Positions 1 through 64,000 of a DNA stretch of 64,000 nt are shown piece by piece (the first letter of the stretch is position 1; every line of letters begins with the position of its first letter). Source of the stretch: Pseudomonas cavernae (lineage in GTDB: Bacteria; Pseudomonadota; Gammaproteobacteria; Pseudomonadales; Pseudomonadaceae). The translations under genes were made by a program, and so were the position numbers. The stretch spans positions 1,860,001-1,924,000 of the forward strand of contig NZ_CP032419.1 of NCBI RefSeq assembly GCF_003595175.1. Direction: 5' to 3'. The notes under the pieces are model-generated. The model had not been told where the DNA came from and did not search any database. It worked only from the letters and a program-made list of their open reading frames with translations.

Positions 1-1
1 C

Positions 2-1105
2 GCCAACCAGCAGTCGAGGGCGGAGGAGTGGGCCCAGGGCTTCATCCTCAACTTCAAGTCCGGCTACACGCCGGGGGTGGTCGGCTTCGGCGTCGATGCC
101 ATCGGCCTGCTCGGCATCAAGCTCGACAGCAGCCCCGACCGCGTCAACACCGGCCTGCTGCCGGTCAAGGACGATGGCCGCGCCGCCGACGAATACAGCC
201 GCCTCGGCGCGACCTTCAAGGCCAAGCTGTCGAACACCGAACTCAAGGTCGGCGAACTGCAGCCGAACCTGCCGGTGCTGACCTTCAGCGACATCCGCCT
301 GCTGCCGCCGAGCTACCAGGGCGTCGCCGTCAGCTCCAGCGAGATCGCCGGGCTGACCCTGCAGGGCGGCCACCTGAACTCCACCAGCCTGCGCAACGAG
401 GCCGGCGACGAGAAGATGATCGCCATGCTCGGCCACCTGCCGCAGCGCCGGGCCGACAGCGACGCCTTCAACTACGCCGGCGGCGACTACGCCTTCAATG
501 AAAAGCGCACCAGCGCCAGCCTCTGGTACGGCCAGCTGGAGGACATCTACCACCAGGGCTTCCTCGGCCTCAAGCACAGCCAGCCGCTCGGCGACTGGGT
601 GCTCGGCGCCAACCTCGGCTACTTCGACGCCAAGGAAGATGGCGACCAGTTGCTGGGCAAGATCGACAACCAGGCGTTCTACTCGCTGCTGTCGGCCAAG
701 CGTGGCGGTCATACCTTCTACGTCGGCTACCAGGCGATCTACGGCGACAGCTCCTTCCCGCGCGTGTTCGCCAACATCAGCCCGTTGGGCAACGAGGTGC
801 CGACCTACGAGTTCGCCTTCGCCGACGAACGTTCCTGGCAGGCGCGCTACGACTACGACTTCAGCGCCATCGGCCTGCCTGGCCTGACCACCACCCTGCG
901 CTACATCACCGGTGACAACGTCGACACCGGCAAGGGCTTCGAGGGCAAGGACCGCGAGCGTGACCTCGACATCGGCTACGCGGTGCAGAGCGGCGCCTTG
1001 AAAGGGCTGGGGGTGCGCGTGCGCAACGTCACCGCGCGTTCCAACTACCGCAGTGACATCGACGAGAACCGCCTGATCTTCACCTACACCTGGGCGCTGT
1101 TCTGA
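2..1105 (+). CDS. OprD-family outer membrane porin, 5' end outside window
   Basis: This is the C-terminal 367 residues of an OprD-type substrate-specific porin. The open frame runs in from the window edge, so signal peptide and start are missing. It has the alternating aromatic/polar strands of an 18-stranded barrel, the family stretch [18 protein letters not shown] near the N-terminus, and a C-terminal strand ending in aromatic residues (TYTWALF). Family members import small carboxylates, amino acids or aromatic acids through the outer membrane. It lies 15 bp before the chemoreceptor-like gene, suggesting co-transcription. The substrate cannot be read from sequence. The nearby pca genes make an aromatic or dicarboxylic acid plausible, but that is inference. 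Confidence 0.93.
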
Positions 1106-1120
1106 ACAAGGAGAACGACC

Positions 1121-1990
1121 ATGACGCGAAGGCATTGGGCCGCCCTGCTGCAGGGCCTGGCCGGGCTGGGGGTGCTGAGCCTGGCCTGGCAGCAGGCGGG
1201 GCAGGGCGTGCTGCTCGCCGGGGTGCTGCTGGGCCTGCTGCTGGCCGGCCTGCTCTATCACCTCCAGCCGGTCAGAGTGCTGGAGGTGCCCGTCGAGGTG
1301 AGGGGCGAACCGCTCGAGGTGGCGCCGCCGGCGCCACCACCGGTGCTGCCAGAGCCACCGCGTGCGGAGCCGGACCGCCAGTTGCAGGCGACGCTGGGCG
1401 AGCTGGCCGAGGCGATCGGGCAAACCGAGCAAGACATGCGCTTCGCCGATCAGCTGGCGCGCACTGCGGGAGGCAAGGTCGCCGCCAGCGCAGAGAGCAT
1501 CCAGGCCTCGGCCGGCATCCTCGGCGACCTGGATAGCTCGATGGCGCACATCGCCCAGGCGTTCGACGAGCTGGGCGGCCAGTCGGTGCGCATCGGCGCG
1601 CTGGTCGGCAGCATCCAGGACATCGCCCGGCAGACCAACCTGCTGGCCCTCAACGCCGCCATCGAGGCGGCGCGGGCGGGTGAGCATGGGCGCGGCTTCG
1701 CGGTGGTCGCCGACGAAGTGCGCAACCTGTCCAAGCGCGCCGCCGATTCCAGCGCGCAGATCCGGCAGATCGCCGAGGGCCTGGAAAAGTCCGCGGAAGA
1801 GGCGCGCTTAGGCATCGACCAGCTCGGCGCGTCGACCCGCCTGGGCCTGGAGAAATCCGCGGTCGCCCTGCAGGCCATGGACGACATGCGCGGTGCGGCG
1901 GCGGCCCGCTTGGAAATCGTCGAGCGCATCATGCTGCGTCTGGGTAGTCAGCGGGAGTTGGCGCTGAGCGCCGGGCGACTGGCCGAATGA
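1121..1990 (+). CDS. Small methyl-accepting chemotaxis-like protein
   Basis: A 289-residue protein with two closely spaced hydrophobic helices (about residues 8-47), a Pro-rich linker (about 65-85) and a cytoplasmic MCP signalling domain. The hairpin tip is clear around residues 165-205: [21 protein letters not shown], then [14 protein letters not shown], the region that contacts CheA and CheW. There is essentially no periplasmic sensor domain and no obvious HAMP domain, and the protein is about half the usual MCP length. It may sense through the membrane or a partner. It follows the porin gene after 15 bp with a good ribosome site (aaggaga), so the two are probably one operon, perhaps coupling uptake and taxis. 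Confidence 0.88.
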
Positions 1991-2005
1991 CTCCGCGCGC
2001 AGGCA

Positions 2006-2216
2006 GAGCCTGTTTACGATCTTGCGAGCTAGAGCCAGACAAGGCGCAACGACCAACGGGAGTAACAGCCGAGGAAGCGGAGTTTACGAGCTGTAAATGA
2101 GCATGACTCGCTTCACTCGCCCTACGGGCCGCGCTAAAGCGCGTTAGCAGCAAGCTGCTTTCCTAGGCTGTTTTTAACGCCGTATGGCCGACGCGCAGCA
2201 GATCGTGGACAGGCTC
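2006..2216. repeat. TNA-repeat element, copy R1 (about 211 bp)
   Basis: First long copy of a palindromic intergenic element. The left end reads GAGCCTGTTTACGATC and the right end is its near reverse complement, ending GACAGGCTC. The interior holds a GTAAA-containing block and a short inverted GC-rich segment shared with copies R3-R9. The right end abuts TTA at 2217-2219, which is the stop codon (complement) of the DUF2790 gene. The left flank is GCA, so the flanks do not match in this copy. No coding capacity. Confidence 0.85.
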
Positions 2217-2483
2217 TTACAGGGCGCCCCAACAATTACCCATCACCTGATAATCGAGGCGTCGGGTCTCGCCCTTGCTGTCGAGGTAGATCATGGTGGC
2301 GGGCACCACTTCGCAGCTGTCGGGTTGTGGCGTGATGGAGATGACCTTCTGGATATCCAGCGCCATTCCGTATTCGTACTGGGTGGCTGGGGGCTCAGTG
2401 TTCGGGGTGCTTGGCTCGTCGCTTGCGGCCATGGCCGTGGCGGCGAGCAAGGCCATGGACAGGCAGGCCAGTTTGCTGATCAT
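2217..2483 (-). CDS. DUF2790 secreted small protein
   Basis: An 88-residue protein with a typical signal peptide (MISKLACLSMALLAATAMAA, cleavage probably after AMA). The mature part matches the Pseudomonas DUF2790 family: YGMALDIQKVISITPQPDSC followed by VVPATMIYLDSKG and VMGNC. Two cysteines in the mature region could form a disulphide. Family members are small periplasmic or secreted proteins of unknown function, sometimes metal- or stress-induced. Its stop codon is exactly the trinucleotide abutting repeat copy R1, so the repeat inserted without altering the protein. Confidence 0.85.
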   Translation of the reverse strand: MISKLACLSMALLAATAMAASDEPSTPNTEPPATQYEYGMALDIQKVISITPQPDSCEVVPATMIYLDSKGETRRLDYQVMGNCWGAL

Positions 2484-2621
2484 TTTTTCGATCCTCTCGG
2501 CTAATTCCTGAGGTGAAAGTCTATTCCTCGGTAATCGGCAATAAAGAGGCGCTCGGGTGATTCACCGTTACATGCGGCGTAACAGTGCTGGCCGGACGTT
2601 CAGGCGCCTGTCGCGTCCATA

Positions 2622-2651
2622 GAGCCTATTCACGTTCTCGCGATCAGGCTC
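2622..2651. repeat. Minimal copy R2 of the TNA-repeat element (30 bp)
   Basis: A 30 bp sequence, GAGCCTATTCACG joined directly to TTCTCGCGATCAGGCTC. It resembles the two ends of the long element with the whole interior deleted, and is followed by TTA. It lies 43 bp upstream of the LysR start, in a 211 bp gap that shows no other gene. Confidence 0.55.
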
Positions 2652-2694
2652 TTACCCTGGCCGGAAAACCTCCTCCCTCCAGTAAAGGCCACCT

Positions 2695-3627
2695 ATGGAT
2701 CTGCTGCATGGCATGCGTGTCTTCGTCCGGGTCATCGAGGCCGGCAGCTTCACCGCCGCCGCGCAACTGCTCGAGCTGTCCACCGCTCAGGTGTCACGGC
2801 TGGTCTCTGATCTGGAAGCGCACCTGCAGGCGCGTCTGCTGCAGCGCACCACCCGGCGGCTGATGCTCACCGAGTCCGGCGAGCGTTTTCTGCTGCGCTG
2901 CCGGCAGATCCTCGGCGAAGTGGAAGAGGCCAGAGTGGAAGCCCGCGGCGCGCATCTGCAGCCCAGCGGCCGGCTGCGGGTGCACAGCATGAACGGCCTG
3001 GGCATCCTCATCACGCCTTTGATCGCCCGCTACAACGCGCTGTATCCGGACGTGGCCTTCGAGCTGACCCTGTCGCAGCACAACCCCGACCCGCTGGAGG
3101 AGGGCCATGACGTGGTGATCTCCATCGGCGAGGCGCTGCCCGATTCGCAGCTGGTCGCCCAGTCGATCGGCGCGTTGTACAGCGTGGTCTGCGCCTCGCC
3201 CGACTACCTCCAGCGGCATGGCGTGCCGGCGCGGCCGGCGGAGCTACAGGCGCACCGCTGCCTGCACCTGGTCGAACCCCTGGACAAGGAGGAGTGGCTG
3301 TTCCGCGACGATCAGGACGAGCATCTGGTGCTGCCGAGCAAGGCGTTCCACACCAACGTCGCCGAGTCGATGGCCAAGGCCTCGCAGGCGGGCATGGGCG
3401 TCAGTCTGTTGCCGTTCTACACCGCGACCGAGCCGTTGCGGGACGGCAAGCTGTTGCGCCTGCTAGCGGACTATCGGCTGCGCGAGCGGCACATCTATGC
3501 GCTGTATCCGTCGCGGCGCTTTCTCGATGCCAAGGTGCGCACCTGGGTGGATTTCCTCAAGCGTGAGTTGCCCAGGGTATTCGCCAAGCACGAGCGGGTG
3601 CTGAGCGATCCCCGCCACTGGGCCTGA
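2695..3627 (+). CDS. LysR-family transcriptional regulator
   Basis: A 310-residue LysR-type regulator. The N-terminal winged helix-turn-helix (about residues 1-60; FVRVIEAGSFTAAAQLLELS, then SRLVSDLEAHLQARLLQRTT) is followed by a periplasmic-binding-protein-like effector domain (about 90-300). It resembles the CrgA/DmlR-type subgroup that often controls single oxidoreductase genes or autoregulates. No divergent target gene lies next to it: upstream is 200 bp of gap with a repeat fragment, downstream repeat R3 starts directly after the stop. The effector is unknown. Confidence 0.92.
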   Translation: MDLLHGMRVFVRVIEAGSFTAAAQLLELSTAQVSRLVSDLEAHLQARLLQRTTRRLMLTESGERFLLRCRQILGEVEEARVEARGAHLQPSGRLRVHSMNGLGILITPLIARYNALYPDVAFELTLSQHNPDPLEEGHDVVISIGEALPDSQLVAQSIGALYSVVCASPDYLQRHGVPARPAELQAHRCLHLVEPLDKEEWLFRDDQDEHLVLPSKAFHTNVAESMAKASQAGMGVSLLPFYTATEPLRDGKLLRLLADYRLRERHIYALYPSRRFLDAKVRTWVDFLKRELPRVFAKHERVLSDPRHWA

Positions 3628-3794
3628 GAGCCTGTTTACGATCTGCTGCGCGTCGGCCATACGGCGTTAAAAATGCCCTCGGGTGCTCATTTACAGCCCG
3701 TAAACTCCGCGCCCTCGGCCATTTTGACCAGCCGGAGGCTGTTACTAACGTAGCGCCTTGTCTGGCTCTAGCTCGCGAGATCGTAAACAGGCTC
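3628..3794. repeat. TNA-repeat element, copy R3 (167 bp)
   Basis: Runs GAGCCTGTTTACGATCTGC ... GCGAGATCGTAAACAGGCTC and is flanked by TGA on both sides (3625-3627 and 3795-3797). The left TGA is the stop codon of the LysR gene. Ends are inverted repeats of about 17 bp; the interior has no ORF. Confidence 0.88.
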
Positions 3795-3811
3795 TGAGCC
3801 GCCGGCCGCGC

Positions 3812-5716
3812 TCAGCGCCCGGCCAGCACCTGGGTCGCGCCCTGGACCTTCTGGGTGTACCACAGCACCCGGCTGACGCCGCGGGTGATCGCCACGTAGG
3901 CCAGGCGCAGGCTCTCGTCTTGCATCGCCTGGTCGTAGCTGTTGCGGAAGAATCCCGAATGGGCATAGAGCGCATTGCGCAGCGGGTGTGGTTCGGGCGG
4001 CGCGCAGTCGTCGAGGATGATCGCCACCTCGGCCTGCAGGCCCTTGGCGCGGTGGATGGTGTAGGTCTTGACCGGCAGCTTGCGCTCGAGCCCGGCCTGG
4101 ATCGCCTGCAGCGCGGCGTTGCGCCGGCTCAAGACCAGCACGGCGGTGCGCTCGCTGCTGCCGCGTGCCGCGACCTGCGCGCATTGCACCTCGATTTCCT
4201 TGAGCAGTTCCGGCAGGCGCGCCTTGAGATCGAAGCGCGGTACCAGCTTCACGCCGTGGTCGCCCGGTTGCGTGGCCTTGTGCGCCTGGCTGGCCTTGGC
4301 CTGCTTGAACGCCACGCCGGCCAGCACCCTTTCGCCGTCGCGAATCACCGGCTCGATGGAGCGGTAATTGGTCGCCAGCATCAGCACCGCGCTCTTGTTC
4401 TTGCCTTTGCTCGGGAAGTGCCGGTCGAAGTCCATGAACAGCTCCGGCGAGCTGCCGCGCCAGCCGTAGATGGACTGCCAGTCGTCGCCGATGGCCATCA
4501 GGCTAACCGCCTCGCCCTGGCGCGCCAGGCGCCGATGCACGGCCTGCAGCCACTGGACGATTTGCGGCGAGATGTCCTGGAACTCGTCGATCAGCAGGTG
4601 CGCGAACGGCGCCAGGGCCTCGGGCGCAATCGCGGCCGTAGCGTCGCCAAGCCGCTCGCCGAGTTGGCGGAAGGCCGCGTTGAAGGTCATCAGGCCCTGC
4701 TCGCGCAACAGCGCCTCGAAGTGCCTCCAGAACTGCACCAGGGCCTCGGCGAACAGGCGCTCACGGGGCGAGCAGGCCAGCGCCTGGGGCTGCAGCTGGT
4801 CGATGCGGATGCCGATGCTTTCCATGAAGCCGGCCTGGACGTGGAAGGCCTCGAACAGTGGCAGTGCGCTGAACTCGCCCGCCAGCTTGAAGGCATCCAG
4901 CGGCGCCTTGGGGATGCGCTTGGCCTCGGCGGCCAGCGGCGGCAGGCCCAGCAGGCTGTGGACCCGCTCGCGGAACTCCGCCTCGGCGGCGTAGCAGCGC
5001 TGGTAGGCCTGTTGCAGCAGGCGCTGCTGGGCCGGGCGCAGGCGGCTGGCGAGCAGGGGATTGTCCGGCTCCTCGCCGCCGTCCAGCTGCTCGAACCAGC
5101 GCGGGTTGTCCAGCACCGCGCGGGCCAGGGTGGCCATGGCCGAGTGGAAGGTGCGCACGCACTGGCGCGCCAGGTCGGCATCGAAGGGGTAGTCCCAGAA
5201 CGCCAGGACCTTGAGCAATTGCTCGCGCAACTGGGCGCAGGAGGCGTTGGTGAAGGAGATCACCGTCAGCTGCTGCGGGGCGATGCCCAGGTGGCAGAGC
5301 ATGAACACCACGCGCAGCACCAGGGTGGTCGACTTGCCCGAGCCGGCCCCGGCGAAGATGCGGGTGAGCGGCTGGCCACCGAGGATCATCGCCCACTGCT
5401 CGTCGGACGGCGCACCGATCAGGCCGGCGGCCACCGCCTTGCCGACCCGTGCGCGCATGGCCGCGACCTGCGCGGCGTCGATCTGCAGCGCGGCGCCGTA
5501 GATGCCGTCTGCGCCGGTCTGGCGCGGCCGGGGCGGGCCGTTCGCGGCTTTCTTCGCACCGGCCTTGCCAGCGCCGGCCTTCTTCGCCCGTGCCTTGGCT
5601 TTGCTCGGCGGTCCGGCGGCGCTGCGTTCGGCCCGCAGGTAGGCGGTGGTACGCGGGAAGTAACGCGCCAGCGCTCCGGACAGGAGGGCCTTGTAGCGCC
5701 GGACGGCAGACAGCAT
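3812..5716 (-). CDS. UvrD/Rep-type superfamily 1 DNA helicase
   Basis: A 634-residue SF1A helicase. Visible motifs: Walker A GAGSGKST (residues 123-130), motif II DEFQDIS, motif III GDDWQSIYGWRG, motif IV NYRS, motif V YTIHRAKGLQAEVAIILDD and motif VI LRLAYVAITRGVSRVLW. The first 75 residues are an Ala/Lys-rich, low-complexity basic tail unlike core UvrD, so the true start could be slightly downstream. Family members unwind duplex DNA 3'-5' using ATP in repair or replication restart. This shorter, divergent form is not UvrD or Rep themselves. It stands alone, convergent with the LysR gene and divergent from pcaI. Confidence 0.9.
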   Translation of the reverse strand: MLSAVRRYKALLSGALARYFPRTTAYLRAERSAAGPPSKAKARAKKAGAGKAGAKKAANGPPRPRQTGADGIYGAALQIDAAQVAAMRARVGKAVAAGLIGAPSDEQWAMILGGQPLTRIFAGAGSGKSTTLVLRVVFMLCHLGIAPQQLTVISFTNASCAQLREQLLKVLAFWDYPFDADLARQCVRTFHSAMATLARAVLDNPRWFEQLDGGEEPDNPLLASRLRPAQQRLLQQAYQRCYAAEAEFRERVHSLLGLPPLAAEAKRIPKAPLDAFKLAGEFSALPLFEAFHVQAGFMESIGIRIDQLQPQALACSPRERLFAEALVQFWRHFEALLREQGLMTFNAAFRQLGERLGDATAAIAPEALAPFAHLLIDEFQDISPQIVQWLQAVHRRLARQGEAVSLMAIGDDWQSIYGWRGSSPELFMDFDRHFPSKGKNKSAVLMLATNYRSIEPVIRDGERVLAGVAFKQAKASQAHKATQPGDHGVKLVPRFDLKARLPELLKEIEVQCAQVAARGSSERTAVLVLSRRNAALQAIQAGLERKLPVKTYTIHRAKGLQAEVAIILDDCAPPEPHPLRNALYAHSGFFRNSYDQAMQDESLRLAYVAITRGVSRVLWYTQKVQGATQVLAGR

Positions 5717-5821
5717 GCAGTGGTTCCAACGGAAAGCTATGTAGATGAATCATAAGCGCTTTCGGCATGGGCATGGGGCCATCGCCCGGCAGCGGAGCTC
5801 GCGCGAGGGGTTGGTGATTTT

Positions 5822-5855
5822 GTTCGATAAACGCACAGATAGTCGATTATCGGAT
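5822..5855. promoter_or_regulatory. PcaR-like operator boxes before pcaI
   Basis: GTTCGATAAACGCAC (5822-5836) differs at one position from the box GTTCGATAATCGCAC that I recall as the published PcaR site in P. putida. A second related block, AGTCGATTATCGGAT, follows at 5841-5855. They lie 79-112 bp upstream of pcaI, in the 217 bp gap between divergent genes. Binding by a PcaR-type IclR regulator is inferred. Confidence 0.65.
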
Positions 5856-5933
5856 TGTTTGCGCGGGGCGTGCTGATTAAGGTTTGTCCAACGGCGCTGC
5901 CATTGCGCCTCGGACAACAAGACGAGAACTCCC

Positions 5934-6800
5934 ATGGCTGAACTCCTGACCCTGCGCGAAGCCGTCGAGCGCTTCGTGAATGACGGCGACACAGTCGCCC
6001 TCGAAGGCTTCACCCACCTGATTCCCACTGCCGCGTCCCACGAATTGATCCGCCAGGGCAAGAAAGACCTGTGCCTGGTGCGCATGACCCCCGACCTGGT
6101 CTATGACCTGCTGATCGGCGCCGGCTGTGCCAAGAAGCTGATCTTCTCCTGGGGCGGCAACCCCGGCGTCGGTTCGCTGCATCGCCTGCGCGACGCGGTC
6201 GAGAAGGACTGGCCGCACGCCCTTGAGATCGAAGAGCACAGCCACGCCGACCTGGCCAACTCCTACGTCGCCGGCGCCTCCGGCCTGCCGTTCGCGGTGC
6301 TGCGCGCCTACGCCGGCTCCGACCTGCCGAAGGTCAACCCGCTGCTGAAGACCGTGACCTGCCCGTTCACCGGCGAAGTGCTGGCCGCGGTGCCCTCGGT
6401 GCGCCCGGACGTCACCGTGATCCACGCGCAGAAGGCCGACCGCAAGGGCAACGTGTTGCTCTGGGGCATCCTCGGCGTGCAGAAGGAGGCGGCCCTGGCG
6501 GCCAAGCGCTGCATCGTCACCGTGGAGGAGATAGTCGATGACCTGAATGCGCCGATGAACGCCTGCGTGCTGCCGACCTGGGCGCTGACCGCCGTCTGCC
6601 ACGTCCCCGGCGGCGCGCACCCGTCCTACGCCCACGGCTACTACGAGCGCGACAACCGCTTCTACCAGGCCTGGGACCCGATCGCCCGCGACCGCGACAC
6701 CTTCACCGCGTGGATCGACGAGTACATCCGCGGCACCGAGGATTTCGCCGCCTTTCAAGAAAAGATCGGGCAAGCCAAGATCGCGGAGGCCAACCAATGA
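5934..6800 (+). CDS. pcaI: 3-oxoadipate CoA-transferase, subunit A
   Basis: A 288-residue CoA-transferase family I alpha subunit. With PcaJ it moves CoA from succinyl-CoA to 3-oxoadipate, the penultimate step of the beta-ketoadipate pathway in the cytoplasm. The glycine-rich N-terminal region (GDTVALEGFTHLIP) and FSWGGNPGVGSLHRLRD are typical. The length fits the longer CatI/PA0226-like type rather than the 231-residue P. putida PcaI. The gene overlaps pcaJ by 4 bp (ATGA), and PcaR-like boxes lie upstream. Assignment to the protocatechuate branch rests on the neighbouring pcaF, pcaB, pcaD and pcaC. Confidence 0.93.
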   Translation: MAELLTLREAVERFVNDGDTVALEGFTHLIPTAASHELIRQGKKDLCLVRMTPDLVYDLLIGAGCAKKLIFSWGGNPGVGSLHRLRDAVEKDWPHALEIEEHSHADLANSYVAGASGLPFAVLRAYAGSDLPKVNPLLKTVTCPFTGEVLAAVPSVRPDVTVIHAQKADRKGNVLLWGILGVQKEAALAAKRCIVTVEEIVDDLNAPMNACVLPTWALTAVCHVPGGAHPSYAHGYYERDNRFYQAWDPIARDRDTFTAWIDEYIRGTEDFAAFQEKIGQAKIAEANQ

Positions 6801-7579
6801 GCGCTTACACCACCAATGAAATGATGACCGTGGCCGCCGCCCGCCGCCTGAAGAATGGCGCGGTCTGCTTCGTCGGCATCGGTCTGCCGTCCAAGGCCGC
6901 CAACCTGGCACGCCTGACCTCGTCGCCGGACGTGGTGCTGATCTACGAATCGGGCCCGATCGGCGCCAAGCCGAGCGTGCTGCCGCTGTCCATCGGCGAT
7001 GGCGAACTGGCCGAAACCGCCGACACCGTGGTGCCGACCGGCGAAATCTTCCGCTACTGGCTGCAGGGCGGGCGCATCGACGTTGGTTTCCTCGGCGCCG
7101 CGCAGGTCGACAAGTATGGCAACATCAACACCACCGTGATCGGCGACTACAACAAGCCGAAAGTGCGCCTGCCCGGCGCCGGCGGCGCCCCGGAGATCGC
7201 CGGTAGCGCCAAGCAGGTGCTGATCATCCTCAAGCAGTCGCACCGCACCTTCGTCGACAAGCTGGCCTTCATCACCTCGGTCGGCTTTGGGGAGGGCGGC
7301 GACCACCGCCAGCAGCTCGGCCTGCCGGGCGCCGGTCCGGTCGGCATCATCACCGACCTGTGCATCATGGAGCCGGAAGCCGGCACCCACGAATTCATCG
7401 TCACCGCGCTGCACCCGGGCGTGACCCGCGAGCAGGTGATCGAGAACACCGGCTGGGCGATACGTTTCGCCGAGCAAGTGGCGGTCACCGAAGCGCCGAA
7501 CGAGACTGAGCTGACTGCGCTGCGCGCCCTGGAAGCACGTACTGCGGCCGCCCACGGCCAGCAAGGGGGTGAGGAATGA
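6797..7579 (+). CDS. pcaJ: 3-oxoadipate CoA-transferase, subunit B
   Basis: A 260-residue beta subunit of the family I CoA-transferase; partner of PcaI. The likely catalytic glutamate is Glu51 in LIYESGPIG. The ATG at 6797 overlaps the pcaI stop and is preceded by gcggaggccaacca; the open frame extends 29 codons further upstream into pcaI, but that extension is out-of-frame pcaI sequence. The end overlaps pcaF by 4 bp, so pcaI-J-F are translationally coupled. Confidence 0.94.
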
Positions 7580-8781
7580 GCCGCGAGGTCTTTATCTGCG
7601 ATGCGGTGCGCACGCCGATCGGTCGCCTCAACGGCGGCCTGGCCCCGGTGCGTGCCGACGACCTGGCGGCGATTCCGCTGCGCGCGTTGCTCGAGCGCAA
7701 CCCGCAGGTCGACTGGAACGCGGTCGACGAAGTGTTCATGGGTTGCGCCAACCAGTCCGGTGAGGACAACCGCAACGTCGCGCGCATGGCGCTGCTGCTC
7801 GCCGGGCTGCCGGCCAGCGTGCCGGGCGTGACGCTGAATCGGCTCTGCGCTTCCGGCATGGAGGCGGTCGGCGCCGCCTTCCGCGCCATCACCAGCGGCG
7901 AGATGGAACTGGCCATCGCCGCCGGAGTGGAGTCGATGACCCGCGCGCCCTACGTGATGGGCAAGGCCGACAGCGCCTTCGGCCGCGCGCAGAAACTCGA
8001 AGACACCACCCTGGGCTGGCGCTTCATCAACCCGGCGATGAAGGAGCAGTACGGCGTCGACAGCATGCCGGTGACCGGCGACAACGTCGCCGAGGACTAC
8101 GGCGTCAGCCGCGCCGACCAGGACGCCTTCGCCCTGCGCAGCCAGCAGCGTGCCGCCGCCGCCCAGGAGTCCGGTTACTTCGCCGAGGAAATCGTGCCGG
8201 TGCTGATCAAGACCAAGAAGGGCGAGACGCTGGTCGACACCGACGAGCACCCGCGCGCCGACACCACGGCCGAGGGCCTGGCCAGGCTCAAGCCGGTCAA
8301 CGGCGAAGGCAAGACGGTCACCGCCGGCAACGCCTCGGGCCTCAACGACGGTGCCTCGGCGATGATCCTGGCGTCCGCCGAAGCGGTGCGCAAATACGGC
8401 CTCAAGCCGCGCGCCAAGGTGCTCGGCATGGCCAGCGGCGGCGTGCTGCCGCGGGTGATGGGCATCGGCCCGGTGCCGGCGGTGCGCAAGCTGCTGGCGC
8501 GGCTGAACCTGGCCATCGACGCCTTCGATGTGATCGAGTTGAACGAAGCCTTCGCCGCCCAGGGCCTGGCGGTGACCCGCGAGCTGGGCCTGGCGGACGA
8601 CAGCGCCAAGGTCAACCCGAACGGCGGCGCCATCGCCCTCGGCCATCCGCTGGGCATGAGCGGCAATCGCCTGGTGCTGACCGCCGTGCACCAGCTGGAG
8701 AAGAGCGGTGGCCGCTACGGCCTGGCGACCATGTGCGTGGGCGTCGGCCAAGGTTTGGCATTGGCCATCGAGCGGGTCTAA
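7576..8781 (+). CDS. pcaF: 3-oxoadipyl-CoA thiolase
   Basis: A 401-residue thiolase that cleaves 3-oxoadipyl-CoA to succinyl-CoA and acetyl-CoA, the last step of the pathway. The three family signatures are present: acylated Cys91 in [18 protein letters not shown] near residue 356, and Cys387 in MCVGVGQG close to the C-terminus. It overlaps pcaJ by 4 bp. After pcaF comes a 218 bp palindrome-filled gap before pcaB, where many pseudomonads carry a pcaT or pcaK transporter gene. Confidence 0.95.
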
Positions 8782-8802
8782 CCGACGCCTACGACGCTCC
8801 CT

Positions 8803-8936
8803 CGTAGGGTGGAAAACCGCGAAGCGTTTTCCACCGGATCGTAGGATGGGTTGAGCGCAGCGATACCCATCAATCCTTGGTGGGTTACGCCGCTTCGCGG
8901 CTAACCCACCCTACGGGACGTTCCGGGCTACGGTTC
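8803..8936. repeat. Compound palindromic repeats between pcaF and pcaB
   Basis: Three adjoining imperfect palindromes of the type GTAGGNTGG-arm-loop-arm-CC: a GGAAAACC/GGTTTTCC-like one (8803-8832), GTAGGATGGGTTGAGCGCAG with its ATACCCATC arm (8841-8871), and GGTGGGTTACGCCGC with GCGGCTAACCCACCCTACGG (8879-8919). The same families recur through the window. They fill most of the 218 bp gap and could fold as RNA hairpins in the pca transcript. Confidence 0.8.
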
Positions 8937-8999
8937 CTTGCTCGCCGGGCCAACGCGCCATACTGTCCCAACAACAGCCATCCGCTTTTGGAGCCCTGC

Positions 9000-10361
9000 T
9001 TGAACAGCCCGAGCAACCAACTCTTCGATGCCTACTTCACCCAGCCGGCCATGCGCGCGATCTTCTGCGACCGGGGCCGGGTGCAGGGCATGCTCGACTT
9101 CGAAGCCGCGCTGGCGCGTGCCGAGGCGCGGGTCGGGTTGATTCCGCAAGCCGCCGTGGCGCCCATCGCGGTCGCCTGCCAGGCCGAGCGCTACGACTTC
9201 GTCGCCCTGGCCCAGGCCATCGCCACGGCCGGCAACTCGGCGATTCCGCTGGTCAAGGCGCTGGGCCGGCAGGTGGCCGCACAGAGCGTCGAAGCCGAGC
9301 GCTACGTGCACCTCGGCGCCACCAGCCAGGACGCCATGGACAGCGGCCTGGTCCTGCAACTGCGCGCCGCCATCGCCTTGCTGGAACACGACCTCGCGCA
9401 ACTCGCCGATGCCCTGGCCGTCCAGGCCGAGCGCCACGCCGACACCCCGCTGGCCGGACGCACCTGGCTGCAACACGCCACGCCGGTGACCCTGGGCATG
9501 AAGATCGCCGGCTGGCTCGGCGCCGTCACCCGTCACCGCCAGCGCCTGGCCGAACTCAAGCCGCGTCTGCTGTGCCTGCAATTCGGCGGCGCTTCCGGCA
9601 GCCTCGCCGCGCTCGGCGAACAGGCCTGGCCGGTGGCCGAGGCACTGGCCGCCGAACTGCAACTCAATCTGCCCGAGCAGCCCTGGCATACCCAGCGCGA
9701 CCGCCTGGTGGAGTTTGCCGCGCTGCTGGGAATGCTCGCCGGCAGCCTCGGCAAGCTCGGCCGTGACCTCAGCCTGCTGATGCAGACCGAGGCCGGCGAG
9801 CTGTTCGAGCCGGCCGCGCCGGGCAAGGGCGGCTCCTCGACCATGCCGCACAAGCGCAACCCGGTCGGCGCCGCCGTGTTGATCGGCGCCGCCACCCGCG
9901 CGCCGGGGCTGGTGGCGACCATGCTCAGCGCCATGCCGCAGGAACACGAGCGCAGCCTCGGCCTCTGGCACGCCGAGTGGGAAACCCTGCCGGAGCTCTG
10001 CTGCCTGGTCTCCGGTGCACTGCAACAGACGCTGCTGCTGGTGCCGGGCCTGGAAGTGGATGCCGCGCGCATGCGCGCCAACCTCGACCTGACCCAGGGC
10101 CTGGTGCTGGCCGAGGCGGTGAGCATCGCCCTGGCCCAGCGCATCGGCCGCGACGCCGCGCACCACCTGGTCGAACACTGCTGCAAACAGGCGGTGCAGG
10201 AGGGCGCGCACCTGCGCCAGGTGCTCGGCGCGAATGCCGAAGTCAGCGCCGAACTGTCCGCCGTCGAACTGGATCGTCTGTTCGATCCGGCCCAATACCT
10301 GGGCCAGGCGCGCCGCTGGGTCGCGCGCGCCGTGGCCGAACACCATGCGTTAGGAGACTGA
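9000..10361 (+). CDS. pcaB: 3-carboxy-cis,cis-muconate cycloisomerase
   Basis: A 453-residue member of the fumarase/aspartase superfamily that lactonises 3-carboxy-cis,cis-muconate to 4-carboxymuconolactone. The superfamily signature GSSTMPHKRNP lies at about residues 278-288. I place the start at TTG 9000, with GGAG at 8990-8993 six bases upstream. The open frame continues to 8877, but the extra 41 codons read through palindromic repeat DNA, and the family begins with this NQLFDAYF-type N-terminus. One base separates its stop from pcaD. Confidence 0.94.
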   Translation: MNSPSNQLFDAYFTQPAMRAIFCDRGRVQGMLDFEAALARAEARVGLIPQAAVAPIAVACQAERYDFVALAQAIATAGNSAIPLVKALGRQVAAQSVEAERYVHLGATSQDAMDSGLVLQLRAAIALLEHDLAQLADALAVQAERHADTPLAGRTWLQHATPVTLGMKIAGWLGAVTRHRQRLAELKPRLLCLQFGGASGSLAALGEQAWPVAEALAAELQLNLPEQPWHTQRDRLVEFAALLGMLAGSLGKLGRDLSLLMQTEAGELFEPAAPGKGGSSTMPHKRNPVGAAVLIGAATRAPGLVATMLSAMPQEHERSLGLWHAEWETLPELCCLVSGALQQTLLLVPGLEVDAARMRANLDLTQGLVLAEAVSIALAQRIGRDAAHHLVEHCCKQAVQEGAHLRQVLGANAEVSAELSAVELDRLFDPAQYLGQARRWVARAVAEHHALGD

Positions 10362-10362
10362 G

Positions 10363-11151
10363 ATGCCTGCCGTAAAACTCGCCGATGGCGAACTGAACTA
10401 TCAACTGGATGGCTCGGAGGCCGCGCCGGTACTGGTGCTGTCCAACTCCCTGGGCACCGACCTGCACATGTGGGACGCACAGATTGCCGCCTTCACCGAG
10501 CACTTCTGCGTGCTGCGCTACGACACCCGTGGCCACGGCCGCTCGCTGGTCAGCCCCGGCCCGTACAGCATCGACCAACTTGGTCGCGACGTGCTGGCCC
10601 TGCTCGACGCGCTGGACATCGAGCGGGCGCATTTCTGCGGCCTGTCCATGGGCGGCCTGATCGGCCAGTGGCTGGGCATCCATGCCGGCGCGCGCCTGGG
10701 CAAGCTGGTGCTGTGCAACACCGCGGCGAAGATCGCCGGCCCCGAGGTGTGGAACCCGCGCATCGACACCGTGCTGGCCGGCGGCGTGCAGGCCATGCAC
10801 GACCTGCGCAACGCGTCGATCCTGCGCTGGTTCACTCCGGAATTCGCCGCGGCCGAGCCAACCCAGGTCGAGCCCATCGTCGAGATGCTCGCGCAGACCG
10901 CACCCGAAGGCTATGCGGCCAATTGCGCGGCGGTGCGCGATGCGGACTTCCGCGCGCAGCTGGGACTGATCGAGGCGCCGACCCTGGTGGTCTGCGGCAG
11001 CCAGGACCCGGTGACCACCCCGACCGATGGGCGCTTCCTGGCCGAGCACATTCGCGGCGCCGAATGGGTCGAGTTCCCCGCCGCGCACCTGTCCAACGTC
11101 GAGGCCGGCGAAGCGTTCAGCCGCCGCGTGCTGGACTTCCTGCGCGCCTGA
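10363..11151 (+). CDS. pcaD: 3-oxoadipate enol-lactonase
   Basis: A 262-residue alpha/beta hydrolase that opens 3-oxoadipate enol-lactone to 3-oxoadipate. The nucleophile is Ser95 in GLSMGG; the catalytic His is probably His242 in AAHLSN, and the acid is likely the Asp of GSQDPVTTP. Length and motifs match the family. It starts 1 bp after the pcaB stop (gagactgagATG), so the pair is co-translated. A palindromic repeat separates it from pcaC. Confidence 0.94.
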   Translation: MPAVKLADGELNYQLDGSEAAPVLVLSNSLGTDLHMWDAQIAAFTEHFCVLRYDTRGHGRSLVSPGPYSIDQLGRDVLALLDALDIERAHFCGLSMGGLIGQWLGIHAGARLGKLVLCNTAAKIAGPEVWNPRIDTVLAGGVQAMHDLRNASILRWFTPEFAAAEPTQVEPIVEMLAQTAPEGYAANCAAVRDADFRAQLGLIEAPTLVVCGSQDPVTTPTDGRFLAEHIRGAEWVEFPAAHLSNVEAGEAFSRRVLDFLRA

Positions 11152-11155
11152 TCGC

Positions 11156-11233
11156 GAGGTAGGTTGGCGCTGAGCCTGCGAAGCCCAACATTTCCGGACG
11201 TTGGGCATCACTGCGTTCAGCGCCAACCTACGA
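11156..11233. repeat. Palindromic repeat between pcaD and pcaC
   Basis: The arms GAGGTAGGTTGGCGCTGAG (from 11156) and CAGCGCCAACCTACGATC (to 11235) form a long interrupted hairpin, with an inner AGCCCAACA/GTTGGGC pair. It belongs to the same GTAGGNTGG architecture found elsewhere in the window, but with different arm sequence. Confidence 0.75.
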
Positions 11234-11290
11234 TCCTGCTTCCACATGTCTATTCCCGCGCCCGAAGGGCCGGCAGAGGAAACCCGAACG

Positions 11291-11692
11291 ATGGACGAGA
11301 AAGACCGCTACGAAGCCGGCATGCAGGTACGCCGCGCGGTGCTCGGCGACGCCCATGTCGACCGCAGCCTGCAGAACCTCACGCCGTTCAACCAGGAATT
11401 CCAGGAAATGATCACCCGCCACGCCTGGGGTGACATCTGGACCCGTCCGGGCCTGCCGCGCCACACCCGCAGCCTGATCACCATCGCCATGCTGATCGGG
11501 ATGAACCGCGAGGGCGAGCTGAAGCTGCACCTGCGCGCGGCGAAGAACAACGGCGTGAGCCGCGACGAGATCAAGGAAGTGCTGATGCAGAGCGCGATCT
11601 ACTGCGGCATCCCGGCGGCCAACGCCAGCTTCCACCTGGCCGAAGAGGTGTGGAACGAGCTGGGCGTGGAGTCGCTGCAGCGGGAAGCCTGA
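11291..11692 (+). CDS. pcaC: 4-carboxymuconolactone decarboxylase
   Basis: A 133-residue AhpD-like protein that decarboxylates 4-carboxymuconolactone to 3-oxoadipate enol-lactone. Family features: WTRPGLPRHTRSLITIAMLI and the helix containing the conserved Glu and His, LHLRAAKNNGVSRDEIKE, then QSAIYCGIPAANASFH. The ATG at 11291 gives the family's usual length and has agagga upstream; a longer frame from 11201 would start inside the palindrome. It is the last gene of the pca block, followed by a strong intrinsic terminator. Confidence 0.95.
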   Translation: MDEKDRYEAGMQVRRAVLGDAHVDRSLQNLTPFNQEFQEMITRHAWGDIWTRPGLPRHTRSLITIAMLIGMNREGELKLHLRAAKNNGVSRDEIKEVLMQSAIYCGIPAANASFHLAEEVWNELGVESLQREA

Positions 11693-11712
11693 GCAGGCAC
11701 CGCGTAAAAAGA

Positions 11713-11750
11713 AACGCCGTCCGGAGCATGCCTCCGGGCGGCGTTTTGTT
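11713..11750 (+). terminator. Intrinsic terminator after pcaC
   Basis: GC-rich stem AACGCCGTCCGGAG / CTCCGGGCGGCGTT with a small loop, followed by TTTTGTTTT. It lies 20 bp past the pcaC stop. Confidence 0.9.
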
Positions 11751-11755
11751 TTGGG

Positions 11756-11950
11756 ATGATGGGTATCGCGTTGCGCGACCCATCCTGGAGCGGTTGGGAT
11801 GGGGGCTCTTTGTAGGATGGGTGGAGCGCAGCGATACCCATGCAGGACGGTGATGGGTATCGCCGGCTCAACCCATCCTACGGACTTGTGGGAGAGGGCA
11901 TTGGCAGCTCTCCCTCTCCCCAACCCTCTCCCGTAAACGGGAGAGGGGCC
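11756..11950. repeat. Cluster of GTAGGATGGG palindromes and a CCCTCTCCC repeat
   Basis: Several half-palindromes of the ATGGGTATCGC / GCGATACCCAT type (11756-11787 and 11813-11882), then a GAGAGGGG/CCCTCTCC-type hairpin (about 11904-11947) with the inverted core CCCTCTCCCGTAAACGGGAG. No gene is visible between pcaC and the FAD dehydrogenase. Confidence 0.75.
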
Positions 11951-11981
11951 GGCCGGTGTAGCGGGAAAGGCCGAGAATTGC

Positions 11982-13700
11982 TCATTCGTAGTCCGTGGCC
12001 CCGGCGATATGGCGGGCGGCGACGTAGCCGAAGGTCAGTGCCGGGCCGAGGTTGATGCCGCCGGACGGGTAATGGCCGCCGAGCACGCTGGCCATGTCGG
12101 TGCCGGCCGCGTAGAGGCCGGTGATCGGCTGCTCGGCGGCGTCGAGCACGCGGGCGTGGCCATCGGTCTTCAGGCCGGCGAAGGTGCCGAAGCAGCCCGG
12201 CTGGACTTTGACGGCGTAGAACGGGCCGTGCTCGATAGGCGCGACGCAGGGATTCGGCCCCGGGTACAGCGGGTCGCCCTGCTTGCGGTTGAACGGCGTC
12301 GAACCGCGGCCGAACGCCGGGTCTTCGCCCTTGCGCGCATGTCGGTTGAACTCGGCCACGGTATTGGCCAGCGCCACCGGGTCTATGCCGCAGGCCAGCG
12401 CCAGCTGCTCGATGCTGGCGCCGCGCTTGAGGTAGCCGTTGCGCACGTGCGGCCCCACCGGCAGCGGCGCCGGGCGGGCGAAGCCGAGGCCGTAGCGGCG
12501 CTGGAAACGGTGGTCGCAGATCAGCCAGGAGCAGGCTTCCTGGTCTTCCGGCACCGCTTCGACCATGGCCGACACGTAGTCGTAGTAGCCGTGCGCCTCG
12601 TTGACGAAGCGCTTGCCGTTGGCCAGCACGCCGATGATCCCCGGCTTGCCGCGCTCGATGATGTGCGGGAAGTGGCCGAAGCTGCCATCGCGATGGGGCA
12701 CCTTGGACACCGGCGCCCAGGCCACCGGCGATTTCAGCCCGGTGGCCACCTGGCCGCCGGCGGATTCGCCCAGGCGCAGGCCGTCGCCGGAGCAGGCCTG
12801 CGGCGGCAACGCCAGGTTGTCGCGGCCGGAGGCATCACGCGGGAACAGTTGCTGGCGCCGCACGGGGTCGTTGGGGAAGCCGCCGGCGGCGAGCACCACG
12901 GCCTTGGCGCGGATGCTCAGCTCGCCGTTGGGCGTGCCGACCAGCGCGCCGCGCACCTGGCCGTCCTCGATGAGCAGGCGCTTGGCCGGCGCCGATTCGA
13001 GCAATTGCACGCCGAGGTCGTCGGCCGACTTGGCCAGGCGGGCGACCAGCGCCACGCCGTTGACCAGGTGCATGGCCCGACCGTAGCGGGCCAGATGGTA
13101 GAGGTGGCTGAGGAAGCGCTTGCTGACATGCTTCAGCGCGCGCGGCGAGCGGGTCATGGCGAGGAACGCGGCGAGGTCGGCGCCGGCCATGATCGGCATG
13201 CCCATGAACGAGGTTTCGCGCATGGTCTTGCGCAGGCGCGGCAGCAGGGCGCCAACCTGGCGGGCGTCGTAGGGGGCGGCGATCACCTGATGGCCGCCGG
13301 TGGCTGCGCCGGGGGTGTCGCCGTGCATATCGGAAATGCCGTTGCCGTCGGCGAACTGCAGCGCGGTGTGCCTCTCGAAGAACGCTACCATGTGCGGGCA
13401 GGCTTCGAGGAAGGCGTCGACGCGTGCGGCATCGTAGTGCTCGCCCAGCTCGTTGCGCAGGTAAGTGCGCGGTTGCTCGATGTCCTCCTGGATGCCGGCG
13501 CGCTGCGCCAGCGGGTTGCGTGGTACCCAGGCCCAGCCGCCGGACCAGGCGGTGGCGCCGCCGATCACCGGCTCCTTTTCCACCACTATGACCTTCAGGC
13601 CATGCCAGGCGGCGGTTACGGCTGCAGAGAGGCCGGCCGCGCCCGAGCCGATCACCAGAACATCGCAATCGACCGTTTGTGTTGGTGCTTCCGCAGGCAT
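11982..13700 (-). CDS. KstD-like FAD-dependent dehydrogenase 1
   Basis: A 572-residue flavoprotein of the fumarate reductase / 3-ketosteroid delta1-dehydrogenase superfamily. The FAD Rossmann motif [17 protein letters not shown] lies near residue 15, with VVEKEPVIGGATAWSGGWAW after it. The C-terminal FAD segment is GLYAAGTDMASVLGGHYPSG. These enzymes desaturate ketones next to a carbonyl; relatives act on steroids or oxo-cyclohexane carboxylates. No signal peptide. I chose the ATG at 13700 because AGGGAG lies 7-8 bases upstream; 24 extra codons upstream look non-coding. Two paralogs occur at 45.6 and 47.8 kb. Operator-like motif 13757-13776 lies upstream. The substrate is unknown; a hydroaromatic acid is inferred from context. 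Confidence 0.87.
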   Translation of the reverse strand: MPAEAPTQTVDCDVLVIGSGAAGLSAAVTAAWHGLKVIVVEKEPVIGGATAWSGGWAWVPRNPLAQRAGIQEDIEQPRTYLRNELGEHYDAARVDAFLEACPHMVAFFERHTALQFADGNGISDMHGDTPGAATGGHQVIAAPYDARQVGALLPRLRKTMRETSFMGMPIMAGADLAAFLAMTRSPRALKHVSKRFLSHLYHLARYGRAMHLVNGVALVARLAKSADDLGVQLLESAPAKRLLIEDGQVRGALVGTPNGELSIRAKAVVLAAGGFPNDPVRRQQLFPRDASGRDNLALPPQACSGDGLRLGESAGGQVATGLKSPVAWAPVSKVPHRDGSFGHFPHIIERGKPGIIGVLANGKRFVNEAHGYYDYVSAMVEAVPEDQEACSWLICDHRFQRRYGLGFARPAPLPVGPHVRNGYLKRGASIEQLALACGIDPVALANTVAEFNRHARKGEDPAFGRGSTPFNRKQGDPLYPGPNPCVAPIEHGPFYAVKVQPGCFGTFAGLKTDGHARVLDAAEQPITGLYAAGTDMASVLGGHYPSGGINLGPALTFGYVAARHIAGATDYE

Positions 13701-13756
13701 TGGGCATCTCCCTAAAGGGTGTGGGTTGTCGCGCCTATGAGGGTTAAGTGGTGATT

Positions 13757-13776
13757 TGGAATATGGTTCCATATTC
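13757..13776. promoter_or_regulatory. Putative shared operator O1 before FAD dehydrogenase 1
   Basis: GGAATATGGTTCCATATTC (13758-13776) contains the palindrome GAATATGG-TT-CCATATTC. It aligns with GGAACCGGGTTCTATATTC before the EamA gene (19253) and with two sites before the Gfo/Idh gene. It lies about 57 bp upstream of the dehydrogenase start. A regulator encoded in the cluster, perhaps the IclR protein at 15780, may bind; that is inference. Confidence 0.55.
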
Positions 13777-13887
13777 TAGGTTGGCGGGCGCAGCAGGCCA
13801 AGCTCTGGGTGATCCAAGCGGCTCAAATGGGGTAATAAGTGGTCGATAAACGGCCATCCAATCGTCAGCCTCCTGCCTAATGCGCAG

Positions 13888-13918
13888 ACAAAAAAAGCCC
13901 GCCGGGGGAGGCGGGCAG
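13888..13918 (-). terminator. Intrinsic terminator of the oprD gene
   Basis: Read on the minus strand: TGCCCGCC-tcccccg-GGCGGGC followed by a run of seven T, about 40 bp after the oprD stop. Confidence 0.88.
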
Positions 13919-13958
13919 AAGGGGCAACGAGTGCCTTGGAGAAATAAGGCAGGACGCT

Positions 13959-15233
13959 TCAGAGCAGCGAGAACGGGTAGCTGATGATCAGGCGGTTTTC
14001 GTCGAAGCTGTTGGTGCCACCCCAGTCGCGGCGCATGCTGGAGTTGCGCCACTTGAGGTTGAGGTTCTTCAGCGCGCCATTCTGGACGGTGTAGGCCAGT
14101 TCGCTCTCGCGGCCCCATTCCTCGCCGTCCTGGGTGCCGTTCTTGAACTGCGCATGGTCGCCGCTGATGTAGCGGTTCATCAGGGTCAGGCCGGGAATGC
14201 CGAGGCCGACGAAGTTGTAGTCGTGGCGCAATTGCCAGGAGCGCTCCTTGGCGTTGTCGTAGCTGGAGTTGTAACTGTCATTGGCCAGGGTGCCGCCGCT
14301 GGTGCCGTTGACGCGCATCCAGGCATCGTCGCCGCCGACCTTCTGCAGGCCGAGATAGAACACCTGATTGCCGGTCTTGGCCGAGAGCAGGGCGGACCAG
14401 GTCTGGTTGTCCAGCTCGCCGGCGCGTGCGCCGCCGTCATCCTTGCCGGTGAAGAAGCCGAGGTTGGCACCGAGGGTCCAGGCACCGAGCGGCTGGCTGT
14501 GGACCAGGTTGAGGAATTGCTGCTGGTAGACGTCTTCGAGCTGCGCGGTCCAGACCCCGACCAGGGTGCGCTTGTCGTTGAAGCTGTATTCGCCGCCGGC
14601 GAAGTTGAAGCGGTCGGAGGTGGCCGTCGGCACGCCGAACAGCGACATGTCGTCCATGCTCGCGTCGTTGCGCGGGCTATTGCCACGGAACTGGCCGCCG
14701 TAGAGGGTCAGGCCGGCGATCTCGTTGGCGGTGAGCTGGCCGCCGCGGAAGGTTTGCGGCAGCGAGCGGCCGTCGTCGGAGCGCAGGATCGGCAGCACCG
14801 GCATCCATTCGCCGACTTTCAGCTCGGTGGTGGAAAGCTTGGCCTTGGCCGCCACGCCGAGGCGGCCGAAGTCATCGGCCGGACGGCCATCGTCATGCAC
14901 CGGCAGCAGCTGGGTGCCGGCGGTGCCGCGCCCGCCGTCGAGCTTGGCCGACCACAAGCCGAGCACATCGACGCCAAAGCCGACCGGGCCCTGGGTGAAG
15001 CCGGAACGGGCGTCGAGGATGAAGCTCTGGGTCCATTCCTCGGCTTTGCCCTGTTTGCTGGTGTCGACGAAGTTGCGGTTCAGATAGAAGTTGCGCGCCA
15101 GCACACTGGCCTTGGCGTCTTCGACAAAGCCGCTTGCCTGGGCTAGGGCGGGCAGGGCGCTGCTGGCCGCGGCGAGGGCCAGGGCGCTGGGCAGGAGGCG
15201 GGTGGCGTGGCAGACGGTGTTCGGGCGTTTCAT
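13959..15233 (-). CDS. OprD-family outer membrane porin
   Basis: A 424-residue complete OprD-type porin with a signal peptide (about residues 1-32, ending ALAQA). It shows the family stretch EEWTQSFILDARSGFTQGPVG, GVDVLGLWSAKLDGG, and a C-terminal strand rich in aromatic residues (NRLIISYPFSLL). It is a likely uptake channel for small organic acids. It is divergent from the IclR gene, and its promoter region contains a PcaR-like box and a TAACCAGTTA motif shared with the quiC and aroQ regions, so a hydroaromatic or aromatic acid substrate is the favoured inference. Confidence 0.94.
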   Translation of the reverse strand: MKRPNTVCHATRLLPSALALAAASSALPALAQASGFVEDAKASVLARNFYLNRNFVDTSKQGKAEEWTQSFILDARSGFTQGPVGFGVDVLGLWSAKLDGGRGTAGTQLLPVHDDGRPADDFGRLGVAAKAKLSTTELKVGEWMPVLPILRSDDGRSLPQTFRGGQLTANEIAGLTLYGGQFRGNSPRNDASMDDMSLFGVPTATSDRFNFAGGEYSFNDKRTLVGVWTAQLEDVYQQQFLNLVHSQPLGAWTLGANLGFFTGKDDGGARAGELDNQTWSALLSAKTGNQVFYLGLQKVGGDDAWMRVNGTSGGTLANDSYNSSYDNAKERSWQLRHDYNFVGLGIPGLTLMNRYISGDHAQFKNGTQDGEEWGRESELAYTVQNGALKNLNLKWRNSSMRRDWGGTNSFDENRLIISYPFSLL

Positions 15234-15336
15234 GTCGATCTACCTTCGGTATTTGTTGTTGTAGAGGTAAACAGCGCCCCTCCGCGCAGCGACTGCGGAT
15301 GCGGGCAAGGGCTTGCAAGTGGGTGGGGCGCCGGGG

Positions 15337-15489
15337 CTAGCCGGCGGCAGGGAACGGCTGGCCGCTGGCTGTTCGCCGGGCGAGCAGGCGCAGGCATTCG
15401 GGGGCGAAGGCGAGGGCCGCCGGACCGTCATGGGCAGCCGTGGCAGTCGCTGGGCCTGCATGAGCAGGCATGGGCATGGGGTCAGACAT
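15337..15489 (-). CDS. Possible 50-residue ORF upstream of oprD
   Basis: A short frame starting ATG at 15489 with agaagg eight bases upstream and ending TAG at 15337. The product is Ala/Pro-rich with many Met and His at its N-terminus, then ECLRLLARRTASG. I do not recognise it. It lies in the oprD leader, 103 bp before the porin start, so it could be a leader peptide, a small gene or chance in GC-rich DNA. Confidence 0.25.
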   Translation of the reverse strand: MSDPMPMPAHAGPATATAAHDGPAALAFAPECLRLLARRTASGQPFPAAG

Positions 15490-15620
15490 GGCAATGAACC
15501 TTCTTATAGTTATCGGCGTAGCGGCTCGCGTCTGCCGCTTGCGGCTGAGGGCAGCGCGTCGAACGTGCAGTCGATACTGCGAGCAAGGTGTGGGACGTTC
15601 AATCCGATAATCGATGTAAT

Positions 15621-15659
15621 GTTCGTTAATCGAACGTTAATTAACCAGTTAGAACATTT
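15621..15659. promoter_or_regulatory. PcaR-like box and TAACCAGTTA motif between oprD and iclR
   Basis: GTTCGTTAATCGAAC (15621-15635) is a near-perfect dyad resembling the PcaR box. Directly after it comes TTAACCAGTTAGAACATT (15641-15658), matching sites before quiC/MFS (41653-41671) and aroQ (53350-53370, opposite orientation). This AT-rich block sits between the divergent porin and IclR genes and probably binds two different regulators. Confidence 0.6.
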
Positions 15660-15779
15660 GTCGTGCAGTGTTCGAGGCGAAAGCCGGGAGAGAGGATCGC
15701 GTCGCCTGCTGCGTTCCATATATCCCGCCTGCCTGGATGTCTTTTAGAATCCGTGCACATTCAACTTGGACCCCACGCC

Positions 15780-16556
15780 ATGGCCGGTAGTCAGATCGAA
15801 CGCGCCCTCAGTCTCCTCGAAAGCCTCACCGGCCACCCCGCTGGCCTGCCGATGCAGACCCTGGCCGATCAACTGGAGATTCCCAAAAGCGCGACCCACC
15901 GCATGCTCGCCGAGCTGATCCGCCTCGGTTACGTGCGCCAGAACCCGGAGAACAGCCGCTACCAACTGTCGACCAAGCTGGTGGCCATGGGTTTTCGCCA
16001 CCTGGCCAGCAGCGGCGCGGATATCGTCCAGCCGATTCTCGATCGCCTGGCCCAGGACACCGGCGAGCTGGTGCGCCTGGGGGTGATCGACGGCGAGCGC
16101 CAGACCTGGATCGCCAAGGCCCAGGGCGCGCGTTCCGGGCTGCGCTACGACCCCGACATGGGCCGCGATGCGCCGCTGTTCTACACCGCCTCCGGGCATG
16201 CCTGGCTGGCCAGCCTCAGCGATGCCGAGGCGCTGGCGCTGGTGGAGCGCCAGGGCATCGCCGACCCGGCGCAGTTCGGCCCCAATGCGCCACGCTCCAA
16301 CGCCGAGCTGCTCGAGCGCCTGCGCCTGGCCCGCGAGCACGGCTATGCCTGGGTGGTGGAAAGCTCGGCGGTCGGCACTTCGGCATTGGCGGCGGTGGTC
16401 CGGCATCCGCTGGATGGCCGCACCATCGGCGTACTCAGCGTGGCCGGACCCAGCGCCCGCCTGCCGGAAGCACGCATGCACGAACTGGCGCCACTGCTGC
16501 TGAGCGCCACCGCGGAGCTGTCGGCGGCCAGTCAGGCCTCCGAACTGTTCGTCTGA
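15780..16556 (+). CDS. IclR-family transcriptional regulator
   Basis: A 258-residue IclR regulator. The N-terminal winged helix-turn-helix (about residues 5-65; LQTLADQLEIPKSATHRMLAELIRLGYV-type) precedes the effector domain (about 80-250; LVRLGVIDGERQTWIAKAQG, then FYTASGHAWLAS). The ATG at 15780 gives the usual length; a longer frame from 15663 adds 39 unlikely codons. Divergent from oprD. It is the best local candidate to control the FAD dehydrogenase 1, Gfo/Idh and EamA promoters that share a motif. Confidence 0.93.
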   Translation: MAGSQIERALSLLESLTGHPAGLPMQTLADQLEIPKSATHRMLAELIRLGYVRQNPENSRYQLSTKLVAMGFRHLASSGADIVQPILDRLAQDTGELVRLGVIDGERQTWIAKAQGARSGLRYDPDMGRDAPLFYTASGHAWLASLSDAEALALVERQGIADPAQFGPNAPRSNAELLERLRLAREHGYAWVVESSAVGTSALAAVVRHPLDGRTIGVLSVAGPSARLPEARMHELAPLLLSATAELSAASQASELFV

Positions 16557-16560
16557 CCTT

Positions 16561-16675
16561 GTAGGCGCGGGCCATGGGCCACGCCGCGCCGTAGGATGGG
16601 TTGAGGAGCGCAGCGACGATACCCATCGAGCCGATACTGAGGGGTATCGCTGCGCTCAACCCATCCTGCGGGCAT
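16561..16675. repeat. GTAGGATGGG palindromic repeat after iclR
   Basis: GTAGGATGGGTTGAGGAGCG (16591 on) and an inverted partner GCGCTCAACCCATCCTGCGG (16653-16672), with ATACCCATC/GGGTATCG arms between. It lies just past the iclR stop and may act as a termination hairpin. Confidence 0.7.
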
Positions 16676-16774
16676 GTGTTTCCTCCCTCATCAGGCCACC
16701 TCCTTCTGTCACCAGGCGCTGCCGTTTCCGAGCGGTAATCGCACGGAGTCGGCTCTTTCTCGCTTGATAAAAAA

Positions 16775-16825
16775 TAGAACCAAGTTCTAAATTAACCGAA
16801 TTGTTAATTTTGGAACTCGGTTCTG
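16775..16825. promoter_or_regulatory. Putative operators O2a and O2b before the Gfo/Idh gene
   Basis: Two copies of the cluster motif: AGAACCAAGTTCTAAATTA (16776-16794, with perfect AGAAC-CAA-GTTCT dyad) and GGAACTCGGTTCTGTTGTC (16812-16830). Between them is TTAACCGAATTGTTAA, another dyad. They lie 45-97 bp before the start. Both align to O1 and O3. Confidence 0.6.
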
Positions 16826-16871
16826 TTGTCTGGGTTCCCGTTGGCAGAACAACCACAAGAGGACCACCGCG

Positions 16872-17921
16872 TTGAATCAGCCTCTCCGTATCGCCCTCAT
16901 CGGTGCCGGCGCCATGGGCCGCCAGCACTACCAGCACTTGCAGCAGCTGAGCGAGGCGCAACTCTGCGCCGTGGCCGATCCGGGCCCACAGACCGGTGCC
17001 TTCGCCGCCGAGTGCGGGGTGCCACATTTCGCCGATTACCGGCAGATGCTGGAGCAGGCCCGGCCGCAGGCGGCGATCATCGCCACGCCCAACAACCAGC
17101 ACGTCAGCACCATCCTGGACTGCATCGCCGCCGGGGTGCCGGTACTGGTGGAAAAGCCGGTGGGCGTACACCTCGACGAAGTGCGCGAGCTGGTCGCCGC
17201 CGCTGAGACTCATCGGGTGCCGGTGCTGGTCGGCCATCACCGCCGGCACAATCCGCTGATCGTCAAGGCCCGCGAACTGGTGGTCAGCGGCGTACTCGGG
17301 CGGCTGACCAACGTCACCGCGCTGTGGCAGTTGCAGAAGCCGGACAGCTACTTCGACATCCCCTGGCGCCGCGAGCCGGGCGCAGGAATGCTGCTGACCA
17401 ACCTGATCCACGACCTCGACCTGCTGCGCCACCTGTGCGGCGAGGTGCGCCAGGTACAGGCCTTCACCGATAACGGCGCGCGCGGTTTCGCCAACGAGGA
17501 CAGCGCCGCCGTGCTGCTGCAGTTCGACAACGGCGCGCTGGGCAGCCTGACCGGTTCCGACGCGGTGGCCGCGCCCTGGAGCTGGGAGCTGAATTCCGGG
17601 GAGAACCCGATCTACCCGCGTCAGTCCGACCAGTCCTGCTACCTGCTGGCCGGCACCCGCGGGGCGCTGAGCGTGCCGCAACTCAAGCGCTGGCAGTACG
17701 CCGAGGCCGGCGCCGGCTGGCATCAGCCGCTGCTGGCGGTGGATGAGCCGTTCAGCGCCGACGAGGCGCTACGCCTGCAACTGCAGCATTTCGTCCGCGT
17801 CGCCCGCGGCGAGGCCGAGCCGCTGGTCAGTGTCGCCGATGCCGGGCGCACCCTGGCGCTGATCGAGGCCATCCGCCAGGCGGCGGAAAGCGGCCGTGCC
17901 TGCGCGCCGGAGACGATCTGA
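16872..17921 (+). CDS. Gfo/Idh/MocA-family oxidoreductase
   Basis: A 349-residue NAD(P)-dependent dehydrogenase. The Rossmann motif IALIGAGAMGRQHYQ is at the N-terminus, the conserved VLVEKPVGVHLDE (the Glu-Lys-Pro motif) at about residues 96-108, and the C-terminal substrate domain contains HDLDLLRHLCG. The family oxidises a ring or sugar hydroxyl to a ketone. The start is TTG 16872 with agagga eight bases upstream. It is preceded by operators O2a/O2b and followed by an inverted repeat, then the TIM-barrel gene. The substrate is unknown; a cyclitol, sugar acid or hydroaromatic acid would fit the neighbours. Confidence 0.9.
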   Translation: MNQPLRIALIGAGAMGRQHYQHLQQLSEAQLCAVADPGPQTGAFAAECGVPHFADYRQMLEQARPQAAIIATPNNQHVSTILDCIAAGVPVLVEKPVGVHLDEVRELVAAAETHRVPVLVGHHRRHNPLIVKARELVVSGVLGRLTNVTALWQLQKPDSYFDIPWRREPGAGMLLTNLIHDLDLLRHLCGEVRQVQAFTDNGARGFANEDSAAVLLQFDNGALGSLTGSDAVAAPWSWELNSGENPIYPRQSDQSCYLLAGTRGALSVPQLKRWQYAEAGAGWHQPLLAVDEPFSADEALRLQLQHFVRVARGEAEPLVSVADAGRTLALIEAIRQAAESGRACAPETI

Positions 17922-17948
17922 ACAGCTGTACCTCCGTCGCGTATCGGT

Positions 17949-18126
17949 GGCGCCAATGAGTGCCGAAATTTGGTGTTTCCGTAGGGTGGGTTAGCCGCGT
18001 AGCGGCGTAACCCACCATCGGTGCCTTCCGGAATTGCCATTGCCGGCCTGACGGCCGGTCGGTGGGTTACGCCTTCGGCTAACCCACCCTACGTGAGGCC
18101 CTGCAACGCGTAATTGGGGCCGAACC
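17949..18126. repeat. Left 178 bp arm of an inverted repeat flanking the TIM-barrel gene
   Basis: GGCGCCAATGAGTGCCGAA through GTAGGGTGGGTTAGCCGCG, a GGCCTGACGGCCGG centre, and on to GAACC at about 18126. Its reverse complement is found, diverged, at 19013-19190. The inner portion is the common GTAGGGTGGGTTAG palindrome, but the homology extends well beyond it on both sides. Confidence 0.75.
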
Positions 18127-18160
18127 AGAAGCAAATCCATCAATCCCTAAAGTGATGACC

Positions 18161-18976
18161 ATGAGCGAACGTATCCTTTCCCTTGCCGCCCTGACCGTCC
18201 TCGAACTGTCGCCGCCGGAGATGGTGGAAGTGGCCGCGCGTACCGGCTACAGCCATGTCGGCCTGCGTCTGGTGCCGGCCACCGCCGAGGAGCGACACTT
18301 TCCGCTGCTGGCCGATGCCGGCCTGCGCCGGCAGACCCAGGTGCGCCTGCGCGACACCGGCATCCAAGTGCTGGATATCGAAATCCTGCGTCTCAAGCCG
18401 GAAACCCGCGTGGCCGACTTCGAGGCGATCCTCGCCGTCGGTGCCGAGTTCGGCGCCAGCGAACTGCTGATCGCCGGCAACGACCCCGACGAGGCGCGGC
18501 TGACCGCCAACTTCGCCGCGTTGTGCGACCTGGCCAGTGGCTATGGCATCTACCCGCACCTGGAGTTCATGCCCTGGACCGACGCCCGCGACCTGACTCA
18601 GGCCGTGCGCATCGTCGAGACGGCCGGACGCACCAACGGCGGCGTGCTGGTCGATGCCTTCCACTTCAACCGTTCCGGCTCGTCGCTGGACGACCTGGCC
18701 AAGCTGGCGCCGGCGCGCCTGCGCTATGCGCAGCTGTGCGACGTCGCCGGTCCGCGCCCGGACGACATGAATGAAATTCTCCGCCAGGCGCGTAACGAGC
18801 GGCGTTTCCCCGGCGATGGCGACTGCGATCTGCGCGGCCTGCTGCGTTGTCTGCCGGCGAATATCCCGCTGAGCCTGGAGATCCCGACCCGCCACTTGCT
18901 GGAGCAGGGCGTCAGCGCCCTGCAACGGGCGCAGATGGCGATGGATAAGACCGGCGCCCTGCTGCGCCAGTTGTAA
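18161..18976 (+). CDS. TIM-barrel sugar-phosphate isomerase / dehydratase-like protein
   Basis: A 271-residue protein of the AP-endonuclease-2 / xylose-isomerase-like TIM-barrel superfamily. Metal-ligand-type acidic and His residues appear in PHLEFMPW, GVLVDAFHFNRSG, YAQLCDVAGPRP and LSLEIPT. The family includes hydroxypyruvate isomerase, inosose dehydratase IolE and 3-dehydroshikimate dehydratase. Next to a Gfo/Idh dehydrogenase this resembles a dehydrogenase-dehydratase pair; a stand-alone dehydroshikimate dehydratase is one option, not proven. ATGs at 18155 and 18161 and a GTG at 18152 are all possible starts; no clear ribosome site decides. The gene lies between 178 bp inverted repeats. 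Confidence 0.85.
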   Translation: MSERILSLAALTVLELSPPEMVEVAARTGYSHVGLRLVPATAEERHFPLLADAGLRRQTQVRLRDTGIQVLDIEILRLKPETRVADFEAILAVGAEFGASELLIAGNDPDEARLTANFAALCDLASGYGIYPHLEFMPWTDARDLTQAVRIVETAGRTNGGVLVDAFHFNRSGSSLDDLAKLAPARLRYAQLCDVAGPRPDDMNEILRQARNERRFPGDGDCDLRGLLRCLPANIPLSLEIPTRHLLEQGVSALQRAQMAMDKTGALLRQL

Positions 18977-18981
18977 AAATC

Positions 18982-19010
18982 AGCCCCTCATTCATGGCGA
19001 GGGCTTTTTC
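18982..19010 (+). terminator. Intrinsic terminator after the TIM-barrel gene
   Basis: AGCCCCTC-attcatggc-GAGGGCT followed by TTTTTC, five bases past the stop codon. Confidence 0.85.
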
Positions 19011-19012
19011 TT

Positions 19013-19190
19013 GGTTCTGTCTCAGTTGGGTGTTGCATGGTCTCGCGTAGGGTGGGTTTGCCGAAGGCGTAACCCACCGACCGGCCGTCAGACCGGCAAT
19101 GACGATGCTTTGTGGCATCGGTGGTGGGTTACGCCGCTACGCGGCTAACCCACCCTACGGAAATTCCGGGCTTCGGCAGTCATCAGCGCC
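19013..19190. repeat. Right 178 bp arm of the inverted repeat
   Basis: GGTTCTGTCTCAGTTGGGTG through the GTAGGGTGGGTT palindrome and GCCGTCAGACCGGC centre to CATCAGCGCC. Reverse-complemented, it aligns with 17949-18126 over its full length with substitutions. The remaining gap to the EamA gene holds only the O3 operator. Confidence 0.75.
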
Positions 19191-19250
19191 AACAACACGC
19201 AACTGGGACATAGCCTTTTGCTACTCGCTAGCCGTAGGTCGAATTGAGCG

Positions 19251-19271
19251 ATGGAACCGGGTTCTATATTC
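19251..19271. promoter_or_regulatory. Putative shared operator O3 before the EamA gene
   Basis: GGAACCGGGTTCTATATTC (19253-19271) shares GGTTCYATATTC with O1 and the GAACC-N-GGTTC dyad with O2. It lies 60 bp upstream of the transporter start. Confidence 0.6.
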
Positions 19272-19330
19272 TTTCGCGCCTGTTCACCATACACGGTCGC
19301 GGCCTTAGCCGGCCCGACCAGGGAAGCCCG

Positions 19331-20212
19331 ATGAGTACCCCCCGCGTGCCGCTGTCCGGCACCAACCAGCCTTTCAAGGGCATCCTGCTGATCGTCCTGG
19401 CGACCTTGCTGTTCTCCAGCCACGACGCCCTGTCGAAATACCTGTCCGGTTTCTACCCGATCATCATGGTGGTGTGGGCGCGCTATCTGGTGCACACCCT
19501 GCTGATGGCCGGGATCTTCCTGCCGCAGTCCGGTCTGCGCGTGCTGCGCACCAAGCGACCGCTGCTGCAGGCGCTACGTGCCTTGTGCCTGCTCGGCACC
19601 AGCCTGCTGTTCACCTCCGGGCTGCTGTTCATCCCGCTGGCGGAGGCCACTGCGGTCAACTTCCTCGCCCCGGTGCTGGTCACCGCGCTGTCGGTGCCGC
19701 TGCTCGGCGAGCGGGTCAGCCTCGGCCAGTGGCTGGCGGTGTCGGCGGGCTTCGTCGGCGTGCTGATCATCGTCCACCCGGGTGGCGCGCTGTTCACCCC
19801 GGCGATCCTCCTGCCACTCGGCTCGGCGCTGTGCTTCTGCTTCTACCAGCTGCTCACGCGCAAGCTCAGCGAGATCGACAGCCCGACCACCAGCAACTTC
19901 TTTGCCGGCCTGTTCAACACCCTGCTGATGAGTGGGCTGGTGGTGTTCTTCTGGCAGCTGCCGAGCTTCGGCCACGCCTTGCTGATGCTGGCCCTGGGCG
20001 GCTGCGGGATGACCGCGCACCTGCTCCTGACCCAGGCCTTCCGGCATGCCGCCCCGGCCTTGCTGGCGCCGTTCGGATATTGCCAGATCGTGTTTGCCGG
20101 CCTGCTCGGCTTCCTGCTCTTCGCCCACACCCCGGATGCCACCGCCCTGGTCGGCATCGCGGTGATCTGCCTGAGCGGCCTCGCCGCTGCCTGGCAGCAG
20201 CGCGGCCGCTGA
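19331..20212 (+). CDS. EamA/DMT-family inner membrane transporter
   Basis: A 293-residue protein with about ten hydrophobic helices arranged as two EamA repeats (residues about 16-145 and 155-285). It shows PLLGERVSLGQWLAVSAGFVGV, typical of the helix 4-5 region. The drug/metabolite superfamily exports or imports small metabolites. ATG 19331 has gggaag upstream; the longer frame from 19244 would start in the operator. Its promoter carries the motif shared with the FAD dehydrogenase and Gfo/Idh genes, so it probably moves the substrate or a product of that set. The stop TGA is duplicated at the far side of repeat R4. Confidence 0.9.
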   Translation: MSTPRVPLSGTNQPFKGILLIVLATLLFSSHDALSKYLSGFYPIIMVVWARYLVHTLLMAGIFLPQSGLRVLRTKRPLLQALRALCLLGTSLLFTSGLLFIPLAEATAVNFLAPVLVTALSVPLLGERVSLGQWLAVSAGFVGVLIIVHPGGALFTPAILLPLGSALCFCFYQLLTRKLSEIDSPTTSNFFAGLFNTLLMSGLVVFFWQLPSFGHALLMLALGGCGMTAHLLLTQAFRHAAPALLAPFGYCQIVFAGLLGFLLFAHTPDATALVGIAVICLSGLAAAWQQRGR

Positions 20213-20355
20213 GAGCCTGTTTACGATCTCGCGAGCTAGAGTCAAACAAGGCGCAACGACCAACGGGTCGCGCTGAAGCGCGTTAGCCGCAAGCGGCTTG
20301 CCGAAGCCGTTTTCAACGCAGTTTGACCGACGCGCAGCAGATCGTAGACAGGTTC
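20213..20355. repeat. TNA-repeat element, copy R4 (143 bp)
   Basis: GAGCCTGTTTACGATCTCGC at the left; right end GATCGTAGACAGGTTC. Flanked by TGA on both sides (20210-20212 and 20356-20358). The left TGA is the EamA stop codon. Confidence 0.88.
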
Positions 20356-20565
20356 TGAGACGGTTTCTTCTACTTGGGCGCGAGTGACGCGCCTGGAGAG
20401 GGGCGGATTTATCCGAAAACGCCGAAACTCAAGCGGCGGATGGTCGCTACTCGTAATGCGAGTCCCAATCCGCGGGTGTCAGCGTCGCTTGTCTGGCAAT
20501 GAAATTCCTGAGAAAAAGCTGCCCGGGCAGCCATCCGTGGGCCAGCACATGAACGAGAGTGAGTG

Positions 20566-20907
20566 ATGAGCAACGAATTGCAGGTGGTAGACATTCAGCT
20601 GGGCGACGGCAAAGCAGTGGTCAAAGGCGCCTTGATCACTACCCAGTACAACGGTTTTCTGGAGGACGGCAGCAAGTTCGACTCCTCCTATGATCGCGGC
20701 AAGCCTTTTCAGTGCGTGATCGGCAGCGGACGCGTGATCAAGGGCTGGGATCAGGGACTCATGGGCATGAAAGTCGGCGGTAAGCGCAAACTCTTCGTGC
20801 CGGCCCACCTCGCCTATGGCGAAAGACAGATCGGCGCCCACATCAAGCCGAATTCCAACCTGATCTTCGAGATCGAGCTGCTGGAAGTGCTGACGCGGGA
20901 CGATTGA
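20566..20907 (+). CDS. FKBP-type peptidyl-prolyl cis-trans isomerase
   Basis: A 113-residue single FKBP domain. It shows the typical pattern: GALITTQYNGFLEDGSKFDSSYDRGKPF, VIGSGRVIKGWDQGLMGMKVGGKRKLFVPAHLAYG, then NLIFEIELLEV. There is no signal peptide, so it is cytoplasmic; it catalyses proline isomerisation during folding. ATG 20566 follows GTG 20563; gagagtgag is the likely ribosome site. Monocistronic. Between repeat R4 and this gene I see no other coding sequence. Confidence 0.95.
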   Translation: MSNELQVVDIQLGDGKAVVKGALITTQYNGFLEDGSKFDSSYDRGKPFQCVIGSGRVIKGWDQGLMGMKVGGKRKLFVPAHLAYGERQIGAHIKPNSNLIFEIELLEVLTRDD

Positions 20908-20981
20908 TGGCCGTCTGAATCCCCCCGTTTTAGCTCGACTTCGGTCATGCCCAAACGGCAGCAGCCGAGCCTTCCTTCTCC

Positions 20982-21010
20982 CCACCTTCCCGCCTCGGGG
21001 GGAAGGTGGC
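20982..21010. terminator. Hairpin between convergent FKBP and hypothetical genes
   Basis: CCACCTTCCC ... GGGGAAGGTGG, a 10 bp stem with a small loop in the convergent gap. There is no T-run, so it may be a termination or processing hairpin. Confidence 0.5.
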
Positions 21011-21062
21011 TTTGCGGAAGGGGCATACGGCAATTTTCAGGCGCTGGGATCACGCAACGCTG

Positions 21063-21614
21063 TCACTGCTCGTCATCGGCGTCGACATCGTCCTCGCTCT
21101 TGGGAATACCCGCGGCGAACCAGCTCGTGCTGGCCGCACTGCGGATCAGGAGCACAGGGTTGTTACAGGGAAAGGCGGGCGCCGGCGCAAGCAAATCGTC
21201 GATCGTGAAGTCGCCGTCGGCCTCGAGCGGGACGCCGGCAAGGTTCGAGCTGCTCTGGGTGAATGAGTTAGGCTCTTCGGCTGCACAAATCAGCGTGGCA
21301 AACACCGACTGTCCGCCCGTGAAGCCGATGTTGTTGCCGCCCCCTAACAGCAACCCCTTGCCCTCGACCAGGATCTGTCCGCTGATGCTCACCTCGGCTT
21401 CCAGTCTCCTGATCACCCAGATCTGACCAGCGGGTTGGACGCCGCGGACGATGTTGCGGTTGACGACCTCGGCGGTTGCCCCCGTCCCTACGCCGCTGGA
21501 GACGGGCAGGACGCCGATGCCACCCTTGAATCTAGCGAGGCTGTCATCGGCTACGACGGATGAGGCGAGGACTCCTGCAATGAGGAGTGCGGATGCAGCT
21601 AGCAGTTTCTTCAT
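21063..21614 (-). CDS. Secreted hypothetical protein, 183 aa
   Basis: A signal peptide is clear (MKKLLAASALLIAGVLASSVVA, cleavage near residue 22). The mature protein starts DDSLARFKGGIGVLPVSSG, has several glycine-rich stretches, two or more cysteines (LICAAE, FPCNNP) and a strongly acidic C-terminal tail (SEDDVDADDEQ). I recognise the style of small exported Pseudomonas hypothetical proteins but no function. A good ribosome site (aggagga) precedes the ATG. It stands alone. Confidence 0.8.
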   Translation of the reverse strand: MKKLLAASALLIAGVLASSVVADDSLARFKGGIGVLPVSSGVGTGATAEVVNRNIVRGVQPAGQIWVIRRLEAEVSISGQILVEGKGLLLGGGNNIGFTGGQSVFATLICAAEEPNSFTQSSSNLAGVPLEADGDFTIDDLLAPAPAFPCNNPVLLIRSAASTSWFAAGIPKSEDDVDADDEQ

Positions 21615-22114
21615 GACTGTTCCTCCTTTTCAGGTCGCGATCGCATCCCCAAGAACTTGGCGCTTCGGGGGCAGTCGCTTCGCAGTGAGAGGAGGGTGGT
21701 CCGTGATCCCTTATTGCAAGGGGAACGCTCGCCAAAAGCCTTTGGATGCGTCAGACATAGGGGAAAATCAAACGCTGTCTCGTCAATGGCCGCTGTTGCT
21801 TCAGCTCGGACAAATCCTCCTCTCCCTTCGCTGGAGTTGGGGCCTGACGTCGTATCACCGGCCGGCGAGCAACAAAACTGTTGTGCGCTCCGATTTCAGC
21901 CCCTCCGTCCGCCAGAGCTGGCACGGGCGCAAACGACTCATCGGCGTGGTGCTGGAACTCTGGAAGTACTCCACACCCGAGTATAGGCCCTCCACACCTG
22001 TCGCCCATTCCATACGTCCGACGGCAGGTGAGGGCGGTCTCACTAAAGAAGCCAAAGCGGATTCACCCCGCTATTGCGTTTAAAATCCGGCACAACCCCT
22101 AAGTGATATGAGCC
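21615..22114. other. 500 bp gap without a convincing gene
   Basis: Several short frames occur on both strands, but none has a ribosome site, family features or consistent codon use. The composition is less GC-rich than the surrounding genes, like the methyltransferase that follows. Confidence 0.6.
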
Positions 22115-23080
22115 ATGAACTCAGAAGCCATCGGCACCCTGCATCAGCATTTAATCTCCGCCTTAAGTTCCGCACCTGATGAAGCGCGCCGCCTGTTTCA
22201 CGGCAGAGGGCAGTGCTGGTCGGGGCTTGAGCATGTCACCGCAGACTGGTTACAAGGCGTGCTGCTGGTTTCCCTCTTCAGGGAGCCGAGTGAGCCAGAA
22301 CTAGTCGCTTTAAAACACATGCTCATGGCCTTAACCGAATCACCGGCTTGGCGGCAAAGCCAAGCGCAAAAACTTCTCTTGCAACACCGTTACTTGCAGG
22401 ACAGCCCAACTGAATTTCTGCTGGGTGATGCAGTGGATGAATGGCTAATCACCGAGAACGGCCTGCGCTATAAATTGGATTTAGGCAAAAAACAAAATAA
22501 CGGTTTGTTCTTGGATATGCGCTATGGCCGCCGCTGGGTTCAAGCTCAGGCCCAAGGCAAGCGGGTGCTGAATCTGTTTGCCTACACCTGCGGCTTCTCG
22601 GTTGCCGCCATTGCCGGCGGCGCGGAGCATGTGGTGAATCTGGACATGGCCAAAGCGGCCTTGAGCCGTGGGCGAGATAATCATCGACTGAATCAGCATG
22701 ATTTAAACAGGGTAAGTTTTTTAGGTCATGAGTTGTTTAAATCATGGGGCAAAGTAACGAAATATGGCCCCTATGACCTGATCATCATCGACCCGCCCTC
22801 TTTCCAGAAGGGCAGCTTTGCATTGACCAAGGATTATCAAAGAATACTGCGTCGCCTGCCTGATTTGCTTACCGCGCAGGGTACGGTACTGGCCTGTATC
22901 AATGACCCGGCCGTAGGCCCGGACTTTTTAATTGCAGGCATGACCAATGAGGCGCCAAGTCTGAGTTTCGAACAGCGGTTGGAAAACCCGCCAGAGTTTG
23001 CCGACATCAATCCCGATAGCGGGTTGAAGGCCTTGGTATTTACCCAAGCCGGCCGTATCGCCGCGAACCATTGCGCGTAG
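22115..23080 (+). CDS. RlmI/RlmK-like class I SAM-dependent methyltransferase
   Basis: A 321-residue methyltransferase. The SAM-binding motif is VLNLFAYTCGFSVAAIAGGA (about residues 150-169), preceded by NGLFLDMRYGRRWV and followed by the catalytic-type motif DPPSFQKG. This combination belongs to the COG1092 group (RlmI, RlmL C-terminal domain), which methylates rRNA or related substrates. There is no N-terminal PUA domain, so it is shorter than RlmI. Codon use is visibly more AT-rich than its neighbours, with a large hairpin downstream; acquisition from another lineage is possible. Confidence 0.85.
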   Translation: MNSEAIGTLHQHLISALSSAPDEARRLFHGRGQCWSGLEHVTADWLQGVLLVSLFREPSEPELVALKHMLMALTESPAWRQSQAQKLLLQHRYLQDSPTEFLLGDAVDEWLITENGLRYKLDLGKKQNNGLFLDMRYGRRWVQAQAQGKRVLNLFAYTCGFSVAAIAGGAEHVVNLDMAKAALSRGRDNHRLNQHDLNRVSFLGHELFKSWGKVTKYGPYDLIIIDPPSFQKGSFALTKDYQRILRRLPDLLTAQGTVLACINDPAVGPDFLIAGMTNEAPSLSFEQRLENPPEFADINPDSGLKALVFTQAGRIAANHCA

Positions 23081-23223
23081 TGCCGGCCCTGCCTGGATAA
23101 CTCTGGCGCCTAAGGTTTTAAACGTATTCGAGTGCCCCGCGCGTATCAGCAGGGGATTATTCACTGAAACTCCTCCTGGACCACGCAACTTGGGCCAGCA
23201 ATACCCTCGACGCTAACGCAGCT

Positions 23224-23269
23224 AAAAGGGTGGTAGTGATTCATCTGAATAAATCACTACCACCCCTTA
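23224..23269. terminator. Long perfect hairpin after the methyltransferase
   Basis: GGGTGGTAGTGATT / AATCACTACCACCC, a 14 bp perfect stem with a loop of about 9 bases, flanked by AAAA on the left and TTA on the right. It is probably a terminator, better formed for the minus strand (ends CCCTTTTAG). The 285 bp gap holds nothing else recognisable. Confidence 0.6.
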
Positions 23270-23365
23270 GCGCTCGGCCTATGCTTCCCAGGGCCGCGCC
23301 CTGTCGACTGCAGTCGCCACGGTCCCTGTGTTCCGAACCGCTTTTTCTTCCCGAGGAGGAGCGTC

Positions 23366-24928
23366 ATGCGTGTTAGTTCTTGCTTCAGCGCAATACTGCT
23401 CGCCTTGCTGGCCCTGTCCGCCTGTTCAGACGAGGACAAGACGCCCGCCGCGCAGGCGCCGACCGCCACCGCGGCTACTTCCGCCCCGGCTGTCCCGGCC
23501 GCTACTCCCGCCCCGGCCGCGCCAGCGCCCGCTCCCGCCCCGGCGGCGCCAGCCGAGGTCGTGTTCACGCCGGAGCAGCTTGACCAGATGCTGGCGCCGC
23601 TGGCCCTGTATCCGGACTCGCTGCTGGCCCAGGTGCTGATGGCGGCGACCTATCCGGGCAATGTCGCCGATGCGGTGGCCTGGTCCAAGGCGCATCCGGA
23701 TGCCAGCGGCGACGCCGCCGTCAAGCAGGTCGCCAACCAGCCCTGGGATCCCAGTGTGCAGTCACTGGTCGCCTTCCCGCAGGTGCTGGACACCCTCGGC
23801 CAGGACCCGGCCTGGGTACAGAAGGTCGGCGACGCCTTCCTCGCCCAGCCCGACGCCGTGATGGACTCGGTGCAACGTCTGCGCCGCAAGGCGCAAGCCG
23901 CCGGCCACCTGGAGTCCAACGAGCAGCAGCTCGTCACCGTGCAGCCCGCCGCCGCGGCGCCAGAGCCAGCCCCCGCGCCGGCCGACTCGACGGTGGCGGT
24001 GCAGCAGGCCGCCCCGGCGCAGACCATCGTCATCCAGCCGACCAATCCGCAGGTGGTCTACGTGCCCAGCTACAACCCCAGCGTGGTCTACGGCACCTGG
24101 CCCTATCCGTCCTCGCCGCCGGCCTATTACCCACCGTCGCCGGGCTACACCATCGGCACCGCGCTGGCCGCCGGCCTGGCCTTCGGCACCGGCGTGGCGA
24201 TCGTCAATTCGCTGTGGGGCGACTGCGACTGGGATCATCATGACGTCGACATCGACGTCAACCGCTACAACAACCTCAACGTCAACCGCCAGCTCAACGT
24301 CAACCAGAACACCTGGCAGCACAACCCGATCAACCGCAATGGCGTGCCTTATCGCGACAGCGCCAGCCGCGAACAATACGGTCGGCGCCTGGCCGGCACC
24401 GAGCAACGCGACGCCTTTCGCGGCCACGATCCGGCGCGCGCCAGTGAACGCGAGCGTGCGCGCCAGAGCCTGAGCCAGCACGGCATAGCGGCCCCGGCGA
24501 CCAGCAACCAACAGGCCCGCGAGCGCGCCCAGGCGGCGGGCCGCGATCTGCGCAACGAGCCGCAGTTGCGCGAACGGGCCCAGACCGCGGGTCGTGACTC
24601 GCAGGCGCGGCAGCGCGCCCAGGCTACCGTGCAGTCGCGCCAACACGCCCAGACTCAGGGCGGTGGTCAGCAGCTGCGCCAGCGCGCGCAGAGCAATCCG
24701 CAGGTCCGCCAGCAAGTGCGTCAGCAGCACGCCCGCACGCAGGCACCGCGCAACAATGCCTTCGTCGGTGCGCGCAACCCTTCGCAGACGCACGCCTACG
24801 CCAGCCGCGGCCAGGTCAGTCATGCCGCCGCCAGTCGGCCGCAGGCATCGCGTGCCGCCAGCCGCCCAGTCCAACGACCCGCGCACGCGCCGTCCCAGGG
24901 CGGCGGCGGTGGCTTCCATCGGCGCTGA
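23366..24928 (+). CDS. DUF3300 lipoprotein with Gln/Arg-rich tail
   Basis: A 520-residue predicted lipoprotein (lipobox LSAC, Cys20). An Ala/Pro linker (about 30-63) leads into the DUF3300 domain: FTPEQLDQMLAPLALYPDSL, AYSW-type AVAWSKAHPDASGDAAVKQV, then PTNPQVVYVPSYNPSVVYGTW. A glycine/alanine membrane-like stretch (about 258-280) and a long tail of RERAQ/ARQRAQ repeats rich in Gln, Arg and Ala follow. The family function is unknown; it is often encoded next to DUF2950, as here, 14 bp apart. The tail looks intrinsically disordered. Confidence 0.88.
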   Translation: MRVSSCFSAILLALLALSACSDEDKTPAAQAPTATAATSAPAVPAATPAPAAPAPAPAPAAPAEVVFTPEQLDQMLAPLALYPDSLLAQVLMAATYPGNVADAVAWSKAHPDASGDAAVKQVANQPWDPSVQSLVAFPQVLDTLGQDPAWVQKVGDAFLAQPDAVMDSVQRLRRKAQAAGHLESNEQQLVTVQPAAAAPEPAPAPADSTVAVQQAAPAQTIVIQPTNPQVVYVPSYNPSVVYGTWPYPSSPPAYYPPSPGYTIGTALAAGLAFGTGVAIVNSLWGDCDWDHHDVDIDVNRYNNLNVNRQLNVNQNTWQHNPINRNGVPYRDSASREQYGRRLAGTEQRDAFRGHDPARASERERARQSLSQHGIAAPATSNQQARERAQAAGRDLRNEPQLRERAQTAGRDSQARQRAQATVQSRQHAQTQGGGQQLRQRAQSNPQVRQQVRQQHARTQAPRNNAFVGARNPSQTHAYASRGQVSHAAASRPQASRAASRPVQRPAHAPSQGGGGGFHRR

Positions 24929-24942
24929 CAGGAGACTCGCCC

Positions 24943-25839
24943 ATGCATCTTGCATTCCGTACGATCGCCGTAGCGCTACTGATGATGGGGCTGGCCCAGG
25001 GCGCGCAGGCGCAGCAGGCCTATCCCAGCCCGGACGCCGCGGCCGAGGCGCTGGTCGCCGCGCTCGGCACCGAGAAGTCCGATGCCGTCGCCCTGGCGAC
25101 CCTGCTCGGCGCCGACTGGCACAGCTATATCCCGACCGAGGGCGTCGACCGCGAGGACGTCGACGCTTTCCTCGCCCACTACCGGGAGAAGCACCTGATC
25201 CAGACCGAGAAACCGGGGCGCGCGCACCTGGTGGTCGGCAGCACGCCCTGGACCCTGCCGCTGCCGATCGTGCAGGGCAAGCAGGGTTGGGCCTTCGATC
25301 CCAAGGCCGGTGGCGAAGAGATCCGCGTGCGCCGGATCGGCCGCGACGAGTTGGCCGCCATCCAGGCGGTGCGTGCCTACGACGACGCGCAGATGGACTA
25401 CGCCGAGGTCGACCGCGATGGCGACGGCGTGCTCGAGTACGCGCAGAAGTTCATCAGCAGCGACGGCCAGTACGACGGCCTGTACTGGGCCGAGGAAGAA
25501 GGCATCGAGGAAAGCCCGCTCGGCCCGCTGTTCGGCGATGCCCAGCCGGGCGACGACTGGCACGGCTATCACTACCGCATCCTCACCGCCCAAGGCCCCT
25601 CGGCACCGGGCGGCGCCTACGACTACAAGATCGGCGACAGCATGAGCCGCGGCTTCGCGGTGATCGCCTGGCCGGCCAAGTACGGCGATAGCGGGGTGAT
25701 GAGCTTCATGATCAGCCACGACGGCCAAGTGTTCGAGAAGGACCTGGGCCCGGACAGCGCGAAGCTGGCCAAGGCCATGCCGCGCTTCGATCCGGACAGC
25801 AGTTGGAGCGAGGTCAAGGAGGAGCAGCCGGCGCCTTGA
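24943..25839 (+). CDS. DUF2950 periplasmic protein
   Basis: A 298-residue exported protein with signal peptide MHLAFRTIAVALLMMGLAQGAQA. The DUF2950 pattern is seen in YPSPDAAAEALVAALGTEKS, VRAYDDAQMDYAEVDRDGDG, YAQKFISSDGQYDGLYW and GGAYDYKIGDSMSRGFAVIAWPA. It starts 14 bp after the DUF3300 gene with caggaga upstream, so the two form an operon. Partner conservation suggests a joint envelope role that is still undefined. Confidence 0.88.
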   Translation: MHLAFRTIAVALLMMGLAQGAQAQQAYPSPDAAAEALVAALGTEKSDAVALATLLGADWHSYIPTEGVDREDVDAFLAHYREKHLIQTEKPGRAHLVVGSTPWTLPLPIVQGKQGWAFDPKAGGEEIRVRRIGRDELAAIQAVRAYDDAQMDYAEVDRDGDGVLEYAQKFISSDGQYDGLYWAEEEGIEESPLGPLFGDAQPGDDWHGYHYRILTAQGPSAPGGAYDYKIGDSMSRGFAVIAWPAKYGDSGVMSFMISHDGQVFEKDLGPDSAKLAKAMPRFDPDSSWSEVKEEQPAP

Positions 25840-25933
25840 GCGCGGGCGAACGCCGCCCCGGGGTGGGTGCAGTCCGTGCTTGAAGCTAACCGTCGCGCTT
25901 GAGAATCCTGCCCGATCGCCAGGAGGGTCCACC

Positions 25934-26422
25934 ATGCAGCTCAAGGGTTCCTGCCACTGCGGTGCGGTGGCTTTCAGTCTGATCAGCGCCCATCCCTATC
26001 CCTACCAGCGCTGCTACTGCTCGATCTGCCGCAAGACCCAGGGCGGCGGCGGTTACGCGATCAACCTGGCGGGCGACGCGCAGAGTCTGAAAGTCACCGG
26101 GCGCAAGCAGATCGCCATCTACCACGCCAAGATCAAGGCGGAGGGCGCCCGCCGCGCCCATACCAGTACGGCCGAGCGGCATTTCTGCCGGCTCTGCGGC
26201 AGTGCCCTGTGGCTGTTCAGTCCGGAATGGCCGGAGCTCGTTCATCCCTTCGCCTCGGCCATCGACACGCCGCTGCCGGTGCCGCCGGAGCACACCCATC
26301 TGCTGCTCGACTCGAAGGCCTCCTGGGTCGAAGTCGATGCGCGGCCTGGCGATAAGCAATTCGCCGGCTACCCCGAAGAATCCATCGCCCAGTGGCACGA
26401 GCGGCTTGGCTTGAGTCGCTGA
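25934..26422 (+). CDS. GFA-domain (Mss4-like) zinc protein
   Basis: A 162-residue protein of the glutathione-dependent formaldehyde-activating family. Zinc-binding cysteines occur in GSCHCGAV (Cys7, Cys9), RCYCSICRK (Cys27, Cys29, Cys32) and HFCRLCGS. The ATG at 25934 follows aggaggg; an 18-codon longer frame lacks support. Despite the family name most members have no proven formaldehyde activity, and a real substrate cannot be assigned. Confidence 0.9.
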   Translation: MQLKGSCHCGAVAFSLISAHPYPYQRCYCSICRKTQGGGGYAINLAGDAQSLKVTGRKQIAIYHAKIKAEGARRAHTSTAERHFCRLCGSALWLFSPEWPELVHPFASAIDTPLPVPPEHTHLLLDSKASWVEVDARPGDKQFAGYPEESIAQWHERLGLSR

Positions 26423-26448
26423 CTGCTGGCGGACGAATCCGCTGCAAC

Positions 26449-26518
26449 CTTGGAGGACGGGTGAAGCCCGGGCTGTGGGTATCTCTGCAATTACCGTGCG
26501 GGCTGCACCCGCCTTACA
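26449..26518. repeat. Palindromic repeat, GGGTGAAGCCCGG type
   Basis: GGAGGACGGGTGAAGCCCGG with inverted partner CGGGCTGCACCCGCCTTAC. It fills part of the 311 bp gap before the AraC-like gene; the remaining sequence shows no gene. Confidence 0.6.
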
Positions 26519-26733
26519 GCTGGATTATTGCCCCTAGGGCCAGCGCAAGCGCTGCTGCGCGATAAAGTTGCGGTCCCGCCTGCGCGGCTTCAACTTCAGC
26601 GGCTCCGGGGTGTGTTGCTCGGCGCTCCTGCGAGCAATTCTTCGGCAGGCATTCCTGCTGATGGGCGGTGTCGTCGCGCTGTTCAACTACACTGGTTGCC
26701 CTAGCAACAACAAGAACGACGGGAGGCGAAGTG

Positions 26734-27567
26734 ATGAATTTGCCCTGTCTCGTCTGGACAGACCTCCGCACCAGCCGGGTAGAACCCAGCCCGGTGGGGG
26801 ACTTAGACGCGTATTTTCGCATCCAGCACGTCGTTGAGATGGCTGCCATACCTCAGAGTATCGACCAGACATCGCCGCTGTTGTCATGCTTTGAGTATGA
26901 CTACCCCAGCCTAGCGGCCCTGAAGGCGTTACGCTCGACCAAACAGGCCTACCCTTCCTTGCCTATCCTGATGCTCACGGTCTATCACTCGGAGGCGCTG
27001 GCTGTCTGGGCGTTTCGCACCCGAGTCTGGGACTATCTGGTAAATCCGCTATCAGCTGAAGAGCTCTGGAGTCGGATTGAGCCCCTTCTGTCGGTTTTGC
27101 CATTAGGTCGCGACGCTGGGCGGGAAATCGCGATGCCCGCGCCGCTCATCCCATTGGAGAGTCGCTTCGGCATCCCTGATCTTGCCCAGCGGGAGGCTCA
27201 ATGCGCGGTGACCTATGTGGAGCTTCACTATGGAGAGCCGCTTCGGCTGCAAGATGTTGCCGGCTTCTGCAACATGGGCATCTATGAGTTCAGCCGGGCC
27301 TTCAAGCACGCCTATGGCCTAACCTTCGGCGAATATCTCTGCCGATACAGGCTTCAGCGTTCCATGGAGCTGTTGAGCAACCCGCATGCCATGATCTCCG
27401 AGGTAGCCTGCGCCGTTGGCTTCCCTAACGCCTCTCATTTCGCCCGGATGTTTCACCAACGTATCGGTGTCACACCATCCCAATATCGACTGAATCCCTC
27501 CAGTTGGCACCACTCCGAGAAAACGCATAGCGTTCTGCAAGATATGCACAGCAGGCAGCTGTTGTAG
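26734..27567 (+). CDS. AraC-type regulator with degenerate receiver-like domain
   Basis: A 277-residue protein. The N-terminal half (about 40-125) resembles a response-regulator receiver: LPILMLTVYHSEALAVWAF and VWDYLVNPLSAEEL match its beta4 to beta5 part. The position of the phospho-acceptor Asp appears to be Glu (FEYDYP) and the usual Lys of KP is Asn, so normal phosphorylation is doubtful. The C-terminal 100 residues are an AraC/XylS helix-turn-helix domain (LQDVAGFCNMGIYEFSRAFK, ISEVACAVGFPNASHFARMF). Start ATG 26734 has gggagg upstream; GTG 26731 is an alternative. No target gene is obvious. Confidence 0.85.
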   Translation: MNLPCLVWTDLRTSRVEPSPVGDLDAYFRIQHVVEMAAIPQSIDQTSPLLSCFEYDYPSLAALKALRSTKQAYPSLPILMLTVYHSEALAVWAFRTRVWDYLVNPLSAEELWSRIEPLLSVLPLGRDAGREIAMPAPLIPLESRFGIPDLAQREAQCAVTYVELHYGEPLRLQDVAGFCNMGIYEFSRAFKHAYGLTFGEYLCRYRLQRSMELLSNPHAMISEVACAVGFPNASHFARMFHQRIGVTPSQYRLNPSSWHHSEKTHSVLQDMHSRQLL

Positions 27568-27800
27568 CCCATAGACTTACTCAGAGGTCCATCAGTCCGA
27601 CAGTCGCGGGCACTAACTCCCACCAGCGGCGGTTAGGGCGTGTGAGAAGGCTTGGTGTTGACCATCGCCCGATCTGTGCATGTGAGCGTTCAAGCATTCC
27701 AAGGGGTGTTTGGCTCGCACAGGGCGAGGGCAGAGGCCATTGCACGGCGGGCAGAAAGGGATGAAGACGTTATTTCTCATTCTTGCGAAGGAGAAAAACC

Positions 27801-28472
27801 ATGTCTCCTCAATGGCTAAAGATCTACACACTTCCATTTGCCATCAGCATGGCCGTCGCGGGGCTCTATACAGGCCCGGCAAGCGCTGGCGTATGTGAGT
27901 TGGCAGACGCCAATCGGGATACCGGCTGGTCGATAACGTTCGATGACGCCCAAGTGAGCAATTGTGTCTTTACCGGCAATCCCGGCGAGGGGCGCAACAA
28001 AGGCACGCTCAGTCTGACGCTGAAGATCGTCGACCGAACTCCCATCTCCGTTCAGTTTGTGGAGGAGGTTGCGGCAGCCGTGGACAGTTTTGGTCTGCGC
28101 ATCACCTGGGACCTGACACTGGACAACCAATTTCAATTGCTGAGAGGAATCAGGGGCAGGGCACTCGACCCCAGTGAGGAGCTCGATGAAGACCAGAACG
28201 AGTTTGTGGCAGACGAGCACCCTGGATTCGCGCATTTTCACCAGGATGGAACTTTCAACCCGGGGCCGTTCGCGGGAGCCGCGGACTGTGACTGCGAATC
28301 CAGACACGATTTCAAGGTCAGGGCCGAGCAAGGCACGTTTGCCGCCGGTACGTCCGGCACAGTGACGGGCATTGGCGTCCATCAGATTGAGGAGCAGGCT
28401 CAGCAGAGAAACTTTACGGTCAGAATCGAGCCTTTGCGCGAAAAGGTACCAGAGGCAGAGGAAGCAATGTGA
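27801..28472 (+). CDS. Secreted hypothetical protein, 223 aa
   Basis: The signal peptide covers about residues 1-31 (IYTLPFAISMAVAGLYTGPASA). The mature protein has cysteines at CELADAN, NCVFTG and CDCESRH, an acidic middle (EELDEDQNEF) and no motif that I recognise. It is preceded by a clear ribosome site (aaggag). The 233 bp gap upstream shows no gene. Base composition is somewhat lower in GC than the core genes. Confidence 0.75.
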   Translation: MSPQWLKIYTLPFAISMAVAGLYTGPASAGVCELADANRDTGWSITFDDAQVSNCVFTGNPGEGRNKGTLSLTLKIVDRTPISVQFVEEVAAAVDSFGLRITWDLTLDNQFQLLRGIRGRALDPSEELDEDQNEFVADEHPGFAHFHQDGTFNPGPFAGAADCDCESRHDFKVRAEQGTFAAGTSGTVTGIGVHQIEEQAQQRNFTVRIEPLREKVPEAEEAM

Positions 28473-28595
28473 AGGGAGCTCGATCCTCCAGCGCCTATCC
28501 ACCGGCTGAACTGCCAGGAAGGCGTGCCCAGGGCGATTCATCGCCTGAGCTCCTGCAGCCATTCGGCACAAGCAGCGGCGTCGTCAGTTGCCTAA

Positions 28596-28848
28596 GAGCT
28601 TGTTTACGATCTGCTGCGCGTCGGCCATACGGCGTTGAAATCGGGCTCAGCAAGCCGCTTGCGGCTAACGCGCTTCAGCGCGGCCCGGAGGGCGAGTGAA
28701 ACGAGTACTGCTCATTTACAACTCGTAAACTGCGCGTCTTCGCCCGATTTACTCGCTGGCTCGCCCTGCGGGCCAGCCTGCGGCTGTTACTCCGCTTCGC
28801 TGCGTTGCGCCTTGTCTGGCCCTAGCTCGCGAGATCGTAAACAGGCTC
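28596..28848. repeat. TNA-repeat element, copy R5 (253 bp, long form)
   Basis: GAGCTTGTTTACGATCTGC at the left, GCGAGATCGTAAACAGGCTC at the right. Flanks are TAA and TGA, both TNA but not identical. The longer interior contains GCTCATTTACAACTCGTAAAC and two small inverted GC-rich blocks. Confidence 0.85.
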
Positions 28849-29028
28849 TGAGTGATGTTGACGGCACCACTGCCCCATGGGGCTGGCTGTGAATCTGAGC
28901 TGGGGGCGGTTTAGCCGGGGAAAGATGCTCATGCCCCCGTGTGGGCGCGATTGTTCAGGGACAGATTCTTGGCTGAAGGAAGGGCAGGTCTTCGTTCATG
29001 CATATTCTCTTGTTCTGAATATTGGGCT

Positions 29029-29070
29029 GCCAGCAGCGGTGTGCGGAGCAGAGTCGCCGCACACCGCTGG
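29029..29070. terminator. Hairpin downstream of the nitrate-region porin
   Basis: CCAGCAGCGGTGTGCGG ... CCGCACACCGCTGG, an 11 bp perfect core stem lying about 26 bp past the porin stop. It lacks a T-run. The remaining sequence from 28852 to here shows nothing recognisable. Confidence 0.6.
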
Positions 29071-29095
29071 CAAACCCCTGGCGGGCCAGGAAGGG

Positions 29096-30349
29096 TCAGT
29101 AGGTGTATTGCAGTTGCAGCCAGACCTTGTCGGTATCGACGGTACGGGCCACGTCATCCGAGTTGTAGCTGGCGTACTTGACCAGGCCGACCAGCCCCTT
29201 CACTCCGGGGATCGGGTGGGCATAGGAGAGGTCGATCTCGTCACCGTAGCTGTCGCTGGTCCGCTCGGTCTCGAAGTCGTGATACCAGGCCTGCAGGGTG
29301 CCACCGGCGAGCGGTGCGGTGAAACCTAGGTAGGCGTCCTCGATGCCGTCGGCGGGGGTGGTGAGGAACTGGTCGGCCCAGCCCTGGAAGACGTGCTTGG
29401 TCGCCAGCGGCGTCTGGAAGGCACGGTTGCCGGAGCTGTTGTCGCCGCCTAGCACCTCGTAGCCGGCCTTCAGTTGCACGCCTTTGAAGGTATAACCAAG
29501 CTCAGCGAGGCGGTACTCGCTGTCCAGGTCCACGGGGTTGTCGGCGTAGTCGTTCTGCTGCGCGTATTCCAGGGCGTAGCTGATGCCCGCGACGGCACCG
29601 GTGAGGCGCAGGCCGCTGGTCTTGCTGGACAGCGTGCCTAGCGGCGCGGTGGCTGCCACGGCGATGTTGTCCAGGCCGAGCAGGTAGCTGTAGGCGGTCA
29701 CCGTGAGTTCCGGCATGAGCAGGTACTGGGCATTGATCAGGTGGCTGTGGCCTTCGATGTTGGCCGGGTTGGTGCGGTTGTCGAAACGGCCGTTGTCGGG
29801 GCCGAAGATGGTGTTGATGTTGTCGAGGTAGGCGTAGGTCAGGGTCAGGCCTTCGAGCGGCTTGAACTGGGCGAGCGCGCCGTCGTAGGTCTGCTCGTTC
29901 TGCCGCCAGGCCACCCCGCCGATGAAGCGCTGGTTGTCCAGGTTGATGCGCTGACGGCCGAGTACGGCGTTGCCGTAGCGGTGGTCGTAGCGCAGCAGGA
30001 GCTGGTTGATCTCGGTGCCGTCCGGGTCGACGACCATGGCGTATTCCTTCTGGCCGTTGCGGGTGTCGTTGTAGGCGGCATCGCCCAGACGGCTGACGTT
30101 GTCGACCTCGACCAGGCTCGACAGGCCGTACCACTTGCCGCTCTGGAAGCCGACGCGGGTGCGCAGGGTCTGGGCGTTGGCGTCGCGTAGGGCGTTGTTC
30201 TGGTCGACGTTCTCGAAGCGGTAGCGGGCATCGAGGATAGGTTTGCCCTGGGTGATCAGGTTGCTCGGGTCTTCCTCGGCGAGGGCGGCGTGACTGAGGG
30301 TCGCGCCGGCAACGGCCAGCGACAGCAGGGACAGTTTCATCATGCGCAT
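29096..30349 (-). CDS. Alginate-export-like outer membrane porin, probably of the nitrate region
   Basis: A 417-residue outer membrane beta-barrel with signal peptide (MRMMKLSLLSLAVAGATLSHAALA). It has repeated amphipathic strands and a C-terminal aromatic residue (VWLQLQYTY), as in the alginate-export porin family. The start 30349 has aggaag upstream; a 55-codon extension would read through the leader terminator. Genes nrtD, nrtB and nrtA lie upstream on the same strand, but this gene has its own sigma-54-like promoter and a leader terminator like those of nrtA and nasS. A role in nitrate or nitrite entry is inferred. Confidence 0.82.
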   Translation of the reverse strand: MRMMKLSLLSLAVAGATLSHAALAEEDPSNLITQGKPILDARYRFENVDQNNALRDANAQTLRTRVGFQSGKWYGLSSLVEVDNVSRLGDAAYNDTRNGQKEYAMVVDPDGTEINQLLLRYDHRYGNAVLGRQRINLDNQRFIGGVAWRQNEQTYDGALAQFKPLEGLTLTYAYLDNINTIFGPDNGRFDNRTNPANIEGHSHLINAQYLLMPELTVTAYSYLLGLDNIAVAATAPLGTLSSKTSGLRLTGAVAGISYALEYAQQNDYADNPVDLDSEYRLAELGYTFKGVQLKAGYEVLGGDNSSGNRAFQTPLATKHVFQGWADQFLTTPADGIEDAYLGFTAPLAGGTLQAWYHDFETERTSDSYGDEIDLSYAHPIPGVKGLVGLVKYASYNSDDVARTVDTDKVWLQLQYTY

Positions 30350-30377
30350 GGTGGTCTTCCTGTAAGCCAGATAACGC

Positions 30378-30436
30378 AAAAAAAAAACGTCACGCTGCCC
30401 GCGCTCCAGAGGTGGAGAAGGGGGGCTACCGTGACG
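30378..30436 (-). promoter_or_regulatory. Leader terminator/attenuator before the porin
   Basis: On the minus strand: ACGTCACG ... CGTGACGT followed by ten T, lying 29-87 bp before the start codon with no gene upstream to terminate. An inner CTCCA/TGGAG hairpin is present. This placement indicates attenuation, matching leaders before nrtA and nasS. Confidence 0.65.
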
Positions 30437-30489
30437 TCGTTGTCGGTTGAGTGGCAGACACGCCGTTGTGCTGACCGGGGAGGGTCTTA

Positions 30490-30504
30490 GCAGGCGGCAT
30501 GCCA
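30490..30504 (-). promoter_or_regulatory. Sigma-54-like promoter of the porin
   Basis: Minus strand TGGCA-TGCCGC-CTGC, consensus TGGCA-N6-TTGC with one mismatch. It lies about 55 bp upstream of the leader hairpin. Confidence 0.5.
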
Positions 30505-30774
30505 GCTTTTCCAAGTGGCTGATTTGTTGAGATTTATTAAATTTTTAAGAACATTTGGCGATTGATACCTGCACTGACCTCGGCCGTTGCGCATTGATTC
30601 AGTGCGGTTGCAAGGCCGTCTGCGGGGTGCTGCGAGATGTCTCCAGCCGGGCTATCTGTTCGTTCGCATCCCGGTGGCGGAACAAGGACAGGTGCCGCGA
30701 ATCACCCTCGGTGTTTCGCCTTGGCTAGGTCATTGGGAGGTACGAAGTTTTACGCTCCGATCGGGATGCGCCGA
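30505..30774. other. 270 bp without a convincing gene
   Basis: A 63-codon frame (30587-30778) is present but lacks a ribosome site and family features and runs into a repeat. I see nothing else here except an AT-rich stretch near 30530-30560 that could hold enhancer sites. Confidence 0.5.
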
Positions 30775-30890
30775 GTAGGTTGGTGCTGAGCGAAGCGATG
30801 CCCAACAAGGCGGCGCTTGCGTCGCCCAGAATCACGCAGGGTGGCCCGTCGGGCCACATGTTGGGCTTCGCAGGCTCAGCACCAACCTAC
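30775..30890. repeat. GTAGGTTGGTGCTGAG palindrome
   Basis: GTAGGTTGGTGCTGAGCG at the left and GGCTCAGCACCAACCTAC at the right, with inner GCCCAACA/TGTTGGGC arms. Same architecture as the other GTAGGNTGG repeats. Confidence 0.75.
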
Positions 30891-30934
30891 CTCGGAGCGA
30901 TGCCTTCGCCGCTGAGCAGCTTTCTAGCCGCCCA

Positions 30935-30963
30935 AAGAAAAGCCCGGCGCGAGGCCGGGCTTG
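30935..30963 (-). terminator. Intrinsic terminator after nrtD
   Basis: Minus strand AAGCCCGGCCTCGCGCCGGGC followed by TTTTCTTT, 19 bp beyond the stop of the ATPase gene. Confidence 0.88.
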
Positions 30964-30981
30964 GAGGGGCGGGGCGGAAAC

Positions 30982-31773
30982 TCAAGCCGCTGGGCGTTGC
31001 TGGCGCTGGTACAGGAACTCCAGCACGGCGCTGCGATAGGCGTGGTAGCGCGCATCGTTGGCCAGGACCAGGCGGTCGCGTGGGCGAGCCAGGTCGACCT
31101 GGACAATATCGCCGACCGTGGCGGCCGGGCCGTTGGTCATCATCACGATGCGGTCGGAGAGCAGCACCGCCTCGTCCACATCATGAGTGACCATCACCAC
31201 GGTGCTCTGCGTTGCGCCGACGATGCGCAGCAGCTCGTCCTGCAGGTGCGCACGGGTGAGGGCATCGAGGGCGCCGAAGGGCTCGTCCATCAGCAGCACC
31301 TTCGGTTCCATGGCCAAGGCGCGGGCGATGCCGACGCGCTGCTTCATGCCGCCGGAGATCTCGTTGGGGTGCTTGTGCATGGCATGGTCCAGGCCGACCA
31401 TCTGCAGCGCCGCCGCGGTACGCTCCCTAAGCTGGGCCTTGCCCTCCTGGCCGGCGAACACCCGCTCCACCGCCAGGTAGACGTTGCCGAAGCAGGTCAT
31501 CCAGGGCAGCAGGCTGTGGTTCTGGAACACCACCGCGCGCTCCGGGCCGGGGCCGTCGATCTCGCGGCCGTTGCAGATCAGCCCGCCCGCATTGGCTTCC
31601 AGCAGCCCGGCGATGAGGTTGAGCACCGTGGACTTGCCGCAACCGGAATGGCCGATCAACGAAACGAACTCGCCACGGGCGATGCTCAGGTTGACGTCGC
31701 TAAGGGCCTGGAAGCGGCCTTTCTTGGTGTCGAAATGCTTGCTGACGCCGGTCAGCTCCACGAATTTGTCCAT
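30982..31773 (-). CDS. nrtD: Nitrate/nitrite-type ABC transporter, ATP-binding protein
   Basis: A 263-residue ABC ATPase. Walker A GHSGCGKST (residues 41-49), signature ISGGMKQRVGIARAL, Walker B VLLMDEPFGALD and switch His in VMVTHDVDEAV are all present. It energises the NrtB permease. Some genomes call this gene nrtC or nasD. The ATG at 31773 starts one base after the nrtB stop with ggagcctgac upstream. The longer frame to 31902 overlaps nrtB and is rejected. Confidence 0.92.
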   Translation of the reverse strand: MDKFVELTGVSKHFDTKKGRFQALSDVNLSIARGEFVSLIGHSGCGKSTVLNLIAGLLEANAGGLICNGREIDGPGPERAVVFQNHSLLPWMTCFGNVYLAVERVFAGQEGKAQLRERTAAALQMVGLDHAMHKHPNEISGGMKQRVGIARALAMEPKVLLMDEPFGALDALTRAHLQDELLRIVGATQSTVVMVTHDVDEAVLLSDRIVMMTNGPAATVGDIVQVDLARPRDRLVLANDARYHAYRSAVLEFLYQRQQRPAA

Positions 31774-31774
31774 G

Positions 31775-32638
31775 TCAGGCTCCTTGGGCGTAGTCGAAGC
31801 GCTTGGCCAACAGAAGCAGGCTCTGTTCCAGCGCCAGGCCGACCAGGCCGACGATGATGATGGCGATGAGGATGTGCTCGACGTTGAGGTTGTTCCACTC
31901 ATCCCACACCCAGAAGCCCAGGCCGGTGCCGCCGGTGAGCATTTCCGCGGCGACTATCACCAGCCAGGCGACGCCTATGGCCAGGCGGATGCCGGTCATC
32001 AGATGCGGCAGCACGGCGGGGAAGAGGATGCGGGTGAGGACCTTGAGCTCCGACAGCTTGAGCACGCGGGCCACGTTCAGGTAATCCTGCGGCACGCTGG
32101 CCACGCCGGCCGCGGTGTTGAGGATGATCGGCCAGATCGAGCTGATGAAGATCACCCAGATCGACGCGGGGCCGGCGGCCTCGAACACCAGCAGGCCGAT
32201 CGGTAGCCAGGCCAGCGGTGAGACCGGGCGTAGCAGGCTGATGATCGGCGAGAGCATGTTGGCGAGGAAGGCGAAGCGGCCGATGGCGAAGCCCAGCGGA
32301 ATGCCGATCAGCGCCGCCAGGCCGAAGCCCAGGCCGACACGGCCGAGGGAATGGAGGATGTTCCAGCCGATGCCCATGTCGTTCGGGCCGTTGTCGTAGA
32401 ACGGATCGGCGAACAGTTCCAGCGCCGAGTACCAGGTCGACAGCGGTCCCGGCAGGCCTTCGCTGCGAGCCGCCACCAGCGCCCATACGCCGATGAACAA
32501 CAGGATGCCGAGCAGCGGCGGAATCACTGCCTTGGCCAGCGCGGTGAAGGCCTCCGCGCCTGGCAAGGCCAGGCGCGGAGCCACGCTGCGCGCGGCCTTG
32601 TTGGCCACCGGCGGTGGCATTTTCACGGGAGCGTTCAT
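31775..32638 (-). CDS. nrtB: Nitrate/nitrite-type ABC transporter, permease
   Basis: A 287-residue inner membrane permease of the BPD_transp_1 type. About six hydrophobic helices follow a Pro/Ala-rich N-terminal tail. The EAA-like loop region LKLSELKVLTRILFPAVLPHLMTGIRLAIG contacts the ATPase. It forms the membrane channel for the substrate delivered by NrtA. It lies 15 bp after nrtA and 1 bp before nrtD. Confidence 0.92.
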   Translation of the reverse strand: MNAPVKMPPPVANKAARSVAPRLALPGAEAFTALAKAVIPPLLGILLFIGVWALVAARSEGLPGPLSTWYSALELFADPFYDNGPNDMGIGWNILHSLGRVGLGFGLAALIGIPLGFAIGRFAFLANMLSPIISLLRPVSPLAWLPIGLLVFEAAGPASIWVIFISSIWPIILNTAAGVASVPQDYLNVARVLKLSELKVLTRILFPAVLPHLMTGIRLAIGVAWLVIVAAEMLTGGTGLGFWVWDEWNNLNVEHILIAIIIVGLVGLALEQSLLLLAKRFDYAQGA

Positions 32639-32653
32639 CTGGAGTCTCCTGAC

Positions 32654-33937
32654 TTAGGCTTTGACCGCAAAGGACTGGGCGTAAGCGGCCGGGTTGGAGC
32701 CGTCCCAGACCTTGCCGTCAATCAAGGTGCTGGTGCGCATCGCGCTGCCCGGCACGGTCATGCCGAGGGCGCCGGCGGCCTCAGCGAACAGCCGGGTCTG
32801 GTTGACCTGGGCGGCCACGGCGGCGTAGTCCGGGTCGGCCTTGATCAGCCCCCAACGCTTGAATTGGGTCATGAACCACATGCCGTCGGAGTGGTAGGGG
32901 AAGTTCACGTTGCAGCCCTTGCAGAAGGCCATGGCATGCGGGTCCTGCCAGCTGTTGCCGAGGCCGTCCTCGTAGTGGCCGAGGAAGCGCTGCTCGATGA
33001 CTTCGGTGGGGGCGTTGACGTAGGCCTTGCCGGAGATGAGCTTGGCGGTGGCCTTCTTGTTTTCCTCACTGGCTTCGATGAAGCGGCTGGCATCGAGGAT
33101 GGCCATGACCAGGGCGCGCGCGGTGTTGGGGTTCTGCTCGACGAATTTGCGCGAGCAGCCGAGCACTTTCTCCGGGTGGTCGGCCCAGATCTGCTGGGTG
33201 GTGACGGCGGTGAAGCCGATCTTGTCGAGAATCGCCCGTGCGCCCCAGGGCTCGCCGACACAGAAGCCATCCATGTTGCCGACGCGCATGTTGGCGACCA
33301 TCTGCGGTGGCGGCACGGTGATGGTCTTGACGTCGCTCATGGGGTTGATGCCTAGGCTGGCCAGCCAGTAATACAACCACATGGCATGGGTGCCGGTGGG
33401 GAAGGTCTGGGCGAAGGTCAGCGGGGTGCCACCCTTCTTGATGTGCGCGGCGAGCTGCTCACCGGTGGTCACGCCGGCTTCCCTGAGCTGCTTGGAGAGG
33501 GTGATGGCCTGGCCGTTCTGGTTCAGGCCCATGAGCACGGCCATGTCCTTCTGCGGGCCGGCGACGCCGAGCTGGGAGCCGTACATCATGCCGTAGAGCA
33601 CATGCGAGGCATCCAGCTCGCCGGTGTTCAGCTTGTCGCGCACGCCGGCCCAGGAGGCCTCCTTGCTCGGGGTGATGGTCAGCCCGTACTTGCTGGCAAA
33701 GCCCTGGGTGGCGGCGACCACCACCGGGGCGCAGTCGGTCAACGGAATGAAGCCAATCTTCAACGCCGCCTTTTCCGGCGCATCCGAGCCCGCGGCCCAG
33801 GCTGCGCTGCGCAGGAAGCCGGGGGCGGAGAGCCCCAGGGCGGCCACACCACCGACAGTGCCGGCGATGGCGATGGATTGCTTGAGGAAGTTGCGACGGC
33901 TGTTGTTCAGCGGGTCTTTGGAATCACGCTCACTCAT
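32654..33937 (-). CDS. nrtA: Nitrate-type ABC transporter, substrate-binding protein
   Basis: A 427-residue NrtA/CmpA-family binding protein. The N-terminus carries a Tat signal (SRRNFLK at residues 13-19, hydrophobic stretch to AWA near 48). The domain begins LKIGFIPLTDCAPVVVAATQ and contains FPTGTHAMWLYYWLAS and ADHPEKVLGCSRKF, typical of nitrate binders. It captures nitrate (or cyanate/nitrite-like anions) in the periplasm. It heads the nrtA-nrtB-nrtD operon. Upstream are a leader terminator and a sigma-54-type promoter. NasS at 35498 is its cytoplasmic paralog. Confidence 0.93.
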   Translation of the reverse strand: MSERDSKDPLNNSRRNFLKQSIAIAGTVGGVAALGLSAPGFLRSAAWAAGSDAPEKAALKIGFIPLTDCAPVVVAATQGFASKYGLTITPSKEASWAGVRDKLNTGELDASHVLYGMMYGSQLGVAGPQKDMAVLMGLNQNGQAITLSKQLREAGVTTGEQLAAHIKKGGTPLTFAQTFPTGTHAMWLYYWLASLGINPMSDVKTITVPPPQMVANMRVGNMDGFCVGEPWGARAILDKIGFTAVTTQQIWADHPEKVLGCSRKFVEQNPNTARALVMAILDASRFIEASEENKKATAKLISGKAYVNAPTEVIEQRFLGHYEDGLGNSWQDPHAMAFCKGCNVNFPYHSDGMWFMTQFKRWGLIKADPDYAAVAAQVNQTRLFAEAAGALGMTVPGSAMRTSTLIDGKVWDGSNPAAYAQSFAVKA

Positions 33938-33960
33938 GGAGTTGTCCTTTTTTCAGGGGC

Positions 33961-34020
33961 AAAACAAAAACGGCGTGCGCCAGGGTTCCCCTAAGGAAAG
34001 GGAACACTGACGGACGCCGT
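33961..34020 (-). promoter_or_regulatory. Leader terminator/attenuator before nrtA
   Basis: Minus strand: ACGGCGT ... ACGCCGT outer stem with GTTCCC/GGGAAC inner stem, followed by TTTTTGTTTT. It ends 24 bp before the nrtA start codon, so it can only attenuate nrtA. NasT-type ANTAR proteins prevent such termination in related systems. Confidence 0.7.
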
Positions 34021-34080
34021 TGTCCGTGATCCGCGGCCCGCCGCCGTTGGCGTGCTACGCAGGAGTCTGAGCGAGTATCT

Positions 34081-34095
34081 GCAAAGGCCTTGCCA
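34081..34095 (-). promoter_or_regulatory. Sigma-54-type promoter of nrtA
   Basis: Minus strand TGGCA-AGGCCT-TTGC, an exact match to the -24/-12 spacing TGGCA-N6-TTGC. The transcript would start about 50 bp before the leader hairpin. NtrC control is inferred from family knowledge. Confidence 0.65.
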
Positions 34096-34272
34096 GCTTG
34101 CTCGGCAGGCCGCGGCCGGTAGTGCGTGCATGCTTCGGCAGGTTGGGAATGCCTTGGAAATCAGCAGCTTGCTTGTTAGATTCAGAAGAATGGCCGGCCG
34201 GCGGGGATTGGCCATATGCGTGCGAAGGGGAGCCGCTTGAACGGTTTTGGTTCGCGCGCCCCCCGGAGTGCC

Positions 34273-34308
34273 GTAGGGTGGATCGCGCTTTATCGATCCA
34301 CCCTCGGA
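34273..34308. repeat. Short GTAGGGTGGATCG palindrome
   Basis: GTAGGGTGGATCGCG ... CGATCCACCC, another variant of the GTAGGNTGG hairpins. It truncates the phage-type gene fragment on the minus strand. Confidence 0.65.
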
Positions 34309-34406
34309 GGTGGGATTACCGCTTTCCGGCCTTCCAGGATGGCGCGGACCATGGGGCCGCTGAACAGGATGGGGCGCTCGCGGGGAGCGGTGCGATTTTC
34401 AGGCAT
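34290..34406 (-). pseudogene. N-terminal fragment of a phage-type protein
   Basis: A 38-codon frame begins MPENRTAPRERPILFSGPM and continues VRAILEGRKAV before running into the palindromic repeat and a stop. The segment ERPILFSGPMVRAILEGRK is the well-conserved N-terminus of prophage-encoded proteins of the kind that normally continue TQTRR. Only this beginning remains, so I read it as a broken phage remnant. Confidence 0.6.
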
Positions 34407-34494
34407 GGCTAATCCTTCGCCGTAGTGGCGCTATGGCATGGAGTGGGGTAGGTTTTGGAGCCCGGCATGGGCCGGAAACTAGGAAATGGGAAGG

Positions 34495-35163
34495 ATGAGT
34501 ACGCGGCGTGTTTATCACTTCTGCAATGAAGAATTTGGGCTTCAGAATATTGAGAAGTCGAGGCTAAAAGTTGCGACGATATTGGACTTGAATGATCCAT
34601 TTGAACTTTTAGCGTACTCATCGCCTGATCGTGATATCAGGGGGCATATCAAGAAATTCAAAGAGAGTGCCGCCAAACAGTTCGGTTTCATTTGCTTCAG
34701 CAAGTCCTTCCGCAGCCCTGTGCAGTGGGGGCACTATGCTAACAAGCACAGAGGAGTGTGTCTGGGATTTGATGTTCCAGCTAGCAAAGTCACGGATGTC
34801 GAATATAGATTCGGTAGAATAGATTTTGACATTCCTCGATACATCGATATGGCCAAGCAGCAACGCTTTGACACTATGCATAAACTGCTTCTTATCAAGC
34901 ACTCCCAGTGGCGATACGAGAAAGAGGTTCGTCGAATATTGCTACTGAGCGAATCTGAGAAAGAAGGTGATCTGTATTTTAGGGATTTCTCAGATATAGG
35001 TGAGTTGAAGCAGGTTATTGTTGGGTGCAACTCAAAGATCACTCAACCCCAACTTTCCGAAAAACTAGGCCCTCGATCCAGCGGTGTTGAGTGTTTTAAA
35101 GTTAGGACTGCATTCAAGTCCTTTCAGATAGTCAGAAACAAGGACAAGAGTCTTTGGCCATAG
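34495..35163 (+). CDS. DUF2971 domain protein, low GC
   Basis: A 222-residue protein with DUF2971 features: RVYHFCNEEFGLQNIEKSRL, ILDLNDPFELLA, FICFSKSFRSPVQWGHYAN, GVCLGFDV and WRYEKEVRRIL. The family function is unknown; members often lie in accessory or defence-rich regions. The gene is strikingly AT-rich against its neighbours and lies between a phage remnant and the broken nasT, so it is probably acquired. ATG 34486 is an alternative start; the ribosome site is weak for both. Confidence 0.8.
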   Translation: MSTRRVYHFCNEEFGLQNIEKSRLKVATILDLNDPFELLAYSSPDRDIRGHIKKFKESAAKQFGFICFSKSFRSPVQWGHYANKHRGVCLGFDVPASKVTDVEYRFGRIDFDIPRYIDMAKQQRFDTMHKLLLIKHSQWRYEKEVRRILLLSESEKEGDLYFRDFSDIGELKQVIVGCNSKITQPQLSEKLGPRSSGVECFKVRTAFKSFQIVRNKDKSLWP

Positions 35164-35357
35164 CTGCTGACTACACCACCCTGCAATGCCACGACTGCGC
35201 ATAGGCCACCCCGTCGATGATCTCCGTTCCGGACATCGTGCAAGGATGCTGGCCGGGTTTATGAAGTCTTTACGTGGTGCCTGATGCCAGCTTGTTACTC
35301 TTCGCCTAACACCCGCCGGCCGTGCATCGGGCAAGGATGGGGGTCGGGCAGGGTGGG

Positions 35358-35477
35358 TTAGGCTGCTGATTCCTTGGAGTCGTTGAAGATGTCGAGCTGG
35401 GCGGCGCTGTCGGCCCACGCGGATTCCAGGCGCACAACCTTCTTCGGGGTGTCGTTGATCAGGAGAATGCGGAGCAT
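35358..35477 (-). pseudogene. nasT: Truncated nasT (nitrate-responsive antiterminator), N-terminus only
   Basis: The 39-codon frame starts MLRILLINDTPKKVVRLESA, which matches the beginning of NasT (MLRILLINDTPKKVGRL), then continues with unrelated sequence ending FNDSKESAA and stops. The rest of the receiver domain and the RNA-binding ANTAR domain are gone. It follows nasS by 20 bp with a good ribosome site (ggagaag), the normal position for nasT. The break lies beside the low-GC DUF2971 insertion. A functional nasT may exist elsewhere in the genome. Confidence 0.75.
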
Positions 35478-35497
35478 CTGGCGTTCTTCTCCAACCG

Positions 35498-36712
35498 TTA
35501 CAGGGCGAAGGAGGCGGCGCTGCGGCTGCGCGCGTGAATGGCGAAGCTGCGGGCATAGGCGGCCGGATCGCTGCCGTCCCAGGTGCTGCCATCGTGCAGG
35601 GTGGAACTGCGCATGGGCTGTTCCGGCACGGCGATGCCCAGCGCTTCGGCCGCTTGCCGATAGAGGTCCAGCTGGTGAACCTGGCGGGCGATGCCGAGGA
35701 AGTCCGGGTCATCCTTGAGCAGGCCCCAGCGCCGGAACTGGGTCATGAACCAGATGCCGTCGGACAGCCAGGGCATGGTCACTTCGCCGCCGGCGAAGAA
35801 GCGCAGCGGATGGGCGTCCCGCCAGGCGTAGCCGAGGCCATCTTCGTAGTGACCGAGAAAGCGCGGCTGGATGGCCGAGAGCGGTGCGTCGACGTACTCG
35901 CTCGCGCAGATCAGCTGCGCGGTACTGCGTTTGTTCTCCTCGTTGGCATCGATGAAGCGGCTGGCTTCCAGTACGGCCATGGTCAGGGCGCGTGCGGTGT
36001 TGGGGTACTGCAGGGCGAACGCCCGGGTACAGCCCAGCACCTTTTCCGGGTGGTCGGCCCAGATTATCTGGCTGGTGGCCAGGGTGAAACCCTGCTGTTC
36101 TTCCACCGCCAGCGCACCCCAGGGGCCGCCGGCGCAGAAACCGTCGATACGCGCAGCCTGGAGGTGGGCGACCATCTGCGCGGGTGGCACGACCACGGTG
36201 TGCACATCTTCCAGCGGGTGGATGCCCTGACTCGCCAGCCAGTAATACAGCCACATGGCGTGGGTGCCAGTGGGGAAGGTCTGGGCGAAGGTGAGTTTTG
36301 CACCGGCCTGGCGTACGCGCGCGGCCAGCGCTTCGGCTGTGGTCACCCCGGCCTGCTTGAGCGGCTCGGACAGGTTGATCGCCTGGCCGTTCTGGCACAG
36401 CCCCATGAGGATGGCCATGTCGGCGGCCGTGCCGCCGAGACCCAGGTGGATACCGTAGACCTGGCCGTAGAGCGCCTGGGCGGCGTCCAGCTCGCCGGAT
36501 AACAGCTTGTCGCGCAGGGTGGCCCAGGAGGCCTGGCGCCTCAGGTTGAGCGTCAGCCCGTAGGGCTGGGCGAAACCCTGGGTGGCCGCGACTATCAACG
36601 AGGCCGAGTCGCTGAGGGCCATGAAGCCCAGCTCCAGGGTGCTCTTTTCCGGGGCGTCGCTGCCTGCGACCCAGGCCAAGTTGTCGCTACGGATGCTGCT
36701 GTTTTCGCTCAT
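35498..36712 (-). CDS. nasS: NasS-type nitrate sensor protein
   Basis: A 404-residue NrtA/CmpA-family protein without a signal peptide, so cytoplasmic. It shares with NrtA the segments LELGFMALSDSASLIVAATQ, FPTGTHAMWLYYWLAS, IIWADHPEKVLGC and FLGHYEDGLGYAW. In characterised systems NasS binds NasT and releases it when nitrate is present, letting NasT antiterminate nitrate-assimilation leaders. Its own promoter has the sigma-54 element plus leader terminator. The remnant nasT directly downstream supports the name and shows that the local pair is no longer intact. Confidence 0.85.
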   Translation of the reverse strand: MSENSSIRSDNLAWVAGSDAPEKSTLELGFMALSDSASLIVAATQGFAQPYGLTLNLRRQASWATLRDKLLSGELDAAQALYGQVYGIHLGLGGTAADMAILMGLCQNGQAINLSEPLKQAGVTTAEALAARVRQAGAKLTFAQTFPTGTHAMWLYYWLASQGIHPLEDVHTVVVPPAQMVAHLQAARIDGFCAGGPWGALAVEEQQGFTLATSQIIWADHPEKVLGCTRAFALQYPNTARALTMAVLEASRFIDANEENKRSTAQLICASEYVDAPLSAIQPRFLGHYEDGLGYAWRDAHPLRFFAGGEVTMPWLSDGIWFMTQFRRWGLLKDDPDFLGIARQVHQLDLYRQAAEALGIAVPEQPMRSSTLHDGSTWDGSDPAAYARSFAIHARSRSAASFAL

Positions 36713-36733
36713 GTGGTGTTGTTCCGCCGGTGA

Positions 36734-36788
36734 ACAAAAAAGGCGCCGCCCCAGCCACCACGGGTTGGGTAGCCGGAAACGACGCCTT
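36734..36788 (-). promoter_or_regulatory. Leader terminator/attenuator before nasS
   Basis: Minus strand: AAGGCG ... CGCCTT with T-run TTTTTTG, enclosing a second stem CCGGCTACC/GGTGGCTGG (nine pairs counting G-U). It lies 22 bp before the nasS start. Same layout as nrtA and the porin. Confidence 0.65.
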
Positions 36789-36838
36789 CGTCTATGAACT
36801 GCCTCCGCCGTTGGAGAGCGCTCTGCTGCGAATGCTCA

Positions 36839-36853
36839 GCAAGCCATATGCCA
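36839..36853 (-). promoter_or_regulatory. Sigma-54-type promoter of nasS
   Basis: Minus strand TGGCA-TATGGC-TTGC, exact -24/-12 spacing. It lies about 50 bp upstream of the leader hairpin. Confidence 0.65.
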
Positions 36854-37204
36854 GAATCTCAACCGAGTGAAGCAAGCCCCCCACGGACGCGAAACTAGAT
36901 CAGCCGTAACGAGCATCACGGAAGACGGAACGGACTACCTGTATGGGGGCGTTTTGAGCCGGTCGGGCGGCCTGCGGAAGTGCTCATCCACTTCGCCAAT
37001 GCGTGGTTGCATCGAATGCAAATGCCTGTTCAGTGGCAATGCAAGCGGCGGTCAGGTGAGGCGCAATTGCGCAAGCGGACCCTATGCTCTGGCGCAAGCC
37101 GGTCATGTGCATGAGTCCTCTTCGAGCCGGCACAGGTGCTGTTCCGCGATGAAGCTGCGTGCGGAAGCTCGGCCCGGCCGCTTCTACCCAGGCTGAGGTG
37201 ATCA
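36854..37204. other. 350 bp upstream of nasS without a gene
   Basis: Short frames only, none with a ribosome site. Several GCAC/GTGC-type half-sites occur near 37000-37090 and could be enhancer sites for an NtrC-like activator, but I cannot define them. Confidence 0.4.
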
Positions 37205-37795
37205 TCAGGCCGCGACGTTGAACACCCGCGCCAGATGCTGCTCATAACGGGCGATGTCCGCCTCGATGGCCGGCACCTTCATCACATCGACACAGAGGAA
37301 GGTCGGCAAGCCGCGCATGCCGAGGAACTCGTTGGCCTTGTGGAACGGCAAGTAGACGGCGTCCACGCCCTGGCCGGCAAAGAAATCCGCCGGGTCGTCG
37401 AAGGCTTGCTGCGGGGCATTCCAGGTCGCGGAAAGCATGTACTGCTTGCCCTGCAGCAGGCCGCCGCTGCCATATTTCTGCGAGGCATCCGCGCGGGTGC
37501 GGCCGTCATTGGCGTAGAGGCTGCCGTGGCCGGCGGTGAAGACTTCGTCCATGTACTTCTTGACGATCCAGGGCGCGCCCATCCACCAGCCCGGCATCTG
37601 GTAGATGATCACGTCGGCCCATCGGTACTTGGCGACCTCTGCGGCGATGTCGTAACCCTCGTCGATATGCGTGACTTGCAGGTCGAAGCCCGCACGATCG
37701 AAGAAACTTGCCGCGGCGTCATGCAGCGTCGCGTTGTAGCGGCCATCGGAGTGGGCGAATTTTTTACCGCCGTTGAGCAGCAGGACTTTTTTCAT
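37205..37795 (-). CDS. mdaB: MdaB-like NAD(P)H quinone reductase
   Basis: A 196-residue flavodoxin-like quinone reductase. It begins KKVLLLNGGKKFAHSDGRYN and contains the family segment VIIYQMPGWWMGAPWIVKKYMDEV. MdaB reduces quinones by two electrons, avoiding semiquinones. It is divergent from a YgiN-like monooxygenase, the same partner as in E. coli, where MdaB and YgiN form a quinone-quinol cycle. Confidence 0.9.
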   Translation of the reverse strand: MKKVLLLNGGKKFAHSDGRYNATLHDAAASFFDRAGFDLQVTHIDEGYDIAAEVAKYRWADVIIYQMPGWWMGAPWIVKKYMDEVFTAGHGSLYANDGRTRADASQKYGSGGLLQGKQYMLSATWNAPQQAFDDPADFFAGQGVDAVYLPFHKANEFLGMRGLPTFLCVDVMKVPAIEADIARYEQHLARVFNVAA

Positions 37796-37961
37796 GGCGA
37801 GTGCCTCAGCAAGGTTCGGATGGCCGGCAGACTAGCGAGCCTGACTGCGCCTAAACACCCAGTCCGGGGCAAATGATATTTGCTGAAAAGGCATGAATGA
37901 GCGCTCAAGCCTTGCTGTAAGGTGATGAAACTTTCCAGCAACCCCCTGTGGAGCAAGAGCG

Positions 37962-38279
37962 ATGAGCGACTTGTACGGATTCATCTTGCATGCCCATACC
38001 CAGCCGGAAAAAGCCGAGGAGTTCGCGGCGCTGTTCAGTGCCTATGTGGCGCCGAGCCGGGCCGAGGCCGGCTGCATCGAGTACCACATGCTGCGCGACC
38101 AGCAGGACCCGACGCTGTTCATCTTCTACGAGGTCTGGCAGTCCAGGGCGCATCTGGATGTCCATTCCGCGCTGCCGCACATGCGGGATTTCCACGAGCG
38201 GCGCATGGACTATCTGACACGCGACTTCGAGATCCGCTTGATCGAGATGCTCAGCCCGTCTGCCGCGCGGCAAGCCTGA
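37962..38279 (+). CDS. Antibiotic-biosynthesis-monooxygenase-type protein, YgiN-like
   Basis: A 105-residue ABM-domain dimeric alpha/beta barrel protein: LYGFILHAHTQPEKAEEFAA, AGCIEYHMLRDQQDPTLFIFYEVWQSRAHLDVHSALPHM. YgiN-type members oxidise quinols. The gene is divergent from mdaB with a 166 bp shared promoter region. The function is inferred from that pairing. Confidence 0.85.
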   Translation: MSDLYGFILHAHTQPEKAEEFAALFSAYVAPSRAEAGCIEYHMLRDQQDPTLFIFYEVWQSRAHLDVHSALPHMRDFHERRMDYLTRDFEIRLIEMLSPSAARQA

Positions 38280-38363
38280 ACGGCAAAATGTCGGGCTGTT
38301 GCAGCAAGCGGACGCCGGTTGGCGGCTCTGGTCTGACACCCGCTGATGTAGCTCAAGCTGACA

Positions 38364-38762
38364 TCAATCCCGAGCCAGCACGTCGATGATCGGGCAGTCA
38401 GCTCCGCCATCACCCGCATCGCACTGCTGCACCAGTCCGCTCAACACCTGACGCATGGCGGCAAGGTCGGCCATCTTCTGTTCGATCAGTGCCAGCTTGC
38501 GGGCCGCCAGCGCCCGCGTTTCCGTGCAGGCGCACGCCGCATCCAGCGTCAACAGCGCCCCCACTTCGTCCAGCGTGAAGCCCAGCGCCTGCGCTCGTCT
38601 GATAAAGCGCACGCGCTTGGCCTCATCCGCTGAATAGCGCCGATGGCCGCCCAGCGGCTTGACTGGCTCATCCAGCAGACCACGCCGCTGGTAGTAGCGG
38701 ATCGTCTCGATGTTCACCCCGGCCGCTTTCGCCAGCTTGCCGATGCTCAGATCTGCCGCCAT
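38364..38762 (-). CDS. merR: Mercury-responsive MerR regulator
   Basis: A 132-residue MerR protein. The helix-turn-helix is SIGKLAKAAGVNIETIRYYQRRGLL; a dimerisation helix follows, and three cysteines fit the Hg(II) site: one in CACTETRA and two in QQCDAGDGGADC. It represses and, with Hg(II), activates the divergent merT promoter by untwisting a long spacer. Start at 38762; the long upward frame reads antisense through merT. Confidence 0.92.
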   Translation of the reverse strand: MAADLSIGKLAKAAGVNIETIRYYQRRGLLDEPVKPLGGHRRYSADEAKRVRFIRRAQALGFTLDEVGALLTLDAACACTETRALAARKLALIEQKMADLAAMRQVLSGLVQQCDAGDGGADCPIIDVLARD

Positions 38763-38772
38763 GAAACTCTCC

Positions 38773-38804
38773 TTGATTCCGTATCTAGGTACGGGAATTA
38801 GAGT
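38773..38804 (+). promoter_or_regulatory. merT promoter with MerR operator
   Basis: TTGATT (-35, 38773-38778) and TAGAGT (-10, 38799-38804) enclose a 20 bp spacer, longer than normal as in MerR-controlled promoters. Inside is the dyad CCGTATCTAGGTACGG. Confidence 0.85.
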
Positions 38805-38837
38805 AACACTAGGGCAAACAGGTTCAAGGAGACAGGC

Positions 38838-39185
38838 ATGGCACAACTCACCGGAAAAGGCTCGCTGATCGCGGGCGCACTGGCGGCCATCGGCGCGTCG
38901 GTGTGCTGTGTCGGGCCGCTCGTTCTGCTGGCCATCGGCATCGGCGGTACGTGGGTCGGCAGTCTGGCAGCGATGGCGCCATACCGGCCCTTCTTCATCG
39001 GCCTGACGTGGCTGTTTCTCGGGCTGGCCTTCCGCAAGCTGTATCTGGTGCCGCAAGTCTGCGTGTCGGGCACGCCGTGCGCCGATCCACGCACGATCCG
39101 GCGGCAACGGCTCACGTTCTGGATCGTCGCCGTTCTGCTGCTCGGCTTGCTGGCCGTGCCGTGGCTCGCCCCGTTGTTCTACTGA
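38838..39185 (+). CDS. merT: Mercuric ion transporter MerT
   Basis: A 115-residue inner membrane protein with three hydrophobic helices. The Hg(II)-carrying Cys pair is Cys23-Cys24 (ASVCCVGPLV); the second pair is Cys75 and Cys81 in the cytoplasmic loop (VCVSGTPC). It takes Hg(II) from MerP and passes it inward, normally to MerA. It is the first gene of merT-merP-ORF. Confidence 0.94.
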   Translation: MAQLTGKGSLIAGALAAIGASVCCVGPLVLLAIGIGGTWVGSLAAMAPYRPFFIGLTWLFLGLAFRKLYLVPQVCVSGTPCADPRTIRRQRLTFWIVAVLLLGLLAVPWLAPLFY

Positions 39186-39197
39186 AAGGAGCATTCC

Positions 39198-39473
39198 ATG
39201 CGCAAAATGCTGATTGCCGCCCTCGTCGCCCTTCCTCTGGCGGCGTTGGCCGCTCCCCCGAAAACCGTCACGCTGGATGTGCAGAACATGACGTGCGGGC
39301 TATGCCCGATCACGGTCAAGAAGTCGTTGGAAAAGGTGGCCGGCGTGAGCGCGGTCAAGGTCGATTTCGACACGAAGACGGCCACCGTCACCTATGACCC
39401 CGACAAGGCCCGGCCGGAGGCGCTGACCGAGGCGACGACGAACGCGGGCTATCCGTCCACCGTGCAGAAGTGA
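39198..39473 (+). CDS. merP: Periplasmic mercury-binding protein MerP
   Basis: A 91-residue protein with signal peptide (to about ALAA, residue 19) and one heavy-metal-associated domain: NMTCGLCPITVKKSL with Cys33 and Cys36. It binds Hg(II) in the periplasm for MerT. It lies 12 bp after merT with aaggag upstream. Confidence 0.94.
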   Translation: MRKMLIAALVALPLAALAAPPKTVTLDVQNMTCGLCPITVKKSLEKVAGVSAVKVDFDTKTATVTYDPDKARPEALTEATTNAGYPSTVQK

Positions 39474-39480
39474 TGCCGCG

Positions 39481-39693
39481 ATGATCGCCATCGTTCTGGA
39501 GTCCGTGCTGACCTGCCCACACTGCGGCTTTGCCAAGCAGGAAAGCATGCCGACGGACGCCTGCCAGTTCTACTACGAGTGCCAGCACTGCAAGGCGCTG
39601 CTGCGCCCGAAGCCGGGCGACTGTTGCGTGTTCTGCTCGTTTGGTTCGGTGAAGTGCCCGCCGATCCAGCAGCAGCGTGGGTGCTGCGGATAG
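39481..39693 (+). CDS. Cys-rich small protein of mer-type cassettes
   Basis: A 70-residue protein with 12 cysteines, including CPHCG, YECQHCKALLRPKPGDCCVFC and a C-terminal GCCG. The GDCCVFC segment is a signature of small proteins often found beside mer or other metal-resistance genes; function unknown, probably zinc- or mercury-binding. It starts 7 bp after merP, so it is co-transcribed. No merA follows: the next sequence is a palindrome, then the MFS gene on the other strand. Confidence 0.85.
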   Translation: MIAIVLESVLTCPHCGFAKQESMPTDACQFYYECQHCKALLRPKPGDCCVFCSFGSVKCPPIQQQRGCCG

Positions 39694-39742
39694 GCTTAGC
39701 GTAGGACTTTTTCCGTTTTCCGAGACGCCCCCTGGGCAAGGG

Positions 39743-39772
39743 CAGTGGAGGCCTGGAGCCAGGCCTCCACTG
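39743..39772. terminator. Perfect palindrome between mer cassette and MFS gene
   Basis: CAGTGGAGGCCTGG-AG-CCAGGCCTCCACTG, a 14 bp perfect stem in the convergent gap. There is no T-run; a shared bidirectional termination or pausing hairpin is likely. Confidence 0.65.
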
Positions 39773-39779
39773 GGGGATA

Positions 39780-41111
39780 TCAGTCGGCGCTGCCCGGCAG
39801 CTTGCGCGGGGCCATGAAGTACAGCCAGACCAGGGCGATGAAGTACATGGCCGGGATCATGGTGAACAGCACCGCGTAGTTGTTGTGGGTGACGGTCAGC
39901 ACGGTGCCGACGATCTGGGTCATGAACATGCCGCCGACGGCCGCGCACATGCCGCCGAAGCCGAACACCGTGCTCATCATGTATTTGGGCGTGTAGTCCA
40001 TCACCAGGCTCCAGATGTTGGCGGTCCAGGCCTGGTGCGCGCCGACGGCCAGGGCGATGGCCAGCACCGCGACCCATAGGCCGCTGGCGTTGGCGGCGAA
40101 CACCACGCTGACGATGGTGCAGGCGAACACCAGCATGGACAGCAGGCGCGCGGTGGTGGCGCGCATGCCGCGGCCTATCAGCCAGGATGACAAGACGCCG
40201 CCGCCGATGCTGCCGAAGTCGGCGGTCAGCCAGATCAGGATCAGCGGGATGCCCATCTGCGTCACGCTGATGCCGAGGTTGTACTGCTGGTTGAGGAACG
40301 GTGGCAGCCAGTACAGATAGAACCAGAACACCGGCGCGGTGATCGAGTAGGCCAGGGCGAAGGCCCAGGTGCCGCGCATGCGCAGGATCTGGCTGAAGGG
40401 CACCTTGACCGGCTGCGGCTCGACGTCCTGGTTGATGTAGTCCAGCTCGCTCTGCTGGACGCGCGGATGCTCTTCCGGGTTGTAGTACTTCAGCGCCCAC
40501 AGCACGACCCACACCAGGCCCAGCATGGACATGGCGAGGAAGGCGGCCTGCCAGCCCCAGACGGAGAGGATCAGCGGCAGCAGCGCCGGGGTGATCATGG
40601 CGCCGACGTTGGTGCCGGCGTTGAAGATGCCGGTGGCCATGGCGCGCTCGCCGGCCGGGAACCACACGCGGGTGGTCTTCACGCAGGCCGGATAGTTGGC
40701 CGCCTCGGTCAGGCCGAGGATGAAACGGCAGACCATGAAGCCGACCGCCGAGGTCGCCAGGCCGTGAGCGCCGGTGGCGACGCTCCACAACAGCACCGCG
40801 AGGAAGAACGCACGTTTCACCCCGACCCGGTCGATGAAGCGGCCCTGCAGGACGAAGCCAATCGCGTAACCGACCTGGAACCAGAAGTTGATGTTGGCGT
40901 AATCCATCGCCGTCCAGCTCATTTCCTTGGCCAGGATCGGCTGCATCACCCCGAGCGCGGCGCGGTCGATGTAGTTCAGGGTGGTGGCGAAGAACACCAG
41001 CGCCAGCATGCCCCAGCGGGTCTTGCCGACGGCGAAGGCGCCGCGGATCTTGCTGCCGATGCTGCTGTGCATGACGGGCGCAGCCATGGGAGTGCTTTGG
41101 GATTGGAACAT
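39780..41111 (-). CDS. MFS transporter, anion:cation-symporter type
   Basis: A 443-residue major-facilitator protein with 12 hydrophobic helices. The family motif ATTLNYIDRAALGVMQPILAKEM lies in the first helix region, and GRFIDRVGVKRAFF (loop 2-3) follows. The ACS family carries organic acids such as hexuronates, tartrate and phthalate. It is divergent from quiC; in P. putida the quiC1 gene has an MFS neighbour of this kind, so quinate, shikimate or dehydroshikimate uptake is the likely role. The substrate is inferred. Confidence 0.9.
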   Translation of the reverse strand: MFQSQSTPMAAPVMHSSIGSKIRGAFAVGKTRWGMLALVFFATTLNYIDRAALGVMQPILAKEMSWTAMDYANINFWFQVGYAIGFVLQGRFIDRVGVKRAFFLAVLLWSVATGAHGLATSAVGFMVCRFILGLTEAANYPACVKTTRVWFPAGERAMATGIFNAGTNVGAMITPALLPLILSVWGWQAAFLAMSMLGLVWVVLWALKYYNPEEHPRVQQSELDYINQDVEPQPVKVPFSQILRMRGTWAFALAYSITAPVFWFYLYWLPPFLNQQYNLGISVTQMGIPLILIWLTADFGSIGGGVLSSWLIGRGMRATTARLLSMLVFACTIVSVVFAANASGLWVAVLAIALAVGAHQAWTANIWSLVMDYTPKYMMSTVFGFGGMCAAVGGMFMTQIVGTVLTVTHNNYAVLFTMIPAMYFIALVWLYFMAPRKLPGSAD

Positions 41112-41632
41112 TTCGTGTGGCCATCCGTTCAGGGACTGGAGGTGGGGCTCACCCGCAGTCGGGACTTTTTGTTCGCTCAGCTCCGCTTGGCAAGAACTTC
41201 AGCGACCACGGGGGTGCTGTCATCCGCCAGGCCCTAGGGCTGAACCGAATCGCGCTGGCGTTTCAGTTGGGCCGAGGTTCTGGACTGCTGCTGGGGCGCT
41301 TGACTGAGGGCGCGCCGGAGCCGGTTAAGCGGCTGCGGCCCTGGGGGCTGCTGGCGCCGACATCCGGGTCTGGCTGGGCAGCGTGGGTGTCGCTGCGGAT
41401 GGGGCGAGGGAACACACGAAGGGGTGTGGCTTGTGGGCCGGTCGAGCAGTAATTGCGTACATGGCATTTACCCGATTCTTGAAATTGTTATGTGTGTGGT
41501 GCGGTGGTGCGATTGCAGAACATCCGGCTGGAAAGGGCAGGTTGGGTTTCCAGGCGTTGGGGTCTATGGCTGCAATGTGTTGAAGATGGTGCGCACTGAT
41601 CGAAAAATCGTCAATTCGATAACCGGCCTTTT

Positions 41633-41671
41633 GTTCGATAAACGAACACAAAACTAACCGGTTCGTACATT
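41633..41671. promoter_or_regulatory. PcaR-like box and TAACCGGTTC motif between MFS and quiC
   Basis: GTTCGATAAACGAAC (41633-41647), then ACTAACCGGTTCGTACATT (41653-41671). Both resemble the pair at 15621-15658, in the same order and with similar spacing. The divergent gap of 715 bp around it shows no gene; a proline-rich minus frame at 41325-41651 looks like chance. Confidence 0.62.
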
Positions 41672-41826
41672 CTTAATTGCTGTGGGAAAATACCGCGCGA
41701 ATAATCGATTCGCCAGAGTTGCGTCCGCTTGCAGGCCCCGAGCGGTGTTCAAACCGACGACTGACCTGGCTCATGCAATCCACGGTCGCGGCCCGCAGAG
41801 GCCGCTCCATCACCCAGGAGCTCAGC

Positions 41827-43737
41827 ATGCAGCGCTCGATTGCCACCGTCTCCCTCAGCGGTACCCTGCCGGAAAAACTCGAAGCCATCGCCGCTGCCGG
41901 TTTCGATGGCGTGGAAATCTTCGAAAACGACCTGCTCTATTACGACGGTAGCCCGCGTGACGTGCGGCGCATGTGCCAGGACCTGGGCATCGCCATCACC
42001 CTGTTCCAGCCGTTCCGCGACTTCGAAGGCTGTCGCCGCGACCGCCTGCCGCGCAATCTCGACCGTGCCGAGCGCAAATTCGATTTGATGCAGGAACTGG
42101 GCACCGACCTGGTGCTGGTGTGCAGCAACGTCGCCGCCGATTCCCTCGGTGACGAGGACATTCTCATCGACGACCTGCGCCTGCTGGCCGAACGCGCCGG
42201 CGCGCGTGGCCTGCGCATCGGCTACGAGGCGCTGGCCTGGGGCCGCCACGTCAACACCTGGCAGCAGGTGTGGAACATCGTCAAGCGCGCCGACCATTCG
42301 GCGCTCGGCGTGCTGCTCGACAGCTTCCACACCCTGTCGATCAAGGGCGACCCGGCCGCCATCGCCGAGATTCCCGGCGACAAGATCTTCTTCGTGCAGA
42401 TGGCCGACGCGCCGCTGCTGGCCATGGATGTGCTGGAGTGGAGCCGGCACTTCCGCTGCTTCCCCGGCCAGGGCGAGTTCGACCTGCCGGGCTTCCTCGC
42501 GCCGATCATCCGCAGCGGCTACAGCGGGCCACTGTCGCTGGAGATCTTCAACGACGGCTTCCGCGCCGCACCGCCGCGCGGCAACGCCGCCGACGGCCTG
42601 CGCTCGTTGCTGTATCTGGAGGAGAAGACCCGCAAGCGGCTGGAGCAGGACGTTACCCCGCCGGCCAATCTCGACATTCTCTTCGCCCCGCCAGCGGCTG
42701 GGCGCTACGACGGCGTGGAGTTCCTCGAGTTCGCCGTCGACGAGGCGCGCGGCGCCAAGCTGAGTGGCTGGCTGGAGCGCCTGGGCTTCGCCAAGGCCGG
42801 CCAGCACCGCTCCAAGGAGGTCAGCTTGCTGCGCCAGGGCGACATCAACATCGTCCTCAATGCCGAGCCGTACTCCTTCGCCCACAGTTTCTTCGAGGCC
42901 CACGGCCCGTCGCTGTGCGCCACCGCGCTGCGGGTCAAGAACGGCGCTAGCGCCCTGGAACGCGCGCGCGAGTTCAAGGGTCAGCCCTATCGCGGCCTGG
43001 TCGGCCCCAACGAACGCGAGATTCCCGCCGTGCGCGCGCCGGACGGCAGCCTGATCTACCTGGTGGAGCAGGGCGCCAGCGGGCAGACCATCTACGACAG
43101 CGACTTCAACCTCAGCCCCGCGGCCAGCCCGAGCGGCAGCCTGCAGCGCATCGACCACATGGCCATGGCCCTGCCGGCCGATGGCCTGGACAACTGGGTG
43201 CTGTTCTACAAGAGCCTGTTCGACTTCGAGGCCGACGACGAAGTGGTGCTGCCCGACCCCTACGGCCTGGTCAAGAGCCGCGCCCTGCGCAGCCGCTGCA
43301 GCTCCATCCGCCTGCCGTTGAACATCTCGGAGAACCGCAACACGGCGATCTCCCACGCCCTGTCCAGCTATCGCGGCTCCGGCGTGCACCACATCGCCTT
43401 CTCCTGCGCGGACATCTTCGCCGAGGTCAGCCGCGCCAAGGAGGCCGGCGTGCCGCTGTTGGACATCCCGCTCAACTACTACGACGACCTCGCCGCGCGC
43501 TTCGATTTCGACGACGAGTTCCTCAGCGAACTGGCCTACTACAACGTGCTGTACGACCGCGACGCCCAGGGCGGCGAGCTGTTCCACGTCTACACCGAGC
43601 CGTTCGAGGAGCGCTTCTTCTTCGAGATCATCCAGCGCAAGAACGGCTACGTCGGTTACGGCGCGGCCAATGTCGCGGTACGTCTGGCGGCGATGGCCAA
43701 GGCGCGTAGCAGCGTAGCCAAGCAGGCACGGTTGTAA
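41827..43737 (+). CDS. quiC: 3-dehydroshikimate dehydratase (two-domain QuiC type)
   Basis: A 636-residue fusion. The N-terminal TIM-barrel dehydratase domain (about 1-285; VSLSGTLPEKLEAIAAAGFDGVEIFEND, LGVLLDSFHTLSIKGDP) converts 3-dehydroshikimate to protocatechuate. The C-terminal part (about 290-620) is a 4-hydroxyphenylpyruvate-dioxygenase-like VOC domain, with likely metal ligands in IDHMAMAL, GVHHIAFS and FFEIIQRKNG. The length matches P. putida QuiC1. ATG 41827 follows aggag; a 50-codon longer frame reads through the operators. The adjacent TetR and MFS genes repeat the P. putida arrangement. The product feeds the pca pathway. Confidence 0.93.
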   Translation: MQRSIATVSLSGTLPEKLEAIAAAGFDGVEIFENDLLYYDGSPRDVRRMCQDLGIAITLFQPFRDFEGCRRDRLPRNLDRAERKFDLMQELGTDLVLVCSNVAADSLGDEDILIDDLRLLAERAGARGLRIGYEALAWGRHVNTWQQVWNIVKRADHSALGVLLDSFHTLSIKGDPAAIAEIPGDKIFFVQMADAPLLAMDVLEWSRHFRCFPGQGEFDLPGFLAPIIRSGYSGPLSLEIFNDGFRAAPPRGNAADGLRSLLYLEEKTRKRLEQDVTPPANLDILFAPPAAGRYDGVEFLEFAVDEARGAKLSGWLERLGFAKAGQHRSKEVSLLRQGDINIVLNAEPYSFAHSFFEAHGPSLCATALRVKNGASALERAREFKGQPYRGLVGPNEREIPAVRAPDGSLIYLVEQGASGQTIYDSDFNLSPAASPSGSLQRIDHMAMALPADGLDNWVLFYKSLFDFEADDEVVLPDPYGLVKSRALRSRCSSIRLPLNISENRNTAISHALSSYRGSGVHHIAFSCADIFAEVSRAKEAGVPLLDIPLNYYDDLAARFDFDDEFLSELAYYNVLYDRDAQGGELFHVYTEPFEERFFFEIIQRKNGYVGYGAANVAVRLAAMAKARSSVAKQARL

Positions 43738-43743
43738 CCGCTT

Positions 43744-43875
43744 GGGTAGGGTGGATGTCGCTTGTTACATCCACCGGCTGTGGTGGAAAACGCTGCGCGG
43801 TTTTCCACCCTACGGAATTGGCTCGGCGGCCTCCCTCTCCCCCAACCCCTCTCCCACAAGTGGGAGAGGGGAGGG
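43744..43875. repeat. Palindromes after quiC
   Basis: GTAGGGTGGATGTCGC/GACATCCACC-type hairpin, then GGTGGAAAACGCTGCGCGG with GGTTTTCCACCCTACGG, then a CCCTCTCCC/GGGAGAGGG hairpin. Three repeat families stacked head to tail. Confidence 0.75.
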
Positions 43876-43953
43876 ACGGCGGCCCCGTCGCCTTCCTTCG
43901 CCCCGCCGAGCGGCCCATAATTGGCCGATTCCACCGATGGCCATGAGTCCAGC

Positions 43954-44622
43954 ATGATGAATTCCGCCGACACCCCTGCCGAGCCCGTAGAAGTGCCGCG
44001 CAAGAGCCGCAAGAACAATCCGGAGAAGACCCGCGAGGACATCCTCCAGGCTGCCGTGGCCGAGTTCGTCCAGCAGGGTTTGTCCGGCGCGCGGGTGGAT
44101 GCCATCGCCGAGCGCACCCACACCTCCAAACGCATGATCTACTACTACTTCGGCAGCAAGGAGCAGCTCTACGTCGAGGTGTTGGAGAAGCTCTACGGCG
44201 ATATCCGGCGCACCGAGAGCCAGCTGCATCTGGCCGAACTGGCGCCGCAGGAAGCGATCCGCCGGCTGGTGGAGTTCACCTTCGACCACCACGACCGCAA
44301 CGTCGATTTCGTCCGCATCGTCAGCATCGAGAACATCCACCACGGCGAGTACGTGAAGCAGTCCAAGGCGATCCGCTCGCTGAGCAACACCATGCTCCAC
44401 TCCCTCGACGACATCCTCCGGCGCGGCGAAGCCGAGGGCCTGTTCCGCAGCGGCCTCGACCCGCTCGACGTGCATCTGCTGATCAGTTCCTTCTGCTTGT
44501 ACCGTGTCTCCAACCGCCACACCTTCGGCGAGATATTCCAGGTCGACCTGTCGGGCGAGCAGGTCAAGCAGCGCCACAAGCAGATGATCTGCGAGTCGGT
44601 GCTGCGTTATATCCAGCCCTGA
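43954..44622 (+). CDS. TetR-family regulator beside quiC
   Basis: A 222-residue TetR-type repressor. The helix-turn-helix (about residues 25-70) is ILQAAVAEFVQQGLSGARVD, then IAERTHTSKRMIYYYFGSKEQLY. The ligand domain covers the remaining residues. An ATG at 43954 is followed by a second ATG; a TTG at 43921 would add 11 residues. Its position beside quiC suggests control of quiC and the MFS gene, perhaps through the TAACYRGTTA dyads, with protocatechuate or dehydroshikimate as inducer. The operator and inducer are inferred. Confidence 0.9.
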   Translation: MMNSADTPAEPVEVPRKSRKNNPEKTREDILQAAVAEFVQQGLSGARVDAIAERTHTSKRMIYYYFGSKEQLYVEVLEKLYGDIRRTESQLHLAELAPQEAIRRLVEFTFDHHDRNVDFVRIVSIENIHHGEYVKQSKAIRSLSNTMLHSLDDILRRGEAEGLFRSGLDPLDVHLLISSFCLYRVSNRHTFGEIFQVDLSGEQVKQRHKQMICESVLRYIQP

Positions 44623-44791
44623 AGGGGCGCCAGGCCCGCGCGCGACGCGCGGAGCCAGCCGGCAGATTAGGTTGTGCATTCTAGAGCGGCGGGACAACCC
44701 TCCACCGTCGTTACCAGACAAGTACAAGCACAGCGACTTCCGTAATCACTGCCTTCACGGGTGTTGGGGCACGACCCCGACGGGAGGAAAT

Positions 44792-44941
44792 ATGTACCTG
44801 CGATGCTTCTTTCTGGGATGCCAATGGGACGAAGGGATACTCACCGAGGTGGGCTCTGAGGTGATGCTCTGCCAGCGATGTTGTCGCTGCGGAGCGCATC
44901 AGTACCTGAAGGTAATGAGCAGCCCCGAAACGCCTGAGTAA
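44792..44941 (+). CDS. Small Cys-rich protein, 49 aa
   Basis: A 49-residue protein with [15 protein letters not shown] and [14 protein letters not shown]: six cysteines (Cys5, 10, 27, 30, 31, 33) in a zinc-ribbon-like arrangement. It resembles the Pseudomonas PSPA7_2676-type Cys-rich small proteins, function unknown. A strong ribosome site (gggagg) lies six bases before ATG 44792; the longer frame from 44672 has none. It lies alone between tetR and the macro-domain gene. Confidence 0.75.
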
Positions 44942-45119
44942 ATCGCCAGCCAATGGAGTGCGCCCGCTGTCTCGGCCGCCGTGGTGTGGCGGTGCGCTTC
45001 TGGCTGTGCCTTCTTGCTGTTCCGGCTGCGGGATGCTCGCCGTTATCCATCTGGGGGCGTCGGCTATGCAGGGGCGGATTAGAATAGGTGTTCCTATCGA
45101 TTCGCCCGGGAGACCTGCC

Positions 45120-45632
45120 ATGGCCACGCTCATGCAAGCGGTTCAGGGGGATATCACCCGCCTCGAGGTGCAGGCGATCGTCAACGCGGCGAACTCTTCC
45201 CTGCTCGGCGGAGGCGGCGTGGATGGCGCAATCCATCGTGCCGCCGGCCCGCAATTGCTCGAAGAGTGCCGCAAGCTCGGTGGCTGCCCGACCGGCGAGG
45301 CGCGCATCACTGCCGGCTATCGACTGCCGGCTCGGTATGTGATTCACACCGTCGGCCCGGTCTGGCGCGGCGGTGGGCATGGCGAGGCGCAGCTGTTGGC
45401 CTCCTGCTACCGCCGCTGTGTGGAAATCGCCAGCGAGCGCGGCATCGCCTCGCTGGCCTTTCCCTGCATCAGTACCGGTGTCTACGGTTATCCGCTGGAA
45501 CAGGCGGCGCAGATCGCGGTGAGCACGGTGCGCAGTGCCGCGCAGGCCACGACTATCGAGTCGGTGCTGTTCTGCTGCTTTTCCGCCTCAGACCTGGCGC
45601 GCTACCAGCGGCTGCTCGGCGTCGACAGCTGA
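45120..45632 (+). CDS. Macro-domain ADP-ribose deacetylase-like protein
   Basis: A 170-residue macro domain of the YmdB type. Key loops: [24 protein letters not shown] (residues about 21-44) and [12 protein letters not shown]. These bind ADP-ribose; relatives hydrolyse O-acetyl-ADP-ribose or reverse ADP-ribosylation. ATG 45120 follows gggag. The 3' end overlaps the convergent FAD dehydrogenase 2 gene by 45 bp. Confidence 0.92.
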
Positions 45633-47330
45633 GCTGGCCTGCCCGGCCAGCGCCAGGCCGGCGAGATAGCCGAAGGTCATCCCCGGGCCGAGGGTAATGC
45701 CGCCGCTGGGGTAGTGGCCGGCCATCACGCTGGCCATGTCGTTGCCCACTGCGAACAGTCCCCCGATCGGCTCGTCCTGACCGTCCAACACCCGTGCCGC
45801 GGCGTCGGTGCGCAGGCCGGCGAAGGTGCCGAGGCTGCCCGGCAGCAATTTCACTGCATAGAACGGCCCGCGCTCGAGCGGCCGCAGCGAGGGGTTGGGG
45901 CCGTGCAGGACCTCGCCCTGGGCCCTGTTGTAGGCCGAGGCGCCGCGCTGGAAGTCCGGGTCCTCGCCCTGCGCGGCATGCTGGTTGAAGCGCTCGACCG
46001 TAGCCTGCAACTGCGCGACATCGATGCCGCAGCGTGCCGCCAGTTCACTCAGGTTGCGGCCCTTGAACAGATAGCCGCGGCGCTGGTAATAGGCGGTGGG
46101 GAAGGGGAACGGCTTGGCCCAGCCGATGCCGTAGCGGCGCTGCGCTTGGTGGTCGCAGAGCAGCCAGGCCTCGTGCGCCTCGCCCTTCGGCGTGGCCTTG
46201 AACAACGCGTTCATGAAGTCGTGGTAGCAGTCGGCCTCGTTGCAGAAGCGTCGCCCATTTCTGCGCACGGCGATAAAGCCGGGCTTGGCGCGGTCGAGCA
46301 GATGCGGAAAGTGGCCGAGACTGCCGTCGCGGCGTGGCACCAGGGAGACCGGCGCCCAGGCGCCGGCCTGGGCTAGATCGTCGGCTACCCGCGCGCCGAG
46401 CTGTTCGCCGAGGCGCAGGCCGTCGCCTGTGTTGCTCGGCGGTGCGGCGGAGCGGTGTTCGCTGCCGTTCGGTGCATGCGGCATCAGCTCGGCGAGGCGC
46501 TGGCGGTCGTGGGGAAAGCCGCCGCAGGCCAGCACCACGCCACGGCTGGCGCGTATTTCGGTGAGGCTGCCGAAGTGCTCGATCTGTGCGCCGCTGCCCC
46601 GGCCATCCTGGCTGAGCAGGCGCTTGGCCGGCGCCTCGGTGAGCAGCTTGACGTCGAGGTCCAGGGCGCTGCGCAACAGCCGGGCGACCAGTGCGTTGCC
46701 GTTGACCAGTTGCATGCCGCGGCGGTGCAGCACGAGATCGCGGCAGTGCCGCAGCAGGCGCTTGGCGACGTACAGCGCGGCGCGCGGCGAGCGGCTGGCG
46801 TTGAAGAAGTTGGCCATGTCCAGACCGCCGGCGATGCCCATGCCGGCCAGGCTGACGATGTCCAGCGGTGGGCGCAGTTTGGCGATCCAGGCGCCCAGCT
46901 CATGGCCGTCGAACGGCTGTGCACAGAGCGAGCGGCCACCGCGCCCGGCACCCTCGCCGTCGTGCATATCCGGCATCTTGCTACCCGAATAGAACTGCAC
47001 GGCGGTATGCCGCTGGAAGAACTCGACCATCTCCGGACCGCGCTCGAGATAGCTGCGCTGGCGCTCGTCGAGGGCGTCGGCGTGCACTTGGGCGCGCAGG
47101 TAACGCTCCGGCGCGTCGTCGTGCTCGATATTGCCCTCGGCGACTGCCAGCGGGTTGCGCGGAATCCACAGCCAGCCGCCGGACCAGGCGCTGGTGCCGC
47201 CGAGCTGACTGGTCTTTTCCACGACTATCACCTTCAGCCCGTGGTGGGCGGCAGTCACCGCCGCCGCCAAGCCGGAGGCGCCGGAGCCGATGACCAGAAC
47301 GTCACAGTGGAGAGTGTCGGGGCATTGCAT
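45588..47330 (-). CDS. KstD-like FAD-dependent dehydrogenase 2
   Basis: A 580-residue paralog of the enzyme at 11982. FAD motif [21 protein letters not shown], then [28 protein letters not shown]-terminal [32 protein letters not shown]. No signal peptide. The start at 47330 gives the N-terminus of the paralog; 15 extra codons upstream are doubtful. It probably desaturates an oxo-ring carboxylate, the substrate unknown. Its 3' end overlaps the macro-domain gene. Confidence 0.87.
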
Positions 47331-47362
47331 GGCAGGGATTCCGTTGTGATTCTGGGATCTGT

Positions 47363-47505
47363 GCCCCTCTCTCATTCATGGGAGAGGGGCCCGGGGAGAG
47401 GGTAAACAGGCAACTCAGCCCGGAGGATGGGTTGAGCGCAGCGATACCTATCTGTTGCCCGACCTGCCGCTCGTTGGCTATCGCTGCGCTCAACGCCAAC
47501 CTGCA
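47363..47505. repeat. CCCTCTCC hairpin and GTAGGATGGG-type palindrome
   Basis: CCCCTCTCTCATTCATGGGAGAGGGG (47363-47389, broken arms), then GGAGGATGGGTTGAGCGCAG (47421 on) with a degenerate partner near 47485-47503. It fills the gap between FAD dehydrogenase 2 and the NIPSNAP gene. Confidence 0.65.
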
Positions 47506-47519
47506 GCCGGTCTTCTGGC

Positions 47520-47840
47520 TCACTTCAACGGCGAAAACCCGGTCGGGCGCATCAGCCGCGACTCCAGGCGCAGCACCGCGCCGAGCTCCTTGTTCTTGCG
47601 CGAGAACTCCGCCCAGCGCGGGTCGGCGGCCATGCTGCCGCGGCGGGCGATGCGCTCGTCGAGGCTCTCGTAGGCCCAGATATGCACCACCTGGTTGGCC
47701 TCGCCAAACTCGGTGGTGAAGAAGCCGACCAGCTTGCCCAGGTGCTCGGTCTGCACCGCCAGGGCGTCGCTCTGGTACAGCGCCAGCCAGTCGGCCAGCT
47801 TGGTCGGGGCGATGGTGTAAGTGCGCAGTTCGTAATACAT
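47520..47840 (-). CDS. NIPSNAP-family protein
   Basis: A 106-residue ferredoxin-like (dimeric alpha/beta barrel) protein: MYYELRTYTIAPTKLADWL, GKLVGFFTTEFGEANQVVHIWAYES. NIPSNAP proteins of bacteria are small and of unknown function, often encoded with aromatic or hydroaromatic catabolic genes. ATG 47840 lies two bases beyond the stop of the frameshifted FAD dehydrogenase 3, in a different frame; the long frame that appears to fuse them is an artefact. Confidence 0.88.
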   Translation of the reverse strand: MYYELRTYTIAPTKLADWLALYQSDALAVQTEHLGKLVGFFTTEFGEANQVVHIWAYESLDERIARRGSMAADPRWAEFSRKNKELGAVLRLESRLMRPTGFSPLK

Positions 47841-47842
47841 GC

Positions 47843-49562
47843 TCAGTTCTCCACTGTGGTTTTCGAGGTGGCCGGCGTCGCGAGGCGCTCGGCGATATGG
47901 CTGGCGGCGATGTAGCCGAAGGTCAGGCCGGGGCCGATGGTGATGCCGGGGCCGGGGTAGGTGCCGTCCATCAGCGAGTTCATGTCGTTGCCGGCGGCGT
48001 ACAGGCCGGGGATCGGCGCGCCGGACTTGTCGAGCACGTTGGCGTGAGCGTCGGTGACCAGGCCGCGGGCCGAACCGAGGTCGCCGGTGAACAGTTGCAC
48101 GGCGTAGTAGGGCGCTTTGCTCAGTGGCGCGTTGCACGGGTTGGGCCGGTGCTCGGGGTCGCCCATGTAGCGGTTGTAGGCGTTGCCGCCCTTGGCGAAC
48201 GCGCACGCGGGCGTCGGCGTTGTAGCGCTCCAGGGTCGCGCGCAGGCCCAGTGGGTCGATGCCGATGGCCTGGGCCAGTTGTTCCGGGCTGTCGGCGCGC
48301 TGCAGGTAGCCGGCTTCGATCAGCGCCGAGTTGTCCACCGGCTTCGGCCGTGCCAGGCCCAGGCCGTACTTGTTCATGGCCTCGGCATCGCAGATCAACC
48401 AGCACGGCGCATTGCCGGTGGCGAACATGGTCTGGACGAAATGGTGGTAGGAGTCGGATTCGTTGACGAAGCGCTGGCCGGCCCGGTTCACCGCGATCAC
48501 CCCCGGCTTGGCGCGGTCGGTGACCAAGTGCGGGAAGCGTTCGCGCTCGCCATTCCTGTGCACCAGCTCGGAAACCGGCGCCCAGAAGAAGTTGGCCGTC
48601 AGGCCCTGGCCGCTGGCGGCATCCACCGCCTCGCCGAGGCGCAGGGCATCGCCGCTGTTGGTCGGCGGCGACATGCTCAGGTGCGGCGCGCAGCTGTCCG
48701 GGCGGTTGCTGGCGGCGATCGTGCCGGCGGCGAAGCCACCCATGGCGCAGACCACGCCGCCGTGCGCCCGTACCCGCTCCAGACGCCCTGCGCGCTTGAC
48801 CTGTACGCCCACCACCACGCCATGCTCGACGATCAGCGACTCTGCCGCACTGTTCAGCCACAGCTCGGCGCCGTTGGCGAAGGCGCTGGTGGCCAGTCGC
48901 GCGATCAGCGCGTTGCCGGTGGTCAGGCGGGTGCCGCGGTGGTGACTGAGGCGGTCGACGCCGTAGCGCGCCATCAGCTTGAGGCAGTGCCAGAGCGATT
49001 TCGGCGAGCGCTTGAAACTGAGGAAATGCTGGATGTCGACGCGGTTGACCATCATCCCGCCGAACAGCAGCATGCCCGGCGGCGGCATTTTCAGGTCCTT
49101 GAAGCGCTCGCCCAGACGGCGGCCGTCGTACTCGACCATCTCCAGCGCGCGGCCGAATTCGCTGCCGCCGTCCTCGTCCGGGTAGTAGTCCGGCGACAGC
49201 GGACGCAGGCTGTAGTGCAGTTCGGTGTTGGCCTCTAGCCAGCGTAGCGCCTCGTGGCCGCGGGCGATAAAGGTGTCGACCAGTTCGGCGTTGTAGCCGG
49301 CGCCGATGATCTTCTTGAGATAAGTGCGCATCGCCTCGGGCGAATCCTCGGCGCCGGCGGTCTTGGCTTGGTCGGTGCCGTAGACCCAGGCGGCGCCGCC
49401 GGAAATCGCCGAGGTGCCGCCGAAACGCTCGGCCTTTTCGACGATCAGCACCTTGAGGCCGCGACAGGCGGCGCTGGCCGCGGCGGCGAAACCGGCGGCG
49501 CCGCTGCCGAGCACGACCACGTCGTAGTCGCGGGTGAAGGCGGGTTGACTGATGCTGGTCAT
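47843..49562 (-). pseudogene. KstD-like FAD-dependent dehydrogenase 3, frameshifted
   Basis: A third paralog. The intact N-terminal part (49562 to about 48212) carries VVVLGSGAAGFAAAASAA and VEKAERFGGTSAISGGAAW. Near 48200-48212 the frame breaks: after RYNADAR the expected KGEDPAF-like segment is missing, and the remaining C-terminal part (FAKGGNAYNRYMGD through GLYAAGNDMNSLMDGTYPGPG) is in another frame and ends at 47843. Comparison with the paralogs suggests loss of about 11 bases. Either a true pseudogene or an assembly error; the sequence itself is otherwise well preserved. Confidence 0.82.
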
Positions 49563-49565
49563 GGC

Positions 49566-50375
49566 TCAGATCTCCAATGGGGTCACGCCCATGAAGGCGC
49601 CGAGGTTGCCGAGCTGGGCGAAGGCCATTTGCGCGCCGGTCTGGATGCGGCAGCCGCGTGAACGGGCGAAGGCCAGCAGCGGAGTTATCTCCGGCGAGGT
49701 GACCACGTCGGCGACCAGAGTTGCCGCTTGCAGGCTGTCCAGCAGCTCGGCCGGCAGCGGCAGCTCGCCGGTGCCGCCCATGCCCACCGGCGAGGCGTTG
49801 ACCAGCAGATCGAAACCGTCCAGCGAGCGATATTCGGTGCCGATCTCCAGCGCCGGGAAGGCGCTGCGCAGCAGCTCGGCGAGGGTGCCGGCGCGTTCGC
49901 TGCTGACGTCGGCGATCACCAGGCGGCGCACCCCGGCCTGGCACAGCGAATAGGCGATGGCGCTGCCGACCCCGCCGGAACCGATCACCAGCGCGCTTTT
50001 GCCCTTGGCCTGGAAGTCGTGCTGGCGCGCGGCGTTGAGGAAGCCTTCGCCGTCGACGTTATCGCCGAGCAGGCGGCCGTCGCTCTCGCGGCGAATGACG
50101 TTGACCGAGCGCAGCGCGGCGGCACGTTCGCTGAGGCCGTCGAGGCGGTCGACCAGGGTCTGTTTGTACGGCACGGTGACCACGCAACCGCGCAGGTTCT
50201 GCCAGCCGCGCAGGCTGGCGAGGAAGGCGTCGAGCGCCGCTTCCTGCAGGTCGATGGCGATCATCGCCAGGTTCTGGCCATGGTTGGCGAACCAGGTGTT
50301 GAAGTTTTCCGGCGATTTCACTTGCGCAATGGGCGAACCGACGATCGCGACCAGTTCGGTCGAACCACGAATCAT
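49566..50375 (-). CDS. Shikimate-dehydrogenase-like protein (AroE family)
   Basis: A 269-residue AroE-family enzyme. The catalytic pair is visible: Lys71 in TVPYKQTL and Asp108 in GDNVDGEG; the NADP/NAD motif is GSGGVGSA (about 132-139). The substrate loop reads GSPIAQVKSPENFN, in place of the usual HSxSPxxHN, so one serine and the histidine are changed. This points to a specialised SDH-like enzyme rather than biosynthetic AroE. It lies 3 bp after (upstream of) the FAD dehydrogenase 3 start, forming one unit with it and NIPSNAP. Divergent from the PcaR-like gene. Confidence 0.88.
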   Translation of the reverse strand: MIRGSTELVAIVGSPIAQVKSPENFNTWFANHGQNLAMIAIDLQEAALDAFLASLRGWQNLRGCVVTVPYKQTLVDRLDGLSERAAALRSVNVIRRESDGRLLGDNVDGEGFLNAARQHDFQAKGKSALVIGSGGVGSAIAYSLCQAGVRRLVIADVSSERAGTLAELLRSAFPALEIGTEYRSLDGFDLLVNASPVGMGGTGELPLPAELLDSLQAATLVADVVTSPEITPLLAFARSRGCRIQTGAQMAFAQLGNLGAFMGVTPLEI

Positions 50376-50468
50376 GCTGAACCTCCACGGCCTGTTGGCG
50401 TTGTTGTGGCGGGGAGGTTGCGCCCGCGAGCGGGAGACGCCAACGTGCTTGGCGGTTGTTCAGCTTGT

Positions 50469-50497
50469 TTATCGCATTGCCACTGCGATAATCGCAC
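50469..50497. promoter_or_regulatory. PcaR-like operator between aroE-like and iclR genes
   Basis: CTGCGATAATCGCAC (50483-50497) matches the PcaR box apart from its first bases; an 8 bp inverted repeat TTATCGCA (50469-50476) / TGCGATAA (50484-50491) overlaps it. It lies 31 bp before the regulator start. Likely autoregulation and control of the divergent gene. Confidence 0.62.
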
Positions 50498-50527
50498 TAT
50501 TACGTCGAATTGCTTGGAGCCCTGCAC

Positions 50528-51298
50528 GTGGACAAAGCCATCATCCATCCCCGCGATCTGATCGCCGGCCTGCAGAAGGGCCTGGCACTGATGCAGCTGT
50601 TCAGCGCCGACCTGCCGCGCCTGAGCGTGCCGCAGGCGGCCAAGCTGTCCGGGCTGACGCCGAGCGCGGCGCGACGTTTCCTGCTGACGCTGGTACACGA
50701 GGAGTTCGCCGAGACCGACGGCCGCCTCTACTGGCTGACCCCCAAGGCGCTGCGTATCGGCCAGGCCTATGTCGATTCGGCGCAGCTGCCGCGCATGCTG
50801 CGGCCCATCGTCGAACAGGTGGCGCGCACCACCCAGGAGCACGTGTCGGTCGGTACCCGCGACGGCGACGAGATCGTTCATGTGGTGCGCAGTCGCTACA
50901 GCCACATCGCCTCGCTGTCGATTCGCCCCGGCTCGCGGGTGCCGATGTATTGCACGGCCAGCGGGCGGATCTGGCTGGCGGCGCTGGACGAGACGGAGCT
51001 GGACGGCTATTTCCAACGCAATCCGCCGCGCCAGCTGACGCCCTACACCCTGACCGATGTGGCGGCATTGAAGGCCGAGTTGCGTCAGGTTGCCAGCCAG
51101 GGCTTCTCGGTGGTCGATCAGGAATTTGAGATCGGCATGCGTGTGCTCGGCGTGCCGCTGACCGACCGCCGCGGCCGGCTCAAGGCGACCCTGGCGATCA
51201 CCACCCATGCCTCGCGGCTGACCGTGGAGGAAATGCGTTTTCGCTACCTGGCGCCGTTGTACGAGGCGCAGGCGCTGCTCAAGCCGGTGCTGGATTGA
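50528..51298 (+). CDS. PcaR/PcaU/PobR-type IclR regulator
   Basis: A 256-residue IclR-family protein of the PcaR-PcaU-PobR subgroup: DLIAGLQKGLALMQLFSADLPRLSV, LSGLTPSAARRFLLTLVHE, SRYSHIASLSIRPGSRVPMYCTASGRIWLA. GTG 50528 is chosen with ggag nine bases upstream; TTG 50510 is the alternative. Such proteins respond to beta-ketoadipate, protocatechuate or related acids. It may bind the four PcaR-like boxes of this window, connecting hydroaromatic and pca genes. I do not assign pcaR itself. Confidence 0.85.
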   Translation: MDKAIIHPRDLIAGLQKGLALMQLFSADLPRLSVPQAAKLSGLTPSAARRFLLTLVHEEFAETDGRLYWLTPKALRIGQAYVDSAQLPRMLRPIVEQVARTTQEHVSVGTRDGDEIVHVVRSRYSHIASLSIRPGSRVPMYCTASGRIWLAALDETELDGYFQRNPPRQLTPYTLTDVAALKAELRQVASQGFSVVDQEFEIGMRVLGVPLTDRRGRLKATLAITTHASRLTVEEMRFRYLAPLYEAQALLKPVLD

Positions 51299-51459
51299 TG
51301 GGTGTTCATCGATGGGGCGGGTGGCGACCAGGTGGCGGCTGCAATTGGCGGGTTCCCCTTACGAAATACGTGCGCTTACCGCCCCGTTTGCTCTTGTGCT
51401 GGTGGGGCGCGCAGCTAATCACCCGATAATGCCTGGTGCTGTCCAACACGAGTTCCGTC

Positions 51460-51784
51460 ATGTCCGTTGAATTTCTCCGCCTGGCGCTTGCCTGCGGTGC
51501 TCTTCACCGGTGTTTCCAAGGGCGGTTTCGGCGGCGCCCTGGGTGGTATCGCCGTGCCGCTGATGGCCTTGGCAATGCCGCCGACCCAGGCGGCCGCCAT
51601 CGTACTGCCAATCCTGTGCATGGCCGACGTGACTGGGCTGAGGCGCTTCTACGGCCAGTGGGACACACGCAACCTGAAGATCATGCTGCTCGGTGCGCTG
51701 CTTGGCCTGAGCTTCGGTCTGCTCAGCGAGCGTTTCATTGGCCTGCTGGTCACCGGTATCCAACTGCTGGTGCAGAACTGGTGA
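51460..51784 (+). pseudogene. Broken TauE/SafE (TSUP) transporter
   Basis: The N-terminus MSVEFLRLALA is in one frame and LPAVLFTGVSKGGFGGALGG in another, joined by a one-base shift at about 51488-51496. The sequence continues through IAVPLMALAMPPTQAAAIVLP to LLVTGIQLLVQNW and then stops, at less than half the family's usual 250 residues. So the gene is both frameshifted and truncated; intact members export or import sulfoacetate, sulfite or other anions. Confidence 0.8.
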
Positions 51785-51789
51785 GCGCT

Positions 51790-51836
51790 GTGCACCCCTC
51801 TCCCATTTGCGGGAGAGGGGGCGGGGGAGAGGGCGA
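51790..51836. repeat. CCCTCTCCC / GGGAGAGGG hairpin
   Basis: CACCCCTCTCCCATTTGCGGG and GAGAGGGGGCGGGGGAGAGGG. Same family as at 11904, 43833, 47363 and 58061. Confidence 0.7.
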
Positions 51837-51848
51837 CTGAATCGCTTA

Positions 51849-51988
51849 GAACCTGTTTACGATCTGCTGCGCGTCGGCCATACGGCGTTGAAATCGGACT
51901 CAGGCTGCTCATTTACAACTCGTAAACTGCGCGCCTTCGCCCGATTTCGCCTTGTCTGGCTCTAGCTCGCGAGATCGTAAACAGGTTC
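51849..51988. repeat. TNA-repeat element, copy R6 (140 bp)
   Basis: GAACCTGTTTACGATCTGC ... GCGAGATCGTAAACAGGTTC. Flanks are TTA at 51846-51848 and TTA at 51989-51991. The right TTA is the stop codon (complement) of the qsuD-like gene. Confidence 0.88.
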
Positions 51989-52843
51989 TTAGCTGTTCAT
52001 GCTCTGGAAATGCGCCTGCATGCGCTCGGCATTGGCCGGCGTGCCGGTGAACAACTCGAACGCCTTGACCGCCTGGAACACCGCCATGGTGCCGCCGTCC
52101 AAGGTGCGGCAGCCGAGGGCGCGGGCGTGCCTGAGCAGCTCGGTCTGCAGCGGGAAGTAGATGATCTCGGCGACCCACAGTTCGGCGCGCAGCAACTCCA
52201 CCGGCAGCGGCGTGCCGGGCAGCTTGGCCATGCCCACCGGGGTGGTGTTGACCAGGCCGTCGGCGGCGGCCACGGCGGCGGCCAGGTCCAGGCCGACCAC
52301 CGCGCGACCGGCGCCGAAGTGGGCATTGAGGCTGTCCACCAGACCCTGGGCGCGGCTCGGGTCGACCTCGAACAGGGTCAGTTCTTCGACGCCTTCGCTG
52401 AGCAGTGCGTGGGCCACCGCCGCGCCGGCGCCACCGGCGCCCATCTGCACCACGCGCCGCCGGGAGACATCCGGCAGGCCACGGCGCAAGCCTTCGGCGA
52501 AGCCCAGGCAGTCGGTGTTGTGGCCGACGCGCTTGCCGTTCTGGAACACCACGGTGTTGACGGCACCGATCCCGCGCGCCTCGGCGGACAGCTCGTCGAG
52601 CAGTGGGATCACCGCCTGCTTGCAGGGGAAGGTGATGTTCAGGCCGGTGAAGCCCATGCGCTCGGCGGCGCTCAGCAGCTCGGGGAGGGCGCTGCTGTCT
52701 AGCTTGAGCTGGTCGGGATCGAGCAGCCGGTACAGGTAGCGGATGCCCTGGGCATCGCCCTCGTGTTCGTGCAGCGCCGGGGTGCGCGAGGCCTGGATGC
52801 CGGCGCCGATCAGGCCGGCGAGTACGGATGTGTTCTGGGTCAT
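51989..52843 (-). CDS. Quinate/shikimate dehydrogenase (QsuD type)
   Basis: A 284-residue AroE-superfamily enzyme. The substrate loop IGAGIQASRTPALHEHEG is the SRTPxxHExEG form of Corynebacterium NAD-dependent quinate/shikimate dehydrogenase. Catalytic Lys lies in NITFPCKQAV and Asp in GHNTDCLGF; nucleotide motif GAGGAGAAV; C-terminus DGGTMAVFQAVKAFELFTG as in that enzyme. It oxidises quinate to 3-dehydroquinate and shikimate to 3-dehydroshikimate. It lies 5 bp from aroQ on the same strand (aroQ first). Symbol left open because naming varies. Confidence 0.88.
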   Translation of the reverse strand: MTQNTSVLAGLIGAGIQASRTPALHEHEGDAQGIRYLYRLLDPDQLKLDSSALPELLSAAERMGFTGLNITFPCKQAVIPLLDELSAEARGIGAVNTVVFQNGKRVGHNTDCLGFAEGLRRGLPDVSRRRVVQMGAGGAGAAVAHALLSEGVEELTLFEVDPSRAQGLVDSLNAHFGAGRAVVGLDLAAAVAAADGLVNTTPVGMAKLPGTPLPVELLRAELWVAEIIYFPLQTELLRHARALGCRTLDGGTMAVFQAVKAFELFTGTPANAERMQAHFQSMNS

Positions 52844-52848
52844 GGCAG

Positions 52849-53289
52849 TCAGGCTTTCAGCAGGTGGGCGAAATGTTCGATGGCCAGGCGATAGCCATGG
52901 GCGCCGAAACCGGCCAGCACGCCGACGGCGATGGCGGAGACAAACGAGTGGTGACGGAACTCCTCACGCTTGTGCACGTTGGACAGGTGCACCTCGATCA
53001 CCGGCAGTTCCACCGCGGCCAGGGCGTCGCGGATCGCCACCGAGGTGTGGGTCCAGGCCGCCGGGTTGATGACGATGCCGGCATGCCGGCCGCGCGCCTG
53101 GTGAATCCAGTCGAGCAGTTCGCCTTCGTGGTTGGTCTGGCGAAACTCCAGAGCCAGACCGTGTTCGGCGGCGCTGCGCTGGCACAGCGCTTCGATGTCG
53201 GCGAGGGTTTCGTGGCCGTAGGTAGCCGGTTCGCGGGTGCCCAGCAGATTCAGATTTGGGCCGTTGAGCACCAGGAGCGTACGGGTCAT
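52849..53289 (-). CDS. aroQ: Type II 3-dehydroquinate dehydratase
   Basis: A 146-residue type II dehydroquinase: [69 protein letters not shown]. The catalytic Tyr is probably Tyr24 in the N-terminal loop, with His in the EVHLSN region. It converts 3-dehydroquinate to 3-dehydroshikimate. Here it is co-transcribed with the quinate/shikimate dehydrogenase and so is likely the catabolic copy. Operator-like motif 53350-53370 lies 61 bp upstream. Confidence 0.94.
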
Positions 53290-53349
53290 GCGCAGTTTCT
53301 CCGCTGTTGTTCTTGTCGCCCGAGAGGGGCAGGGATCATGTGTGAGTAA

Positions 53350-53370
53350 AATGTACTAACTGGTTAATTA
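53350..53370. promoter_or_regulatory. TAACTGGTTA motif before aroQ
   Basis: On the minus strand TAATTAACCAGTTAGTACATT, matching 15641-15658 and 41653-41671. It is centred about 70 bp before the aroQ start. The remaining gap to 53653 contains no recognisable gene. Confidence 0.6.
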
Positions 53371-53653
53371 GGTCAATTTGCTTGAAGCTCGGCCATGGCC
53401 GCAAGATGACGTTCGTGGGCCGGGTTGGCCGCTCGAAGGCATCTGCAAAAGAGGCTGAAAGCCTTGGATTCAGGCGGTTGCCGAGAGATGGGCGGGAGCT
53501 CCCGCAGCGCTTGGGCGGGGCTCAGAGGCAGGCGATAAAGCGTTCGATAATCGGACGGCAGGAGGCGGTCGCGCCGTCGTCTGCCAGGGTGCGGCGGAAC
53601 GCATTCTTGTTCAGGCGCTGGGCTTGGCGTGATCGGCCAGGTAGGCTGCTATC

Positions 53654-53910
53654 AGGTTCTGCACGAAAACTACCTGCGCTCGGTGATGCTGCGTTAAAAA
53701 CAGGCTCGGACAGTGGCTTGCCACTGAACGCCCACAGGGCGGCCCGTTAGGGCGAGTGAAGCGAGTACTGCTCATTTACAACTCGTAAACTCCGCGTCCT
53801 CACCTGTTTTATTCGCTGGCGCTCACCCTTCGGGCCAGCCTTTGGCTGTTACTCCCGTTGGTCGTTGCGCCTTGCCTGACCTTCGCTCGGTGACTTTTCG
53901 TGCAGAACCT
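53654..53910. repeat. Repeat element R7 with different ends (257 bp)
   Basis: The interior (GCTCATTTACAACTCGTAAAC, AGGGCGAGTGAAGCGAGTAC) is shared with R5 and others, but the ends are AGGTTCTGCACGAAAAC and TTTTCGTGCAGAACCT, a different 16 bp inverted repeat. The same interior under two kinds of ends marks a composite family. Confidence 0.8.
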
Positions 53911-53990
53911 AGGCAGGTCAATGGCCTGGTCAGCAGCGGCAAGGCAAGTGGCCTCATCGCATCAAGGACTATCGAGTTAAGGAACTATCG

Positions 53991-55109
53991 ATGCTGGATA
54001 AGCGCTCAATGGAAAAACTGACGTCGCGTGAGCTGTTGGATGTACTGATTCGTGCCGGCCTGATCACTGTGCTGGTGATCTCCTGCTACGCGATCTTCCA
54101 CCCCTTCATGAGTTTGATGCTGTGGGCGCTGATTCTGGCGGTCACCCTCTACCCGCTGAACAGCCTGCTGGCCGCCCGCCTGAATCAGCGCCAGGGCCGC
54201 GCGGCATTGATCATCGTGTTGGTCGGGCTGATCCTGCTGATGCTGCCGCTGGCCCTGCTCGGTGGCTCGATCGTCGACTCGGTGCAACAGGGCAAACAGC
54301 TGCTGGAAAGCGGCGGGCTGAAGATTCCGCCGCCAGCGCCCGCGGTGGCCAGTTGGCCGCTGATCGGCGAGCCGCTGTTCAACTTCTGGCAGCATGCCTC
54401 GAGTGACATGAGCTGGTTGCTGCATCAGGTGCTGCCGCATGTCCAGGGGGTGGCCAAAGCTGTGCTGGGCAAGCTGGCCGGGGCGGGCATGGGGCTGATG
54501 ATATTCATCTTCGCGCTGATCATCGCCGGGGTGATCATGGCCCATGGCGAGGCCGGCACCACCACCGTGCACGCCATCGCCAACCGTGTATCCGGACCGG
54601 AGCGCGGGCCGCAACTGGCCGAACTGTGCACGGCGACCATTCGCGCGGTGGCGCAGGGCGTGGTCGGCATCGCCTTTATCCAGATGCTGCTGGTCGGCGT
54701 CGGCCTGGTGCTGATGGGCATTCCCGGCGCCGGCTTGCTGGCCCTGGCGGTGCTGCTGCTGGGCATCATGCAGCTGCCGGTGGCATTGATCACCCTACCG
54801 GTGATCGCCTATGCCTTCGCCGTTTATGGCGTGTCGGTGGCGACCATCATTTTCGCCATCTGGACCTTCATCGCCGGCTTGGCGGACAACGTGCTCAAGC
54901 CGCTGCTGCTCGGCCGCGGCGTTTCGGTGCCGATGCCGGTGGTGCTGATCGGCGCCCTCGGCGGCATGGTCGCCAACGGCATCATCGGCCTGTTTCTCGG
55001 CCCGGTGGTGCTGGCGGTGGGCTACCAGCTGTTCATGTCCTGGGTGCACCAGGGCGCGCCGGCGGAGTCGCCGGTCGAGGCGGATACTTCGCCGGCGGGC
55101 GAGGGCTAG
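53991..55109 (+). CDS. AI-2E (PerM)-family transporter
   Basis: A 372-residue membrane protein with seven to eight hydrophobic helices: VLVISCYAIFHPFMSLMLWALILAV, LIIVLVGLILLMLPLALLGGSIV, and the C-terminal ADNVLKPLLLGRGVSVPMPVVLIGALGGM typical of the family. Members export AI-2-like signals or act as Na+/H+ antiporters; substrate not predictable. ATG 53991 has aaggaa upstream. The end converges on the quinone oxidoreductase gene. Confidence 0.92.
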   Translation: MLDKRSMEKLTSRELLDVLIRAGLITVLVISCYAIFHPFMSLMLWALILAVTLYPLNSLLAARLNQRQGRAALIIVLVGLILLMLPLALLGGSIVDSVQQGKQLLESGGLKIPPPAPAVASWPLIGEPLFNFWQHASSDMSWLLHQVLPHVQGVAKAVLGKLAGAGMGLMIFIFALIIAGVIMAHGEAGTTTVHAIANRVSGPERGPQLAELCTATIRAVAQGVVGIAFIQMLLVGVGLVLMGIPGAGLLALAVLLLGIMQLPVALITLPVIAYAFAVYGVSVATIIFAIWTFIAGLADNVLKPLLLGRGVSVPMPVVLIGALGGMVANGIIGLFLGPVVLAVGYQLFMSWVHQGAPAESPVEADTSPAGEG

Positions 55110-55163
55110 CCAGCGGAGCGAAGGTGGGGCGGCCAGTTGGTCACCCCGCCTTGATATACAACC

Positions 55164-56129
55164 TCAGTCGGCACCGGGCAGCAGCACCACCTTCTCCGAG
55201 CTGCCTTCATAGCAGCGCTGATAGGCCACCAGCGCCTGATCCAGCGCTACTTCGCGGAAGCCCTGCGGTAGCGGCAGTTCACCCCGATCGAAGTAGCGGC
55301 CGATGCGGTCGAGCAGCGCCACGCTTTCCTGCACCGTGTAGAGCAGCGAGTTGACCCCGACTATCACCCCGCCGCGGCGGTAGAGGCTGAGCACCGGCAG
55401 GTCGACGTGGCCGTCCACCGGCGCGGCGATCACGGCGATGCGGCCGAAGCGGGCGAGGGCGTTGACCGAGGCCGGCAGCCAGAAGCCGGTGGTGTCGAAG
55501 ATCACTTCGGCGGCCTGGCCGAAGGCCTGTTCGACCTGGGTCGGCAGGTTTTCCGCGCTGCTCAGCAGGATCGCCTCGATGCCCGCGGCGCGCAGTTGCT
55601 CGCGCACTTCGGCGCGGCGCACCCCGGCCACTACCTGGGCGCCACGGGCGCGGGCCAGGGCCAGGGCGGCGTTGCCGACCGCGCCCGAGCCGATCACCAG
55701 CAAGCGCGTGCCGGCGCCGACCTGGCTGCGTTCGAGGGCATCCAGCGCAGTGATGTAGGGCACCCCGCAGGTCGCGGCCTGGGCGAAGCTGAGCGCCGCC
55801 GGTTTGCGCGCCACGGCATCGGCCGGCAGGCTGAGGTACTGCGCGTGGCTGCCCTCGCGGGTGAAGCCGAGTTCCTTGCCACTGCCCCAGACTTCCACGC
55901 CCTGCAGGTGCGCGGGGCCGGCGACGATCACGCCGGCATAGTCGCGCCCCGGAGTGCGCGGCAGGGTGGTGTAGGGGAAGCGGCCGAGGACGTTCTTCAC
56001 GTCGCTGGGGTTGAGGCCGGCGGCCTTGATCTCGATAAGCACCTCGTCGGCCGCCGGGGTCGGGGTCGGCAGCTCGAGCAGATCGAGGGCGGCGAGGTCG
56101 CCGGTGCGGGAGAATTGCAGGGCTTTCAT
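55164..56129 (-). CDS. Zinc-less MDR quinone oxidoreductase
   Basis: A 321-residue medium-chain dehydrogenase/reductase of the quinone oxidoreductase type: MKALQFSRTGDLAALDLLELP, KAAGLNPSDVKNVLG, nucleotide motif GSGAVGNAALALA. Zinc-binding cysteines are absent, as in QOR-like members. It reduces quinones or enones with NADPH. It is 54 bp upstream of nothing obvious; the OsmC gene follows on the other side, same strand. Substrate unknown. Confidence 0.9.
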   Translation of the reverse strand: MKALQFSRTGDLAALDLLELPTPTPAADEVLIEIKAAGLNPSDVKNVLGRFPYTTLPRTPGRDYAGVIVAGPAHLQGVEVWGSGKELGFTREGSHAQYLSLPADAVARKPAALSFAQAATCGVPYITALDALERSQVGAGTRLLVIGSGAVGNAALALARARGAQVVAGVRRAEVREQLRAAGIEAILLSSAENLPTQVEQAFGQAAEVIFDTTGFWLPASVNALARFGRIAVIAAPVDGHVDLPVLSLYRRGGVIVGVNSLLYTVQESVALLDRIGRYFDRGELPLPQGFREVALDQALVAYQRCYEGSSEKVVLLPGAD

Positions 56130-56183
56130 ACAGGGTTGTCCTTCTGCCCGCCCAGTCTTGCCGGGCGGGCCGGGTGGCAGGGC

Positions 56184-56591
56184 TCAGCCTTGCAGCTGGG
56201 TGTCGATGCGGATCTCGCCGCTGAGCAGCTTGTGCAGTGGGCAGGCATTGGCGATGTCCAGCAGGCGCGCGCGCTGCGCTTCATCCAGCGCGCCATGCAA
56301 ATCGATGCGACGCTCGATCTGCGTCAGCGCCGGCGGCGTCAGCTGTTCGGCGCTGATGAACAGCTCGACATCGATCCCCTCCAGGGCCAGGCCCTTGCGC
56401 TGGGCATACATGCTGACGGTGATGGCCGTGCAGGCACCGAGCGCCGACAGCAGCAGTTGATGCGGTGACGGCCCGCTGGCGCCGCCGCCGAGATTCTGCG
56501 GCGCATCGCCGAACCACTGGTGGGCGCCCTCCGACAGGGTGACCCGGTACGGGGTGCTGCCAATCGTGGCGGAGACGATTTCTGTGCTCAT
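56184..56591 (-). CDS. OsmC-family peroxide-detoxifying protein
   Basis: A 135-residue OsmC/Ohr-like protein. The peroxidatic cysteine is Cys54 in ALGACTAITV, the second Cys117 in ANACPLHKLLSG. It likely reduces organic hydroperoxides. It lies directly upstream (55 bp) of the quinone oxidoreductase gene on the same strand; they may be co-expressed. Confidence 0.9.
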   Translation of the reverse strand: MSTEIVSATIGSTPYRVTLSEGAHQWFGDAPQNLGGGASGPSPHQLLLSALGACTAITVSMYAQRKGLALEGIDVELFISAEQLTPPALTQIERRIDLHGALDEAQRARLLDIANACPLHKLLSGEIRIDTQLQG

Positions 56592-56759
56592 CCTGTTGCT
56601 CCTGTGCGGGTTCGGTTCTAGCCGCTTGTTCGCTCGCCGGTGGGCGGGAAGCTGGGCGATACGATAGAGAAACGGTCTGCCGGCGGGTAGTCGCGGCGAT
56701 TCGCTCGCAGCGTTCCACGGGCGGAACGCTGCTGGGCGTGGCCCGCCGGGTGCGCCGCT

Positions 56760-57881
56760 TCAGCCGCGGTAATAGCGTTGCGGCACGAACGGCGTTTTGG
56801 CGACGTGCATGGCCACCCGCTTGCCACGCACCAGGGCCCAGACCTCGTTGCCCAGGGTTGCCTGGTCGCTCGAGAGATAACCCATGGCCAGCGGCGCGCC
56901 GAGGCTCGGGCCGAAGCCGCCACTGCACACCTGGCCGATCGCATGGCCGTCGGCATTGATGATTTGTGCACCCTCGCGCACCGGCGTGCGCTCCTGCGGC
57001 AGCAGGCCGACGCGTTTGCGCGCCACGCCATCGCGTTGCTGGGCGAAGATCCGCTCGGCGCCGGGGAAGCCGCCGGCGCGTGTGCCATCGCTGCGGCGCG
57101 CCTTGGACAGGGCCCAGCCGAGGCTGGCTTCGATGGGCGTGGTCGCCGTGCTCATGTCATGGCCGTAGAGGCACAGACCGGCCTCCAGACGCAGCGAGTC
57201 ACGGGCGCCGAGGCCGATCGCTTCGACCTCCGGTTCGGCCAGCAGCCGGCGCGCCAGGGCTTCGGCCTGAGCCGTCGGCACGGAAATCTCGAAACCGTCC
57301 TCGCCGGTGTAGCCGGAGCGGCTGACATAGCAGTCGACACCCAACAGCTGAAGCTGGGCGAACTGCATGAAGGTCATGCTGCGCACCTGCGGCGCCAGGC
57401 GGGCCAGCACCTCGACCGCCTGTGGGCCTTGCAGGGCGAGCAGGGCGCGGGTCTTGAACAGGCTTTCGACCTCGCAATGTTCGCCGATGTGCTGGCGCAG
57501 GTGGGCCAGGTCCTGCTCCTTGCAGGCGGCGTTGACCACCAGGACCAGCTGGTCGCCGGCATTGGCCACCATCAGGTCGTCGAGGATGCCGCCGTGCCCG
57601 TCGGTGAACAGGGCATAGCGCTGCAGCCCGGCCGGCAGCTCGAGGATGTCCACTGGCACCAGGCTTTCCAGGGCCTGGGCCGCCCCCTGCCCGCGCAGGA
57701 TGATCTGGCCCATGTGCGAGACATCGAACAGCCCGGCTTGGGCGCGGGTGTGCTGATGCTCCTTGAGCACGCCCAGCGGGTATTGCACCGGCATGTCGTA
57801 ACCGGCGAAGGGCACCATGCGCGCGCCGAGTTCGAGGTGCAGGGCATGCAGCGGGGTGCGGGCGAGGGTTTCGGTGGTCAT
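56760..57881 (-). CDS. gcvT: Aminomethyltransferase of the glycine cleavage system
   Basis: A 373-residue T protein: [65 protein letters not shown]. It transfers the aminomethyl group to tetrahydrofolate, releasing ammonia. In Pseudomonas this paralog usually follows gcvH, gcvP, glyA and sdaA; here sdaA lies upstream on the same strand, but 282 bp with repeat R8 and CCCTCTCC hairpins separate them. Confidence 0.95.
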
Positions 57882-57904
57882 CTAATGCTCCAGTAAAGGT
57901 GTAA

Positions 57905-58044
57905 GAGCCTGTCTACGATCTGCTGTGCGTCGGCCAAACTGCGTTGAAAACGGCTTCGGAATGCTCATTTACAACGAGTAAACTCCGCTTCCTCAGCCGT
58001 TTTCGCCTTGTTTGACTCTAGCTCGCAAGATCGTAAACAGGCTC
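57905..58044. repeat. TNA-repeat element, copy R8 (140 bp)
   Basis: GAGCCTGTCTACGATCTGC ... GCAAGATCGTAAACAGGCTC. Flanked by TAA on both sides (57902-57904 and 58045-58047). It lies between sdaA and gcvT. Confidence 0.87.
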
Positions 58045-58060
58045 TAACGAGTGGCCGTTT

Positions 58061-58160
58061 TCCCTCTCCCCAACCCTCTCCCGTAAACGGGAGAGGGGGC
58101 TGTCCGCGGGCCGCCACTCCCCTCGCCCATTCATGGGAGAGGGGGCGGGGGAGAGGGTGC
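58061..58160. repeat. CCCTCTCCC hairpins
   Basis: Two tandem hairpins of the GGGAGAGGG type: one at about 58061-58100 (with CCCGTAAACGGG core), one at 58118-58159 (CCATTCATGGG core). They lie just past the sdaA stop. Confidence 0.75.
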
Positions 58161-58163
58161 TGT

Positions 58164-59540
<1,377 letters not shown>

Positions 59541-59748
59541 AACCTTGGAGCTTCTGCTGAGCGAGTGACTCTTATCTGTCAGCGTAGACCGGGATGCTGC
59601 CGCACCGCGCGACACCTGACCGCCAGCAGCTTCAGGCTGCGCTGCGCGATATCTTTGCGGGCGCTGCTTGATATTTTGAACGGGCGATGCGTATTTTGTA
59701 CGCGTCGCTCATGTGGAGCGGTATCTGTATCTACAAGGATAAGAAGTC

Positions 59749-61092
59749 ATGACTACCGACGGCCGCAGTTCGCTCGCCGAACGCTTGTCCGGCATCGATG
59801 AAATCGAGTGTGTAACCCCTGACCTGAATGGTGTGCCGCGCGGCAAGGTGATGACCGCCGAAGGCTTCCTCGAGGGGCGGCGCCTGCAATTGGCCCGTGG
59901 CGTGCTACTGCAATGCATCATGGGCGGTTATCCGCCGGCCAGCTTCTACGGCAGCGATGACGGCGATCTGGCGCTGAATGCCGACCCCGCGCAGATCCAC
60001 CGCCTGCCCTGGAGCGACAGCCCGCGCGCCCTGGCCATCTGCGATGCCGATGAACTGGATGGCCGCAGTTCCGGGCTGTCGACCCGTGCCCTGCTCAAGC
60101 GGGTGATCGCCAACTATGCCGCACGCGGCTTGGCGCCGGTGGTGGCGACCGAGCTGGAGTTCTTCGTCTTCGCCCCCAACAGCGACCCGCAGCAACCCTT
60201 CCAGCCGCCGCTGGGCCTCGACGGGCGCCGCGAGGCCGGTTATTCGGCGTTCAGCGTCGCTTCCAACAGCGGACTGCGACCGTTCTTCGAGGAGGTCTAC
60301 CGCTGCATGGCGGCGCTCGGTCTGCCGCGCGACACCTTCATGCACGAGATGGGCGTCAGCCAGTTCGAGATCAACCTGCTGCACGGCGACCCGCTGCTGC
60401 TGGCAGACCAGACCTTCCTGTTCAAGCACCTGCTCAAGGAAGTGGCGCTCAAACACGGCCTGATCGTGGTGTGCATGGCCAAGCCGCTGGCCAAGACGCC
60501 GGGAAGCTCCATGCACATCCATCAGAGCGTGGTGGAACAGGACAGCGGGCGGAATATCTTCAGCGACGCGGCAGGCGAGGCGACGCCGGCGTTCTATCAC
60601 TTCATCGGCGGTCAGCAGGCGGCGCTGGCCGACTTCACGCTGCTGTTCGCGCCGAACGTGAATTCCTACCAGCGCCTCTGCCACCCCTACGCTTCGCCGA
60701 ACAATGCCTGCTGGTCGCACGACAACCGCGCCGCCGGCCTGCGCATTCCGGCCAGCTCGCCGGTGGCGCGGCGGGTGGAGAACCGCCTGCCGGGCGCCGA
60801 CGCCAATCCCTATCTGGCCTTGGCCGCCAGCCTGGCCGCCGGTCTGTACGGGATCGAGCAGGAGTTGCAGCCGAGTAAGCCGATCCAGGGCGTGTTCGAG
60901 GTGCCGGATGAGCTGAGCCTGCCGTGCACCATGCACGCGGCGATCGAGCGGTTGAAGCGCAGCCAGTTGGCGCGGGAACTGTTCGGCAGCGAGTTCATCG
61001 AAGGCTACATCGCGACCAAGACGCTGGAGCTGACCAGCTTCTTCGATGAAATCACCCCCTGGGAACGGCGTGTCCTCGCCGCCCAGGCCTAA
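59749..61092 (+). CDS. Glutamine-synthetase-family gamma-glutamyl ligase
   Basis: A 447-residue GS-like ligase of the type that glutamylates polyamines or amines (PauA/PuuA relatives). Features: ELEFFVFAPNSDP, QFEINLLHGDPL, KTPGSSMHIHQSV, NRLPGADANPYLALAASLAAG. Residues of the metal and ATP sites (Glu, His in SSMHIHQS) are conserved. Divergent from sdaA. Its stop TAA is duplicated beyond repeat R9. The acceptor amine is unknown. Confidence 0.9.
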   Translation: MTTDGRSSLAERLSGIDEIECVTPDLNGVPRGKVMTAEGFLEGRRLQLARGVLLQCIMGGYPPASFYGSDDGDLALNADPAQIHRLPWSDSPRALAICDADELDGRSSGLSTRALLKRVIANYAARGLAPVVATELEFFVFAPNSDPQQPFQPPLGLDGRREAGYSAFSVASNSGLRPFFEEVYRCMAALGLPRDTFMHEMGVSQFEINLLHGDPLLLADQTFLFKHLLKEVALKHGLIVVCMAKPLAKTPGSSMHIHQSVVEQDSGRNIFSDAAGEATPAFYHFIGGQQAALADFTLLFAPNVNSYQRLCHPYASPNNACWSHDNRAAGLRIPASSPVARRVENRLPGADANPYLALAASLAAGLYGIEQELQPSKPIQGVFEVPDELSLPCTMHAAIERLKRSQLARELFGSEFIEGYIATKTLELTSFFDEITPWERRVLAAQA

Positions 61093-61232
61093 GAACCTGT
61101 CTACGATCTGCTGCGCGTCGGTCAAACTGCGTTGAAAACGGCCTCGGAATGCTCATTTACAACGCGTAAACTCCGCTTCCTCAGCCGTTTTCGCCTTGTT
61201 TGACTCTAGCTCGCGAGATCGTAAACAGGCTC
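61093..61232. repeat. TNA-repeat element, copy R9 (140 bp)
   Basis: GAACCTGTCTACGATCTGC ... GCGAGATCGTAAACAGGCTC. Flanks are TAA at 61090-61092 (stop codon of the ligase gene) and TAA at 61233-61235. Confidence 0.88.
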
Positions 61233-61302
61233 TAACAGGCTGTCGTGCTAGTGGTCTGTACGGCTAGTTGCTGAACTCAAGTTCTGATGACTGGGGTTCT
61301 GA

Positions 61303-61325
61303 GAGCCTGTTTACGATCTCGCGAC
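61303..61325. repeat. Half copy R10 of the TNA-repeat element
   Basis: GAGCCTGTTTACGATCTCGC preceded by TGA, with no right end. It lies 71 bp past R9, before the MFS gene. Confidence 0.6.
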
Positions 61326-61401
61326 TGCAGACGCCAAAATTGGCTAATTTGAACTAGCCACACAGGCCACTAACATTCGGCACGGAGGCGCCCAGCAGTC
61401 C

Positions 61402-62688
61402 ATGCGAGTCATCTGGAAATCCTTCAGAGCGCTGTATTTCGCTACCCTGCTGATGCTGATCGGTTCCGGTCTGCTCAGCACTTACCTGGCGCTGCGCCTG
61501 GCCGGGCGGGTCGATGGCCTGTGGGTCGGCGCGCTGATGGCGGCCAACTACTTCGGCCTGGTGCTCGGCGGCAAGCTTGGCCACCGGCTGATCGCCCGGG
61601 TCGGGCATATCCGCGCCTATGTCGCCTGCGCCGGCGTGGTTACCGCCGCGGTGCTCGGCCATGGTCTGCTCGACTGGCTGCCGGCCTGGCTGGTGCTGCG
61701 CGCGCTGGTCGGTCTGGGCATGATGTGCCAGTACATGGTGATCGAGAGCTGGCTCAACGAGCAGGCCGAGGCGAGCCAGCGTGGCCAGGTGTTCTCCGGC
61801 TACATGATCGCTTCCTACCTCGGGCTGGTGCTGGGGCAACTGGCGCTGGTGCTGCATCCGGGGCTCGGCCCGGAGCTGTTGATGCTGGTGGCGCTGTGCT
61901 TCGCCCTGTGCCTGGTACCGGTGGCGCTGACCCGCAAGCTGCACCCGGCGCCGCTGCATCCGGCCCCGCTAGAGCCGCGTTTCTTCCTCGAGCGGGTGCC
62001 GCAGTCGCTGACCACTGTGCTGGTGTCAGGGCTGGTCATCGGCGCCTTCTACGGCTTGGCGCCGCTCTATGCCACGCAACAGGGGCTGGGCACCGAGCAG
62101 GTCGGCCTGTTCATGGGTAGCTGCATCCTCGCCGGGCTGCTGGTGCAGTGGCCGCTGGGCTGGTTGTCCGACCGCCGCGAGCGTGCCGGCCTGATCCGTG
62201 GCTGCGCGATCCTGCTAGCCCTGGCCGCGCTGCCGCTGGCGCTAATGCCGCAGGTTCCGCTGCCGTTGCTGTTTGCGGTCGGCTTCCTGGTCTGCCTGCT
62301 GCAGTTCTGTCTCTATCCGCTGGCCGTGGCCTTCTCCAACGACCATGTCGAGGCCGAGCGGCGGGTTTCCCTGACGGCCATGCTGCTGGTCACCTTCGGC
62401 GTCGGCGCCTGCATCGGGCCACTGCTGGGCGGGGGGCTGATGCGTCTGCTGGGGGCCAACATGCTGTATGCGTTCATCTGCCTGTGCGCCTTGCTGCTGG
62501 CCTTGCGGGTGCGGCCGGATGCGGTGACCCATCTGCACCAGGTCGAGGATGCGCCTCTGCACCATGTGGCCATGCCGGACAACCTGACCAGCTCACCGCT
62601 GGTGGCAGCGCTCGATCCGCGGGTCGACGAGCAAACGGTGCAGGAGCAGATGAAGGGGGAGCCGCAGTCGGCCGAGGCAAAGACCTGA
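61402..62688 (+). CDS. MFS transporter, YcaD type
   Basis: A 428-residue major-facilitator protein with 12 hydrophobic segments: SGLLSTYLALRLAG, MAANYFGLVLGGKLGHRLIARVG, MVIESWLNEQAEASQRGQVF. The ESWLN segment is typical of YcaD/YfcJ-like members. Substrate unknown. A short hydrophilic C-terminal tail of about 60 residues extends past the last helix. ATG 61402 has cggagg upstream. Confidence 0.9.
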   Translation: MRVIWKSFRALYFATLLMLIGSGLLSTYLALRLAGRVDGLWVGALMAANYFGLVLGGKLGHRLIARVGHIRAYVACAGVVTAAVLGHGLLDWLPAWLVLRALVGLGMMCQYMVIESWLNEQAEASQRGQVFSGYMIASYLGLVLGQLALVLHPGLGPELLMLVALCFALCLVPVALTRKLHPAPLHPAPLEPRFFLERVPQSLTTVLVSGLVIGAFYGLAPLYATQQGLGTEQVGLFMGSCILAGLLVQWPLGWLSDRRERAGLIRGCAILLALAALPLALMPQVPLPLLFAVGFLVCLLQFCLYPLAVAFSNDHVEAERRVSLTAMLLVTFGVGACIGPLLGGGLMRLLGANMLYAFICLCALLLALRVRPDAVTHLHQVEDAPLHHVAMPDNLTSSPLVAALDPRVDEQTVQEQMKGEPQSAEAKT

Positions 62689-62732
62689 GCGTCTGTTCAG
62701 GCTCTTTCTGCTCTTGTTGGATTTAGGCGCGC

Positions 62733-62824
62733 GGCGACGAAGCCCAGCTCATGGCGTTTGTCGTGCCACTGCGATCCTGGCCAGGCATCGCTGTTGGGCT
62801 TCGCGGAGCTCAGCCCAACCTACA
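62733..62824. repeat. Degenerate AGCCCAAC palindrome
   Basis: GAAGCCCAGCTCATGGCG ... TTGGGCTTCGCGGAGCTCAGCCCAACC. A decayed member of the GTAGGTTGGGC family. Confidence 0.5.
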
Positions 62825-62850
62825 AACTTGGTTCACTGCAGCGCCGGTGT

Positions 62851-63588
62851 TCAGAGCTCGTCGCGGCGTGCTTCGCGCTGCAGTTGATAGACGAAACGCT
62901 CGATCTGTCGCTGCTCCAGGCCGCTCATGCGGTGGAAGCGCATGCCGGCAAAGCTCAGGTCGAGTTTTTCCTCGTATTGCACATGGCGCAGCTCCACCGA
63001 GGTGGTCATCGCGCCGAAGGGCAGGTGGGCGGTGAATTGCTCGTAGACCTGGCCCGCTTGCAGTTGCTTGCTGACGTCACCGGGGAAGCGCAATTTGCAA
63101 CCGGTGGCGGAGATGTCCAGCAGTTGCCCCTTGATCGCCGGTTTCAGTTTTTCCCCGGCCAGTTCGATATTGATCAGCTGCGTCTGCTTCAGCGGGGCGC
63201 GGAAAGCATTGCGGCGCTGATGGTAGTGGACCTCGACGGGCAGGGCGCTCCAGTAGCAGCGATGGCCGTCGAACTCGCCGGCCTGCACCGGCTGCAGGCA
63301 TTCCCAGGCGATCCGCACGCCATCATGGAAGCCTTCGACTTTGAAGCTCTCGCCGTTAGTGAGAAAACGCTCTCCATCGTTCGGCATCAGTTCGTCGAAG
63401 GCCAGGTAGCCGCGCTCGCGGTCGACCTCGATCAGGTAGCTCTGAAAGCGCTGACTGCGCTCATGGAAGGTGATCACCAGCGGATCGTGATGCTGTTGCA
63501 ACTGACGCAGGTTGGCGAAGATTTCCAGGGGCGCCTTGAGAATCTTCGGCGGCTGCGGGCCATTATCCGCGTTGAAGGGGTTGGACAC
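62851..63588 (-). CDS. ycgR: Flagellar brake protein YcgR (PilZ domain)
   Basis: A 245-residue two-domain protein. The YcgR N-terminal domain (about 20-115) is followed by a PilZ domain with the c-di-GMP motif RRNAFR (about residues 130-135) and [11 protein letters not shown]. It binds the flagellar motor when c-di-GMP is high and slows swimming. GTG 63588 is chosen with ggag about 11 bases upstream; TTG 63597 would add three residues. It lies 84 bp after flgN, as in other pseudomonads. Confidence 0.92.
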
Positions 63589-63672
63589 GGTCCACAAATC
63601 TCCGAACTGACTCCGGCATCAGCATACTGGCGTTGTGCCGGTATGTCCCCTGTGCCTTGCTTATGAGTGGAT

Positions 63673-64000
63673 TCAGGCCTGGCTGAGCGGGCGCTGCGTG
63701 GCGATTCTAGCGGTGCTGCCACGGCTGTCATAGAGCCCCGGCGTGTCGCTACCGCCGCGCAGAATGCCCAGCACGCTGCTGACCGAGGTCTGATTGGCGC
63801 GGATGATCCGGCCGTTGCGCAGGTTGGCGGTCTGGCAGCTTTCCAGCAGCTCACCGAGTTCGTCACTGCGCGCCAGCAGTTCGGCGCCTTGACTGGAGCG
63901 GCTGGCCAGGGCCTCAAGGCCGGCGCGATCGGCGCTCAGCTGCAGGCTGGCGAGCAGTTGGCTGCGCTCGCTGCCATGTTGGGCGAGCTGGGCGAGCAGC
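63673..64000 (-). CDS. flgN: Flagellar chaperone FlgN, C-terminal part
   Basis: The frame enters from the right edge and ends at TGA 63673; about 108 residues are visible. They include a helical region (LLASLQLSADRAGLEALA, then LLARSDELGELLESCQTANL) and the FlgN-type C-terminus NGRIIRANQTSVSSVLGILRG. FlgN keeps FlgK and FlgL unfolded for export. The N-terminus lies outside the window. Confidence 0.9.
   Translation of the reverse strand, partial: LLAQLAQHGSERSQLLASLQLSADRAGLEALASRSSQGAELLARSDELGELLESCQTANLRNGRIIRANQTSVSSVLGILRGGSDTPGLYDSRGSTARIATQRPLSQA

Follow-up and report, generated by a model that had tools for sequence, protein, structure and literature searches.

A hairpin element abutting stop codons in Pseudomonas cavernae

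The window, a 64,000-nucleotide stretch of Pseudomonas cavernae DNA, carries a series of full copies and remnants of a palindromic element, designated R1 to R10 (Table 1). The elements are short and, as judged from their size and from the gene calls, non-coding. Genes and stops were called with a purpose-built hexamer gene caller. With ≤3 mismatches allowed, the window contains 16 occurrences of the element's 16-bp end, against an expectation of 0.28, and none of 100 shuffles reached 16. An earlier, sequence-only reading had listed the trinucleotides flanking R3, R4, R5, R6, R8 and R9 and had placed R1, R3, R4, R6 and R9 against stop codons; both the flanks and the five stops were confirmed. 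By eye, R2 resembles two degenerate ends joined together, and no core match was found there.

Table 1. Copies and remnants of the element in the window, with flanking trinucleotides and adjoining genes.
Copy	Coordinates	Strand	Description	Flanks (left / right)	Context
R1	2006..2216	-	211-bp class I element	GCA / TTA	called reverse gene 2217-2483 ends on the right TTA (stop TAA)
R2	2622..2651	.	30-bp remnant	ATA / TTA	
R3	3628..3794	+	167-bp class I element	TGA / TGA (duplicated)	gene 2695-3627 ends on the left TGA
R4	20213..20355	-	143-bp class I element	TGA / TGA (duplicated)	gene 19244-20212 ends on the left TGA
R5	28596..28848	+	253-bp class I element; extra modules in both arms	TAA / TGA	away from any called stop
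R6	51849..51988	+	140-bp class I element	TTA / TTA (duplicated)	reverse gene 51989-52843 ends on the right TTA; relatives lack the element here
R7	53672..53835	+	weak core match, 34.2 bits; left end class II-type (TCA then GGTTCTGCACGAAAAC); no class given for right end		
R8	57905..58044	+	140-bp class I element	TAA / TAA (duplicated)	intergenic
R9	61093..61232	+	140-bp class I element	TAA / TAA (duplicated)	gene 59749-61092 ends on the left TAA; relatives lack the element here
R10	61303..61318	+	lone class I end; no partner end found	TGA before	

Genome-wide, 272 ends were found at ≤2 mismatches, compared with 21 for the reversed pattern. Whole elements were counted in 61 pieces of the same genome totalling 1.263 Mb, namely the window and 60 tiles, 50 of which were picked for containing pattern matches, two because they adjoin the window and eight without selection. 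This census contained 80 two-ended elements, none of them in the eight unselected tiles, and 46 of the 80 were exactly 140 bp long. Identical 3-bp flanks bordered 68, and in 66 of these the repeat was TNA; two more had a non-TNA repeat, and the other 12 had no identical 3-bp flank. The same set of 80 revealed a target preference for C-TNA-G. The 3-bp TNA duplication proposed from the sequence is thus borne out: rather than most copies lacking TNA flanks, 66 of the 80 in the 1.26 Mb sampled carry TNA on both sides.

Matching ends on IS5-family insertion sequences

The ends resemble those of ISLrh, a member of the IS1031 subgroup of the IS5 family, for which the available text of PMC12016507 gives a TNA target and GAACCTGTCTAGTATCT as the 17-bp repeat. 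This repeat is identical at 15 of 17 positions to the GAACCTGTCTACGATCT of the window element, and the IS1031 group and the element are further alike in their TNA target and 3-bp duplication (PMC12016507, same text). A search for complete insertion sequences (ISs) with the element's ends, as the sequence-only reading had suggested, recovered four full copies of 891-964 bp in two MAGs of other bacteria, all four with identical TNA flanks. The 17-bp ends match both ends of the ISs at L140, L147 and L187, while L137 has one change at one end. The L140 ORFs were assigned to the IS5 family by both Pfam and NCBIfam, and the L147 ORF gave a Pfam match to DDE_Tnp_1. Within the genus, IS remnants with such ends are present at L251 and L258.

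The P. cavernae genome itself yielded no match to PF13340 or to the L140 transposase. Its three PF01609 matches lack the element's ends, and the one checked by NCBIfam proved to be IS1182. The IS1031-type partner is therefore either absent from this genome or not recognised there. The sole candidate for a full IS in the sampled DNA of this genome, a pair of ends 2.1 kb apart, turned out to be the left and right ends of neighbouring miniature elements (MITEs), and PF13340 loci in four of 15 carrier genomes had no TNA-flanked inverted ends in the stretch examined, two of these loci beginning at a contig edge. Unlike the IS1031-group ISs, the window element is a 140-bp hairpin without a transposase, and its interior is dissimilar to that of the four ISs. 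Indeed, when R6 and R9 were compared with them, similarity at E≤0.001 was confined to the terminal 17-18 bp, so that an origin by internal deletion is unsupported for these four ISs. The earlier proposal of a non-autonomous element mobilised by an IS1031-type transposase is supported by the ends and the TNA duplication, within the limits that no such transposase was found in the P. cavernae genome, that the interior is unlike these ISs and that other ends carry the same core as well. From sequence comparison, a MITE of the IS5/IS1031 kind is supported, and copies with GARCCTGTYTACGATCT ends would be moved in trans by an IS1031-type IS5-family transposase.

Enrichment and regeneration of stop codons

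A called stop abuts 45 of the 80 elements and 41 of the 66 with TNA flanks. At context-matched, non-disruptive TNA sites, 13.8 stops would be expected for the 66, and none of 20000 simulations reached 41; a second estimate gave 15.7, and a model with wider flanks 25.6%. The comparison with matched TNA sites that had been called for thus sets 41 of 66 against an expected 14-17. Among insertions up to 60 nt from a gene 3' end, 57-62% would already be expected at the stop, against 41 of 49 observed (p 0.0009 against 62%). The excess at stops is thus mostly a matter of landing near gene 3' ends, with a lesser excess left at the stop codon.

Read on the appropriate strand, TNA is a TAA or TGA stop codon, so a copy that inserts at such a codon restores it. 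This regeneration had also been proposed from the sequence, and comparison with relatives supports it: two loci, R6 and R9, are empty there, and most of the orthologs examined at these loci have their stop at the same codon or very close to it. Insertions within genes or near their 5' ends would probably be thinned by selection, and such selection, combined with the C-TNA-G preference, could account for most of the stop pattern.

A shared core with several sets of ends

The inner core was present in 81 of 99 genomes of the genus examined, P. cavernae included. On this homologous core we found three or more types of matched ends, and the P. cavernae genome itself has several of them. Under a strict class assignment, which replaced a looser class I definition allowing two mismatches in nine, 111 of 149 core matches had the same class at both ends and none had mixed classes; for 38, one class could not be assigned at both ends. 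Several classes keep a length near 140 bp with the ends in register. Candidate partners for the other ends are an IS1182 IS in the same genome and the IS5-family ISs L124/L128. The IS copies of genome G276 were rejected as partners of the CAGGCCGTTGAAAAA ends, as their own ends read GGGCCTGTTGCCGTTT. By eye, the CAGGCCGTTGAAAAA motif at these copies seems to be part of a neighbouring element.

Since the ends appear to have changed in matched pairs, different transposases may be able to move the same core. Tests of whether each class forms one clade rejected a single origin for class III (p 0.008, with two sub-consensus ends pooled) but not for class I (0.067) or class II (0.107), and repeated end changes are therefore not firmly shown. 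Two core trees differ in the number of end changes that their well-supported branches force.

The structured core spans about 108 nt inside a hairpin of about 140 nt. The arms covary: two-sided changes affect 19 of 29 pairs, and 96.5% of cells are paired. On each measure none of 500 shuffles did as well, and slid versions were 36-48% paired. We favour the idea that, during replication, one arm of the palindrome may be copied from the other, which could generate two-sided changes in the stem as well as matched ends.

Orientation at stop codons

At stops, the copies have a preferred orientation with respect to the gene (54:16), namely A-first as read from the upstream gene; in other genera the split is weak (9:6). 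A TNA preference was considered as the source of this bias and is unsupported for the N base, which at non-stop copies does not predict orientation (17:16). This orientation bias hints that the element may influence the 3' end of the mRNA from the upstream gene, in the way reported for ERIC. Five strands give strong folds (z -6.3 to -9.5), the favoured A strand folding less stably than the B strand, and A1 has conserved internal positions. When G.U is set against A.C mismatches, neither strand is consistently preferred, which argues against selection at the RNA level; the wobble asymmetry that might have served as proof of such selection was not found. An Rfam search of the window returned four matches at E≤1, none on any element.

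Discussion

MITEs are usually viewed as shrunken copies of one IS, to which they remain tied. We read the present element as an old hairpin MITE lineage with a changed transposase partner, and perhaps with an ERIC-like effect on mRNA 3' ends. To the overall account, of IS1031-type MITEs at stops with a genus-wide core, matched end changes and a possible 3' mRNA effect, we assign a probability of roughly 0.78. A fuller version, which we hold tentatively and at somewhat less than even odds, is that an ancient core persists genus-wide by switching transposases. Both ends would be exchanged as a pair to suit a different IS group each time, be it IS5/IS1031 (TNA), a second IS5 group (TA) or an IS1182-like one, with internal stem pairs kept by compensatory change. 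Stops would be rebuilt in two systems, by TNA or by TA plus the element's first G to give TAG; the element would then tend to face one way at the 3' ends of mRNAs and may affect the transcript there.

It is possible, though the odds lean against it, that these are ordinary IS1031-type MITEs for which the TNA target and selection against other sites fully explain the stops, the core and orientation being without significance. The TNA and C-TNA-G preference fits this, as does the fact that 57-62% of matched sites within 60 nt of 3' ends are stops anyway; yet the excess of 41/49 over 62% persists, orientation is 54:16 at stops against 17:16 for the N base at non-stop copies, and the core occurs genus-wide with other ends. 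The orientation bias might instead be an effect of insertion, the transposase preferring to set one particular end on the coding flank of its target. We consider this rather improbable: the bias does appear where the target is a stop and is absent at other sites, but the N base has no predictive value at the latter.

That the hairpin is an RNA element, kept because the A-first transcript would process or protect mRNA 3' ends as ERIC or NEMIS might, with mobility secondary, seems unlikely. The orientation bias, the strong folds, the conserved positions in A1 and the orientation-dependent ERIC effects described in the available part of PMC2229807 would agree with it, whereas the unbiased wobble pairs, the greater stability of the B strand and the lack of Rfam matches on the elements in the window would not. 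We are similarly sceptical that the core was passed between MITE families by recombination instead of one lineage changing its ends. Class I ends do enclose other interiors at 3457678, 3501994 and 4843982 (by eye) and class III is not one clade; against this stand the ~140 bp length and in-register ends across several classes, and the lack of any mixed-end copy among 149.

The ERIC/IRU elements of enterobacteria are likewise palindromic MITEs (127 bp in ERIC) inserted at gene 3' ends, with a reported orientation-dependent effect on upstream mRNA; their ends differ, being 7 bp long with terminal TA, and the likeness is one of behaviour only (PMC2229807, PMC10969869, in the portions available). 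Correia/NEMIS of Neisseria are also hairpin MITEs, and processing of mRNA by RNase III is reported for them; they differ in having 24-bp ends with TA at the termini, and the same portions of these papers describe no stop-codon targeting (PMC2229807, PMC10969869). Also comparable are the MITE-like intergenic repeats R0 (89 bp) and R2 (110 bp) of Pseudomonas fluorescens, whose inverted repeats equal those of ISs in the same strain and which have a tail-to-tail bias; compared by description, they are separate families and not one core with several ends, and R178 of that species (101 bp, all three strains) might, from its description, be related to the window element (PMC2718517, partial text). 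In a text search of a literature collection, five 13-base end strings did not occur, the papers among the matches listed for other end and inner strings look unrelated, and the titles and abstract openings listed did not describe the element.

By restoring the stop on which it lands, the element has a simple route of spread in a gene-dense genome, leaving genes unbroken, and it puts a strong hairpin directly behind many genes. One core with several matched sets of ends, even inside a single genome, would show a non-autonomous element outliving its transposase by changing ends, and the series of end classes on that core is natural material for testing how ends change.

Abundance, ends and flanks of the element

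The palindromic element and its ends, as described in the sequence-only reading, are real. The window holds 16 occurrences of the end motif where 0.28 would be expected; the 4.95-Mb P. cavernae genome has 272 (up to two mismatches), compared with 21 for the reversed pattern. We examined 1.263 Mb of this DNA: the window and 60 stretches, of which 50 were picked for end-motif matches, 2 adjoin the window and 8 were unselected. Pairing of ends gave 80 elements, none of them in the eight unselected tiles; 46 are exactly 140 bp long. The proposed TNA duplication was common. Identical 3-bp flanks border 68 of the 80 elements, TNA in 66 and another repeat in 2, while 12 have no identical flank. The flank consensus is C-TNA-G (C in 68/80, G in 60/80). 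The exact TNA-plus-end pattern is present in 25 of 298 genus genomes, including this one.

In elements of 196 and 252-256 bp, one arm or both are extended by modules of about 56 bp. By eye, the two arm modules seem mutually complementary and would thus lengthen the stem from both sides. Three class I elements (those with the 17-bp IS1031-like ends) enclose other interiors: CCCTCTCCC/GGGAGAGGG hairpins in two, a different palindromic repeat in the third. Class I ends therefore recur without the core, the structured inner part, as well. Separate repeats and RNA-like matches are tabulated.

Coordinates of elements, other repeats, insertion sequences and RNA-like matches
Feature	Position	Strand	Remark
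Element with arm modules	window 28596-28848		example
Class I ends, other interior	G000:C1:3457678, 3501994, 4843982		L067, L068, L082
CCCTCTCCC...GGGAGAGGG hairpin repeat	window 11902, 43825, 47364, 51795, 58052, 58119		families D16, D17; hairpins similar to those inside two class I elements
Short palindromic repeat around GTAGGATGGGTTGAGCGCAGCGATACCCATC	window 8840, 11753, 11811, 47421		family D15
IS copies, CAGGCTGTGTGAAAA ends, 4-bp GACC flanks	G000:C1:2298204, 2307950, 1112840		L091-L093
narK RNA-like match	window 30431-30503	minus	Rfam 38.5, below gathering cut-off 43.2; directly upstream of called minus-strand gene 29096-30379
narK RNA-like match	window 36779-36852	minus	Rfam 37.2, below gathering cut-off 43.2; directly upstream of called minus-strand gene 35498-36712

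A conserved hairpin core carries several sets of ends

The elements form long hairpins (z -6.3 to -9.5, five strands folded). In an alignment that combines 12 cores from this genome with 20 of relatives, two-sided changes occur at 19 of 29 pairs and 96.5% of cells pair. Slid versions pair at 36-48%, a comparison biased towards the structure, as this was derived from the alignment itself; none of 500 shuffles matched on any measure, a contrast inflated by related rows. Counting only pairs with Watson-Crick as the commonest state, wobble cells had no consistent strand bias: on the A strand of the alignment, G.U exceeded A.C in cells (27 vs 14), yet not in pairs (9 vs 11); own cores gave 24 vs 17 cells and 7 vs 11 pairs, and for the outer stem in own copies the cell counts were 2 vs 12.

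With R9, a 140-bp window element, as query, matches in relatives stopped short of the element ends. Reading 20 such matches and 30 core-model matches revealed other in-register ends on the same core: GGYTCTGTACGAAAAG with TA, and CAGRCCGTGTGAAAAC. Matches to the core model are present in 81 of 99 genus genomes (this one included; no more than 39 matches counted per genome) and number 101 within the 1.263 Mb, the unselected tiles contributing 2. Several end classes coexist in this genome: under strict definitions 98 classified matches comprise 70 of class I, 3 of class II, 5 of class III and 20 not assigned at both ends. The corresponding numbers for 51 other loci are 7, 19, 7 and 18, class II being enriched because loci were fetched by its ends. 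No copy in either set had a different class at each end under these definitions; one end was ambiguous between II and III. Class III copies that were read had no constant duplication.

On a core tree (rows of 77 nt only), 11 label changes are required where the minimum possible is 2. For class III, in which two sub-consensus ends were pooled, a single origin was rejected (p = 0.008); for class I (0.067) and class II (0.107) it was not. Since rejection concerns class III alone, the tree gives no firm count of end changes.

Outside Pseudomonas, core matches were found in 6 of 18 loci reported (about 100 fetched), from 106.8 bits in Pseudogulbenkiania down to 29 bits. Three near-identical weak matches of 89 nt (L075:1143, L032:6406, L061:14112) lie beside TAGGGTCTGTTGACGTTTCG and probably represent another repeat family.

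Elements abut stop codons in a preferred orientation

Of the 80 elements, 45 abut a stop called by our own hexamer gene caller (1149 genes); among the 66 bordered by duplicated TNA, the number is 41. If insertions were spread over TNA sites that disrupt no gene and share the flanking C/G and the N base, 13.8 of the 66 would be expected at stops, and 0 of 20,000 simulations reached 41. With the empty sites rebuilt the expectation is 15.7, and a wider flank model, trained on the 25 non-stop copies only, gave an expected stop share of 25.6%. The enrichment at stops is borne out. Most of it reflects preferred insertion at, or better survival close to, the 3' ends of genes: stops make up 57-62% of the matched sites that lie no more than 60 nt from a 3' end, and 41 of the 49 copies in that range abut a stop. 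Copies facing a 5' end within 60 nt are depleted (6 against 17.1 expected). As raw counts, from a caller trained on the P. cavernae genome, elements next to a stop number 25 of 39 in other Pseudomonas loci and 17 of 46 in other genera. For TA-type copies, the last base of the called gene is the first base of the element in 10 of 20 cases in other loci and 1 of 3 here (raw counts); there, TA and this G form a TAG stop.

Relative to the abutted gene, strand A came first in 34 own copies and second in 11 (p = 0.0008), in 20 and 5 in other Pseudomonas, and in 54 and 16 together (p = 6e-6); in other genera the split is 9:6, with one undecided. The p-values are optimistic, since related copies, like orthologous sites, do not count as independent events. 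When copies of every end class lying no more than 3 nt from a gene end are included, the ratios are 42:15 here and 15:4 in a further, overlapping locus set. Among non-stop copies, orientation was not linked to the N base (17:16).

Empty sites in relatives

At the R9 site, 16 of 21 relatives' loci have the stop at the identical codon and no core motif in the following 400 nt. Automatic reading missed the stop in 5 of the 21. In L283 and L297 the gene stops at the same codon, 81 and 67 nt before the next gene; in L286, L296 and L302 the gaps between the matched parts of the two genes are 78, 60 and 46 nt, too short to hold the element. At the site of R6, a second 140-bp element, 12 of 19 loci have the same stop codon and 5 stop one or two codons earlier; automatic reading missed the stop in L399 and L408, leaving 17 usable. 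In 15 of these no core motif lies within 400 nt of the stop; the sequence of L403 ends 32 nt past it, and 274 nt beyond the stop of L410 lies a core-like 7-mer. The relatives lack the element at both sites; given divergence on the intergenic side, the empty sites are clean on the gene side only.

Candidate transposase partners

Parts of PMC12016507 describe ISLrh (IS5 family, IS1031 subgroup) as having GAACCTGTCTAGTATCT ends and TNA targets. An end scan of named genomes, with a base other than G after the end, gave at least 119 stretches. Among the 80 read, at least four are full ISs of 891-964 bp with class I ends and identical TNA flanks, from one Acidobacteria MAG (L137, L147) and one Ca. 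Thiosymbion MAG (L140, L187). L137 has a single change in one end. Two ORFs of L140, in overlapping frames, match DUF4096, DDE_Tnp_1 and NF033580 IS5, and that of L147 matches DDE_Tnp_1. Likeness of R6 and R9 to the four is limited to the terminal 17-18 bp. IS remnants with class I-like ends are present in the genus (L251, L258), L258 being, by eye, inserted on a stop codon. The proposed IS5/IS1031-type source thus has counterparts with the same ends elsewhere, but no such transposase was found in this genome, where PF13340 and the L140 transposase had no matches and the three PF01609 matches all lack class I ends.

Of the own-genome ISs with CAGGCTGTGTGAAAA ends, L093 (1670 bp) was compared with family models and assigned to IS1182 (469.7 bits, cut-off 270). 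TA-type ends were found on IS5-family ISs, one end each in two contigs of genome G168; ORF direction suggests that both belong to a single IS type, as its opposite ends.

Relation to known repeats

Five 13-base strings from the ends were not found in the literature searched. Parts of PMC2718517 (2009) describe the R0 and R2 repeats as MITE-like, with repeats matching ISs and a tail-to-tail bias, and parts of PMC2229807 and PMC10969869 describe effects of ERIC and Correia elements on mRNA. The finding is real and the earlier interpretation supported; the mechanism of end change and any role as RNA are putative. Matched ends on one core, together with the orientation at stops, make this more than one further MITE family.
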